Assembly: GCF_000003815.2 (NCBI RefSeq)
Contig: NC_049985.1
Coordinates: forward strand, 21,713,945 to 21,777,944
Direction: 5' to 3'
Source: Branchiostoma floridae
Lineage: Eukaryota > Chordata > Leptocardii > Amphioxiformes > Branchiostomatidae
Length of the DNA stretch: 64,000 nt
Both the position numbers and the translations under genes were made by a program. Under the pieces are notes generated by a model that ran no database searches, was not told the origin of the DNA, and saw only the letters and a list, made by a program, of their open reading frames with translations. Positions 1-64,000 of this stretch are shown here, in pieces; positions within the stretch are counted from its first letter, which is position 1; every line of letters begins with the position of its first letter.

Positions 1-168
1 GATTTTTGTCCGTCAAGGTGGAAGGATTGGTTTTAAAATTTTTCCGTCACACGCAGCAAATTTCCGTCAATTGACGGAAAAACGGACGCTAGCTAGAGCC
101 CTGTCCTAGACAGGGTCTTGAGTGCAGCCTATACAATACACCTTAGGGAGCTTCTGCTAAATTAGTTT

Positions 169-309
169 GAGGTTTCCACTTTTGTGGGTGTGGCCTCTAA
201 GCAGCTGTCAGCCAGTCAAAGAATTGGCTTTATTTTACAAAAACATTTAGATTCTCTGATTGGCTGACAGCAGCTGGTTAGAGGCCATGCCCACAAAAGC
301 GGAAACCTA
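169..309. mobile_element. Hairpin MITE-like inverted repeat
   Basis: Left arm (about 170-225, beginning AGGTTTCCACTTTTGTGGG) and right arm (about 250-308, ending GGAAACCT) are imperfect reverse complements around a short AT-rich loop. The whole unit could fold into one long hairpin and has no coding potential. I did not find a convincing target-site duplication. Confidence 0.65.
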
Positions 310-653
310 AGCACGGTTTTGCAGAGCCTATCCATGGTACATTACATTGGCCTCTGGCAAGGCTCTGGGTAGGAGAATAGTTATTATATGTTTAGATATT
401 GATACAGCAGTTGAAATTATACTCTATATGGAAAATGTTCTTATAATCAATTGTGTACTGGTAGACCTTTTTTTTTGTTTTCAAGTGTCACATGGACTGT
501 TTTCTCATCCAGGAAATGCTGTAATGTCTTTACCTTGCATTCTATTCACTCAGCTGTAAATGTTCAGTACATTAACAATGATACACTAACATTTCATCGT
601 TTTTCAAGGTGTCCCAAGTTTCATCCCAGTTAACATTTGAATGTTTTCTTCAG

Positions 654-794
654 GTAAAGCTAGCAGACAACATTCTGAAGTCCTTGACGTCCAAAGCTAC
701 CTACCAGACCCCTCCAGCACTGAAGGGAACATCAGTCAATTGTGTACTCAGGCCTCTGTCAGACAAGGAAGCCAGTACGGGCAAGAAGAAATAA
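654..794 (+). CDS. Probable terminal exon of an unidentified gene entering from the left
   Basis: A pyrimidine-rich acceptor (TGTTTTCTTCAG) precedes an open frame of 46 codons plus a TAA stop. The peptide begins VKLADNILKSLTSKA and ends in a lysine cluster, and its codon choice (AAG, CTG, GAC, CAG, ACC) resembles the TFIIIA exons. There is no start codon and no upstream exon I can defend, so this would be the 3' end of a gene lying mostly outside the window and convergent with TFIIIA. The stop codon lies inside an AATAAA hexamer (about 790-795). I do not recognise the protein. An alternative frame (to 916) is open for longer but looks less protein-like. Confidence 0.4.
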   Translation, partial: VKLADNILKSLTSKATYQTPPALKGTSVNCVLRPLSDKEASTGKKK

Positions 795-2543
795 AGACAA
801 GGCTTTCTTTAACATCTTACATGTCAGAGACACTACAAATGGACACAAGAAATTCTGGCTCGAGAGTACTAAGGAAGAACTCTGTTGTATCAAAAGAGAA
901 CATACTTTTACCTTAAAAGTTTATTATACATGTACTCTTCATGTAGAGGTTCGGCTCCAGCTGTTTTTTGACGTTCTTTTAGGTGTTTTTATCAGGCAGT
1001 GGGGTATATAACATTAGAGAAAACCATGCAAAATAGAAAGCCTGTCAAAAAAATGTTAAAAAACAGCCGGAGCCAAACCTCTGCTTGGAGAGTACCTTTG
1101 TCATATGAGGAATGATGCCTTGTCAATAGGTGGCCGTATGTTATACATGGTAAATAGAATTTTCTTTAGATTTAAATTGGTAGATAGATGAACATCTACA
1201 GTAGTGCAAAGTCAATGGAGAAAACTGTGAAACTGCATTATCTTACATTGTATTTCAGCTGTAGTCTTTCTGAATATAATGTGTAATAGACCTTAGCTTA
1301 GTGAAATACAAAAAAATTAGGACTGAATTTGTTCATGTACTCTTAAGTGTTGTAAAATGCATGTATAATTAATTAAACAAATATGCTGAAGATGTGGATT
1401 TATAGAGAAATTACTTATGTATTGGATAGAACAATATTTATCTACAAGACCATCACCGGCATTTCCCTGCATAATAAAATAATTACTAGTTGCAGCTATT
1501 GTCTGTATAGGAACATACATTCTGGACTTGCAGGTCTATTAAAGGAATTTCAGATAATATAGTCAGTCCTAGCCTGAATGTATAACAAACTGAAAATAAA
1601 GCTACTGCTAGTATTGCTTGCATATTAGTATTATAAACATAAGGAGACTATACCATGTTAAGATGCTTTCTTCTGCTTGAGTTTTGTAAACTGTGCTACT
1701 AAATGCAAGTCTTGATCTATTTGTGTCTATAAAGCTGATTGGATACTTATCACTCTGTGTGTGTCTTCTATGATTTGTAAAAAGAACAGTACTTTTTACC
1801 TCTAAAAACTGAAGTAATGTGTCCCTCATGCCACATGTCTAATCTTGTGTTTTCATGTATGTATTATCATTCATAGTTATTCTCCAAAACAACTTGTTGA
1901 TCAACAAGGAACAAAAAATGACAATAACCAGATTTTTGGTCCTTCGAGGAACTGTTTAATGTGAATCAATATAAATTGATATATTTTTCCAATATACTAG
2001 TACAAAAGTATGAGTCAACTTCAAACCAGAAGGTGTCAAATATTTCTTCATTATTACTGAATATATTCATGATGTATTTTCATCATACAATGTACAATAT
2101 ATATTGCAAAGTGTCATATGTAAATATAGAAATTTAATGACAACTTTGATGCTCTGATTGAATTGTACAAATTTCAGAAGTGATCAAGAAAATCTATATT
2201 TTAGTAAATTCTTTTCTAGGCTAGATTGGTTCCACTTTTACATCCAAGTTCTGCGTTCGTCTAGTACACTTTCACCTGATTCAACATCAGGTGAAAAGAT
2301 ATGGGATATGGTAGAATATAATATGGTCTGTACATATTTCCATACGTGCAATAGAAACTTATGAATGTACTAGTACAATGTACTGAGGTATTTTTGGCAA
2401 AGATACTGTCAAACACTTTGTAAAGTGTTTTTAGATTAGTGGGTCTTCATTGCAAAACTACACACCACTTCATTACACTTTAATATCTAGCAATGAAAAA
2501 CTTGCTTAACAAAGACTTCCATTGATATGAAACATCCATCTCG
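795..2543. other. Intergenic region between convergent genes
   Basis: About 1.75 kb of AT-rich DNA between the putative plus-strand terminal exon and the TFIIIA stop codon. Apart from the MITE at 945-1082 I see no exon-like ORF. An ATTAAA hexamer on the minus strand (plus-strand TTTAAT at 2479-2484), about 60 bases past the TFIIIA stop, is a weak poly(A)-signal candidate. Confidence 0.5.
945..1082. mobile_element. MITE, AGAGGTTCGGCTCC family (copy 1 of 3)
   Basis: Terminal inverted repeats AGAGGTTCGGCTCCAG and CGGAGCCAAACCTCT enclose a non-coding core. Two related units occur at 30401-30540 and 35696-35857, both with a core containing a GAAAGCCYGATAAA-like stretch. Non-autonomous; superfamily not determined. 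Confidence 0.65.
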
Positions 2544-5500
2544 TCATACCATCACTCTCAGTTGGGTGTCTTCTGATAATTGCTCTCTACCATCCGACCC
2601 TTTTGCTTCTGTAGTTTCATCACAACAACTTCGATCCCCTGTAGCTTCATTCTTGCTACCATCCATACAAACTCCTTCATCAACATACTCTATTGCCCCA
2701 ATAAGAAGACTACCCTCATCTCCATCAGTAGATTTTTGCGAACTTTGTTCTACTGCTGGTTTGTCTATAGTTGACTCTATACAGCTCTCTTTTTCTTGAC
2801 TATCCTCTACCATATCTTCATCAGTATGTTTTTGAGGACTTTGTTCTACTGCTGGCTTGTCTATAGTTGACTCTATACTGCTCTCTTTTTCTTGTTCTAC
2901 TGCTGGCATATCCATAGTTGACTCTACACTGCACTCTTTTTCTTGACTACCCTGTTCCATATCTTCATCAGTAGATTTTTGTGGACTTTGTTCTATTCCT
3001 GGCTTGTCTATAGTTGACTCTATACTACTCTCTTTTTCTTGACTACCCTCTGCCATATCCTCATCAGTATGTTTTTGAGGACTTTGCTTTGCTGCTGGCT
3101 TGTCTATAGTTGAATCTACACTACTCTCTTTTTCTTGACTTGTGGTACCCTCTTGTTCAGATGGTTCGTCACATTTGCTGCTATTGTCTGGGGTAGTGAC
3201 TTCCTTTACAACCTGGATCAAAGGTGGATCTTCTACGTCTTCTTCCAGGCTTGGTGGCTCCTTGAAGCCCAACAGCTTAGCAGCGTAGTTCTTCTTTTTC
3301 TGAGAAAAAAATTCAAAGAAAAAACATTGAAAATGGCTGAACTTGACATTGTGTACCTTGATTTAGGACTTTGGTGATACTTCATTATTTCTGAACCAAA
3401 CTTTTGTGAGTCTAAGAAACGCTCAAGTCTCAGACTACTTACCCTTGGAGGGAGACTGGCGTTGGCATCGTGGACTGCCTTCACATGTCTTCTCAAGGAA
3501 ATCTAAGGAGAACCAACAATGGCTAAGTCATTACAGAGTGGAAACTGACTAAATGTAACTACTGGATTCCAGGCTACCAGAGTTACCAAACAAAAATTTT
3601 CCTGTCAATAGGAAATTTTGGTACTATTGACAGGATGTTCCTGCAAGTAAATATTGTCAATAGTACTAGTAACAATACAGGAGTTGACCATGGATCAGCA
3701 GCGACCCCTAGCAGCAAAGATGTGCTACTGCACCCTGCATGTGAAGGAATGCTTTAGAGACGAGTGTCAGAAACAATTTGACAGTTACTGTACAGGATTG
3801 TCACAGGCATCAGTCTTTACGAAAAATGACTAAACTTACCTCATGCGCAAATGTTTTACTACAGTCCTGCTGGGTACAGGTGAAGGGACGTTTGGACTCG
3901 TGGTAACTCTGGATGTGGGTCTTCAGGTTGGACATCTGTAGAGGGGATCAAAATCACAAGGGTACTTTTTATTGAAGTAATCTTTGCAAAAAAAGATTTG
4001 TTCAGCTCACCCAATATACCACTAGGCATGGAAGGATCTAAGTCTAAGTAAGGCCATGTCGATTTGAAAAAGATGATACACGTGAGCTTGCACACAAAAG
4101 AAAAGTTTGGCCCCCCCCCCCAAAAAAGTTTACTTCATTATGAAACCTAGTTGGTTAGGAAGGTTGAAAAAATAATTGAACGCACAGAATATTGCATGCT
4201 GAACATTAGATTCTTCCATTTTTGTTCTTTCAACTCTTCTTTGACCTCTGAAATCTTCTTTGGAATTTTGACATTACTATCTGTTTTCTGATATTTGCTT
4301 GATGCAATCCACAGCATGTTTTTGCTTATTTTGAAGCTGCTTTGTATAAGTTACCGTACAGTTGAAAACTTTTTTGTTAATGGCCAAAAATTGATGCGCA
4401 CGTGCATGTCATCCATATAATCATACCAACAGAGCCTAAGTAACATGTAAGTACATGGAGGGAAAAAGCATAAGTCTAAGTTTTCTTTCAATGGAACAGA
4501 TTTTGAAACAATCCAAGAGTTTTGAGACTGACCTTTGTGTACGACCTCTTGCACTTCTTGAAGGGACAGGGGAAGACATCACGTGATGGGGAGTGGATCA
4601 GGGCATGCTGGGTCAACTGTGGGGAATAAAACAGATACAAGTACTCAAATGATGTCTATCACATATAAAAACAGACACAAGTATTCAAATGATGTCTATC
4701 ACATATAAAAACAGACACAAGTATTCAAATGAATGTCTATCTGACATAAAAACAGACACAAGTATTCAAATGAATGTCTATCACATATCAGGGCTCGAAA
4801 TACTGGGTGCATGTGCACCCAGGTGCACCCAAAATTGGAGCTGTGCACCCAATTGTTTTCAGTGGGTGCACAGGGTGCACCCAAATATTTTCTTAGGTTT
4901 ATGTATGGAAAGATATCAAGTATACTAGTATACATCATATTCTTGACATCTAAGTGTTAGAAAGATAATAAAAATGTCTGTCATGGTACTTGTTTAAGAA
5001 TTTGATAGCTTGTAACTAGGTTTTGTTATTAGTTTATTTTTTACATTCTACTTAGATTTAAGTGGTGCACCCAATCATTTTTTGGTGCACCCAATTTTTT
5101 AAGCTGGGTGCACCAGTGCACCTAATCCCAAATATGAATTTCGAGCCCTGCATATGAAAACAGACACAAGTATTCAAATGAACGTCTATAACATATAAAA
5201 ACAGATACAAGTATTCAAATGAATGTCTATCACATCAGGGCCCATGCACTGAACCTCTCTGAACTGTGACGGTGGTAGATTCCATTTTCCTTACACCTTT
5301 GATTCACTGGTGACATCATCAAGCTTTGAGATTCTAGAAAGTCAGCGCAGAGGATCAGACTTTTGAAGAAGGTCGGTGAGATCGACTGAACATTCATGGT
5401 GGGTGTTTTCTTTGTGTTTGAAAAAAGCTCAAATTTTTTCACTATTCAAATGAATGTTTATCACATCAGGGCCCAGCAACCCTCTCTTAATCGTAACAGT

Positions 5501-8500
5501 GGTACATTCCATCTTCCTGCCACCTTTGATTCACTTCTGACATCATCATGCTTCTGGATTGCAGAAAGTCAGTGCAGTGAATCAGACTTATGACAAAGGT
5601 TGGCGTCGTAATCAACAGAAAATTAATGCTGAGTGTTGAAACAAAGCTTAAATTGTATAACTTGCAACAGTTCTTCAATTCTAGCTTCAAAAGACATCAG
5701 TAACTTTTTTTCAGTACTTACTCTGCACTGCATGGAGAACTCCTTTCCACATACTTCACACTTGTGACCTATAGGGACATAAATGTTAGTCATTTTATAA
5801 TTATGAGAAAAAAATCGAAACCTATATAGAGCATTATCATACAGACAGGCGACATTGGCCAATCAGAAGGCCCAATTTCATGTTGGTTGATTCGCTCACT
5901 CAGTGGTTTTATCCATGGTTATGGCAAAGGACCATGCATTATGACACCATATGCACCTTGGGGCGGGTCATTAACCCTTGATTAGGTGCACTGCACTTCT
6001 ATGTAGAAAAGTCATAAAAAGCTATGTCAAGTGTTGCTCAATACATTTACATCAATTACATGCTTTAGTTTGTAACACTAGAAAAGAAAAACTGTATCAA
6101 ACACATGCGAGTACATAAGTGTACCTATCCTAGTTTTCAGAATCTCAAAAAACTGTATGCAAACAAATATCATAGTATGTCCAGGACATGGACACATACT
6201 CGTGTGGCGTGGGTGTTGCTCCTTCATGTGAGCCTGCAGTACCGACCACTTTTCAAAGGTGGCCTCACAGTCCTGTATGCGACATGAGTATCCTAGGGAA
6301 AAATGAGTCCATTGATATACAGGGATCAACACAATGTAGGAGAACAATTCATTTTATATCATGCAGTCGAGTGGTTTGTTACCCAATCGCTGGACTCTAG
6401 AGTTTGGGACTTCTAATCCTGGCTGCTGTCACCAAAGACAGACATTGACAGACACAAAAGGGTCGACGTCATATCAAATTTAAGTACAAATATATAAACA
6501 AAAAACACTGAACTTCTAAAAGTACTCTCACCTCTGTGAACTTTCAAATGACTTTTCAACTTGCTGGGAAGCAGGAACCTCTTGTTACATTTATCACACC
6601 TATGGTACAAGAAAAAAAGGATATGGAATAACTAGCAAACTATTAAAATAAAGTATAGTAAAGGAGTATAAAGAAAAAAGAAACCCAGCCATGGTTTTAG
6701 ACAACAATGATTAAATATCATCAGATTCTTACCCATTTTCTGAATATCTACTTAAATTTTGTAAGTGAAAAACACCTGCTCTATACTTTAGGAAGAAGCA
6801 ATTCTTACATTTCTACTTTACTTTCTCTTTCTTGGTCAGAACCAATTGTAGAACAATTCAGAATGGCTTACTTTATGATCTAGGTTTGGTGATTATTGTA
6901 TGACTGTCAATCGTGTGAAAGTAATTTTTTGTACTTAGTACTTTCATGAATTGTTGTTTGATCAGTCAGCTTTTAATTAAATGTGCTACCTTGATTAGAA
7001 TGATGTGAAAAGAGTGTGAGATAGGGCTTTGTACCTAAATACCCGTACCTGTACCGTACCTATAAAATTGATTAGGTATAGCCTGGAATCCAGCCGTGTT
7101 GTGCTTTGGTCGCTCTGCTTCCTTGCGAACACGTCTGGCATTCGTTAGCATTGGAACGGTCGGTCCATACGTCACTAATAATAATAATGCGGGAAAGATA
7201 GAAGTAGTGTTCCGTTCGATTACGAACTGTAAACATGATTCTGTGTGTTCGATTTCCACCTTGGTGATGCTTTGCGAAGGGGGCTTGGAGCCAACAGCCA
7301 ATCAGAAATCGCGCACATAAAGTGTGCGAATATTCAAATGCCGATCGTTCCAATGCTAACGAATGCCAGACGTACTGGCAGGAGCAGAGCGACCAACGCA
7401 CAGTACGGCTGGATTCCAGGCTAGATTAGGTACAGGTCCAAACCTAAACACCTAATGTACCTGTACCTGCACCTAAACAAATCAAATCACTGTTGAAGTC
7501 AACACTTTTTGAGACTAAAGATAAGTAAATTTAGCGAACCAAACCAAAGATGACAACTATGATAATCGTGTTGTTCAAAATTAAGAAAACTTTGTGTTGA
7601 CGTTCGAATATTTAAATCCTCATACAAATATGACAATTTCTCAATAAAAAAGACAGTTTGCTACATTTATAACTTACAGATAATTGATCAAACTTGCTTA
7701 GGTACATGTAAGGGTCCGGACCTGTACCTAAACCCGTGTACCTGTACCTGTAGCTAAAATCTATTAAGGTACACCGATCTAGTGTGAGATTCAGCTGATA
7801 GAAAAGCCGGTACAATAATCCATTCAGTCAGTCAACTTACGGGAAGGGCAGCACGCCTGTATGCTCGTACTCATGGATCGTGAGATCACGGTGTTTCTTG
7901 AAACCCTTGCCACAGTCAGCGTGGGTACACTGTCCAAATAAAAGTAAAACACATGAAAATGATACAAGTTTCAACATCAGTACATTTTGTATATAGCAGA
8001 ATTCTTTGTATACAACTAGTAGGTACTTATTACATAGCTTACGTTGCGATGTCTTTTGAAGGTGTCTGAGAGACATAGAAACGTAAGCTATGTCAGTACC
8101 TACTGGTTGTGTACAAAGAATTCTCCTATATCCTATGTTCTACCAACCTGATGAAACTATTCTCGGTTCAACATCAGTGTTCCTTTGCAGAGGTCCGAAG
8201 TTAATACAATAATTTATGTTGGAGTTTTCTTTTACACAACCAGCTTTTTGGCACCAGCTGACGTTTTGATGTCTGTCAGACATCTTCCTCAGAGCTTCTT
8301 TCACCACGCATACCGGCAAGAAGCAGAACTCCAGTTAGAAGCTCTGAGGAAGATGTCTGACAGGCATTGAAACGTCAGCAGGTGAGAAAAATTGGTTGTG
8401 TAAAAGAAAACTCCTGTGTCCTATGATCTACCGACCTGATGAAGTTATTTTCAGAAATAATTTATGTTTCTGAGGAAGCCTTAAAGTTTGTAGATTACAA

Positions 8501-11500
8501 GTATAAACTGTGATAGTATTTTCTTCAGGTTAGTGATACTTGATTATTTGTTTGTTTGTTTGTTTGAACCTTTGTTTATTCATATATGACAAGATAAACT
8601 GTACCTTATATGGCTTCCCCTGGTGCTGATGTTTCCTGGCGATGTGTTTCTTTAGGTTAGTGGTACTGACGAACTGGTCACTGCAGCCTGCCCAGGTACA
8701 TCTTGGGATGGATACAAGAACACAAGAACATCAAGTCACGGACAAAATTCTTCCTCTGTGCTACTGATACGTAAAATCTAAAAACAATCACATTGATTAT
8801 ATGCTGTCCATGTTTCCTTTTCTTCAATTTGAATAAAAGCTGTCAGAAGTGAACTGAAGCTAACAAGATGTCATTCCACGCTAGCGTTATCAAACAATGC
8901 TTCTGACAGGATGTGCATGTCAAGAAGAATTTTTTTGCACTATGAAATCAACATTCCTGTCAATTTGGGCTCTATTGACAGGATGTTCCTGTAAGACTAA
9001 GCATTCTTAAATAATGTCTCTGTGACCGATTGAAGCAACCTTGTTGTTTGATCATCTAGATCCAATTCCGTGGATCCGTGGGCCTGAGTTCGATCCCAGG
9101 GTCGGCTCAGCTCGGACATGTTGTAAGGGATGCTATCGTCTTTTGGTTCCGGTTCAGAGTTTTTTTTAGGATTTGGGGCCAATTTGACTGTCTCTGAGAA
9201 AAGCACTAGCGCTTCTCAAAACATCGTTTTTCGGATAATTCAGTGTTTCCGATAGAAAAGTGTGTGTTGTCGCTGACCGACAGACTCATTTGACATTTTC
9301 TGTAGAAATGCTATTTTTGGTAAAAAACATCAAAAATGTAAGCTTTTCATCCAAAAATTGCTAATTTGGGGCCATTTTTTACAGGCCGCTACACGGAAAA
9401 AATGAGTTTTCCTGGGATAATGACTGATATGGCAATGAAGGTCAAGACTTCTTCTGTATACTGAGTGAAAAGGAAAAAAAGTTATCCGATGGCGCTAAAA
9501 GTAAAACACCCCAAACGCACATAGAACGCACGATCTGGGTAATCAGGCGACAAAACGCTTTACCGCTATCGCGCGCACTAATACCAGGAAGTGTTCGCCG
9601 CACGATCAAATCTCCGACACCATAAAACGCTACGAACAACAAGCATTTGGAGCGGAAGAACGGTTAAAAGGACGAAAAGGCGAAATTTAGTCGAGACAGA
9701 AAAAGCACAGGACAGTGACCGGGCTGACCAACGTGTCCCCGGCGGGGAGGAGGGGAGCGTGACCCCGATGGACAGGCTAAGCCATTACGTTACGTGAGAT
9801 TAAGTGAAAATTCCACCGTACAAATTTAAAAATACGCAGGGACGGGGTTCATTACCGCATAGGAAACATTGTCATGATACAACAAGAAAAGATTTAACAG
9901 CGAAAAGCCGAAATTTGGACGGAAAAGTAAACGCACATGGCATTGGCCGAGCTGCAACCGTACGGAGTCAGAACAAGGACGGAATGGGGTCCAATTCGCC
10001 GGTGTGGGGACCATTGTGGCAAATAGACTTTACAAGGTGGTAAACGGACTTTTAGGAGTCTCACTCTCCTCGCTCTTGTACTGGAGCGGTCTACAAGTCT
10101 AACCTAGGGTAGGATTTGACGCAAACACTTTCTCAACTCTCACCGTAACATCAAGGCTCGAAACAAGGTGGATTTCCAAGTTTACATTCTCTTTATTCGG
10201 AACTCCGTACGATGTGTGACATTGCTCAACATCAAAGGCACTACGGAATACAACTGAGTATCAAAGTATGGAACAAACACAATACACATTGTCAATCTTA
10301 AACCTGGAATCTCTAGCAAAGGGGACCCTCCCAAAGCAAAGCGAATTTAGTCAAGTTCTAGCCAAAACAAAGCGAATTTAGTTACAACAGCGCTCGTCAG
10401 AGATAGAACCGGCAACTCTTACCGAAGTGGTCAGTAGCTTGGAAGAGATGAACCGACGCTGTCTGAGATAGACAGCAAACGCGAAGTACACTAGTCATTT
10501 TAACGGATGAGTCAGAATGTGCAGTCCGCCTCAGCAGAGCTCTCGGTGCCGCCCGACCGCCCGCCCAGAGGGCGGGCGATCCGACGGAGCCAAACGTCTG
10601 GAGAAGGTCTTCGGGAAAGAGTCGAATCAGAAGAGGAAGAAGACAGCGAGGAACCCTACTTTTTAGCTCCAAGCTAGCATCTAATTTAGGAGGAAGCCAA
10701 ACAGAATGTGTGATGATTGGACAGGAGTTTAGATTGAGGGCGGAGACACGCTGACTCATTTACATGTGTGACGTCATACAAGGAGAAACTTTATGTAACA
10801 ATCAGGGGGAGTTCCGTTAAAGACGGGGGAAGCTCCACCCAGGGGCGATTCACTAACTAAAGGTAATGGGCTTAAAGTAGTGTCTGCTACAGTCTTATTC
10901 TTAGGGACTATTTGGTCATCTGGTCACTTGAAATTCCGAACCGGAACCTTAATTTTTTGGAAGGGATGTAAAATGTGGGGTCCTGTGTTGTCGGAGGTGC
11001 CTTGAGCACATGAACAGCCTCATTACTCAAATTGGGTACCTACTGGCTGCAATAATGCACCAAGGTGAAATAATACAACATAATTAACAAGAGTTGATCA
11101 TGGAGCAGCAACGACCCCTAGCAGTAAAGATGTGCTATTGCACCATTCATGGAAACAAGTGCTAGAAAAATAACACCTACCAGTGATATTCTGTGAGGCT
11201 TGAAATCTTTTATCTAAAATGAATCATGATTAATGTAATAATTCATAACTCACCGAACTTGTTTGACCCCAGAATGGGAGAGTTCATGTCTGGAGAGGTT
11301 GCGCTTTCTGGTGAAAGTTTTGTCACAGCCGGGCTCGCTGCAGGCGAACGGTCTCTGAAACGTTCAAAATGTAGCGTCATGCAAAATACCTTCCAGGGAC
11401 AAATAGATATCGTGACTTTTTGGAGAAGTTTCTTGGACAGGTATGAAAAGGTTCCAGTTTGGGCCGCTTTTAAAATTTAACTCACATATTTTGACATTTA

Positions 11501-11881
11501 CTGACACATTACTTAGTCTACATTATAGATTATATGCACACTGAAGTTAAACTGTATGATTGTCAAGTCTCTCTAGATAAATCCTTCATATGGAAGCTCC
11601 TGGACGCATCGTTAATAGTTTTTGAGGCGAAAAAAAAAAAAACATCTATAAAAGGTATAAGGCAAGGGAGGGGGGCAAATCCGAACATGTGCCATTTTGT
11701 CACAAGCGCTGCGACCGATGTCGGTACGTTAGCATTGTTAGGATATGATTGACAGCAAAGAGCTCTTGAAACTCACCTCTCCCGTATGTGAACGCATGTG
11801 TTCCTTCAGTTTGGCTGGCTTCTTGTAGACAGCATTGCAGCCCTCAAAAGAGCAGACGCAAAAGCTGCTGGTCGTCGCCAT
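2544..11881 (-). CDS. GTF3A: Transcription factor IIIA, nine C2H2 zinc fingers, 11 exons
   Basis: Exons in transcript order: 11881-11777, 11354-11254, 8701-8605, 7929-7841, 6599-6532, 6292-6200, 5768-5722, 4616-4533, 3935-3840, 3502-3443 and 3299-2544 (TGA at 2546-2544). All junctions are AG/GT with GTRAG-type or GTAYNT-type donors, and the reading frame stays open, giving 1596 nt and 531 aa. The ATG sits in a strong context (AACATGG). Nine fingers run from residue 8 to about 270. Several are diagnostic for TFIIIA rather than ordinary zinc-finger proteins: finger 4 ends KKHRDLTIHEYEHTG, fingers 5 and 7 have CxxC spacing, finger 8 reads RSYTKMSNLKTHIQSYHE, and a basic KKKNYAAKLLGF follows finger 9. 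The known family role is binding the 5S rRNA gene internal control region and 5S RNA. The acidic serine-rich C-terminal half is longer than in vertebrate TFIIIA and internally repetitive. Identity is secure; exact splice sites are manual predictions. Confidence 0.93.
2712..3140 (-). repeat. Coding minisatellite in TFIIIA C-terminal exon
   Basis: The last exon contains about five tandem units of roughly 90-96 bp, encoding variants of SQEKESSIESTIDKP followed by xxxQSPQKxTDEDMxxG. Unit starts fall near 3140, 3044, 2948, 2891 and 2801. The third unit is cut to 19 residues, as expected from unequal exchange that kept the frame. The product is acidic and probably disordered, so it may act as a flexible or activating tail. 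Confidence 0.85.
3590..3745. repeat. TFIIIA-locus short repeat, copy A
   Basis: Intronic. It contains an inverted pair (CCTGTCAATAG and CTATTGACAGGATGTTCCTG) followed by GGATCAGCAGCGACCCCTAG and a tail reading AAAGATGTGCTACTGCACC. The second part recurs at 11089-11160, 11895-11930 and 11958-12010. The first part recurs at about 8950-8992. Confidence 0.6.
4629..5235. repeat. Intronic 48-bp minisatellite interrupted by a transposon
   Basis: Units of about 48 bp (ACAGACACAAGTATTCAAAT then GAATGTCTATCACATATAAA) repeat from about 4629 to 4788 and resume from 5151 to 5235. The 4789-5150 element separates the two blocks. It lies in the TFIIIA intron between exons 7 and 8. Confidence 0.85.
4789..5150. 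mobile_element. CAGGGCTCGAAAT inverted-repeat transposon
   Basis: The element starts CAGGGCTCGAAAT and ends ATTTCGAGCCCTG. Internally it repeats the motif GGTGCACCCA in both orientations. It is inserted into a minisatellite unit and flanked by CATAT on both sides (4784-4788 and 5151-5155); the neighbouring array units show the uninterrupted site. CAG-starting ends recall hAT elements, but a 5-bp rather than 8-bp duplication makes that class uncertain. No ORF. Confidence 0.75.
5218..5665. repeat. Tandem duplication of about 225 bp in a TFIIIA intron
   Basis: Two diverged copies start at about 5218 and 5448. Each runs from CTATCACATCAGGGCCCA through CCTTTGATTCAC and TGACATCATCA to AGAAAGTCAGYGCAG. 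Non-coding. Confidence 0.7.
7079..7423. mobile_element. MULE-like MITE with long inverted repeats and 9-bp target duplication
   Basis: The ends TAGCCTGGAATCCAGCCGT and its complement begin terminal inverted repeats of about 80-85 bp, including TCTGGCATTCGTTAGCATTGG. The element is bracketed by a perfect direct repeat GATTAGGTA at 7070-7078 and 7424-7432. Long inverted repeats with a 9-bp duplication are characteristic of Mutator-like elements. It lies in the TFIIIA intron between exons 4 and 5 and carries no transposase. Confidence 0.75.
7434..7770. repeat. GTACCTGTACCT-rich dispersed repeat
   Basis: Runs such as AATGTACCTGTACCTGCACC and CCTGTACCTAAACCCGTG flank an AT-rich middle. The same GGTACAGGTCC theme precedes the 7079 element (7031-7062) and recurs near 49740-49815 and 50695-50770. 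Confidence 0.5.
7999..8124. repeat. Hairpin repeat, 8 kb pair, unit 1
   Basis: Inverted arms begin GAATTCTTTGTATACAAC and end GTTGTGTACAAAGAATTC, with AGCTTACGTTGCGATGTCT opposite AGACATAGAAACGTAAGCT. Unit 2 (8221-8414) shares the layout and the downstream CCTGATGAA sequence. A half-copy occurs at 31630-31760. Confidence 0.65.
8221..8414. repeat. Hairpin repeat, 8 kb pair, unit 2
   Basis: Arms GGAGTTTTCTTTTACACAAC and GTTGTGTAAAAGAAAACTCC enclose GCTGACGTTTTGATGTCTG opposite its near complement. The centre carries GAAGCAGAACTCCAGTTAGA, which also appears inverted at 31735-31757. Probably the 3' region of a retroelement family; class not proven. Confidence 0.65.
9018..9112 (+). mobile_element. 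Possible degenerate tRNA-derived SINE head
   Basis: GAGTTCGATCCC matches the RNA polymerase III B box. The upstream TTGTTTGATCATCTAGATCC sits where a tRNA D arm and A box would be, but it is eroded. No poly(A) tail is obvious. Confidence 0.35.
10010..10812 (-). mobile_element. Candidate long terminal repeat in TFIIIA intron 2
   Basis: Read on the minus strand, the block starts TGTTACATAAAG after a short pyrimidine run. It carries GC boxes and TGACGTCA- and TGACTCA-type sites, then AATAAAGAGA about two thirds in, and ends TTTGCCACA, one base before TGGTCCCCACACCGG, which could be a primer-binding site. This layout (TG...CA, promoter half, poly(A) signal, TGG start) suggests an LTR about 0.8 kb long. 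There is no second LTR and no gag/pol frame, so it could be a remnant or a misread of ordinary intron. Confidence 0.35.
11089..11160. repeat. TFIIIA-locus short repeat, copy B
   Basis: GAGTTGATCATGGAGCAGCA, then ACGACCCCTAGCAGTAAAG and ATGTGCTATTGCACC, is about 90% like 3670-3735 by eye. It lies about 95 bases from exon 2 of TFIIIA. Confidence 0.65.
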
Positions 11882-11894
11882 GTTGATCACGTAC

Positions 11895-12010
11895 TATATT
11901 GATCACCTAGTAGCAGCGACCCCTAGCAAAAAAGAACAGAAATTCACCCACCTGGTATAGACCATGCAGCAGCGACCTCATGCGGTAGACATGCTACTGC
12001 AAGTTGCTGA
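11895..12010. repeat. TFIIIA-locus short repeats, copies C and D
   Basis: Copy C (11895-11930, TAGCAGCGACCCCTAGCAAA) lies 14 bases upstream of the TFIIIA start codon, probably in the 5' UTR or promoter. Copy D (11958-12010) reads ATGCAGCAGCGACCTCATGC, then TAGACATGCTACTGCA. Confidence 0.55.
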
Positions 12011-12161
12011 AAAAAAGAACGTCACTGAAATCGACGAGTTCTTGAGTTATAGTCGTTCTTTGTCGACACAGTTGTTTTTATGAGCATATGAAAAACATGT
12101 CTCCATGCCGAAATGTACCATGAATGATAACGTTATATAAGTAGATATGTGCAATATATAT

Positions 12162-12201
12162 ACATTGTAACTTTTAAGTTTTAACTTAAAAGTTACAATG
12201 T
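12162..12201. repeat. Perfect 17-bp inverted repeat
   Basis: ACATTGTAACTTTTAAG at 12162-12178 is followed after six bases by its exact reverse complement (12185-12201). AT-rich hairpin about 290 bases upstream of the TFIIIA start codon. Confidence 0.9.
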
Positions 12202-12298
12202 AACGTTATATATATTAGATATTGATGTATAAATATTAGATATTATGTATATGTATTATATATTATGTATATATATTATATATTAGATATTAATGTAT

Positions 12299-12362
12299 AA
12301 ATATTAGATATTGCCGGGTCGACTTATTTAAAAATAAGTCGACCCGGCAATATCTAATATTT
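12299..12362. repeat. Perfect 31-bp palindrome with 2-bp spacer
   Basis: The arms at 12299-12329 and 12332-12362 are exact reverse complements and include GCCGGGTCGACTTATTT. A decayed AT-rich repeat (ATATTAGATATTATGTATAT variants) lies to the left. Could extrude as a cruciform; 420 bases upstream of TFIIIA. Confidence 0.92.
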
Positions 12363-12689
12363 CCGCTGTAACCCGTATTGATTTAATACATAACAAAGGC
12401 TGGCGAATTTGTATCTGATTTTGGAACGATTCAATAGAATTAAAAAGAACGACTTTTATCGGCTTACTAAACAAAAGCACGAAAAAATTCAAGCTTTTTT
12501 AAGATATAAAAATAAAGTCTAATAGCTAGCATCCTTACTCCGATGACTGTAATGATACAACTAGGTGAACAATAATCCCTTTCAGGAACAGTATTCTCAC
12601 AGGTCTGTTAATTTGCTGGGCCGTTTTAGAGGCTATAGGCAAATACACACATGATGGGCTTAGAAGCGTAACTTGTGTGAAAACATGAA

Positions 12690-13030
12690 TACTCTCTCGC
12701 TACAGCACGTAGTCCACGTTACATGTGAATGGGAGTTCATAACTTCATTTGGATATTTAGGTTCAATAGCGTAGTGTGAAAATATGAATATGTACTAATA
12801 TCTAGGCTACTGCCATTCTCTCACCACACGTCGTCCACAGCACGTATATGTGAAAATATGAATATCTAAGCCACTGCTATACTCTCACTACTAGGTAGGC
12901 CAAGGCTACATGTATACTCTCACCACGGCACGTAGTCCATGGCACTTTTCGTAAAAACATGAATACTAATATCCAGGCCACTTCTTCTACTCTCACCTCG
13001 GCACGTAGTCCACGACACGTATGAATGGGA
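12690..13030. repeat. Degenerate tandem repeat with CACGTAGTCCACG
   Basis: About four units, 80-110 bp, each carry a version of CTCTCACCACGGCACGTAGTCCA and GTGAAAACATGAATACTAAT. Non-coding. Confidence 0.65.
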
Positions 13031-14312
13031 GCCTGTTTCAGCGGACTTTCATTGCCTAAAGCAGGTTTTAAGGTTTATCCTGTAGGATCTTCGCTCAGTA
13101 GGAGGTTTTTCTGAACTGAATGGAGGAACCTAGATAGTCTTAATCCTTTTATTAACGTTAAGTGCCTGGCATGCATTATAAGTTAGAAGGCCCAAATTGA
13201 ATCTAATGTTAAAGGCCGCTGTTAATTATTCTATCTATTTGATCTCCAAATGTCACTGTTTGCCCGGAAGTATTTGTAATACATGACTTGTGCTTTTGTT
13301 GGATCTTACAAAGATTTTTTTAAAGGGACAGCTATATCATTTTTTGGCGGTGTTACTTTCATGTTTGCCACATGTCCATCCAATCTGAGCATCACACCTG
13401 AAAAATGAAATCAAACGAAACAAAACGCTACAACAATGAAAGACCCAAATCACATAGCGTGTGAATAGTACATAATATCAATTTATTTTGACGGCTCTCT
13501 CGGTAATTGGACGGACATAATGATCCCTTCCAACTGTTACAGTTCCAGGGATAATCTTAGCCACAGGGTAGCGACACAAAACGTGCACGTGGATGGACGG
13601 GATGTATATCATTGCTAACATGTCATTGTAGAAAACTTTTCATTGTAAATAACGTTGTTTCCTGTGTTTTCAGCTCATTTCATTTCTATTGTCACTATAA
13701 GGAATAAGTTGTTCTGTATTGTTGCTATTGTCTTTATATTGTGCGATTGAACAAGAACGCAAAACGCATATACTTGGGTAGCACCAATGGACTACCACCT
13801 CCAGATGAACATATGTTATGTATGTATGTACGATTTACCATATATGAAATATTATCTTTAATACATGGACGGTAGATCGTTCAAATCTCCGATTGCGGAG
13901 ATTACAAATAATTACAAATATCATAAAATGGACCAGTCATTATGAAGGTCTGAGATTTGCAACTCAATCAAGAATTTTTACAAATTCATAACTTAATTGC
14001 AACTGGAATAAATAGATTTTAAAACGATTATAACTCATACATTGCCATAATGAAGTTGCCTAAACATATTGAACACAAGATAACTGAAAACATACCAACG
14101 TCGAAAATAGCCACGCAGTATGTAGCCCCTCCCACCGATACGAAGCAGATTTTCACCTAGAACTGTTTTAAACATTAAGTGTTGTTTCATGAGCTTCACA
14201 CAAATTTTCTTTGTATAATTTATCTTCTTATCTTTAAAAGAGGCTAATAGAGTTCGTTCGCATCTGTGCGTATAGGACTAGACTATAGGTTTGTATCATC
14301 TGAAGCACATAC

Positions 14313-17300
14313 TTGCCGCTGTCACCGCTCTCGTGATTAGTTCATGTTTGACAAAACGGCAGACAGTTTTTTCTTGTAGGATGATGGAGTGCTTCTTCCA
14401 CGTACTGTCCGTTCTGTTAGACTGTTCCTTGTTCTTCTGGTATCTCTTGCTAGATTGTCCTTTATTCTTCTGATTTCTCCGTTTCTCCAACTTCTTCAAC
14501 AGCTTCGCACTCCCTCCTTCCGGCTTGTTGTTCTTTGACCGATTTTCTTTGCCCTTCTGGTGTGATCTTGCGGTGGAGGCCTGCGGTCTGGTAGATGCGG
14601 TACGCTTACTTTTCGCTTGACGGCGCTGCTCTGCAGTGCTGACCTCTATGAATAGAAGCGACCCGTCTGGCTGTATGTGGTTCACCCAGGGTGGCGTGAT
14701 GGTACTGTGGGGTGAAAACAAAAGAATAAAAACCCAGGTTAGATTTGCCGTTGAGACAGGGTAACATATTCTGGAAAATCAGTTTCATTCTTTCAGACCT
14801 TTATTGTGCCTACCGCCAAGTTGTCGTTTTGTTTCAGTAGCAAGGTATACTTTTCACTGGGAGGATTTTAACGAGCTTGAAGCACCTCGACGAATCCGGA
14901 CCCCATTTTCCGTCCCTTCCGAGTACTGCCCTAACCAAGGTGCTCTTACCAGGATTTAACCAGTTACCAACTATTTTAAACCATGCTCAGCTGTGAGGCT
15001 TCTACCGGTTGAGCCACAGGGACATCCTTTCTGAGGAGATGTTTAAACCGTATAAACATGTATATAAGTATCACGTATATAAGTATCACGAAATTTGCTT
15101 GTACATTTGTTTAACTTTTCGACGGATAACTTTTCTAACGCCTATTTTTTCACGGCTACCATGTACTGGAATAAACCCAAAGAGAAAGGGTACACAGCCG
15201 CCAGCTTCTTTCTATTGTTCACAAGATTTGCTTCTACACCAGTAAACGTAATCATTTCTTCGCTTTCCAAAACAATTACAAGGGATTAACGCGCTGAAAA
15301 GACGCAATTTTGAAGGAATTCATCCTTTTTATGATCACGAACAAGAGATTATGAACCCCATTGAGCAGAGCACAAAGTGGGTCACTTTTTAACGAATAAT
15401 TGGCTTCTCTAATCTCGGTAATTTTGCGCTTAAGTACTCTGGATCACAGAAATATGATTTGTTACAAAGAAAGGACTTGGTTTTTGTACAGCTTTCCTTC
15501 CAAACGTTGGTTTATGTAGAAGAGTTAACAGTTGGCAATGCTGTCACGCGATATCTAAATACCTGCAATTATGCCCTTGAAGTTATAACATATGCTGTTG
15601 TTTGACGTCTACACTTCACAGGCAAACATATTAGTGAAGTAGAATTAATTTTGTTTGGGTTATCCGTAACCCGCATTGGCACCTACAAATTAAACCATCT
15701 CTTTGATCATACTACGCTACTGCATTAACCCTATTCAGACGGGGGGGGGGGGGGCTTTTGAGGCCCGCGCTAACTTCGATGTCCTATAACGCCAGAACGG
15801 CTTACGCTAGAGCCACTAAATTTAGTGAGTTTTCCTAAAATATTGTTGGCAACAATTCTACGAAGTTTGACAAATTTTCCATTTTTCTTGTTGCCATGGC
15901 AACCGTTTGTTGACAGGCAGTTTTGCCAAAAATCACTATTTTTGGTTCTAACAATGTATTTTTCAAATTTATTTGCTATATTACTGTGATTTTGTTACAT
16001 AAATAAAATCTTATATTATTCAGCATATCTTTCATAATTATATATGCATAAATTATGCTAATTTGATGACGTCATCAGCCCAAAATCCAAGATGGCGGAC
16101 GGAATGGCCAGATCAAGAAAAACAAGCAAATTATCCCTTAAAATTTGCAACTACCTGGTATTTTTTCATCAAAAACCATCTAAATGAATGAATTTAGTCT
16201 ATTTCCATTGCCCTTTGTGATTATTTGTTGCAAAAAAAAGTATTTTTAAAAATTCAAGGTGGTGGATATAATATGGCGGAGCCCAACTCGTATCTTAGAT
16301 GTGCATGACGTCATTTTATGACGTCATATTGACGTCATTGATGTTGATATTGGCAACGCAAGTCGTAATAAACATTATTATTCTGTTATCTGCACTTGTT
16401 GTTACATTTTTGCAGCATAACTTGAAGTTTTCTGAGAATACCCATTTTTCAGGGGTTTGGTCAATGTAATCAAATTGATGACGTCATAATTACGTCATCT
16501 TACGTAAACGTAATGTCAAACGTCACATCCTTGTCAGATATTATGTCAAAATCATGTCCTCAAAATTTGGTGGCCCTACGGCACGTCGTTTTAGAGTTAT
16601 AGGACTTAGAAGTGGAGGGCCTCAAAAGCCCCCCCCCCCCCCGGTCCAGGGATGACCAAAAAAGCCCGGTCTGAATAGGGTTAAAAGAGTTCAAAGGCGC
16701 TCTTGACAAAGGTTGGGAATATAAGAGATTTTGTCGAGTTTCCTTCGTTCGTCTGTAACCAGCAATTGCATATGTGCTAATATCCGGTAACGTTGAATCT
16801 GAACAAAGAGGGCCAATTAAGGTTTTAATTTTTCACTTTCCTTCCTGCAGAATAAAGCCGTCAAAGGCCTGCTAATTACAGAAGCTTATCGAGCAAATCC
16901 GGCTGAAACTTTCATTTTATCCAATTGGCCAGCTGTCGACAGCGTCTTTCTATGATCATGAGAGTACAACAAACTCATTAATATCCGGATCCGACAACAT
17001 GTTAAACGATATTGCAGGATTTGTGGGAACCCACCCCTTTATATTAAGGTGTGCCATTGTTTGCAGTTATAGTGACTGCGGCAACGGATACCGGCGTCCC
17101 TGCGTCGCAAATTGTGTTACCCTTGACTTCATAAAGGGAATATTATGCAAAGTGTACAGAACGACTGAAAAGACACAAAGCATTAATTTGTTTTTATCGA
17201 TAAAAATCGATCCACCGCAGCGAGGCTGCCAACGTGCTTCAGCTTCAATGAGATCCCAGCTTTTGTTATAATAGTTGTACTAGTATCATCTGGCTTTTTG

Positions 17301-19525
17301 TAACAAGAGTCATCGGCAGCTGTTCTGAAGTGTATGTGTAAGAAGAAGGTGGTCACATCGGCATTGTCAAAAGAAATAATGAATGGATGAAACACCAGCT
17401 GCATCGGCGAGCTGACATCAACACTAATTTTCGGATCATCATAAACAATTTGGCAGGGAAAGTGTCGGGCGAGAAATTGAGTATGTAAACCACCCAGTGA
17501 AAGGAACTAAAGGCCGGTTAACGCTTTGCCTACCAGATATTGCAACAGCTGTTTATTTCTTGCTGCCGAACACTATTATACAAGTAACAATTTGGTGTTA
17601 AACAGCCATACTCTGGATTCAGGTTGTAACGAGAGTTACATCGATCTAATAGAGCGCAGTGTATGTTACTTCGCGTTTTACAAGATAGCTTGGCCAAAAT
17701 CAGAATGAATTCCAAAATACTGCAAAAGTTGTCTTTTGGTGTTGTTGGGTAAAATGTGTTTTCAACTGCTTCAAAGACTACAACGAAAACTACCTGACAA
17801 CGCCAACAAGATGTAATATCAGCGTTTGCTTGGTCTTTTCATGGGCCGGACAATTGCAAGTTTAAACCACTGGGAGTCTTGCAGTGTGAAAAGAGGACAG
17901 CGAAGACTGTACACAACTGGTTGCATGACCAAATCCCGACACAGGCGACGTAACTCAATCTACAAGGGGCGCATAGCTCTCAAGTTACCGACTATATCCA
18001 AAATTGACATTTTTTTCAGTAACTCAGATGAAAATAGTGTCTCTTGGGAGGAAAAGGATGGGTAACAGGTAAGATATCTAGATGAGAATCTCTAAGTCGG
18101 CACTTGTTACCGGATTTGATGACAAGCGACATTTTTTCGGCAATTCAGATCAGAATAACGCATCGTCAACTCTCTTGGGATACGAAGGATGTATCCCTAT
18201 CTATTTTTACCGGATTTACAAGCAAGCGACATTTTTTTCAGTGAGCCAGATTAAAATTATTAAACTCTCTTGGGAGGGGGGATAAGGTGGATTTCCAGAT
18301 AAGAAGCTCTAAGACGGCTTCTCTATTGTTTCTGAAATTGCTGACAGGCTCCATATTTTTAGTAACTTCAATCCAAACAACGTCTCATGGGAGGTTCAGT
18401 GTGAATAATAAGGTGATAAGAAACAAAGACCAGATAAGTTCTAAGGCGACAGCTCTGCTGTTTTTAGAACAAACTCCCTTTCAAGACATTCACTTAAGTG
18501 GACACTATGACCTTTCTTAATGAGCTAGATAAAGGCAGCTTTGCTAAAGTGGATTTCTACTTTCCCTCTTGTTTATACTAAATACCTGGCACTTTCTTTA
18601 ATCTATGTTAACAAAATGACGCCTTCATACGGAAACGTAAGTAACAAACATTTCCTGAATCTAATACAGCAAGAAATTATTGTGATGAAAACAGAATTTA
18701 GAATGGAATTTTTTTTCAATAGGGTAGCTTCGGGCATATAGTATGTGTGCACTTTATAAATACATGGGTAAATGAAGGGGATTAACATAGCTGTATTTCT
18801 GTTGTATGTATACATTGTATTAAAGGAATGCACGCTATTTTTTCAATGTATGATTAGAACTCCTTCTAAACAAAGTTACCAACTTACATACTAGTAGATT
18901 GAGAGTCTACCTTAGGAGGAAGTTACTTTCGAAAAAATATGTCACCAATATGTACAAAATTCCAGAAATGCTTGTACTTATTTTCAATATGAAACATTAT
19001 ATCTATCAGTAAATTCAGTATGTATAATAAGACCCCCATTCCATAGACAGCGCCCGCGCTGCGTTCTCACTGCGACCTAAAACTGATCTGTGTAACCTTC
19101 GATTTCACACTGGGTATATCATGCAAAATGTAAAAGTGTGACTGAAAAGACAGCGAAACACACAAAGCGTAAAAAGATTCCTCTTTCTATACAATTTGTT
19201 GAACGATCTGTCGCAGAGAGAGTGCGGCGAGGGCGCCGTCCTTGTAGAAAGGGGAATAATCTATAACGAAAACTCACCATTTAGCGAGAATCATGTGCAT
19301 CGAGTCGAAGTCGTCCAGGCTGCGGGTCTTCTGGCTGAAGTACCGGCGGGACAGCGGCCTGTCCCGCGAGAAGAGCCCGTGAGCGCCCATGGACGCCCAG
19401 GGAACGGCAAGATCCAACGACTCCGAAGATGCCTCTGGTCGGAGCTGGTGGAGGTCCTGTTGCCGTGCGGGGCCGGTTGTTTGAAGCGGCGGCGGCGAGG
19501 CGAGTGGTGTTCGAAGGGAACCCAT
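14313..19525 (-). CDS. Inturned-like gene copy 1 (two exons visible, PDZ part not found)
   Basis: Exon 1 is 19525-19278: ATG in a strong context (AACATGG), 82 codons plus two bases, donor GTGAGT. Exon 2 is 14704-14313 (acceptor CACCCCACAG, donor GTATGT). The 2+1 phase joins without a break, giving 213 codons plus one base. Exon 1 contains HGLFSRDRPLSRRYF and FDSMHMILAK. Exon 2 opens PPWVNHIQPDGSLLFIE, matching the conserved W...G-LFYLE motif near the N terminus of Inturned, then becomes Lys/Arg/Gln-rich with an 11-residue tandem duplication (QKNKGQSSKRY and QKNKEQSNRTD). If the donor is not used, the frame stops at 14296. I could not find exons for a PDZ domain or the remaining Inturned body before TFIIIA begins at 11881. 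It is either a truncated paralogue or a pseudogene; the frame itself is intact. Confidence 0.6.
14935..15022 (-). mobile_element. tRNA-derived SINE head
   Basis: On the minus strand TGGCTCAACCGG (A-box-like, 15016-15005) is followed about 45 bases later by GGTTAAATCCT (B-box-like, 14961-14951). The spacing fits an RNA polymerase III promoter. It lies in intron 1 of Inturned-like copy 1; the 3' limit is unclear. Confidence 0.5.
15729..16680. mobile_element. piggyBac-like non-autonomous element with TTAA duplications
   Basis: TTAA (15725-15728) precedes CCCTATTCAGAC. The right end GTCTGAATAGGG is followed by TTAA (16681-16684). Subterminal homopolymers (G run near 15741, C run near 16629) and GGGCTTTTGAGGCC are also mirrored. 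A TTAA target with CCC/GGG ends is the piggyBac signature. No transposase. It contains five exact TGACGTCA motifs (16067, 16306, 16319, 16330, 16479) and a perfect RFX X-box at 15890. Confidence 0.85.
15890..15903. promoter_or_regulatory. Perfect X-box palindrome inside TTAA element
   Basis: GTTGCCATGGCAAC is two inverted RFX half-sites with a two-base spacer. RFX factors control ciliary genes. Here the motif is carried by the transposon in intron 1 of Inturned-like copy 1, so host use is speculative. Confidence 0.4.
17995..18410. repeat. Diverged tandem repeat, about 110-120 bp units
   Basis: Roughly four units share GCGACATTTTTTTCAGTAA, CTCTTGGGAGG and AGATAAGAAGCTCTAAG. Within intron 1 of Inturned-like copy 1; no conserved frame. 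Confidence 0.6.
19050..19215. repeat. Diverged relative of the CACTGCGG inverted-repeat family
   Basis: Contains GCGTTCTCACTGCGACC, TGACTGAAAAGACAGCGAAA and ACACAAAGCG, which also appear in degraded form near 17060-17225. Both have end motifs reminiscent of the elements at 26705 and 30068. It ends about 60 bases from exon 1 of copy 1. Confidence 0.4.
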
Positions 19526-20342
19526 GTTCGGTGCGTCCTGCTTGTCACGCTGTTTGAAGCGTTGTGAGAAGACACCGGTGTCTACCTGCCGTCCAAAGAA
19601 ACCACCCAGGGGGTCACACCTTGAGCGGAAGTATCAGGGCTTCAAAACCCCACAAAGGTGACAATGCGATCGATATCCTCATATACAAAAGTACGATGGA
19701 ACCTGGGTTAATATCATCAGCAGTGCTACATATCTACGGATTGTGATCAGAAATTAATGATACTCAGTAAAGAAACAGATATACTAGATGGTCTTTCGAT
19801 CTTTTGTGGATTCTAGATCAAAGTATCACAAGCCCCTACAGAGTAGAACTATAGTGCCACCCCCGGTAAGAAATCAGAGTTTAAGCCTAAGGGTACCAAA
19901 TGACATCATTAGATGATTAATATGACCATTCAAAAGACTACCCTGCCATCACCATTTCGCCTCCGGGGGAGACAAAAATAATACGTTCAAATTTGCACGT
20001 ACCAAATCTACTAGGGTAAGACAGAAAGTGCTACAGCATACGTCCAAACCTGCACGTACCAAATCCACTAAGATGAGACAGCAAAATGTTACAACATAGG
20101 TTGTTAAAATAAATGGACTCGCGATCAAGTCAAAAGGGTATAATGATTAGATTGTCTGCTTATCCATTAACCATCGGCGATGTAATTATCGATGATTCCC
20201 TTGGTGACATTCCAGTTTTCCGTCTTGAAACGCGAAACCAAACCTCTTAAGAAGAAGTGTCAAATATCAGATAACGTTTAACAAAGAGCTTAAAGTTTAC
20301 ACCGTCTATGCCGCTCTTCTTTAAACTGCTAATGGAGCAATT

Positions 20343-21640
20343 GAATGAATGAATTAAGACCTTTATTGTCCAATTGTCCCATTTAGCCCTAACGATCTAA
20401 GTACAGGTTACAACAACTTGAGACAAAACAAAATAACGCGTATACATATACATGTAAAAGTATCACAGATCTAGTCTAACACAGAAGTTCGACTTTTTCT
20501 CGCTTTTTGGTAATGGTGAAAATGTAGGATTGTATTGGTTTAGCAACAGGAACGCAGGAGGAATATAAATTTTTCAGTGATACTCATATGCCTTAGGTGA
20601 GGTTATTTACTTTCTATGTAACTAAATAGCATACTTCTATCATTAACATATGTAGTACAATCTACGAAGAGGTGCACTTCATTTTCTGCAGTGCTTGAGG
20701 TACAGATTTTTCTTCTTTTAATAGTTCTTTCTAATATATGCAGACTTTATAAACTTCTGATAATTGTCTTTGAGTAGCAATGTTGCGTGGTGGAGCACAG
20801 TGTCTAGATCTGATGAACAAACAACTAGCTACTAGCGTTTTAGAGTCGTTACTTCCATAGAAATTGTCCTCTTGGGGTCGGTACATGTAAATAAACCCCC
20901 TGCTGTTTTATAAGGTGTTTCTGGTCACTTAAAGTTATTTCTGGTCACTGAAATGGTGTTTCTGGTCATGTTGGATTCCCGTGATACCAATCAAAACCAG
21001 CAGGGGTCCATGACACAACTAAGGGTTAATAAACCGGGCTAAGTACAGGCAAGGATCTTTCATGGAAACTCCTTGGTACAGGTCAAAACAAAGACAAAAC
21101 ATACATGTAAAAGTATCATAGATCTCGTCTGGCACACAAGGTCGGCCTCTTCTTGGTAATGGTGAAAATGCAGGATTGCATAGGTTTATCAATAGTTGGT
21201 TTGTCAAAACGTTTGAGGAATATAAAAATTTCAGTGTTACTCATATGTCTAAAGTGATGGAATCTACTTCCTGTATACTATTAGCATATTTCTATCATTA
21301 ACATACATAGTACGATCCACGACTTCATTTTCCATTGTGTTTGAGGTAAAGATTCTTTCTTCTGATAATTGCCCATGGCTAGCACTGTTACGTAGGAGGA
21401 GAGTGGTGCATGAAAAAAAAAACTTAGACTTGATACCACGTTGTAGGGTCGGTACTAAGAATATCACAACAGGTGTCTTCTTGGGCTCGAGACATTAACC
21501 CCCTGCTGTTTTAGAAAGTGTTTTATGTCACTAGAAAGGTGTTGTGGTCACTAAAATGGTGTTTGTGGTCATGTTTGGGTTCCCCTGACATCAATCAAAC
21601 CCAGCAGGGGTCCATGACACAACTAAGGGTCAATGAACGG
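20343..21640 (-). repeat. Tandemly duplicated retrotransposon-tail region with CCCCTGCTG element
   Basis: Two diverged units (about 20343-21030 and 21040-21640) each contain ACATGTAAAAGTATCA then AGATCTMGTCT, TTTCTAT then CATTAACAT, and an inverted-end block (CCCCCTGCTGTTTT ... CCAGCAGGGGTCC, 20896-21008 and 21499-21612). The first unit begins with AATGAATGAATTAAGACCTT, a (TTCA)n-type 3' tail read backwards, as in CR1/L2-like LINEs. Related pieces: 22365-22665 (inverted), 32545-32660, 35340-35625. Confidence 0.55.
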
Positions 21641-21713
21641 TCAGAAGGGCAAGAAAGATTTATAATTATAGAGTGGTTGTTTCCGAATGAAAGCTCATCT
21701 GTGTTGATAAATT

Positions 21714-21863
21714 CTATATTGAGAAAAGTCTAAACTTTGTTCCAACACAAAAGGAAACTCACCATAAATTTTCGGCCAAAACTGACGAAGGTCGGAGTCT
21801 TTGGCCGAAAAATTATGGTGAGTTTCCTGGTTTCCTTTTGTGTTGGAACTTTTCTCAATATAG
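21714..21863. repeat. Near-perfect 150-bp palindrome
   Basis: TATATTGAGAAAAGT ... TCACCATAAATTTTCGGCC is mirrored by GGCCGAAAAATTATGGTGA ... ACTTTTCTCAATATA. Arms of about 60 bases, loop of about 20. A TATAGAGTGGTTGTTT direct repeat lies to the left (21665) and at the right edge (21860). Confidence 0.8.
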
Positions 21864-22364
21864 AGTGGTTGTTTTAAACATCTTGATGATCACACTTAGT
21901 CTTAGTTACACTTAGTCCTTATTTCATCCTGTCAGAGTAAAACCAAAACGAATGTATGTAGGATTTGAAATTACAGAGAATTCGCCCTCTTTTACGTTGA
22001 GTTCGCTAAAAAGAACTATTTTGAGGCTTCCCTGAATGAACGACTGTGCTTACAAGTGTGTGATACGTGCTTGAGATAATCGCATACATTGTGGTAATGT
22101 GCTTATAATGACCTTACCGCACTTTAAATCAATGAAAGAGCCACTAGTGATTTCTAGTGGTTGATTGTCTGCAATGTTAACCATTTTTCGTACATGTAGA
22201 ACGGAACTAAAGATGTGACAGGTAGTGAAAAACTGCTAGCCTCAACTTGTAGCCAATGTTGGCGTTAAGTTGATTCTGTCGCGTTGTAGATAGCCTTCGA
22301 ATGCACAATATTTAACTTACCCCCTCCACTAGAACAAAGAATGTAATTTTTTTTGCCTCGAACA

Positions 22365-22665
22365 CGGTAGAAGATGAAGTGCACTTCGTTGCTCATTGTG
22401 TTATGTATGGTAATGATGAAAATATCCTATTCAGTTATCTTAAAAGTAGATTCCCTCACTGTAGATATATGATCAATTTATAATCTTCATGCGTTTTTAA
22501 AAGCCGACTAAGGCTAAAGCCATTCAATCTAACATTTTCACCATTAACAAGAAGCGAGGAGAAGCCGAACTTCCGTGTAAGCCGGGTTAGTCAATGTTGC
22601 TTTTGTATAGTATGTTTTGTCTTTCTTGTTACCTGTATTTAACTCGGTTGGGGGAAAACGTACAA
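22365..22665 (+). repeat. Retrotransposon-tail fragment, inverted relative to 20343
   Basis: Carries GAAGTGCACTTCGTTG and TTTCACCATTAACAAGAAGC then GAGGAGAAGCCGAACTTC, the reverse complement of motifs in 20343-21640 and 35340-35625. No intact reverse transcriptase frame. Confidence 0.5.
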
Positions 22666-22928
22666 CTAATTATAAACATTCATTCTTAAAGCCGTCGGAT
22701 CATGAATTTCGCTTTGGCCTTTCTATATATGAAGTCGGGTTCGACTCTCTTAATAGCTTGAGTCTACTTGAGACTTAATAACTTGAATCTAAGGTCCTAC
22801 AAGTATGTTTAAATTGGTTCAAGATTTCGACCTTTTGCCAGGTTTGAAGCGATCTTTGGGAAACTACTTTCGGAATGATCACTGTAGGAATCCGCCGTGG
22901 AAAGATGAGAGTCCCAGACTAATAATGC

Positions 22929-23122
22929 TACGGTCACATTTCCAAACCGAGACTCAGTCGGACAGCTTTCGAGATCGAAAAGTACAACATAAAAGAAAAC
23001 AAAACACACAGATGGCAAACAATTAATCATGAGCATCATGTGTGTATAATACCTGATAAACGCTTTGATTTTCGTTTCCACAAACGTTAGCATCTCTGTC
23101 GGGCCCTGGAAATTTGACCTTC
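22929..23122. mobile_element. MITE, TCACATTTCCAAACC family (diverged copy)
   Basis: Ends TCACATTTCCAAACCGAG and GGCCCTGGAAATTTGA, with subterminal GAAAAGTACAACA and TTTTCGTTTCC. A diverged member of the GGCCGGG palindrome family described at 23388. Confidence 0.6.
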
Positions 23123-23387
23123 GCATTAGAGGGAAACATTATCTATGCCAATCCGACACACTTATCGAGACTGAGATAATGGCTGGCCCGGTGTGGTTAC
23201 CCAGATTGAGGACATTACAGTGGCTAATGTCTTCTCTCCTGTCAGTGGATGACAGATGAGCAGCCTACTGCCAGCCAGTTCCAAAATAAGAACACACGTG
23301 CCAACCCCTGCACGTGTAGGGGGTTTAGGTCATACCTGGGTCAATGCACTCTATTCTTTGCCTTTTCGCCAGTACAGAGACAGAGAG

Positions 23388-23656
23388 TTAGGCAAACGTC
23401 ACATTTCCAAACTAGGGCCCGGCCGGGCTGTTTGTGGAAATAAAAGGCATGAAGATGTAAAGATATCCACAAATGTTACCCAAGACTATCTTATTTATTC
23501 ATTCGGCTATTTACAGACAGCCAGGGCTACCCAACTAGCCATAGCCCAAGACTCTTCAAGTCTTGGGTACTTTGGTGTCTTTTATATTATACTAGTTTTC
23601 GTTTCCGAAAGCTGCCCGGCCGGGCCTAGTTTTGGAAATGTGTCGTAATCCTTACC
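23388..23656. mobile_element. MITE, TCACATTTCCAAACC / GGCCGGG family
   Basis: Left end GTCACATTTCCAAACTAGGG then CCCGGCCGGGCTGTTTGTGG. The right end mirrors it (CTGCCCGGCCGGGCC, TTTTGGAAATGTG). The self-complementary CCCGGCCGGG inside each end marks this family. The core is non-coding and holds a small hairpin (CCAAGACTC/GAGTCTTGG type). Confidence 0.75.
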
Positions 23657-24334
23657 TGGACACTATTCTCCGCTGGTCAGTTTTATAGGGGTGTTTTACC
23701 CGGCCCAGTCTGAGAAGAATATATATGCCTGTTTCTGTCAGGCTGTCATTTTAAATGGCTTTTTCATTGTTTGTATCAGAGAAGCGCAGAGAGAGCGCGG
23801 CGAGAGCGCAGTCATAGTGAGGTGTGAAGATGAGATACAGCTCCGTAAAAGTCCCCGGCCGGCGTGGGCTGATGAACTGGGCGGGCAGGCAGCACTTCTA
23901 GCACCGTTGAGATAGCATAGAGCTACCGATTGTGTCGTTCCCATGCAGGTTTAGTGCGGATTATCTTTCCACAACTGGCATTGTCGTCCACGCGGTCTGC
24001 ACTAAACCGATTCTGGACTCGACAGAAGACTGCTAAACAAGTACAGACTTGTGAATATATCCTTAATCCGGAACAAGCTGTTTAGTTGGGTCATCAGGTA
24101 TTCGATTTCTGTGTAATTATACGCGCTCTGCCACACTTACCACGATGTCTATCTTCTAGATCTGTCCTTCTGTCGGCTGAGTATGTGAAACACATATAAT
24201 TTTCCATGTATTGAACCCTGGTGTCCACGGACGGAAATGGACAGTATAATGACCCAGGTTTCCTCAGATAATCTTTTCCGATCTTATCTAGAAGCAACAC
24301 CCCGAAGGGCTGTCCGTAGAAGGGGTCATCGAAA

Positions 24335-24665
24335 AGGCCCCTTCACACGAGAGCAAGAATGAGCCGGAATGCCGCCTTTGCCGGAAAAACATTCTTATCT
24401 CATTCGACGGAGAACCGAAGCCGCAAGCCACTTCGAATCCTGCCAAAATGCGGCCAAAAGAATATCTGGAATGCAATTAGAATTTCTAGAATACCCTACG
24501 AATTCACAAGAATAGAAAAGGGCATTTTGGCTCATTCCTTCTCGTGTGAAGAGGATTTTGGAATTCCCACCCGAATAGCCCCGAATGTGGCGCGAATTTT
24601 GCAAATACTTCATTCCGGCTGGTTTTGCTTGATTCCTGCTAATTCGGTTTCAGTGTGAGGGCCCT
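24335..24665. mobile_element. CCCTTCACACGAGAGCAA element, copy 1
   Basis: Ends GGCCCCTTCACACGAGAGCA and CAGTGTGAGGGCC are partly complementary. The body is rich in GAATTCYYAC, AGAATATCTGGAATGC and CATTCCGGCTGGTT. It matches 36280-36961, which carries a nested MITE exactly where this copy is uninterrupted. Confidence 0.65.
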
Positions 24666-25070
24666 ATAAGGTTAATTATTGGAAAATTGATTTGGAAATG
24701 TGACGACGCTAGCCTTGCCACCGAAACAGTTGCTCGTGTAACAGTTACATTTTGTATCTTATTACCTACATGTACAACCTTCATCGACATACCCACACTA
24801 CTATCAAGTGATCTTCGTCACCACACAGCTAGACTGTTTATCTCTAAGTCCATGTGATGTTTCTCTCACGTGCATCATAGCACTGATAATATGGTAATTA
24901 GCTAGAACGTATGACTCACCTGTGGACAGCGTGTCATTTGTCTTCAGACCCCGGGAGGTAAAGACTCGCCAGCCGTCCATCACAACAAGATTCGTCTGAA
25001 TCTGGTCACAAGGCTTTTTGCGGGCATTGAACTCTGACATGTGGCCATAGAATCAACTGGGTGGGTATAC

Positions 25071-25263
25071 CACTGGTTCACCTTTTTCCGCGAGGTAACC
25101 TATATCTGTTGCATCTAAAAACAAAATACTCAGAAATACCCCTTCGAAAGACGGTAGTTTCAGACTAGAATATTTTTAAAATATTGCAATTAATATCCCT
25201 AAATACGCTGGGTTTTTTAATACAACGGATATAGGTTACTCCGCGGATAAAAGTGAACCAGTG
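25071..25263. mobile_element. MITE with CACTGGTTCAC inverted repeats
   Basis: CACTGGTTCACCTTTTTCCG then CGAGGTAACCTATATC is mirrored at the right end (GATATAGGTTACTCCGCGG then AAAAGTGAACCAGTG). The inverted repeats are about 40 bp at high identity; total length 193 bp. Non-coding. Confidence 0.85.
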
Positions 25264-26395
25264 TTAAATATCCCATCGCCATTTAACAAAACGTGAACTG
25301 TATATCAACGTTCCAAGAGCGTATCTACAGTAGAACGTTTATAAGGCAGTGCATACATTTATACGGGTAACACGCCATATATGTATGCAGATTTCATATA
25401 TAGTTGTTCTATGAAATAAATTGTGTGCAATGGACACAACGTTGAACACGCACCCATCAAATGCCGCGAAGTTTACTGTTATATGAGGTTTATTGAAAAT
25501 TATTGTTTATGAGGCGCCATGCCGGTTAGGATTTGATATAGAACATTAGAGTGCAGAATAAGGGATCTGGGTTTAGAAATCATTGTTGCTATTCAATGTG
25601 ACGAGGAATCTTGTACGAATTGTCTTACACTTGCTGGCAAAATTCTTGGTCAAATTATGTTGATAAGCAAAATCGTTCTCCCTTTCATCAAAAAATTTTG
25701 AGTATTTTCTCCATGATATCTCAGTCTTGTTATACACAGTGCAAATTTGTTTACGAACTGAAGTCAGTTAACACAGGTCAATGACACCGAGAGAGGTTTG
25801 TTGGCCTTTTCATGACATCTTTGCAACGACCAATCAGGTGCTCATCCGCAATCCCCAAATTTCTTAGCGATTACGTCATCATGTAATTGATTGACTTCAC
25901 GTGGTTAGTTTCTCTATATATTTACATTCGTGGTGTGATCACCATTATAGTTACCATCGTTTATTATACAGTATTTCACTCATTGGAATAAAGACAATTC
26001 CACAAAGATACACAATAAACAGAATGTACACTGACAGAATAAACAAATAACAAAATGAAACTTATCAGCTGTAATACCAATGCACGGTCGAAGTAAAAGA
26101 TTTTACTGACCGAAAATATCACACTCTTTTACAAGGCAAAAACTTGTGTGGAGTTGATTTTATAGTACTTTGCCGTTTGATACATAACAGCTATATAAAA
26201 CCTAAGCCGCTACTACTAGTACTACTACCCTTAAGTATAACCCATACAGAGCGTCAAATGAATTTTGGTTGACTATTCAAGTGAAAATGTACATATGAAA
26301 TACCAATTTACAATTTCTCAGTGAATTTCAAAGCAAACCACGTGCTGCTATCTGAGTATGAGAAAAACTAGCCTGATACGTCGATGGATTTTAGA

Positions 26396-26530
26396 CATAC
26401 AGGTAATAAGACATGCAAAATAGCAGTTACTCATTCAAGCATCTGGATATGATTTTGGGAACGGTCAAAACAATTACCATTTCCAAAACAAAACATATCC
26501 AGTTGCTTGAGTACCTAATATTTGGCATAA
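26396..26530. repeat. Hairpin repeat with CAAGCAACTGGATATG, copy 1
   Basis: GTTACTCATTCAAGCATC then TGGATATGATTTTGGGAACG is mirrored by CATATCCAGTTGCTTGAGTA. A better preserved copy lies at 30997-31185, and a half at 58686-58740. Confidence 0.6.
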
Positions 26531-26704
26531 TCTGATATGTATAGGTAAATATATCAAAGAATGTTTAGACCTTAGAACCGATTGTGTAAAACGATACTCT
26601 ACAATCAACATGTTGGTACTTATTCATAGATATTCATGCAGGTAATTTATTGCATACACTTGTATGTTTTTTGACAAATGTATTTGTAGCAGACCTTAAG
26701 GTGC

Positions 26705-26934
26705 ACTCTCACCGCACTTGCGTCAATCTTGCGTCACTGCGGGGTTCGTTCACTGCGTCACTGTTTTGTTATTTTCTCCTATTTTTTACATTTTAGATAT
26801 TGCTTAATAAGTATGACTTAGAAGACGACAAAATACACAAAAGGTAAGAAAGAAAATCGTTTTTTATCTCTGAAATTCGTTGAGTATTTTTCGAACCCCG
26901 CAGTGGCACAAGCGTGACGCAAGTGCAGTGAGAT
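26705..26934. mobile_element. CACTGCGG MITE, copy 1
   Basis: Ends ACTCTCACCGCACTTGCGTC and GACGCAAGTGCAGTGAGA. Subterminal CACTGCGGGGTTCG is mirrored by CGAACCCCGCAGTG. The core shares TTAGAAGACRACAAAATACA and TATCTCTGAAATTCGTTGAG with the copy at 30068-30297. Confidence 0.8.
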
Positions 26935-27225
26935 ACCACCTTTACGAAAGTCGCTGTACTTTTGTCGTGTCAATAAAGATCTAAATTTATATCCATGTGC
27001 GGTAACAATCACGTGTCTGAAGACAGTCATTAAGCTGTAATTAGGGCATTCAAGAGAAGACATAGACCGATCGCTATTGAGAAAACGCGTGAGATGATGC
27101 AATCAATCACTGTTGTTTATCCATTGGGTTTAATGACAGACTTTGCAGACATTTTTAAAGAGGTTATTCGAGGGCATACTTATGCATGCACTCGAGTAAC
27201 CCTGGTAATTACATTAAGGACAAGG

Positions 27226-27396
27226 ACACTTTCCAAACCGGGGCCCGGCCGGGCTGTTTGGGGGAACGAAAAGTACAGTATGAAATACAACAAAACATTA
27301 AAAAAATCAGTCATCAGTATGATTTGTGTATATTCCTTTATAAATAATTTTCGCTATAGCTATCGCACATATCTCGGCCGGTTTGGAATGTCTTGA
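27226..27396. mobile_element. MITE, GGCCGGG family (right end truncated)
   Basis: The left end ACTTTCCAAACCGGGGCC then CGGCCGGGCTGTTTGG is intact. The right end is reduced to CTCGGCCGGTTTGGAATGTC. Confidence 0.6.
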
Positions 27397-28949
27397 AACT
27401 AAATAATTTAAGAATAGCGACTTAAGGATTTATTGAAAGATACCAAGACCTTTAAAATGGTATCCTTGAATAATGGTTTGTGTCAGAAATTAAATAAACT
27501 AAAACATACACAACGCGTTAACGCTGTACTGAACAACTTTCGACGGACTGAACCTTTGCACTTTGAAGTATACCTTTCAGATGTAATGTTGCAGTGACCA
27601 CTTTACATGTAGTTTTCTTTCCAGTCACTATTAAAAAAGGACGGTTCACTTTAATACAGCTACAATACAGAAGTCGTCTCCAGAGGTCACCTTTGTGTCA
27701 CAGTAATTAAAAGACAACCCCCCGCTGAACAATACCAACATAATATGTCACCAACTGTCACTTACAGGTATCACATATCCTGATAACTATCTGTAATACT
27801 TTAATTACAGGACATCCACCCATCGTCCTCATCAATTTCACTTTGACGTGTACACCCACTTTTTCTGATTTCATTCAGACAACTTTGTTCTATAGTCTAT
27901 CATTAAAATTTGATGTTAGAGTTTTCCTATGCACAGCCATAATGTTTTACCCACAAGATTCAAAGTTTGCTACCCACCATTTGGCTATCATAACACTGTC
28001 AGATGGGAGGAACAGTCACTACAGCCATGCGAAATGTAGCTGAAATTTGGCAAGTAAAATATCATGCATATGAAAATGCATGCAAACATCGTTTGTAACG
28101 TTACTTCAAGCTTGACCAGCTGTCACCCAGAATTTGATAATGATGATGATGATAATGACGATACTAACATCAACAATCATCAATCACAACAAAAGTGCAA
28201 CGGTTTTCGTAAGGTCTATCAATAAGGTCTATCAATATTGTTTACAGCATACTGTTTCTAAGGTCTAAACATTCTTTCATCACATATTTAACTATTTGTA
28301 AAGGTTATCTACTCCTAGAATGTAGAGTTATCTATAGGATGGAATGTATTGATTTCTTTTGAACAAGCAGCAAAAATGGTGAAAAACTTTGTACGTTGTA
28401 CATCATCATATCATGAACTATCCATGATGAAATGACGTTCCTCTTTTGAAAAGAATGGACGGGAATTTCATAACACCTTCCTATCTTGTCTATGACTGCA
28501 TATTCTAGCCCCACAGTACACGTGCAGTGGCTCTCACGTGTGTTTCAAAACACATTTTCGGTATCAGGAGACCTGCCCCTAGGGAAGAGGACAGACTCGC
28601 CTCATTGGTGACAGTCGGACATGTCAAGAAAGACAAGAGGAAGAATTTGTGATTTAAGACCTTTGGGTCAGGTGGGGGTAAGTTGGCCTCAAAAAACAAA
28701 AACTTGTTTTCCCTGGATTAAGGAAACATATCTAAGTGTTTATTTACTTTCTGATCGACGCCATTTTCAACATACATTTTTCTGGCTGATGTAATACATC
28801 TATGTCGGCCATCGTCTTTGGATTTTCCGATAACCAAAACCACGGCAATTGAACGTTTATGCTCCTAAAACTCAATACAGTTCATGGAAACAAAACAGAA
28901 GAATGATATAAGAATGTGGTAAATTGCTACACCCACAATGCCTAAGGTC

Positions 28950-29488
28950 CGCGTGGCGCGTGGTGGGACCGCGTGGCACAGTGGCGGCATTTGCGGCTCG
29001 AGACCTAGAGGTTGCGGGTTCAAATCTAGCTGCCGTGTCACCGATCTTGTGCCCTTGGGAAAGGCACTTTACACGACTTCCCTCACTTAACTCAGGTGTA
29101 AATGAGTGTCTAGCTGCGGCTAGTGACCTTGTGTGGCCTTGGTGGGGCTTTGTGGCCGAGACAGGCTTTAGGGGCATGTTCGGGCATGAACGGCACCCGC
29201 CATGGCACAAGAGTCGGGGGTTGGAGGAACCCCCTACATCCTTGGTTGGAAGTCCTCCTAGGAGACGGATACTCCGAACAACAAAGCTGCATCTGCTGGA
29301 GCCGCCTCACACGTTGCAGACAGTTCTGCCCCTGTGAGACTTAGTGCTCCAGTAGACGAGAGGGTGGAGAAGGAATTGCACACCCCTCCTTCACCATAAA
29401 AAGTCACGTGCAGGTCAGGCAAACAGGCAAAAAGCCTGTCTGCCTCCTCATCTGTCCAATCGACAGGAGAACAAAAAAAAAAAAAAAC
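28950..29488 (+). mobile_element. tRNA-derived SINE, full or near full length
   Basis: Polymerase III boxes TGGCACAGTGG (A, 28974-28984) and GGTTCAAATCT (B, 29017-29027) are 32 bases apart. A GC-richer unrelated body follows, ending in a 14-base A tract (29473-29486). Unit B of the duplication lacks the insert, which confirms the boundaries. It may belong to the amphioxus tRNA-SINE group; I cannot confirm the family name. ORFs within it are incidental. Confidence 0.8.
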
Positions 29489-29916
29489 AGGTTCAACTTT
29501 TTCTCGCTTCCTAGGCGGCCTGTAAATGTACGAAAAGGTGGAGCTTACATTGTGTGATTCATATCTTATTACATAAAGAAAAGTATGATTCTTTAAACAC
29601 TATTGAAATTTTGATAACTAGGGAACTATAGTATTATCCATAAACAGTGACCAGATTAAAATTCTCAGGGTTTTCTGGAGCCATCAACAACTTGTATTGA
29701 CAGTGCCTTTTTCACACAATAACTTCTAATTTACATGTGCGTCAAACAACAAATCACTTTCAAAAGCCCCTGGCTCTCTGAAATGTTTAAAATGACATTA
29801 AGATAAGAGGCAAACGTAACCCGATTCTAAACGATCGCCTTTAGATCGTAAAAGCCGTATTTAAGAGTACCATCATTAATCTAGATGTGTACATGTATAG
29901 CAAAGGTTATACTATG

Positions 29917-30067
29917 GCCACATTCCCAAACCGGAAACGAAAAATAATTGTATATTTCAAGAAATGTACATATGCTCCTGACGAAGTGTTTATTACCGTG
30001 TTGTGTGTTTTGTTGTCTTTTACATGACACGTTTTTTTCCCACAAACTTCATGGGTTTGCAAATTTG
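29917..30067. mobile_element. Degenerate GGCCGGG-family MITE fragment
   Basis: CCACATTCCCAAACCGG then AAACGAAAAATAATTG resembles the left end of the family. A weak mirrored end (TTTTTTTCCCACAAAC) precedes the CACTGCGG element. The unit B counterpart has no insertion here. Confidence 0.4.
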
Positions 30068-30297
30068 ACTCTCACTGCACTTGGGGCACCGGTGCGGCAC
30101 TGGGGGGTTCGTTCACTGCGGCACTGTTGTGCTATTTTCGCGATTTTTTATAATTAAGATATTTCGTAATACGTATAAGTATGAGTTAGAAGACAACAAA
30201 ATACACAAAATGGAGGAAAATTCTTTATCTCTGAAATTCGTTGAGTCATCTACGAGCCCCGCAGTGCCGCACCGGTGCCGCAAGTGTAGTGAGAGTC
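30068..30297. mobile_element. CACTGCGG MITE, copy 2
   Basis: Ends ACTCTCACTGCACTTG and CAAGTGTAGTGAGAGT. Inner inverted motifs are CGGTGCGGCACTGGGGGG and CCCCGCAGTGCCGCACCGGT. Same length and core as copy 1 at 26705. Sits inside duplication unit A. Confidence 0.8.
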
Positions 30298-30400
30298 CAG
30301 ATTTAGGTAGAACTGCTGTTTTCCAGGTTTTGAAATAATAAGGTGTCATTAATAGAGCTTTAGATCATACCGTTGTATATCAGAGGAGAACTCTAGATCT

Positions 30401-30540
30401 CCAAGCAGAGGTTCGGCTCCGGCTGTTTTTGATGTGTGTTTAAATTTTCCCGTGTTTATGCCACGAGACAAGAAAACGGTACAAATTAGAAAGCCCGATA
30501 AAACGAAAAAAAAAACCAGGTCAAAAACAGCCAAAGCTTG
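30401..30540. mobile_element. MITE, AGAGGTTCGGCTCC family (copy 2), at the A/B junction
   Basis: CCAAGCAGAGGTTCGGCTCC opens the unit and AAAAACAGCCAAAGCTTG closes it. The core has CGTGTTTATGCCACGAGACA and AGAAAGCCCGATAAAACG. It separates duplication units A and B. A third copy with the same core lies at 35696. Confidence 0.65.
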
Positions 30541-30996
30541 CTACCCCCCACTTGGCCATGGCTATCATAACACTGTCAGATGAGAGTTACAGTTCGACTA
30601 AAGCCATGCCAAATGTAGCTAAAATTCGGCAAGTAAAATATCATGCATGTAAAAATGCATGCAAGCATCGTTTGTAACGTTACTTCAAGTTATGACCAGC
30701 TGTCACCCAGATATTTGATGATGATGATGACGATGATGATGATGATGATGATGATAATGATGATATTAATAATAATTTTTGGCACAACAGAAGTACAACG
30801 ACTTTCGTAATAAGGTCTATCAATATGTTGAGTTTAACATATCGTATACAGCATACTGTTTCTAAGCTCTAAACATTCTTTGACATATTTGCCTATTTGT
30901 AAACAGTATAGGTTATCTACTCATAGAATGTAACTAGAGTTATCTATAGGATGGAATGTATTGAATTCTTTTGAACATGTAGAAAGAAAGGTGAAT

Positions 30997-31185
30997 AGCC
31001 GATGAAGGTTAGACATCCAGGTAATAAGATACGCCAAAAAGTAGTTACTCAAGCAACTGGATATGGTTTTGGAAACGGTCAGACGTTTCAACTACTATCC
31101 GTTGACATTTGCCATTGTCACTGACGACGTCTGGTCGTTTCTAAAACCATAGCCAGTTGCTTGAGTAACTGCTTTTTGACGTAAA
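30997..31185. mobile_element. Hairpin repeat with CAAGCAACTGGATATG, copy 2
   Basis: AAAAAGTAGTTACTCAAGCA then ACTGGATATGGTTTTGG is mirrored by CCATAGCCAGTTGCTTGAGT. It begins with TTAGACATCCAGGTAATAAG. Its absence from the matching place in unit A defines it as an insertion. Possibly the end of a Penelope-like element; not proven. Confidence 0.65.
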
Positions 31186-31629
31186 GGTGAACAGCATTGT
31201 GTGTTTATCATCATATCATGAACTATATCCATGATAAAATGACGTTAATCTTTAATCTCGTTTGGACAGAATGGGCAAAAACATCTGATCACGGGGAATC
31301 TCATAATACCTTGCTATTTTTCAAGATATGACTTATGCCTGCAGATTCAAGCCCACTTGGTACACGTGCAGCGGCTCTCACGTGTGTTTTTAAAACACCG
31401 TTTGTAAAAAAAACATATAAATCAAGAGACCTTCCATTTGGGGTGACAACAGACTGGTCTAATTAGTGCATAGACATGTCAAGAAAAACAAGAGGAAGAA
31501 TTTGTGATTTAAGAGCTTTGGGTCAGGTGGGGGTAAGTTGGCCTCGAAAAACAAAACTTGTTGTCCCTGGATTAAGGAAACATATCGAAGTGTTTACTGA
31601 CGCCATTTTTTACATACTTGTTTCTGCCG

Positions 31630-31870
31630 AAAATAGTTTCATCAGGTTGGTAGAATATAGGATATAGGAGAATTCTTTTTACACAACCAGCAGTTACTTA
31701 CATTGCTTACGTTTCGATGTCTCTCAGACACCGCTTCTAACTGGAGTTCTGCTTCTCGCCGCTATATGTAGCCGATGTAGGTGGCGCTTTTGTGGTGAGA
31801 AAACAATCCCAAACGTGTCCAAGCTTGTATCCCCCCCCCCCTCGTCCCGGTTCATTTTTCGGTGATTTTT
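31630..31870 (-). mobile_element. Retroelement-like piece related to the 8-kb hairpins
   Basis: Contains AATAGTTTCATCAGGTTGGT, AGGAGAATTCTTTTTACACA, CTTACGTTTCGATGTCTCT and a C tract at 31827. The first three motifs occur in the opposite orientation at 8085-8160. Inserted in duplication unit B only. Confidence 0.5.
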
Positions 31871-32865
31871 TTCTGGTTGATGTAATGCATCTGTGTCGGC
31901 CATCTTCTTTGGAGTTTCCGATAACCAAAACCACGGCAATAATTAATGGATGACTTTAATTGAACTTTATGCTCATTAAACTCAGTACATTTCATGGTAA
32001 TAAAACAGAAGAATGTGATATGAGAATGTGGTAAGTTACTACATCCAAGATGACTAATGTATCCTAGTATAAGATGTCGACTTTTTCTCGCTTCTTAACT
32101 TAAGACAGCGGCAAATTTACGGCAGGCGGTGATTAGATTACGTGATTTATATCATATTGCATAAGCAATATGATTTTTTGATATACTATTTAAATTCGAG
32201 ATCTATGAAACTATAATAATCTCCATAAAAAGAGACGGGATTAAAATACTCGATTTTGTTTTTTTTCTGGAACCATCAACAATTTGTAATGACAGTGCCT
32301 TTTTCGCACGACAACTGATTTATATGTGCGTCAAACCACAAATCACTATCAAAAGCCTCTGGCTCTCCTGGATGTTTAAAGTCACATTAAAATGATAAGA
32401 GACAAGCATTACCCCATTCTAAATGATCGCCTTTAGATAGTAAAAGCGTATTTAAGAGTAACATCATTAATCTAGATGTGTACATGTATAGGAGCGGTTA
32501 CACTATGGACCCTTGCATTAGGTAGAACTGCTGTTTTCCAGGTTTTGAAATAATGAATGAAGACCTTTATTGTACAGTTTTGCCCAACCGAGCTAAGTAC
32601 AGGTCACAACAAGCCAAAACATATATACAACTAGAGTTCAACGAACCCATCTCTTCGCCAAATAATCATGCCTTTATCTAAGACTTTAAGATCTTATTCA
32701 TGTATTACTAAACAGCAAATGACTGCATGAACTGTGTTCCTCACAAACACACAAATATTACCAAAAACCAGACTGTGACCTGACAGATGACATGGTAGCA
32801 TCCCTGGTCAATCAGAATTCCATGCTTGTCAAAGACTTTGTCCCCGGCGTAAGGGCGTCCAGCTT

Positions 32866-34196
32866 AGGCTAGGGTCACAATTGGCCCGGTGCCCGTCAGG
32901 GATGTAGCCCCGGCCGGGCTCTGAAGTCGGGCGGACACCGGCTGTTTACCGGCTGTCGTGGTCACAATCAAACGTTGCCTTCGCGCTGCCCCATGGGGGT
33001 CCCGGAGTGTTCCGGCGGGCACCCCGTCATTTTTCTTTAAAAAATTTCCACCTTCCTAGGTTCGTCTCCGGCAGACACCCGTCAGATGTTCTGACGGTGT
33101 CCTGTAGTCACCCCTGCGGGGTCCGACAGGGTAACGTTTGTCTCTCACAGCCCGGTGGGGCAGTTGTAGGGTCCCTGCCGCATGCCCTGCGAACAACGGC
33201 AGGGAACCAGGCAGGCTCCTGGTGGGCACTCTTTAAGGGGTATAAAAGCAAGCATTGCCTGCATGAACTTGGAGTACTGGTACGTCGGGGTCCGTTCACT
33301 GCGGCACGGTTTTTTTCGCCAACTTTTCCTCGCACTCGCACTGACGTGCGGCACTGTTACGTTTCTAAACTAAACTAAATAAACATGTTATTGGAATTTT
33401 TAATGTCGGCGGATGACTTGCCAAACTGTTGAGGCCTATATTTTTATATTTGTAAAACGAAAAAAATGGCTTATGGGTCCGAATGACTGCAAGTTTGGCG
33501 TTCCGTCGGCCAATTGCAGAGGAAACGTCCTTCTTCAGCCAAACATCTTTCTTCAGCTTGTTTCTATAGTCTGGGGTTGTAATATCGTAAAAAACATAGA
33601 AGCTTTCTATGAAGGAGGCTATCTGTTCGTCCTGCTTCTCAGTGATGCAGCCTATTATGTGGTCTGTTGCGTGGTCCCCCTCTGTTCAGCCCTTGTCTGC
33701 AGAAGTTTCTGTTGCTGAATTCTTCCGCCTGCCTAGTGGGCTAAGGGCTGTTCCTTTGTCTTCTCCTTTCCCTTGGTATAGCGCTATGCACTTAACTCCA
33801 CTGTAATACGAGAACTGTGTGATACGTGTAAGTTCACGGCTTTTGTCCTTTCACGTGATCTGTGACGTCACATATTTGACCCGGTGTTACGAATTACACA
33901 CTTTTATTCCGTAAACCTGGTCTTTGACGTAACGAATTTATTCCGACAGACTGCCGGCAACCGGAGGGGTCCCTCTCGGTGTTGTCACGATAAGGTCGCG
34001 GGGTGGTTGTACGAGCGGGTCCCTGGTTCATTTTAACTCAGACTTAAATTGAACCAGGGTCCCGGCCGGGCCTCAAAATACCCCGGCAGCCGCGAGGTGT
34101 CCCACAGGGCAACGCAGGGGTCACGCCCGAAAGTGCCCAAAAACAGCCCGTGAATTGCCCGGCAGGGCCCCTTTTTCGAATTGTGACCTAAGCCTT
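32866..34196. mobile_element. 1.3-kb inverted-repeat element related to the GGCCGGG family
   Basis: The left end TAGGCTAGGGTCACAATTGG is mirrored by CGAATTGTGACCTAAGCC at the right. CCCCGGCCGGG and CCCGGCCGGGCC occur near both ends. The interior is much longer and GC-richer than in the small MITEs and contains part of a CACTGCGG element (about 33285-33310). ORFs up to 123 codons exist, but none looks like a transposase to me. Confidence 0.6.
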
Positions 34197-34299
34197 ACAA
34201 GCTAAGGCTGCTCCAGCAAAACATCTGTATAACAGCTGTGTCCATAGATATAGGTCAAAATGAGATATATAGAGCAGAGTTTATTTCTGTTAATAAGTT

Positions 34300-35330
34300 T
34301 TGCTGCAGTACCTTAGGAAGCCGCTATGGGGCCCACTATCATAATTTATCTTCGTTTTCCTGACCCCTACCCACCTACCAAATATTATCAGGATTTTTTC
34401 AAGGCTTCTCGAGTTATGCATTCCACAAACAAACGGACGCACACACTCGGCCCGCTACCGTCCTAACGGAAAATGCTACGTCAACTATTTTTGAACACAA
34501 CCTTCCTTTCCGCAACTGCTACTTAAATACTAAATATCATGAAAATCCATACACAGCTTCTTGAGTTATATGATGTTGGCATGGATTTATGAACTTTCCT
34601 CATTAATTATGCAAATTAGCTACTGATTTGCATAATTAATATTACATTGTATAAGTCATCACTTATTCTATCTACATACCGAAAATCCTGGTGATCCGTT
34701 TACACGTTCTCGAGTTATTCTCGTCCAAAGTTTGAACGGAAATCGGTGCCTGCAGTTCCCAAAAAGCCGCTAGGGGGTCCAAACTCACAGCACTTACTCT
34801 CTGTTCCGAGGGCTATCTACCACTCAAAAATCATGACCACAGCATGTCCAGAACACGAAGTGTCAAAATTAAAAGTTTTGCTGCAGTACCTTAGGCAGCC
34901 ACTAGGGTGCCCATTATCGAACTTGACCTTCGTTTTTCTAACCGTCATCCACCTAACAAATATAATCAGGATCCATTTAAGGGTTCTCGAGTTATCTTGC
35001 ATACAGACAAACGCACTTACATACAAATCCCGCTGCAGCACCGTAGGTAAGAGCCAGGTAAACCATTTTCGCACTTGACCTTCCTCTCTAAAACCGCTAC
35101 ACAACTACCAAGTTTCGTGAAAATCGCCTAGCTAGATTTTGACTTATGATGCCCAAAACAAACCGCAAAAAACATACCAAGCTTGTTGCAGTACCGTAGG
35201 AAAACGCCAGGTAAACCGTTTTCAAACTTGGCATTCCTTTCGACAACCGCTACACACCTACCAAAAATCACAAAGTTTCATCCACAATTTCTCGAGTTAT
35301 ATGCTGTTGACCTACATTCAGACCCAAGTC
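34300..35330. repeat. Array of about 150-bp units with CTCGAGTTAT
   Basis: At least six diverged units share TTGCTGCAGTACCTTAGG, GCCGCTAGGGGGYCC, ACTTGACCTTCGTTTT, CACCTACCAAATATYAT and CTCGAGTTAT. Single inverted units appear at 38120-38265 and 50160-50315, so the monomer also exists dispersed. Confidence 0.75.
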
Positions 35331-35339
35331 GACAAAAAC

Positions 35340-35625
35340 ATACTCTTCTTGGCGAAGAGAATAAAAGTATTACAAATCTACCATAACACAGAAGTTCGGC
35401 TTCTTCTCGCTTCTTGGTAATGGTGAAAATGTAGGCCTGTATGGGTTTAGCTATGGTCGGTTTGTCAAAACGTAAGAGGAATATACACTTGTCAGTGCTA
35501 CTCAGGTGTCTGAAATGAGGGAATCTACTTTCTTTGTAATTAGATAGAGCATTTCTATCATTGGCATACATTTCTATCATTGGCATATCACAATCAACAG
35601 TGAAGTGCACTTCATCTTATAAATG
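35340..35625 (-). repeat. Retrotransposon-tail fragment
   Basis: Shares AACACAGAAGTTCGGCTTCT, CGCTTCTTGGTAATGGTGAA and ACTTTCT...ATTTCTATCATTGGCAT with the 20343-21640 region. No intact protein domain. Confidence 0.5.
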
Positions 35626-35695
35626 ATAATAATAAATTGCCAATCATGGAGCTCAGCTCGAGCCTTAGATCACACCGATGTGTATGAGAGGTAAA

Positions 35696-35857
35696 CTCTC
35701 CAAGCTGAGCTAGGTTCGGCAAAAGTTTTGATGTGTGTTTGATTTTTTTTCCGTGTTTATGTCACGAGACAAGAAAACGGTACAAAATAGAAAGCCCGAT
35801 AAAACGAAAAAACAGGTCAAAAACAGCCGAAGCTGAATCTATATATCTACTTGGAGG
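35696..35857. mobile_element. MITE, AGAGGTTCGGCTCC family (copy 3)
   Basis: Core CGTGTTTATGTCACGAGACA and AGAAAGCCCGATAAAACG is nearly identical to copy 2, while the outer inverted repeats (CTCCAAGCTGAGC, CTACTTGGAG) are more eroded. Confidence 0.6.
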
Positions 35858-36279
35858 GTATGATGGGAGCTAATCATATGCAATATGACGTTTTCATCAC
35901 TACCAGAGGATAAGACGGAAATTTGAACCACAAATTCACAGCCCGTTCAGTCTTGACACTCAAGTGAGACCCTAATCCGTATGAAACTTCAAGTGTCTGT
36001 TGATTGTATGGCGTCGTCATCGTCTGTTCAAAAACTATGAACTAAATATCGCATCTGGGTTATGTTTCAATCGGCCATTGATAAAAATGCCATGTTGGCC
36101 GCCTTTGTCGACGCTTCTAGATCTACAATAGTAGTACATGTACGTCGTAAATCGTTAGTAAAGGCAAAGTGAGGTTATAATAAGAACCTATAATTGCGTA
36201 CCACCTACTAATGTAATAACTTTGTCCTGATATGCAGCTTGTACTCTTCAATACAAACCTGGTGCGTTACCTGGTTTAA

Positions 36280-36961
36280 GAACCCTTCACACGAGAGCAA
36301 TAAGCCGAAAAACCATCAGAATGCATATGAAAATTCATTTCTATTCCTAGGAATTCATAGTGTATTCTAGAAATTCTTACTGCATTCCAAATATTTGTGC
36401 ACGTTATTTTGACTGGCCGGAAAGTTTTTTACATGCTAAAAACTTTCGAGGTGCCTTCAAAGTGCATTCTAAGTTATTTTAACTATTCTAACTGCAGCAT
36501 GACCGTACTCTACGGCATTCCAACATTATTCGAAACATTCTCATCTCATTCGATGGAGAACAGAAACGGCAAGCCACTTCGAATCCTTCTAGAATGTGAC
36601 CAAAAGAATATCTGGAATGCAGTGAAAATTTCTTTTGCCATTTGGAATTCCCACCCGAATGGCTCTGAATGTGGCACGAATTTTGCAAATATTTCATTCC
36701 GGCTGGTTCTGCTTGATTCCTGCTTAGGCCTGGGTCACAATTCCCAACCCAGGGCCCAGCCAGGTAGCTTTCGGGAACGAAAAATAAGACAAGAAAGGCA
36801 ACAAAACACACATAAAAAAGAAAGAAAAAATTAGTCAGGAGCATAATTTGTGTATATTCCTGGGTAGATACTTTTATTTTTCGTTTTCGAAAACAGCCCG
36901 GCCGGGCCCCGGTTTGGAAATCTGACCCATGCCTAACTCGCTTTCAGTGTGAAGGACCTAT
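36280..36961. mobile_element. CCCTTCACACGAGAGCAA element, copy 2, carrying a nested MITE
   Basis: Matches 24335-24665 at both ends (AACCCTTCACACGAGAGCAA; TTTCAGTGTGAAGGACC) and in the body (TTTCATTCCGGCTGGTT). It is interrupted at 36726-36933 by a GGCCGGG-family MITE. Confidence 0.7.
36726..36933. mobile_element. MITE, GGCCGGG family, nested with defined empty site
   Basis: GGCCTGGGTCACAATTCCCA at the left and CCGGTTTGGAAATCTGACCC at the right. Copy 1 of the host element reads TTCCTGCTAATTCGG across the site, whereas here the flanks are CCTGCTTA and TAACTCG, implying a TA-containing target. Confidence 0.8.
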
Positions 36962-38119
36962 ACCCTGTATGCAATACAAACAAACAAATAAACAAACAAA
37001 CGTATGCCAAATGCAACCTGTTATCATGGAGTTATTTTGTCTGGTTATTAGGTCATAGGACGGTTTCCAGTTATCTTTAGACCTTTTCCCGCTAAAATAC
37101 TTCTAAACGTTCAAGATATGTCATTGAGATGGTGGCTAAAATTGGTCCCCCACGTGGTGCCGGCGGCGGTTCTTTTGTTCACCTGTCATTATGATAAATG
37201 ACTATTTAGATATTGCAACGCCCCTGCAGCTATAGGTGTGGTCTGACTCTTACCATTTGAAGTCAGGAGTCAAATTCATTTTGTAGATTATAGTACTCAT
37301 AAAAGTAGCATGTGTACTTGCGTTTTTGCACTATCAATTTACTGCGATGTGACCTGTACTTGTGACCCAGCGGGTATATATGTAATGATAGAATGTAGTC
37401 AATCTTCTCCTTCTAGCTTCTTGATTATATGCAGATAAAATTTAGATAGTCAATGTATGATTTTAGCCTCCCTCGCAGACCTTTTCAGCGGAGGAGTTTT
37501 TTGGGGGGAAGGGGGTCACTTTTGAAATGCACTTCCTAAGTATCAATGACCTTGGAACTGTTTTTATATTTTAAACATTGTTTGTGTATGAATGGATATA
37601 ACGTTAACGTTATGTATGTATGTATGTATGTACGGACCTTGTAAAATTACCTCTCTTTGTGGTTAAATGGTATTTTTATGAATTACTTTGACTACTAGAT
37701 TATTAAATATTGACAATGTCACGAGTCAAAGTCATCGCATTTGAAAATTGATAGACACACGAGGGTATATTTCACCTGACGAAGGACATTGGAACTGCGA
37801 ACATCGGTCGATCTCTAAAAATCCTGCGATGATCGAGAGAACATCGGGCGTATTACTGACGAAAATGTAATTTAGAGCTCACAGAAACGTCGTACGATCG
37901 ATTTTCCTGCTGTGGGACAGGGTATGATGTTAAAAAGGAGAATAAACTGAACGAGCAGACAAAGCCCTTTCATTAGCATCTTGTCATGTCAACCATGCTG
38001 GAAGGCGTTGTGGCCAGGCACGCATGCGCAGATGTTACGACATAAGTCGCAAGGTGGCGCTTTTAAACAGAGATCATTATTTACCATGGTGGTCTGTTTA
38101 TTACCATGTTTATGTGTGC

Positions 38120-38265
38120 ATGTGCGTGTTTGTGATTGTGGACAACATAACTCGAGAAGCTGTGGGTTGATATTTAGTAGGTGGGTAGGGGTTCGATAAT
38201 CAGCCTCCTATTGGCTTTAATTTTCTACAGCACTGCGGTGGAACTTCCGATTTTGATATTTCGTG
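38120..38265 (-). repeat. Single CTCGAGTTAT monomer
   Basis: Contains GACAACATAACTCGAGAAGC, TGATATTTAGTAGGTGGGTA and ACAGCACTGCGGTGGAACTT, the reverse complement of the unit arrayed at 34300-35330. Confidence 0.6.
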
Positions 38266-38316
38266 GTTTGCACATGCTGCTCTTGGTTGTGTAAGGGGAT
38301 AGGTTTCGTCGCATCT

Positions 38317-38717
38317 TATACACCTTTCTCACGCGGCGGCCATGATAGATCGAAGAAGAGGTCAATGAGGCAAACAGACAAAACTTATTTCTAAGATCAG
38401 GTCCCATTTAGTTTTCCCCCAAACCACACAAATTTTCATGATATAAGATAGAATAATAAATATTACAAGAAGTGTTATGCACCGAAAGATGTAGCAATTT
38501 AGAGTAGTGTAGACTGACCCCATAGTCCCTTAAGAGATACAAAATAAAAACATAATAATGCAAATTTTTAACGAATTTGCAGCCATTCACTTATTGGTCG
38601 ATTTCCTAATTGGCAGGCTACCATTGGTCGAACTGCTAATTATGATGGACAGCCTTTTGTTTGCCACATTGAACTCGTTTTAGATCTATCATGGCCGCCG
38701 CGTGAGAAAGGTGTATA
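38317..38717. mobile_element. TA-flanked transposon with perfect 35-bp inverted repeats
   Basis: TATACACCTTTCTCACGCGG then CGGCCATGATAGATC at the left is exactly mirrored at 38683-38717. Outer TA dinucleotides suggest a Tc1/mariner-type TA target. 401 bp, no transposase. Perfect ends suggest recent mobility or selection on the ends. Confidence 0.85.
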
Positions 38718-40649
38718 GGCAAGTCGGAACCCAGTTTACATAATAAACAAGGAACTATGCATTTACAGCATAATTCGGCTGCATTACAAACAAGCGACAT
38801 ATATAACTTAATAGGATAGGGCTATTTAGTCAATTATGCTGTTATTAAATCGAAATTTGCATCATTTCTACGTGATTTTATTAGCACAATAGTTCTTGAT
38901 GAATTTCATACTTATGAAGGCTGACAATCAGGTCACGGTGAACATTGGTAGACTTTAGTTCCACAAATTATAATTTGAATTGCATAATTCATGTGGAAAT
39001 GCTATGAAATACCACTGTGAGGTCCGTTGTAAGGTACACTGTAGTGTTAAGTGACAAAATTATTTGGCGAAGGTATGAGGTCTTTGAGCTCTGATTGCAA
39101 ATGTTAAAACAAGAATGCAGAGCCCTAACGTGAAAATATATTACGTCTCTTCAACACGCTCGTGTTCTGACATAAGTCGTAAGGTGACGCTTTTACATGA
39201 TCAAGTGATGATCCTGCGAACTTTGGAATCTAGATAATTGTGAGAAAAAGTTTCGGTTTGTTCATGCTCGTAATGTAATTTGTATGACAGGGATAGAATT
39301 CGCAGGTCTTTAGGTTTTTAAGTTCGAATAAAAACGCGGAGGACAACGACAAATGAATCTATGAATTACACACGAGGGTCAACAGACAAAAAAAATAAGG
39401 AGTACATTTAAACAAAGATCTTAAAACAGGTTTCCTCCCAACCAATTCTTCTCCAACCTTTCTGTTAATACCTGGCATTTACCGGTAATCATTAGACGCA
39501 GTGGTGTGAAACAAAACACTTACATGCTCGCTTGCTGCTTAGCAATTTCTCTCTGATGGCCCTTTAATTTTCAGCGGCACAACCGGTTCACACTCTTAAC
39601 AGCTGTACATATGGAACAAAACGACACATTAGCTATAATGTACTACCACAATAATATCACATGAACACAACGAAAACAAAATGTTCTAAAACGATATAAC
39701 GAATTTCGGGCACAGATTGTGACACAACAATTATATTACTGGGCCAAGGTAAGACCAAATCTCCGCTCAAGGTGTCCCTTTGATACTATAATCCTCAGAC
39801 CTGTGAAACTGGCTTAATCGTAAGGCACATTAACCTATCCGCTAATTTACAACATAACCCGACCTAGCTTGTGGCTCGCTGCACACTTCAAACTGTCCAA
39901 CCTGCACTAAAAACCTAATGCGTAAATGACTCAGGAAGGACATCTGGCCAGGAGCTTTTGATAACTTTCTTAGACTCCATAGGAGGCTCTCTAGGCCTTT
40001 TTTTCTCTGTTTTTAGGGGGCCATTTCGATTTGCACTGGGTCGCCAAAATAAGAAACGGCGAACAGAACTTTATTATGAGCCCCCCCCCCCAATAAAATT
40101 AGCCCCAAAGAGCCTGCTATATCGAGACTTTAACTGTCTGATGTTTACCGAACTTATAACACCAAATGTCACAAGCAGCCAAAACATAACGACAATCAAA
40201 ACATTTGAGAAACATTTTCTACATTTGCAGCATACGTAGTGTTTTGGAGAATAATGCAGCAAAATAATAATTGTTTACAACCCCTTCTAACTAGAGGCTG
40301 CGATCTAGGTGTGATTGTTGAATTGAACAGATCGCTCAACGAATTTTGAAAGTTAGAGAACGAAATGTTTTCAGCTTCTAAAAGGGATTCAAAAATGTAA
40401 ACAGTTATCAGCTTATTGTGCAACAACTGCGGATGATATCATCTGACTGTACACATGTGTTTCTGAACATGCATGATAAAATAGCAGCTATAGACAACTT
40501 AGCAAACGATCGCAGTTTGTTTATCCGATCTGGTACTTCAACATTCTATCAACTGCCCAATCACTTTGTTTCCATACAAGGCACATACAAGGATTGAGAA
40601 ATTGGAAACGGTTTGGTTTAAACTGGTATTTATGAGATTTGGAGAAAAC

Positions 40650-40735
40650 AGGTTACAAGTGGCAGTGCGCAGATTCGGTGTCCCCGTTGCCATAGAGACG
40701 GGTTTGAATCCGCGTTTCGTTCCGGAGATCCTGGG
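40650..40735 (+). mobile_element. Possible tRNA-like relic
   Basis: GGGTTTGAATCCGCG resembles a B box, and GTGGCAGTGCG about 45 bases upstream is a poor A box. No tail or body recognised. Confidence 0.2.
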
Positions 40736-41063
40736 TTATTTTCCACTTATCCTGTCCAGTTAACATACCTGCTTTTCTCTTTATCACCAGCAAAAATGAA
40801 AGTCTTGAACAATGAGGACGACGATTACCGCCTTACTCAAGATTGTGCCGTCTTAGTGTGAGAAAAAGCTGCCCTAATTCTTTAACATTCCTACTACAGC
40901 TGTTAATCCATGGTTAAGCTACATTTAAGGGAATGTGATACGCCTTAGATAATACATGCCGTAATCTCACTACTGGTCCACTTTGGCAAGAATGCGATGG
41001 TGTCTTGATAGTCAACATAATATAGTCAACATGGTAACAAACGCATCCTACACACCTCTTTGG

Positions 41064-41193
41064 CTTAGGTCCCATTTCCAAACCGGCGCCCGGTCGGGAT
41101 GTTTGCCAAAACGAAAAAAAGTGTTTTCCAAGTCATATTTTCCGTTTTCGAATGCTACCCGGCCGGGCCCCGGGTTGGGAATTGGGACCTAGT
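41064..41193. mobile_element. MITE, GGCCGGG family (short copy)
   Basis: CTTAGGTCCCATTTCCAAAC ... CCCGGTCGGG at the left and CCCGGCCGGGCCCCGGGTTG ... GGGACCTAG at the right, around a 40-base core. Confidence 0.75.
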
Positions 41194-41203
41194 TCTTACT
41201 AAA

Positions 41204-41391
41204 GCTAACGTCACATTTCCAAAACGTGGCCCGGCCGGGCTGAAAAATAGAAATTTATGGGTAAAATTATCCACAAATAATGCTCACGACTATTCTCTTT
41301 ACGTCTTGTGCAGTTTGGTTTCTCTTATCACTTTTCGTTCCAGAAAGCTGCCCGGCCGGGCCCCGGGTTGGGAATCGGGACCTATGCCTTA
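41204..41391. mobile_element. MITE, GGCCGGG family
   Basis: CGTCACATTTCCAAAACGTG then GCCCGGCCGGGCTG at the left; CTGCCCGGCCGGGCCCCGGG then TTGGGAATCGGGACC at the right. It lies about ten bases after the 41064 copy, in the same orientation. Confidence 0.75.
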
Positions 41392-41898
41392 CCTAGCCAA
41401 AGTTAGGCTCTTAAGTCACATTTCGGAACCATTTCGCAAGATTGTTCTAGATAGAGAGCCTAGCAGCTTCAGATATTGTTTTCAACTATTTAAAATAGTT
41501 CAAAGGTATTACAAACATTATAAGAAAGGCATTGTTGTTACTTGAAATCGACTCTGTAAGGGAATGAAAATATGCAAACCGTAGGAAAAAACATTGACGT
41601 AGTGATGGTATTTGCCTAGGAAATGTAGGTATGGTCTAATCACCTGTAAATAATGAACACTGAATGAGCAAGTCATTGTTGTAATGACGATGATGAGAGT
41701 TCTAAATGTTTTAGGAAATCTTTAGGAAATGAGTCATCAGCCAAGAGGGGACTTCAGGGTTTTGACCACACAGACAGGGGATACCCGAATTCACGCCTAC
41801 ACAAGAAAAACAAGAAATAAATGTGAATCTGTGCATGCATGCATCAGTCAATTAACTGGACTAACTGTCCTATATATCAAGTTTTCGAATTACCTGTT

Positions 41899-42157
41899 CA
41901 CACACACACACACACACACAGAGTGAGAGAGAGAGAGAGAGACAGACACACTTAATCACAGAAACACATACACACATGCACACACACACACACATATATA
42001 CACACGAACACACACACACACACACACGAACACACACGCGAACACACACACACACATACACACACACGAACACATACACACACACACACGCGCACACACA
42101 CACACACATACACACACACACACACACACGAACACATACACACACACACACACACGA

Positions 42158-42188
<31 letters not shown>

Positions 42189-42385
42189 TGCATATACGCA
42201 CACACACAAGCACACATGCATGCATCCATGCAGACGCACACATACCACACACCAACACTCAAACACGAACTAACGCACACACATACAGACGCACATACTG
42301 TGCACACACATAGACACATGCAAACACGCAGACACACACACACACACACACAGAGTGTGTGGATGAGAGAGTGAGAGAGAGAGAC
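41899..42385. repeat. (CA)n and (GA)n microsatellite complex
   Basis: Nearly 500 bases of CA-rich dinucleotide repeat with ACGAACAC and ATACAC interruptions, bordered on both sides by AGTGTG/GAGAGA tracts. The long ORFs on both strands here are repeat artefacts. Confidence 0.97.
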
Positions 42386-42683
42386 TTTACACACATGGAT
42401 GAAAGTGTAACCTAACCTAGTTGTTTATATCTCAATTACAAAGTTCAGGCGACCTTCAAGGATTGTTGTTTTTCACCATGTACGATTAATTTTCTCTCTT
42501 GTCGTTTACACAAGGACTTGCCGTTTAAACTAATCTAGGAGCAAATCTCTTGTTATGTCTGAACAACATTCTCATATACTGCTGTGGGAATGGAACAAAT
42601 CCACTAAGAGATTATTCGGCGAGCGATTTTCATACAACCAGATCTTTGCTTGGGAAACCTCTGAGAGAAAATGTCGTCTGCAG

Positions 42684-42697
42684 GTTGCCTTGGTAAC
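42684..42697. promoter_or_regulatory. Perfect RFX X-box
   Basis: GTTGCCTTGGTAAC consists of two RFX half-sites (GTTGCC/GGTAAC) with a two-base spacer. It is 1.93 kb upstream of the start codon of Inturned-like copy 2. X-boxes mark ciliary genes and Inturned is ciliary, so this fits, but the distance and a single match keep confidence modest. Confidence 0.4.
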
Positions 42698-43520
42698 CGA
42701 TGACGTATTGGTTTGAAGTGGTTCAACATTTTAATCAAAACAAAAGTAATTTATCGGTTCCCAGCATAGGAAACTAATTGTCCGTGCAAAACAAACACAA
42801 AATTGAGGGCGAGACAGGCCCATAATTGTCGGCATTCACTCTGATAGCAACACCCTAACATAGTAACGAATTTCAAGCCTGCCGTCTTTTTGGCGCCAAC
42901 GTAAAAATCAGGAAAAAGGTAGCCAAGCTGAAGTTCCTTGGAAACGACTAAAATTTCTCAGGAAGTCATGATAATTCCAATACTAATTTGTGTAGTTAAA
43001 TTTGGTGCTATTTTGGAAGTAAAGTTACAGTATTTTGTGAGATTATACTAGTACATCTCAGGTCAACAGTGTATTTGAATGTTTTGAGTTTGTCATCGAA
43101 AAACGGGGATTTTCGAAAGGTTGTGTTCACTTTTGAGAAAAGAGAAGTGAAAGGTAGAACAACAAATAATTATGGATCTGCCAATCCTTTGAAGGGAACT
43201 ATTCGAAGGGAATGTAAGTAAGTTAACCCCGAAGTGAAAGTATTCTTAATTAATGTCGTCTTAATTAAACGTCTTGCTGCTATGTTATGCTAGGTCTATA
43301 ATTAGAGCGTCTGAGTGTCAACAAAAACTCTGGGGTTTCTTCAATCTTTTCAGATCCCCTCAAGAGACAAAAATTGTCCTCCGATTAGCCAAGGAAGGCC
43401 GTAGCGACTTAGAAAACTTTATCTTTGTTTATATCAATGTGGGATAAACTAGCGGAAGTAATTACACATTTTAAGGAGGCTCCCTGGCGATAGAAACGAC
43501 ATGCTTGTCACGAAAGTCTA

Positions 43521-43620
43521 NNNNNNNNNNNNNNNNNNNNNNNNNNNNNNNNNNNNNNNNNNNNNNNNNNNNNNNNNNNNNNNNNNNNNNNNNNNNNNNN
43601 NNNNNNNNNNNNNNNNNNNN
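43521..43620. other. Assembly gap of 100 Ns
   Basis: The run of N is exactly 100 bases, a conventional unknown-size filler. The 19 bases before it (43502-43520) are identical to the 19 bases after it (43621-43639). Confidence 0.99.
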
Positions 43621-43831
43621 TGCTTGTCACGAAAGTCTAGGAGATAATAGGCGCTGTGTCGCTTAGACTTTCAGTGTACGCTGTAATATGGAATACTGAC
43701 GGCGCCGTATCATATGAAAGGCCATGTTGATTTTATTATATGGATTACATCCTCTGGGAACTCCAAACATAACGCGAATCAGTGCATAAAAATAAAGTTT
43801 GGCCAAAGTTGCCTTCATCAAGAAATCTCAG

Positions 43832-44036
43832 TTACATTAAATGTATTTAAATTCGCGGGGATTTAATTTCGTGGCAGCGAGAAAAAGGACTCCTCGCGGT
43901 GGTTTTAAGTTCGCGGTAGCACCATGCATTGTAGTGCCATGGGAAAATGTTCGCGGTGGTTTTAAGTTCGCGTTGAAGCGGCCAGCGCGAAAACTGCGAA
44001 CATTAAACCACCGCGAAAGTTTCTGCATTTACAGTA
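43832..44036. mobile_element. MITE, TTCGCGG / TACTGTAAATGCA family (copy 1)
   Basis: ATTCGCGGGGATTTAATTTC opens and CTGCATTTACAGTA closes the unit. Internal GCGGTGGTTTTAAGTTCGCG repeats are mirrored by CGCGAACTT-type motifs. The left end is eroded. Other copies: 50882-51092 and 58547-58684. Confidence 0.75.
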
Positions 44037-44089
44037 GACTCTATTAGGAAGGCTGAGCGAATGACTAAACGAACATGTATGGTATGCCG

Positions 44090-44100
44090 CTCTCTTTCTC

Positions 44101-44184
<84 letters not shown>
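44090..44184. repeat. (CT)n microsatellite
   Basis: About 95 bases of CT with a few TCTG interruptions. Confidence 0.97.
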
Positions 44185-44186
<2 letters not shown>

Positions 44187-44626
44187 AATAATACATTCTA
44201 AACCCCTGGTATCCAGATTTCTGTAACGTACAGCGAAATTAGAGAAAGTCCTTCCGGCCGATTTCCCTCTAATGCGTTGGCTGATCCATGACTTTTTCTT
44301 ATCCCTTTCATTCCGTTGAAATTGCCTCATTACAGAGAATGTCTCAGGTCTCACCTGTGCGGCTTAAACTGTCGCCCAATCGGGCCCGACGCCTGGAGCT
44401 ACAATCGCAAGCCTGAGCGAAGGCGGGTGTTGTCCCCAACAACCCCATAATCAAATTATTTGTCTGTAGAGAAAGTAGTCATTCCCTACGTACTAAACCG
44501 TTTGTTTATGGGAGGTAGATTGCTACTTTTCTGCAGCGCCTGTTTGAATCCGTCCGTCTGTATAGTGGTTCGTAGGTCCGGACCTCAAACCTGTTTGAAT
44601 GAGCAGTTTCCACACGGGAGATCGGA

Positions 44627-47600
44627 ATGGTGGAGTCAGCGGCGGTTGTTCAACCACCTCTACGGGGCACATGTGGACCTCTCCCCGACTGGCTATCGGG
44701 TTGCCGCGGCCTGTTCTCTGTGGACAGTCCGCTTCCGAGAATCTTTTTCCCGCCCAGGTCTGTTGGCATGGCCGAGTTTGACTCGATCAGAATGATTCTG
44801 GCAAAATGGTGAGTACGTAATATAACTTGTTACAGTGCGTTTACTTCTGTTTGACTGAAATCAATGGTCTTTGTTCTTCTATTGAAAAGATGTATAATTA
44901 GCGCAAAAAATCGCCTGGCAAAACATCAAAATAGATTAGTTTTTCATAAATATTTTTTCTCAGAATTTTGTGATCTGTGTGGTGTGCTTCCATTACTACC
45001 TGTATAGGCCCCATCCATGAATTCCCACCCATGCGAAAACAAACTTTGTTGCCACTTCAATGGACTACAAAGTTGAACTTTCCTGTTAACATCAGTTGTT
45101 TCATGACTAAGTTCATATTTTTGTCTTTACGTAATACAACGTCGTTACCTTAAACTTTCAAACGCTTACCCGTCGCCACGTTGGATCTTTTTCCTGGACG
45201 TCAAAGCAAATATTTATTTTTACTTCTAATTTCTTTATACTTCTAATTCGGACACACAGCCCATAACAAAACAATACAAACATAAACAAATGTACCACAA
45301 GTAAACATACAACAAACCATATACGCATTAAAAGCGTATTTCTAAAATTGGAGTATAGAATGCATTTAAACACATTTTCCTTTGTCTGGTGTCAAAAAGT
45401 GTCGGTGATTGTGAAAAAAGATCATAGACCTAGCTCCGCAACCTTTTGGCAATTTCATCATTATGTGTTTTTCTAAACCACACGATATTTCACCTGTACA
45501 CTACTACTGTCACTAGAACTGACTATATTCCGCAGCTGCAGACCAAACATCTGGGAATTATAACCCAACTATACTAAAGCAGTGAAAGGCGTATTAAAGG
45601 TAACAAGAACGCGCGCATTCATAGCTCCTAGGGCCATATATGGTACATTTCTGGTATACGTACATGTATATATACTTTTATTGTAGATGACTACGACATT
45701 CCATTACTGAATGTTACATTCCAATGGCTCGCTGATATGCTCAAATTTTCTCGAAAAACAAAAGAACAGCACGCAGTTTTGAAAAACTGAACGACTGCAG
45801 AACCGTTGGTAAAGGTTATCATCAAAGTGCCATAATGATGACCAAACGTGTTACTATAACCGTTGAGAGGGGGGTCATTAGTGGACATAAACCGATAAAC
45901 TTTCAGACACAGACTCTGCCTGTGTTTTACGTTCACAGGTATAGCGTACTCATTTGTTTCAACTCCGGTAAGGAGGGTCATCTCATGAAGGAGTATTGTG
46001 GCTGGCCATGTTCTTTCGCCTTTGCTGCATAGACTTGTAGTCACAAGTTGGTATGTCGTCTGCTAGAATGCGCGGTGTTTGTGTTTACATTTTACACTGT
46101 AGCGGATTTATAGGTAATATAATATTTTAGAAAGCACCCTTATCTTCATGGAATTGTGAAACAGGATATTGATATTTATGTGGGTCTGTCCTACTGGGTT
46201 TTGTCCGAGCAAATGTTAGGTTATACGTTGTTTTAACGTATTTTGTCTAGCGGCTTATTTCATTTACATGTTATTATATATATACACCACAAAAAGGTTC
46301 ACTGTGAGTCATTGAAGTCGATGTTTTGGGTAACACTAAATGGATTTGTGATTACTGATGTTTGTTCACCTTTGTCATGAAAATAAGTTTTTGGTTATTA
46401 CCATCAAGAAAGCAATCACGAGGAGGCTTGTTTATAAAGATATAGAACTAGAATAGGAGTTTTCAGCACAGAACATCTTTCTGAAATGTGTACTATGCGG
46501 AAGAAAAAGTGCGATTCACTTCTATTGTAGCGAAAATCGATCGGACGACGATTCTGCGGCAATCGCCCGAGCCTCGCATATGATAATAACTTTATTGCAC
46601 AACAATTGTACAAGGTGCAAAGTATGGCTTATATGTGATAGGGCTAGGGACGGTTTTCGGGTGAAAAATACGCGCAACCCTCTGTCGATCTTAAATATGG
46701 CCGATCTTCAATCGATACGCCCGAAAATATTGCATATTTGCTGTGAAGACAGTGATAGTTTCGCAAAATAAAAGTAGACACAGAGTCTAACATTTAAAGA
46801 ATAGAGTCGCAGCAGTAAAACCTACTAAAGTAGACTATTTCACATGGACGCCCCTCCCTCTACCTCGAGGTTTTTCTACAGATCCTTTGTTTCAGGCGTC
46901 TGAAAGAACACATAAAACAACAAACACTACCTGTGTCTCCTGTTTTCAAGCGCAGCGGGTGTCCGCTACTGTCTGAACGGAACCTAAACAAATCAAAGCA
47001 ATAAGGGATTAGGAATCGGGTCAGAATCTCGTCGTTTGCAATAAATCTGCCAGAGAACACCTATCTCGTCTGGACCCCCTCCCTACTACCCCAAGGTGTT
47101 GTTGTATAGATCCTTTGTTTTAGGTGATTCGAGGAACTCAGAAAAAAACACAGACAGTGCCTGTGCACAGCTGGTATCCTCGTCTGTCGGAACATTACTT
47201 AAAACATCAAAGTAAATGCTGAAGGTAGACAGAATTAAAGAATAGGGCCGCTGTTGTAAATCGTTCAGCGAGAGCCCATTTCATTTGGACCCCCTACCCA
47301 CCACCCCAAGGTGCTTCGGCGTATCTTTTGTCACCGGTGACTTCAAGACTTGATGACGGATGAAAAAATGAAACTTTTTTATTGTAAGTTTATGCTCTAA
47401 CAATTTAAGTACAGGTCTTGGTGATAAATTACGTCTAGGTGCAATTATAGCAAGGACGTGGCGTCTTGCTGCTTCTGCAATGGTTAGTCCATACTAAATT
47501 TTAGTATGAACAGGTTCAACTTCTCACTTCCCTAAGACAGTTGTAAATGTAGGGACAGATATATGAATGAATGAATGAATTTATTGCTCAACCATCGCAC

Positions 47601-50600
47601 AAGGTACAATGTACATAGTATGGCAACCAATAACAACTAATAGCTATACAGACAATAGTACACCGAGGCTTCATACAGAAGAACAAAATATTATCGATAA
47701 CAGTACAATTATGTATGAGTGATCTGGTCTCGCATTTGGAATACATTATAAGAAAACTGACGTACGTAGACGGATATATGAGTTGAACATGAGAGCAGTA
47801 TATGGAAAATATGATTCTGTGTATCAGCAAGAGAGATGTGTGTTTTGGTAATGAATTATACGTAGTTTAATTATACACGAGGAATATGAATATTTGTTCT
47901 ATATAAATATCAAACACTAGGAAACTTATATTGTGTATAATCAAAATAAAAACGAGTTTTCTCTCATTTTTGTATAAAGTTCAATATAGAGTCCATTCCA
48001 AGTCACCATGAGGGTTTTTAGGTGATATTTTTAATTAGTCTGAAATATTTTGAATAAAAGAATATCTGAGCCACAATGATTAGATTCTTTTCAAAATATT
48101 GACTAAGAAAATACTCATTTATTTGAATTCCTTTGAATATTTTAGAAATATTTTGAAAGTAACTGTACAAAAATATCTTTATTTAGAATAATTATGAAAC
48201 CTCTGTGTGATTATTTCACATTACAAATATTTGTAAACTTTGCCAAATGGTAAAATTAGTTTATTGCCCCCATAAAAGTAAGCCCTATTGTTGCATCTGT
48301 ATATTTTTAGATTTCACTGCTGGGCACTGGTGGATCCTTTGTGGTGGGCCATTGTTTCATGCCACCCAACCATACTTTGCAAGGATGTGTGAATTACCAT
48401 CTTCCCAGTCCACTGAACCATTTACAAAAAATGTTAGAAAATGGTAGAAAATGATAAATAATGGTAGAATGCTGTTATCATTATTTAGAAACCATCAGAA
48501 GTATCCAATTCCACACCATAAATATTTCCAAAGTTTTACAAGACCAGGGAAATATTTAAAAAGTTGAAACAGTGTTAAAAATATTTCTAAAGTATCAAAT
48601 GTCCTAGACATATAATTACAAATCTTTAAAATCAATTTTAAACAATGGCAACAAACATCCGCACGGTGACTTGGAATCGACTCTACATATAAAATTAGAC
48701 AGGCAACATTTTCGAGAAAATGCAGGATGTTTCCCTCCAAGTAGTCTGCCTTTTGTCAAGCTATTCGCACACAATACTGGTATACATCAGGCTCGCCACG
48801 GAGGCGTCGCCAAAAATTACAGAAGAGGAAGAAAAGAATACTTCGGCAAAATACAAGTTACAGATTTGGCAAATGCCTTCCTACAAAGAAATGCGGTTAT
48901 AGGTCCATCTCCTTTTTTCCAATATAGAGATTGAGTCAACTAATCCTGAGTTTGTGCTCATCCTGAGTTTTTCCTATATGTCACATGTTTCTGTGGTGTA
49001 TTGCTGTTTGGTCATTATACAATTTACTCTGAATTCGTCTTGATAAAACCACATTTCTTAGAGGGCGAGATACCATAAAATAGCCTCTATAGGGGAGAAT
49101 ATATTTGAAAATGGCGGCACAACCAAGTGATCTGGAAGTTATAGAATATTCTAGTGGAGGTTAAGACTGTTTACTATCCCATTGAAAGAAGGAATAGCTC
49201 TTTCACAAAGAACAATACATGGTCTGTAACTGAAATTCCTTTTTCTCTGCGTGTTATTTTTGTTTAACGTACGATGTAAGCATGATATATATAAGGTCTA
49301 TGGTGAAGAACTGTCCGAGGCTGAGCTATATTGTAGTTCACTTGAGTCTTTTTCCTTCTAGTAGTTGAAGTTACGTGAATTTTGACATGTACGTACCACC
49401 AGCATCGGGAAGTAAATCATAAATTGTTTATTGACGAGTTATGGGTACGTACGTGCAGTCAGTGAATCCAGGAGATTCATCATCTTAAGGTTACTCAAGA
49501 CAGAACACCTCCGGGGCTTGACCTTTGCTTCACCTCGCCTCTTTGCAGCACTCACTCACTCACTCTGTGCACATCATAACAAAACGATGTTATAAGCTTG
49601 TGTCTGCATATTCTGATCCCTTTCCATATAGATAGCATTTTAAAACGCCAGTGGACGTCGGATACTTCACCAAACAGAATCCTTGGTAGCAAAGTGGACC
49701 ATTGTTTTATGCCAGTTCAGAAGATAATTATATGTCCTGGTCTAGGTCTGGACCTGGACCTGATCCTTTGGAGCTGGCATGGACCGTACCTGGACATGAA
49801 TTTTCTGTACCGGTACCCCCCCCCCCCTCCCCCTAATACAGACGTATTCCTTTATAAAGCCTTCACCTTTCATTAATTACCGATTGAATGCAAATAATGT
49901 TTCACTTTAGACAGACTACATGATTTATGGTTGTTGCTTGCAAAACAGCTTTTTCGCCGCCTATTCAATAATTATGGCCATTAGCCATATCAGTTGAGAG
50001 TTATCATAGTGAGTCACTCTAGTAGGAACTCACCATATTTGTCTTACAGATTACTGCATTTGATTTATTATCTACGTGAAAAATGATGATATTGTTTGTG
50101 TGTGTGTGGGTGTCTGTGTATGGGTGCGTTTGTGTGTGTGTGTGTGTATTTGTGTTTCCGGATATTTGAGGTCAGCATAACTTCAGAACCTCTTGTATAT
50201 ATGGAATGTAATGATATTTAGTAAGTGAATGGGGACCGAAAAGACGAAGGTCAAGGTCGATTTTGGCCCCCTGGTATGTGACATTGGTACTGCAGCAGAA
50301 CTTCCGGATTGTGTATCTTTCGACCTGGACTTCCTATAGTCTTGATAATTATTTTTTTTATCGGCAGATAGCTTGTGATGTACGGAAGGAATTGTGTAGG
50401 AGCGTATGGAAACACAGCAATGGTTTTTTTGTGTGCGAAGCAGCGTTTGCATGTTTTGCGGCTTATCGGACCAAGAAAATAACAAGAGCAAAGTAGAGGA
50501 GAGTAACGAGAGTTGATAGTTTTTTTACCAAGTTTCTACAGTCAAACTTGGTCTAGGATATCAGTGTTTTTTACATGACGATAGGATTTTAAAACGACAA

Positions 50601-53600
50601 TAGAAGTAAAATACTCCATCAAACAGATTCATCTGTAGCGAAATGGATCATTGTTTTGAGTGTTGCCCATTCACAAGTTTTCACAAACAATTAGGTGCAG
50701 GTTCAGGTCCGGATCTGGACCTGGTATTCTGGACCTGGACCGTACCTGTTCCTGGATTTTCTGTACCGGGTTCCACCTAATCTCCAAGCAGACGGTGGCA
50801 TTTATGAGATAGTATCATCAGCCTGGGAAGGTCAAAGAAGCTCCTCTGTCGGCTAAACTTCTTCCAGGAAACTTATGATACTACTGTAAATGCATTTAAG
50901 TTCGCGGGGATTTAATTTCGCGGTAGCGGGAAGATGACTTTTCGCAGTGGTTTTAAGTTCGCGGTAACACCGTAGACTACAGTCTAATACCATAATAGAA
51001 AAATGTTCGCGGTGGATTTAAGTTCGCGGTGAAGTGGTCAACGCGAAAACCGCGAACATTAATCCACCGCGAACATTTCTGAATTTACAGTATCTTATGC
51101 CAACGCAAAATCTGCTTGGAGATTAGATCCCACCCTTTTGACAGAGAATCCGCATGGAATAGCAACGACCATTTACAAGACGGAAATTAGCGACGCCGGA
51201 GGCACTCTCTATTGTACGACTCACTCCGTTGGTAGGTTCTGTTGTTGAATTTTGTCCGCGTGACGCTTTTTCTGAGAAGAAAGTGACAGAGAACCATCGC
51301 CGCTGGAGGCAATTTAGTCATCTTTAGGCTGTTTGCCGCGAAGAACAAAGGAGAGTTAACATTGTGTCAAAAACAACGTACAGCAACTAGGGAAAGCAGG
51401 CGAAGTGTAATACCCGGTACCCTTCTGGAATTATGTTTACTTAGTAGATGTTACCGACTTGTTGCACCGTTTTAAACGGCGAGAGATGCTCAAAATAGAC
51501 CTTAAACAGACAATACAATTTTCGCCATCAGACATGTGTGCGGCTAGTTTAAATTGATCGTAGGTAACAAGTAAATATATTAATCCCCATCAGACAACAT
51601 CCGGGGTTGGAGTTGATTGATTGAAAATAATGCGGATATACATTCGTTCATTCATGTAGTCTTGGACAATACGTGCCGAAGAAGCTTCACCAGGTGCACG
51701 TGGCCTAGTCTTCATTGGACTAGTTAAACTGTAATATCCACCACATAAATTGGACTCACCCAAATTTTTTTACTGAACAACACCAGTTTTTGTCAAGGAA
51801 TGAACAATCCACTGCCGTCGTGACGTCACGTTATGCAGATAGAACACGTGACTCAGTAAGCAGTGGATCATGCGTTGCAGGAAGTCTATGGCACCCACCG
51901 TCTCTGTTTAGGGATGGTTGTAAAACTCTGATGTAGATGGCTTCTTTGATCCCTCTAGCAAAAAAAAGTCTGGTTCTATGTCGAAGATTTCAACTTTGTC
52001 CAGTGAAACCGAATGACCCGGTGATTTATGTGGATATGTTGGGAAGAAACTTCTGAGGTTGTTGAACTCCGGTGTCTGTGTTTAAGGAACCTGGTATTGA
52101 GTGATCTCTCAGTCTCCCAATCTCTCAATTATGACTTCTACCAACACAGATAAACTTTCAAGTTAAGGTGGCCTAGTCTATATATGTGTGGCGTCAAATG
52201 GTCGAGTGGGTAGGCCAGTGGACACAAGATATGCTAGTCGTTGTGTCCATGGGAAAGGCCCTTCATCACATGACTTTCCTCGGGCGTAAGAAAATATGGG
52301 TATCTTGCTTCTTTGGGCGCTCTGCCTCCCAAGAATATGCCCTAGACACATAGGATAACAGTTCACTGCACCTATTCATTTATTGCTGTGAATTTTCATG
52401 GAAAAATATTGATGTTCAATCTTTTGCACCTCCCTCTTGTTTAAGACACGAAATTTCCAGATCATTTAGATGATGATAGGTTTGAAGCCGGTAGAAAGCT
52501 ACCGGTATAAAGCCACCATACCAGCATGGCTATCACATCAAAATATATGCCACAGGCCGTCTACTATTCAAAAATAACAAGGAGAATGTACCACCCCGGA
52601 GGGCAATGATATGTGAAATTTGGGGTCCTGGCCCATGGACTAAATTCCCCTACCTACCCTTTTCTTTACGTTTATATAATCAAGGGGGTTTCCAAACTAT
52701 TCATGGTTTTGGAGCGTAATAGAAACTGTGAGCACGCAGTACATATCAATGAGTCGCGGTTAAACTGCCCTTCGGCGTAACACACCAGCTTCACAGAAAC
52801 TATATTTTTCTGCATCTAGCGACTTGATACACTTTACCCTTGCCTACCTAGCTACACAATGTCTTAGAATTATAAGAACTACCGTCTTAAGACCCCCTAA
52901 AGTAGTGTATTCTAACGGACAGGCAAGGAAAGTAATTCGTCTATTCATGTCGCTTAACTCACCTCTTTGTTTATGAAAACTGACCGCACATGTATCGTTT
53001 ACATTGTAATTACATATTGACGAGTCTATAATTGCATATTTTTGCTACTCTCTGTGTCAAATTGACACCAGAAGAGCACATTTTCACTTTCATATTCATG
53101 AAGATTATTTAGATTTCAAGCTAAATTTTGTAGGTTAATTCTGAGCTAACAGTAACATGACAGCTGTTTAGTTGATTAAAACTTTGCGTACCGAGGTTTG
53201 TTTTCTCTTTTTAAGTAGTCACTGATGCCAACAACGAGGGGATTACAACTCCATAAACAATAGGCTACTGTTTGAAAGTGGTCTTCTTTCATTGATCAGT
53301 GAAATCGTTAATCCTTTAAATCCTCTTTAATCCTATCTAAGTACCTGCGGATTAAGACGAACCCACCTGTCACTTTTGATTCATTTTGCTGTAATTACGG
53401 GCAGGCAAATTAAAGGGGCATTCCACTCCACACGGAGTGTTATTTTCCGATAGATATCAATTTTAGGAAGTGATAACTGCATACTACTTCACATTATACG
53501 ATAAAGTACTCAGTTGCTCCACATGCCTCAAAAGCATTCAGTCTTTTACTAAACTCCCCAAGTACCCTCTAATTGAATTAATCCTATGGCTGAATACAAT

Positions 53601-56600
53601 GCAAAACTTTTAGGTAAGGTTACAAAACTAATTTTAGGTTCGCTAAGAAATCTCGTTTGTTCTTGTATTCTTTGCTATCTTATGAGAATTTTGCCTTCTC
53701 GGTGTGCTTAGCGTACCTTATTTATTCCGAAAATATGTACGATAAACAAAGTGTCTATGCGTATAGGGAATGCATGGGTAGGGTCTGCATGGGTTTAGTG
53801 AGTGTCATTATTGTTTCATAAAACACACATCACGTAATCCATCCCAAGTGAATTCCACAAAATTCGGCTGATTGTGTATTCATTGACACATTATCTATTG
53901 GAAAACAAGACTCCCTTCTGGAGTGGAATGCCCCTTTAAGGTTTGTGTCAGTAAGCACAGATGGATGAACAGACTCGACCAGATCTACGACCAGAATGTT
54001 TTTTTGGTAAACATGATTGATTGCATCATTTATCATAATTGAAGACGAAGTGTCCAGATAAGTTTGTAATGGTTAAATAACATTCGTAAAAAAATGCATT
54101 TACACGGCCTATCCGCTAGGGGCTGCAAGTGCAGCCGCCCTAAAACCGAAATCGCTCAGCAAATTTTATAGATAAAGAACGATTTTTTTTACATCTCAAG
54201 CCCTTTGTTGTCGTTTTATTTATCCATTAGTTTGTCTGTAAAATCAAGAAATATACGTAAATTATTCTAGCATGCTCACAACTAATTAATTTTACGCTCC
54301 GGGAGTTTTGCTGTCTTTTATATATCAGAATAGAGTTAATTCCAGTTATGGCGGCCATGTTGGATTTCTGGGGTCATCTGGGGTCATGGCACCAGAGCGA
54401 GACTGCAGATGTTGGCAGCTGGGCATTCTACTATATAGGCTGTATTGCAGACATAAGTATGTCATCTTCGGGAGTGCATTTCACCCCTCTAAGGTTAAAT
54501 ACTGCACAATATATGCCTGTTATCTGTAGATACCCACAAACTGCCCGGGCGGGCACCGTTTGGCTAACGTTACATTTCCAAATCGGGACCCGGCCGGGCT
54601 GTTTGTGGAAACAAAAATTGAAATATATACATAACATATGCCCCAAATGATGACCATGACTACTCTCTTTACGTCGGGTGTTGTTTGATGTCTTTTTATA
54701 ATACTTTTCGTTCCCGAAAACTGCCCGGCCGGGCCCCGGTTTGGAAATGTGACATAGGTCTTTGGAAATGTGACATGACAAATTTTTTCTGATCTTTCCC
54801 ATTTCTTACAGTAACGTACAATCCGAGTGGATAAAACACGTGCGTCCGGACGGGTCTTTATTCTACCTGGAGCCAAAACCAGATCCGGATTTGAATCCGG
54901 ACAGAAGACCCGGAACAATTAGACACAAAAATAGCAACGTAAAACGGAGAAGGAATTCTGGCATAGAGGACGACCTTGTACGAGGACAACGGAAATCTAG
55001 TAAGGTCATAATATCCGTGCTTCGAACTCTTTTGAGGAAGAAAAGCGGAAGAAATGGCCATTATACCAATGGATCTGGACTCAATAGAGAGAGGACAATG
55101 TACGCTTTAACTAACTACGCAGAGTTACAGAAGTTTCACGTGCGGTTAAAAGTAGACCCAAGAGGTGGCGGGAATTTACTGGACGGAGTCTTTCCGATAG
55201 AAAAACTGACAAGAGTTGAATGGTTATCGGAGGACAGCGCAAACTATCACTGCAGTGGGAAAAGAATCTTCGTCGAAGATCTACCGGAGTATGGAGCTTT
55301 GACAAGACTTTCGAATCTACGGAGAGGTATGTGACACTAAGTATGTCCACTGTTCCAAGTACGCATGCGCAGCGACAGGCATTGTGGGTAAAATGTCAAA
55401 GGTGAAGGCTCCAAACGTGTAAACAGTTCTCGTCTCGGCCATTGTCTCCTTTTATGGAAATGTCCAAATGTTTGTTTATGTCTCGGGGGCTTTCACCTTT
55501 GACATATTACCCACAATTCATGTTCCTGTACACGCGCACTCGCGATTGTGAGTTTGTGACCGCGCTTGTAGTTTTAGTTCATTCTGATATTCCTCTAATT
55601 ATCATATTTCAGGGTTCAAAAAAGGAAATGACGTCTACATATACAAGCACGGGCTTGTATATAAACGAATGAATGAATGAACTTTATTGCACAACATTTG
55701 GACATGGTACAATTGTAAGGCAACAGTAACAAGTCAATTAATACAATGATACTCGTCTAAGTTCTATAACTGCATACAAATATAGTATAGAAATGTGAAC
55801 ATAAATGTGATATTTGATCCGCATGATCCTCATGATTTCCGTCACTTCCATACCATCTTTTAAAATAGTCGAACCAGTATTCCGGCCACAGCTAGGGTCT
55901 GGTACTAGTATACTGACTGCTGTGTGTATGAATCTCCTGCCAGTTGAGTGTGTTCTTGAGGGAGGTTCGGTAGCGTTGAACAAATAGTTCAAGCTTACTT
56001 GCTATCGACTGTTTGTAAATGTCTTCCCTGTGCCTGTACGATAAATCAAATGAATCATAATTGCTATTGACAGTTTCAAACGGTAAATATCTGCCCTGTG
56101 CCTATACGACAGGTGATTGTATCTCGGCCCTGAATGACATCCCGGTGACCCGTGGTAACCTCAGCCGTCTGCTGGCGGCCATCTCTCAACCTATGGAGGT
56201 AGGATACCCGGAATGTGGGACAAATGACCTACAAATGTCGAGTCGACATAGTTTAAGTGGACGTCTCCGTGGTCTAATTCCACCAGTGACAAGTATTTGA
56301 AGCCTCCTTTGTGCACCTAGATGGAAAGAGAGATAGAGAGGCCGGACACAAATATCTGAAACGAAGCAACTGGTCATACCGAATCGACATTTTCAACATT
56401 CTAACCTCCTTGATTTATCTAAATCTATCAAAAAGGAGTTTGTAATATGTCATCAAAAGAAATCGTCACTTTTGATTGTGAGCATATAGTAATTCAGTTA
56501 GATATCGTGACAACAAGCCCTCCCATACTAGAATAATGTAAATGTGCATTTGTTTATCCCATTTATCTATTTTAATGATCATTTTGGCTGAAAAAAGAAA

Positions 56601-56947
56601 ATAACGAACAATTCTGACGTAAATATCATGCCAGTGTCTGTTATCATGCAACGGATTTATGACGTCATTATCAGACGACTTTTATCATGGTAAAATAAGT
56701 ACGTATCTGAGGTAAACTCTGTGTGGAAAAAGTCTGACCTATGTTCAAACATGTCCTTCTGTAGGTGACTCTGACGATCGAAAGGTCACAGAAGGGAAGT
56801 CTACGCATGCGCAACGCCGTGCATCAGTTGGACGCTGTTCCGGAATCCAGCTCAGATGGAGCGCATGCGCAACAGAGAGAATTATTGTTTCCGTCCAATT
56901 GGTCGAAAATGGACCCAAAAGGCCAGACGGCGAATCTTAGATGTTGA
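44627..56947 (+). CDS. Inturned-like gene copy 2, four exons, ends after PDZ-like segment
   Basis: Exons: 44627-44808, 54812-55326, 56113-56198 and 56765-56947 (TGA). Donors are GTGAGT, GTATGT and GTAGGA; acceptors TTCTTACAG, ATACGACAG and TTCTGTAG. Phases join cleanly, giving 321 aa. Exon 1 contains RGLFSVDSPLPRIFF and FDSIRMILAK. Exon 2 opens SEWIKHVRPDGSLFYLEP, matching the Inturned W...G-LFYLE motif, and continues through a basic stretch to VEWLSEDSANYHC. Exons 2-4 encode a PDZ-like fold: GKRIFVEDLPEYGALTRL, then GDCISALNDIPVTRGNLSRL, then PMEVTLTIER. These align closely with the Inturned PDZ (GDVLVAVND..VT..N). Vertebrate Inturned is about 940 aa; here the frame ends 50 residues past the PDZ, and AATAAA follows at 57128. 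I infer a truncated paralogue (expressed or decaying), not a full CPLANE subunit. Exon 1 is 10 kb away and less certain than exons 2-4. Confidence 0.7.
46578..46625 (-). repeat. Retrotransposon 3'-tail fragment
   Basis: ATAACTTTATTGCACAACAA then TTGTACAAGGTGCAAAG closely resembles the starts of 47565 and 55668. Confidence 0.45.
46800..47350. repeat. Three diverged tandem units of about 200 bp
   Basis: Each unit has a version of TTTCACATGGACSCCCTCCC, CTACCCCAAGGTGTT, AGATCCTTTGTTTYAGG and CACTACCTGTGTCTCCTG-like text. Non-coding. Confidence 0.65.
47565..47670 (-). repeat. Retrotransposon 3' tail with (AATG)n
   Basis: TGAATGAATGAATGAATTTA then TTGCTCAACCATCGCACAAG; on the minus strand this is a (TTCA)n-terminated 3' end as in CR1/L2-type LINEs. 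Matches 55668. Confidence 0.55.
49620..49820. repeat. Dispersed repeat with GGTCTGGACCTGGACC, copy 1
   Basis: Shares ATTTTAAAACGNCARTRGA, CACCAAACAGAATC, GTAGCAAAGTGGACCATTG and a GGACCTG-rich end plus TTTTCTGTACCGG with 50575-50770. Confidence 0.65.
50094..50155. repeat. (TG)n microsatellite
   Basis: TGTGTGTG with GGGTG and TCTG interruptions. Confidence 0.9.
50160..50315 (-). repeat. Single CTCGAGTTAT-family monomer
   Basis: AGCATAACTTCAGAACCTCT, TGATATTTAGTAAGTGAATG and ACTGCAGCAGAACTTCCGGA are the reverse complement of the 34300-35330 unit. Confidence 0.55.
50575..50770. repeat. Dispersed repeat with GGTCTGGACCTGGACC, copy 2
   Basis: Second copy of 49620-49820, about 950 bases downstream in the same orientation. 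Confidence 0.65.
50779..51125. mobile_element. TAATCTCCAAGCAGA inverted-repeat element, host of a nested MITE
   Basis: TAATCTCCAAGCAGA at the left and TCTGCTTGGAGATTA at the right are exact complements. Most of the interior is the TACTGTAAATGCA MITE at 50882-51092. Confidence 0.6.
50882..51092. mobile_element. MITE, TACTGTAAATGCA family (copy 2)
   Basis: TACTGTAAATGCATTTAAGT then TCGCGGGG at the left and CGCGAACATTTCTGAATTTA then CAGTA at the right. Internal GCGGTGGATTTAAGTTCGCG. Same orientation as copy 1. Confidence 0.8.
51895..52095 (-). pseudogene. Penelope-like element endonuclease relic
   Basis: Minus-strand translation in shifting frames gives NTDTGVQQPQKFLP, then SPGHSVSLDKVEI, then RGIKEAIYIRVLQPSLNRDGG. 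This is the kind of text found around the GIY-YIG endonuclease of Penelope-like retroelements. At least two frameshifts (one at a T/A homopolymer near 51958-51967) and an in-frame stop show it is dead. Confidence 0.6.
52185..52330 (+). mobile_element. Degenerate SINE fragment
   Basis: TGGTCGAGTGG (52199-52209) fits an A box. CATGGGAAAGGCCCTTCATC and GACTTTCCTC echo the SINE body at 29050-29085. The B box is not recognisable. Confidence 0.4.
53414..53935. mobile_element. TTAA-flanked MITE with AGGGGCATTCCACTCC ends
   Basis: TTAA at 53410-53413 and 53936-53939 bracket AGGGGCATTCCACTCCA and its complement GGAGTGGAATGCCCCT. 522 bp, AT-rich, no transposase. The TTAA target suggests piggyBac-type mobilisation. 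Confidence 0.85.
54563..54759. mobile_element. MITE, GGCCGGG family, next to exon 2 of copy 2
   Basis: ACGTTACATTTCCAAATCGG then CCCGGCCGGGCTGTTTGTGG at the left; CTGCCCGGCCGGGCCCCGG then TTTGGAAATGTGACAT at the right. A related half-end (CTGCCCGGGCGGGCACC) precedes it, and a second GGAAATGTGACAT follows. Confidence 0.8.
55378..55523. repeat. Hairpin repeat in copy 2 intron 2
   Basis: CATTGTGGGTAAAATGTCAA then AGGTGAAGGC is mirrored by GCTTTCACCTTTGACATATT then ACCCACAATTCATG. Confidence 0.7.
55668..55745 (-). repeat. Retrotransposon 3' tail with (AATG)n
   Basis: GAATGAATGAATGAACTTTA then TTGCACAACATTTGGACATG; same family as 47565. Confidence 0.55.
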
Positions 56948-58546
56948 CCACTGACTAAAGTCGCCAGGTGGCGCCATTGAGCGCCCAAAACTGCCTTGTC
57001 AAATATCTCATACTTCAGTTGCAGTCAAACCTGTACAAGTGACCACCTTTACGTAAGGACTACATTGCCAAAATGACCGCTTTTTGGTGATGGTCGATAG
57101 ATAATTTTTCCATATGCACAATCATAAAATAAAATGTGCAGAATATAATCCTGTCCACATTTTATCCGTCCCCTGAGCGGTCTTCTGGAGCAATTTCAAG
57201 TTACTAGTACTGGACATGTATTTCATTGTTGCTCGTTATGTGGACGCCAGTATATAAATCAGAAAGAGTTCATGAATAGTAAAACTATAATGAACTGCTG
57301 CTAGAAATATAATCTGAACAGTGTATATTTGTTTACTCGTTAGAGCCCAGCATCTACTAGAATAATTCATTTTTGACTGTACACGTATTCTGTGGCCTAG
57401 TGACCATGTAGTCGCTACCCTACTATAAACCCTACTACATACAAACAGTTGAAAGTTTGCCAAATAGATTAAAACAGATTCCAAAGTCAATGAAGAAGAA
57501 GGTGTGAAAGAACAAAAGTGAAACTCGTTGTTCGATATTCCATGCTTTTTGTGTGTAGTCATTTGTTCAACCTTCTTGACCACTTAGATTTCATACTGAA
57601 GGCAACTTTTTTTGTGACACCTTTTTTTTTGTTATACGCACGATTCGTTTTGGGGTTCCCAGAGGATGTTATTCATGTAATCAAATCAACGTGGCTTAAA
57701 TGTGCTGTTAACTACGGTTCACCTTTTCTTTGCCATTGATGTCTCTTATCGGTGTTACACCGGAAATTAAGAAGGATTTTCACGAATTCTTAAAGTTAAA
57801 AGAAACAATGTCCCCAAGGCGTTTTATTCTTCTCAAGTGTCTGTCTTAGCAGTGTTAAAAAGAAAAGACAACTGTTACTGATAAGACTGTGAGCCCCGCT
57901 AAGATACCTCAGGTAAGGAATCCAGAACTCGCGTTTACCTGTGCGGATGTGTACTATTCCCAGTAGGGGGTGGGAGGGGCGAATCACACACGGTAAGTGT
58001 CTGGGCGGAACGCTCTAGGCAAATTGGAACAACAAAAACAAAGCCTACAAATTACAAATGACAGTTCGTTGGTGGCTCGCACTCAACACTGTACTTTACA
58101 TGTAATTTTGAGAGTGTACAATACTACTAGTACCGATAGGAGATAGAAAATTTATAATCATTTTTAATATGGTAAATGGCAGGGATTTCATATTTCAGAT
58201 ATGAGCTCGAGTAGCTTTTCAAAAGGCAAATTCAAAGAAATATGTGTTGTACTCCTTTGCACCTAATGTACATGAATAACGACGTCGTTTCATCCCCCCT
58301 TTATTAATGATTGGGAAATAACCTGCGTTTTCTCGAAAATGTTGCCTTTCTAGTGTCTAAATGAATTGGCAAGAGCACACTGGGGTCGACGGCCGTGTGA
58401 CCATTGACCTTACTGTTGTTTCCTATTGGACTATTCAAATTTTCAACGTCTTTATATATCTCTTCATATTTAGGGTGTAAGCCCAAGACTTGCTCTGGTC
58501 AGTGTCACTAGTACTGACAGAAGGTCATGAAACAAGAAATATCTGA

Positions 58547-58684
58547 TACTGTAAATGCAGAAACTTTCGCGGTGAATGTTCGCGGTTTTCGCGGTGGCCA
58601 CTTCACCGCGAACTTAAAAACCACCGCGAAGGGTCTTTTTCCCGCTACCGCCAAATTAAATCCCCGCAAACTTGATGCACAGTA
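58547..58684. mobile_element. MITE, TACTGTAAATGCA family (copy 3, inverted)
   Basis: TACTGTAAATGCAGAAACTT then TCGCGGTGAATGTTCGCGG at the left; CCACCGCGAAGGGTC and TAAATCCCCGC at the right, opposite in orientation to copies 1 and 2. Confidence 0.75.
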
Positions 58685-59327
58685 GTTTCCAAAATCACAT
58701 CCAGTTGCTTGAGTATCTGTTTATTTAGCGTCTAACCTAAACAAGTAGTTACATGTACATGTGGCAAAGTTCCGCAGTCGTGTGAATAGGGCAAAATTAC
58801 ACTTGAAATATCCCTTTCATAGTCACACATATTGTACTTCAGTTCTTCAATCCGTTTCTATCGGTGTTGAGGCACCCTTTGTGAGATCCAAGACCGCTGA
58901 AATCAACTGTTTGTTTGAAACTTGCCGAACGAATAATGAAAAAAGGAGGGTTGTACTGCAGCGCAACACAAGACCATTGGATGATACAAAACGGGCTCAA
59001 TCGATAACAAAACGTTATTTCTAACACTTTTCAGGGAGGTATTTGTCGTGAGCAAAAGATCAAAAGTCGCACATGATCACGTGACATACCTGTCTGTTTA
59101 CGTAACCCTAGTATTTCACATGTCACCTGTTTCGTGCCAAACACACAGTACTTATTTGTTGTTGCTTGTGATCCATCGGTAAGCAAATCACTCTGTTGTT
59201 CACACAAAGTTGATACACCCACTTTAGCTAGTCTCTTTCAGACTAACTATATACGCTGATTACCCTATACTATAGGGAGGATAATTTGCTAGGCCCAGGG
59301 AGTTTTGCCACCCAAACTGGCCAAATT

Positions 59328-59670
59328 CCCCTTTTTGTCGAATTCTACAATCCTTTCCTTCGAAGGAAGGCCTGGTGGACGCTGCATTTTAGCCATTTTA
59401 GCCGTTTTGTAATTACAAAAGTGTACGGGACGGCCTTTCAGCAATAACTATTGACTAATCGGTCGTAAGAAATAATTCACCTAGAGAGGGTTAGCTTTTT
59501 GTCCAATTGTACAATCCATCCCTCCGAAGGAAGGTCTGGTGGACGTGCTACATTTTAGCCTTTTAGCCGTCTTGTAATGACAAAAGTGTCCAAACGTACT
59601 GGACGACCTTTTAGTGATATATTAAATTATTGACTAATCGTTCGTAAGTGATAATTCACTCAGAGAGGGC
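59328..59670. repeat. Tandem duplication, about 170-bp units
   Basis: Two copies share GAATTCTACAATCC/CAATTGTACAATCC, CTTCGAAGGAAGGCCTGGTG, CATTTTAGCC, ACTAATCGGTCGTAAG and TAATTCACCTAGAGAGGG. Confidence 0.75.
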
Positions 59671-59713
59671 TATCTTACCTGGATACTGTGTGTCACAGTA
59701 GACCAAGTTTGGA

Positions 59714-59899
59714 GACCCTGGAAAACCAGACTTTTTGCCGGGGTCAGCAGAGAATTTGTTCTGTAGTCAAGGCAGGTTTTCCCGAGGACCTTAGATAAAC
59801 ACACCGGAGATTTGTCGAGCTAGGTCCTCGGGAAAACCTGCCTTGGCTGCCGAAAAAAGTCTCTGCCGTCCCTGACTAAAAGTCTGGTTCGCCAGGGTA
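59714..59899. mobile_element. Inverted-repeat element with CCCTGG ends
   Basis: CCCTGGAAAACCAGACTTTT is mirrored by AAAAGTCTGGTTCGCCAGGG. An inner pair CAAGGCAGGTTTTCCCGAGG / CCTCGGGAAAACCTGCCTTG is exact. The element folds on itself almost completely. Confidence 0.75.
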
Positions 59900-60993
59900 G
59901 ATACAAACTAATAGATTATTCTTTATACTATCCCTGTACTTTTAACTCTGCTCTCAAAGTTTCTGTCACTACTGACGGTTTTGTCAGTTATACACTTGAA
60001 TTGTTTGATGCTTACGTAACCAGTGTCCAAGCAGATGGTGGGAAAGGGTCACAACATTGTAAATATTTATAGGTTGTTTTATGAGAAGAGAAGACTTTGA
60101 GAAAACAAAAGGAATACGTGACAAGCTTACAGTTCACCGTTTTCTGAATGACAACACACAACAACCATTAACATAGCCTCCGGCTAGGCTTCAGTCTGAA
60201 AGACATTATTGGATTCTAGAAATAGTGTTTTGGGCGATGCCATTTGGCAGAGGGATGCGGGGGTGGATGACTTCACTTGTAAAGGGTTTGTGCGTTTTCT
60301 ATATAGGCTTGCAAACTCTATATGGTCATAAAAACCAATTAAAATGGATAGGACATGCTGCATTTATGACTCGCGTTCATGTATACAAAAAAAATGAATG
60401 AATTATTCTCTCTTTGAGTGAAGGAAATATTCTGCTTCTTGACAGCCCCTAGCCCCTCCCAAAAAAAAAATTTCAACAAATTTCACTATTTCCTTGCTGC
60501 TACCAAAGCTGTTGTCCCAACAAGCAAAAAGAAGATTGCATTAGGTTTATACACATTCTAAACCTAGGATGACACCCCCCATATGCAGTGAAATCGCCCA
60601 GGTATCACTGCACACATCGCAGTTGAAAAGTGAGAGCTGTCCTAGTCTCTCGGGGCTTTAGGCCTGACGTGTTCTATATCTCGTCCCTTGTTGAGCAAAC
60701 AACGGCCACAGTCGTTCAGACAGGTGTAACGTTACGGGGATTCGTGGAACCGAATCAGAACGCGCTGTGTTATATAGAAGGAGCCGCGATAGACAGTGAA
60801 AAGAACGAGTCGCTTCTTCTTCAAAAGTTATAAGCTTACGCCACGGTGGCAGCAGAGATTCGCGTGTTAAGGGTGGATTTGTCTCTAATCTTACCCGCCT
60901 AAAGGCGATGTTTCACGGAAAATTTAACTAACTGTTGCCCGGCACACGGTGGGGTTAGTAGTCGCGACAGGGCTCGGAGGCGGCCGCCCCAAG

Positions 60994-61187
60994 ATGTCGG
61001 AGTCCGGCGATGCGCCACCGCCGCTGCTACCGGAGTTGAAGCGGCAGGACTTGGAGCTGCTCCGGTGGTTGGCCGTGTCGCACCACGGCATGTTCTCTCG
61101 ACACGCGCCGCTGCCGCGGTACTACTTTCGCCGGTCTACAAAACACCTGCCCGACTTCGACACCATCGGCATGATCCTGGCAAAGAG
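60994..61187 (+). CDS. Inturned-like gene copy 3, first exon only
   Basis: ATG at 60994, 64 codons plus two bases, donor GTAAGG at 61188. The peptide MSESGDAPPPLLPELKRQ leads into LLRWLAVSHHGMFSRHAP, then LPRYYF and FDTIGMILAK. It aligns along its length with exon 1 of copy 1 (AHGLFSRDRPLSRRYF, FDSMHMILAK) and with the C-terminal half of copy 2 exon 1, and ends in the same phase. The exon is GC-rich and unbroken, and the upstream region has promoter-like CpG density, so this may be the functional full-length locus, with exon 2 beyond position 64000. The Inturned link comes through copies 1 and 2, because this N-terminal module itself does not match the vertebrate Inturned N terminus as I know it. 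Confidence 0.65.
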
Positions 61188-61195
61188 GTAAGGTT

Positions 61196-62040
61196 TGTTT
61201 GTTGTCTTACTTGTTCTTGCGAAACAGAGAACGATTTTGACAACTCTTAACTGGCTTTAGCTGAGTGTACCTAGCATATATGAGTCGTCGTTTCAATATA
61301 TCATGTTCATATGTAATGTTAGAGAATATTCATATTGTTGTCTTACTAGGTCTTGCGAAACAGAGAACTATTATGGCCAACTCCTATCTGGCTTTAACAG
61401 GGTGTAGCTAGCATATACGAGTCGTTTTTGTCATGTATCATGTTTATGTGTAACGTTAGAGAATATCCCTATTGTTTTTTTACTAGTTCTTGCAATACCA
61501 ACGGAGACAGAGACCGATTTTGGCCACTTCTAACTGGCTTTTATAGCTGGGTGTAGCTAGCATATGAGTCGTTTTGTCATATATCATGTTCAGGTGTAAC
61601 GTTAGAGAATATCCATATTGTTGTCTCACTAGTTCTTGCGAGACAGAGAATGGTTTTGGCCAACTCCTAACTGGTGTAGCTAGCATATATGAGTCATTTT
61701 GTCATATATCATGTTCAGATGTAATGTTAGAGAATATCCATATTGTTGTCTTACTAGTTTTTGCGATACCAACAGAGACAGAAAGAATTTAGCTGACTTT
61801 AGTTGAGTGCAGCTATAGCTAGCATTTATATGATTCTTGTTGTCATAACGTGTTATATCATCGATATCAGTTCAGGTGTAACGTTAGAGAATATCCATAT
61901 TGTTGCCTTACTAGTTTTTGCAATATCAACGGAGATGATTTTGGCCACTCCTAACTGGCTTTTATAGCCGTGTAGCTAGCATATGAGTCGCCGTTATTAT
62001 ACAATATTGTTCAGGTGTAACGTTAGAGAATATCTAAAGG
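61196..62040. repeat. Tandem array of about 110-150 bp units starting at the copy 3 splice donor
   Basis: About seven units share TATTGTTGTCTTACTAGTTC, TTGCGAAACAGAGA, CTAACTGGCTTT, GTGTAGCTAGCATATGAGTC and GTGTAACGTTAGAGAATATC. The first unit starts within ten bases of the donor. Confidence 0.85.
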
Positions 62041-62429
62041 TGTGTATGGGGCAAGTACAGGTATTTTACCCTTGGCATAGCTTTATGTGGAATGCTGTTA
62101 CGTGTCGATTTCAGGGTTGAGCTTAGAAGGACTTGATGAACCAATTTACCACTGTATTAATCTTCACTATATTCAGGATAAAGAAAAAAAACGTGTAGAA
62201 AACTTCCTTTGTTATCCAAATGGTATACAATGTGAAATGTAAGTTATAAGTCTTCAAATACACCATGTGTGTACATTTTAGTGCAACAGGTGTATAATAC
62301 ATAGATCGCAGAATTCTTTGAATTCTTGTGACTCTATCTTTGCAACTTGACTTGCCACGTCTACAGTTAGATAGCCTTACAAAAAATTCTTTCGGACTCC
62401 GTCAGCCCAAAGTTTGTACCATTATGCTA

Positions 62430-62780
62430 ACCAGTTGGGGTTTTTGTGGAAAAAAAGCCGCGATTTAGTTTTCATATCCTCCCTCGGATAGGACGTTAAA
62501 TGGAGGTCCCGTGTCTGGGGAGAGCCATACACCAGGCACGCTAAAGAACCCCCACACGTGCGATGGTGCGGTGTGCGTTGATGCAAATCCTTCTGTCGGG
62601 AGTTGGTGATTCACTGCAAGTCACCTGGATGGAGGCCTGGCGAACCTCTGTCTCGTTATCAGCCATACGGTGATTAACATCATTCACCCGGACGGGAGAC
62701 CTGGCGCATCCCCGTCTTGTAGTTCGAACGGGTATATCACCCCGTAAGGGGCGGTATAACCCCGTCGTGTGTAAGCACGT
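62430..62780. repeat. Dispersed GC-rich repeat of unknown class
   Basis: Contains CCTCGGATAGGACGTTAAAT, GAGGTCCCGTGT, CGCTAAAGAACCCCCACACG and repeated CACCCGGACGGGAGACCTGG/CACCTGGATGGAGGCCTGG. The first motifs are typical of repeats in marine invertebrate genomes. No intact frame. Confidence 0.4.
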
Positions 62781-62964
62781 CGACCGATGATGAGTTTGCA
62801 TTGAGCAACGTACTGTCGTCTTCAGACGCTGGCGTATCTCTGTATCCAAAACAACATCGTTATTTCGTCTTCTCTGTCTCTTACACTGTGTACCGATGGC
62901 TGTCTAATGACACTACGGTAACTTTCATAAGCAATCAAACCTACCAAAGAAGACTATTCAGCGA

Positions 62965-63035
62965 ATCAATAGCAAATGAACTCTTTATTGACACGACAAA
63001 AGTACAGCGACTTTCGTAAGGTCTATAACAACTAC
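62965..63035 (-). repeat. Retrotransposon 3'-tail-like fragment
   Basis: AATGAACTCTTTATTGACAC then GACAAAAGTACAGCGACTTT resembles the other ATTTATTGC-type tails. ACGACTTTCGTAA-like text also occurs at 30796-30812 and 28199-28212. Confidence 0.35.
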
Positions 63036-63772
63036 TTACAGTACAACTAAACACACATATATGGATATCTATAGGTATGAATAAATCAGCATATAGGGAC
63101 TAGCATGTCATTTACACTATTGCTTCTACGATATAGACATTCTATCTTGAATATATTTGCCTACTTGTACACAGTGAGGATTATCGCCTCCCATTCGCGA
63201 GGCCGGCTTCTCGGGGACCCCCCGCTGAGTTGTTGGACGAATCCTCCGGACTTGTTTTGAAATTTTGCCGACATTTGGGCTACGACAGTAAAATTTCCAC
63301 CTAGACGCCGAAAAAAAAGCTGTCGGCGACCAGGTATCGGCTCCGCAGAAGTCGGGAAAAACTGTATCTAGATTTTCTAATTTCTCTGCAGGGGTTGGAT
63401 TGTGACAGCTGATAGTTGATTGATGAGGTAGAGTCACACAGGTCTGGTACGGCTGCCATCCCGTGTTAACTCAGACCGCTTCAGTACGACAGTAATTGTT
63501 GATACTGACATGAGATTCTAGGGTCTGAAATCTTCTCACACCAAGGGGGTTATGCACCTTTAACCCCAGTCCTTGGACGTACGGAATCATGCTTGTCTCG
63601 TACTGGGTCATTCAAGGTGGTTCTTGTCAAGGTACGTGGATCCGACGGCATAACGTCACATCAGAGAGAGTAGGTGACCAGCTGTAACGTACGTATATTG
63701 AAGTCCAAATGATTCACGTATTCATAATTTTGACTGAGGGTAAGTTATTTTTTTAAGTTTGTTTCACGCGTG

Positions 63773-63774
<2 letters not shown>

Positions 63775-63864
<90 letters not shown>
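63775..63864. repeat. (TA)n(GA)n compound microsatellite
   Basis: (TA)n at 63775-63832 runs directly into (GA)n to 63864. Confidence 0.97.
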
Positions 63865-63866
<2 letters not shown>

Positions 63867-64000
63867 TTCAAGTCCGTATGAAGTCCATATGTAAGTCTTA
63901 GTCACTACCAGGCTCCACAGGTTGTTGGAAAAACAGCAGAAATTGGGCATATGTTGACAGATAATAAACATGTCAGACGAGATAGCTTGGTGACAAACCA

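Follow-up and report, generated by a model that had tools for sequence, protein, structure and literature searches.

The window, by which we mean the whole stretch of DNA analyzed (64 kb of Branchiostoma floridae, C7:21713945-21777944, NC_049985.1), carries exons of three putative genes that begin with a related first exon, designated copies 1, 2 and 3. Coordinates given without a contig refer to positions in the window. The exons modelled for the three copies are the following:

13306..13397, minus strand: weak candidate for the last exon of copy 1, 30 residues followed by TAA, with an acceptor and phase that fit
14313..14704, minus strand: exon 2 of copy 1, a WW-like motif and then a basic linker, with no detectable PDZ
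19278..19525, minus strand: exon 1 of copy 1, 248 nt (82 codons plus 2 nt), from ATG to a GTGAGT donor
44627..44808, plus strand: exon 1 of copy 2, 182 nt, from ATG to a GT donor, 2 nt over
54812..55326, plus strand: exon 2 of copy 2, a WW-like motif, a basic linker and the first half of a PDZ
56113..56198, plus strand: exon 3 of copy 2, 86 nt, the second part of the PDZ
56765..56947, plus strand: exon 4 of copy 2, the last PDZ strand (VTLTIER), a short tail and a TGA stop
60994..61187, plus strand: exon 1 of copy 3, 194 nt, from ATG to a GT donor, 2 nt over

Copy 1 is separated from copies 2 and 3 by a run of 100 Ns at 43521-43620, which has the usual form of a scaffold gap of unspecified length. 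The distance and orientation of copy 1 relative to the other two copies consequently depend on the scaffolding, and its inverted orientation is provisional. Copy 1 is immediately followed on its own strand by C2H2 zinc-finger exons resembling those of TFIIIA (2544-11881, minus strand), for which TFIIIA_zf was the best model at 22.4 bits, below its cut-off of 27, and which we infer to form one gene; toward the end of this gene, a long open frame contains repeats of 96/147 nt (2710-3140). A palindromic element of ~185 nt (59715-59898, self-inverted at 79%) is possibly a MITE, and a minisatellite with units of 137 nt (61199-61766) lies within the first intron of copy 3. There were no matches at the gathering score in an Rfam scan.

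The sequence-only reading of this DNA had described three related first exons with an identical end phase, and all three were found at the positions given above and end in phase 2. Their pairwise identities were 20/39 for copies 1 and 2, 26/54 for copies 1 and 3 and 18/39 for the remaining pair, the local alignment scores were 91, 126 and 80 against maxima of 45, 53 and 49 in 2000 shuffles per pair, and 18 positions were invariant in the three-way alignment. The conserved core of the exon comprises ~33 residues, with the shared motif reading HGLFSRDRPLSRRYF...FDSMHMILAK in copy 1. A tblastn search of the window with copies 1 and 2 gave first-exon matches with E < 1e-3 at the exons of copies 1, 2 and 3 and nowhere else. 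A known domain was ruled out as the identity of this exon, as no Pfam family was found for any of the three and the best E in the PDB profile search was 1.4. A recent duplication that would have left copies 1 and 2 with shared introns or flanks was also rejected, the comparison having returned a single match of 49 nt at E <= 1e-3, located at the end of exon 1.

The four exons of copy 2 give a complete model of 321 aa that ends in a stop codon, with an AATAAA 180 nt past it. It had been proposed from the sequence that the copies are divergent and shortened relatives of Inturned, and that exons 2-4 of copy 2 match the W..G-LFYLE motif and PDZ of that protein, and the relationship was borne out: the best match of the full spliced copy 2 in a phmmer search of the PDB was 'Protein inturned' (E 2.1e-10), starting slightly upstream of the WW-like motif and ending with the PDZ. 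The same protein was the best match (E 5.7e-6) for a rough query consisting of exon 2 and the PDZ part of exon 3, without exons 1 and 4 and with an extra residue where the two are joined. Because the match of the full model continues across the join of exons 3 and 4 (VTLTIER vs VKLTFEN), that join is supported as well. The WW-like motif, basic linker and PDZ stand in the same order in the short copies as in Inturned (PDB 9rs8, 7q3d, 7q3e and 9t1r). Copy 2 scored below the Pfam PDZ cut-off (15.3 bits vs 27), as did human INTU (23.7 bits) and the N-terminal part of the INTU gene on C3 that is described below (17.7). A search of the genome (513,431,437 bases, 431 contigs) with copy 2 listed nine matches at E <= 10. 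Four of these were the exons of copy 2 itself and two were the first exons of copies 1 and 3, and the others were PDZ exons on C3 and at C7:8471357 and one match on C15.

A fourth copy, c4, was modelled outside of the window:

C7:8466747-8472437: c4, with exons at 8466747-8466838, 8470275-8470771, 8471367-8471452 and 8472318-8472437, encoding 264 aa

The earlier description of the family as local is too restrictive, as c4 lies 13 Mb away on C7. The exon phases of c4 are 2, 1 and 0, so that its four-exon plan, phases and early stop are as in copy 2. It carries the shared first exon, for which none of 2000 shuffles scored as high in the comparison with each of copies 1, 2 and 3, making this exon common to all four short copies, and it carries the WW-like motif, with the stop codon coming soon after the PDZ. 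The best PDB match of c4 was again inturned (E 1.9e-13) and its PDZ exceeded the Pfam cut-off (PDZ_6, 31.3 bits vs 27). A PDZ of the INTU type is accordingly present in c4 and, as judged by the PDB match, in copy 2, and the WW-like motif N-terminal of the PDZ position is present in copies 1, 2 and c4. Unlike copy 2, c4 has no AATAAA or ATTAAA within 800 nt past its stop. There is a run of 100 Ns 1.3 kb to the left of c4 exon 1, and next to c4 is an open frame (C7, ~8478150-8479162, minus strand) with SNIFGAA-type repeats, which we take to be reminiscent of Jupiter/HN1 proteins. The genome search with c4 listed 14 matches at E <= 10: its own four exons, two INTU exons on C3, exon 2 of copy 1 (E 0.012), exon 3 of copy 2 and six others (C2 twice, C4, C5 twice and C6), which we tentatively took for unrelated PDZ proteins or chance.

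The second exons of copies 1 and 2 had been reported to share their start and end phases, and this was upheld, as each begins by completing the phase-2 codon and ends in phase 1. The only direct similarity of note between these two exons is a motif of 15 residues, W..H..PDGSL...E, with 8/15 identical (score 63; 1 of 5000 shuffles as high). Residues 51-185 of copy 1, which represent the end of exon 1 and much of exon 2, are 33% identical to c4, with a blastp E of 7e-18 as computed in a set of only five sequences. The copy 1 model had no match in the PDB at E <= 10 by phmmer, and no PDZ was detected in this copy by Pfam, by the PDB search or by a scan that extended to the TFIIIA-like gene. In that scan, the 2.4 kb before the TFIIIA-like gene were examined acceptor by acceptor, and an overlooked PDZ exon was rejected based on a best score of 24, compared with 42 for the best of 16 control stretches and 150 for the genuine third exon of copy 2. 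The control values of 42 and 39 came from short segments, in unrelated frames, that matched the human PDZ query. The candidate last exon of copy 1 is followed by an AATAAA ~150 nt past its stop and showed no homology above controls. As such, the third exon of copy 1, and with it the apparent loss of its PDZ, is weakly modelled. For copy 3, no second exon was found in the remaining 2.8 kb of the window or in the DNA examined farther to the right, beyond the stretch adjoining the window. We consider that, of this family of short paralogues of Inturned, the window holds two members and probably a third.

It had been suggested that copy 3 is the start of a full-length parent gene lying beyond the right edge of the window. 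This was not supported, and the full-length gene that was found lies on C3:

C3:29067685-29087654: full-length Inturned orthologue, one gene found

When human INTU was searched against the whole genome, all 11 matches at E <= 1, among the best candidates that were scored, lay within C3:29069111-29087651, on a different contig from the window. The exons identified there by a local tblastn search cover most of human INTU residues 35-942 in order, which identifies the gene as the full-length orthologue. Its last exons read YWVVG/R, EVFVCF and EMAFKLLF, close to the C-terminal motifs given for Inturned in PMC4818920, which are (Y/F)WX(V/I)GR, EXY(V/I)C(F/Y) and EXAF(R/K), with F for Y in EVFVCF. 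The genome searches have known gaps: the search with human INTU did not list the C3 exon with the WW-like motif even though the local tblastn finds it, the search with the first exon missed c4, and a search with the longin-1 family yielded three loci on C13 and C11 but not the C3 gene. The C13 and C11 matches are probably CCZ1/HPS4, both of which that model covers according to its description.

Copy 3 is known from exon 1 alone, and the DNA directly to the right of the window lay outside the analysis, which leaves some room for copy 3 to begin another full-length Inturned, from which the short copies would derive. We regard this as very improbable, given that the human matches are confined to C3 as described and that the C3 gene does not have this type of first exon. 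Its first coding exon, with an ATG at 29067685, passes the splice point of the paralogues, that is, the acceptor of their exon 2, in an open frame, and the part of it upstream of that point is unlike the shared first exon. In keeping with this, the shared exon was rejected as a homologue of the beginning of either C3 or human INTU, as 167-930 of 1000 shuffles scored as high in eight comparisons. Moreover, no convincing longin exon was identified in the DNA examined around the short copies, nor any second exon of copy 3.

The longin side of Inturned was searched for with ten queries, three from human INTU and seven from C3 INTU, one of the latter being the exon just after the PDZ. No convincing exon was found in the 64-kb window (best E 0.055), in 30 kb around c4 (best E 0.010) or in the flanks examined, while the positive control on C3 worked. 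Given this result for copies 2 and c4, and that both models stop right after the PDZ, we designate the short copies as relatives of Inturned and not Inturned proper. The C-terminal Inturned motifs are likewise absent from the short models. Compared with Inturned, the short copies have no longin domains, a different first exon and lengths of 243-321 aa vs 942 aa, and they occur in several copies; the C3 gene, unlike them, includes the WW-like motif in its first coding exon and has both longin exons and the C-terminal motifs. A segment at C7:8473217-8473333, 780 nt past the stop of c4, is similar to the final exon of INTU (E 0.010 in the search with ten queries). It ranked first of 4807 segments in 142,550 bases with a score of 79, the next being 66, in a ranking that took the human and C3 last exons together and for which the query was picked after the match had been seen. 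The frame of this segment does not follow from c4 exon 3, and an AATAAA lies ~50 nt behind it. It is possible that the segment is a trace of the lost C-terminal part, or a chance match; were it a trace, the longin exons of c4 may have disappeared at a later time, or c4 may be spliced differently from its model.

With regard to the mode of duplication, a PDZ exon 3 of 86 nt with equal phases occurs in C3 INTU, copy 2 and c4, and the end phase of exon 2 agrees as well, which means that DNA and not a processed RNA was duplicated. Among the sequences compared, c4 is most closely related to C3 Inturned (37% across the N-terminal part). In a tree of six N-terminal parts copy 1 joined c4 (91/90), and copy 2 was placed elsewhere at weak forks (44/0 in the six-row tree and 38/7 in a five-row tree). 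The branches of copies 1 and 2 were long. Since the tree is weak for copy 2, a single origin of the short copies rests on their shared first exon and splice site.

At the acceptor point of the paralogues the C3 gene reads CAG, in an identical phase and preceded by a pyrimidine-rich stretch, as might be expected if the shared first exon were the ancestral start of amphioxus Inturned and the C3 gene had changed, an alternative that is otherwise compatible with our explanation. By tblastn, however, human INTU aligns with the C3 exon from human residue 35 onward, upstream of the WW-like motif, so the longer frame of C3 may be the older state. In addition, no convincing match to the first exon was found around the C3 gene (best E 0.020, over 18 residues), nor beyond the short copies elsewhere in the genome by a non-exhaustive search that missed c4. 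We therefore consider an ancestral start of this kind improbable.

The codon positions bear on whether the short copies have been maintained as genes. Identities at positions 1, 2 and 3 were 0.50/0.57/0.30 between copy 2 and c4 and 0.58/0.69/0.38 between c4 and C3 (chance 0.25-0.28), and over the six pairs computed, third positions agreed at 0.30-0.40 (chance 0.25-0.29) and positions 1 and 2 at 0.44-0.72, although reading the codons on amino-acid alignments favours positions 1 and 2. In the first exons alone the third positions agreed at 0.41-0.49. The pattern apparently fits old duplicates under protein-level constraint. A copy 1 without a recognizable PDZ, a copy 3 known from one exon, the missing longin exons and the long branches of copies 1 and 2 are also what decaying pseudogenes would present, that is, fragments of partial duplications that are open by chance. 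Such decay seems unlikely to us, as the conservation of positions 1 and 2 with third positions near chance suggests that the reading frames are long-surviving, the four-exon structure of copy 2 and c4 is intact, with phases and splice signals retained and no in-frame stop, and the first exon is conserved across the four copies.

On balance, we think it likely that the short copies are paralogues that represent only the N-terminal part of Inturned and share a new first exon, that they descended from INTU by DNA duplication and that the longin exons were lost. In the sequence of events that we envisage, INTU DNA would have been duplicated with the exon structure of the WW-like and PDZ region kept, and an ancestral partial copy would have lost its start. 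A new first exon would then have been spliced to the CAG within the old exon, now used as an acceptor, with the phase-2 junction immediately ahead of the WW-like motif. The longin exons would have been lost, leaving copy 2 and c4 to end after the PDZ, and copy 1 would also have lost a recognizable PDZ.

Inturned is used in building cilia, as a subunit of CPLANE and a GEF for Rab23, and its longin domains carry the exchange activity, which it exerts together with Fuzzy. The carboxylate loop of a PDZ has the form x-hydrophobic-G-hydrophobic, and the loop, as placed by eye, reads LVGI in human INTU, LLGI in C3 and c4 and LDGV in copy 2, so that peptide binding by the PDZs of copy 2 and c4 is plausible. 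The front part of Intu contains a PDZ and a WW-like region, and Rab23 exchange activity depends on its first longin pair (PMC6864590); in our own reading, the W..H..PDGSL...E motif corresponds to the WW-like region named there. A short product with the front modules only should thus not be an exchange factor. Inturned is described as having three longin domains (PMC7703760), its PDZ is not visible in cryo-EM maps (PMC12383261), and it is reported to interact with NPHP4 and Daam1 (PMC10824913). The role that we tentatively favor for the short proteins, judging from their predicted domains, is that of a putative longin-free adaptor, or a competitor of Inturned for its partners, which would act through the WW-like and PDZ modules, and we infer that the short genes are expressed.

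In the survey of PMC4818920 (Table 1), every animal group with the protein has just one Inturned name, the comb jelly is marked 'No', and there is no column for amphioxus. A search at the level of titles found no paper on Inturned in Branchiostoma or amphioxus, which does not in itself show absence from print. More speculatively, a cephalochordate family may have split the recruiting half of Inturned (the WW-like region and PDZ, with a new N-terminal module) from the Rab23-GEF half, and natural longin-free competitors could then tune the output of CPLANE and planar polarity in particular tissues. If our reading of their origin holds, the short copies would be an example of a partial duplicate recruiting a new first exon, and if conserved, the separated front half would provide a natural test of the WW-like and PDZ modules without the exchange-factor half.
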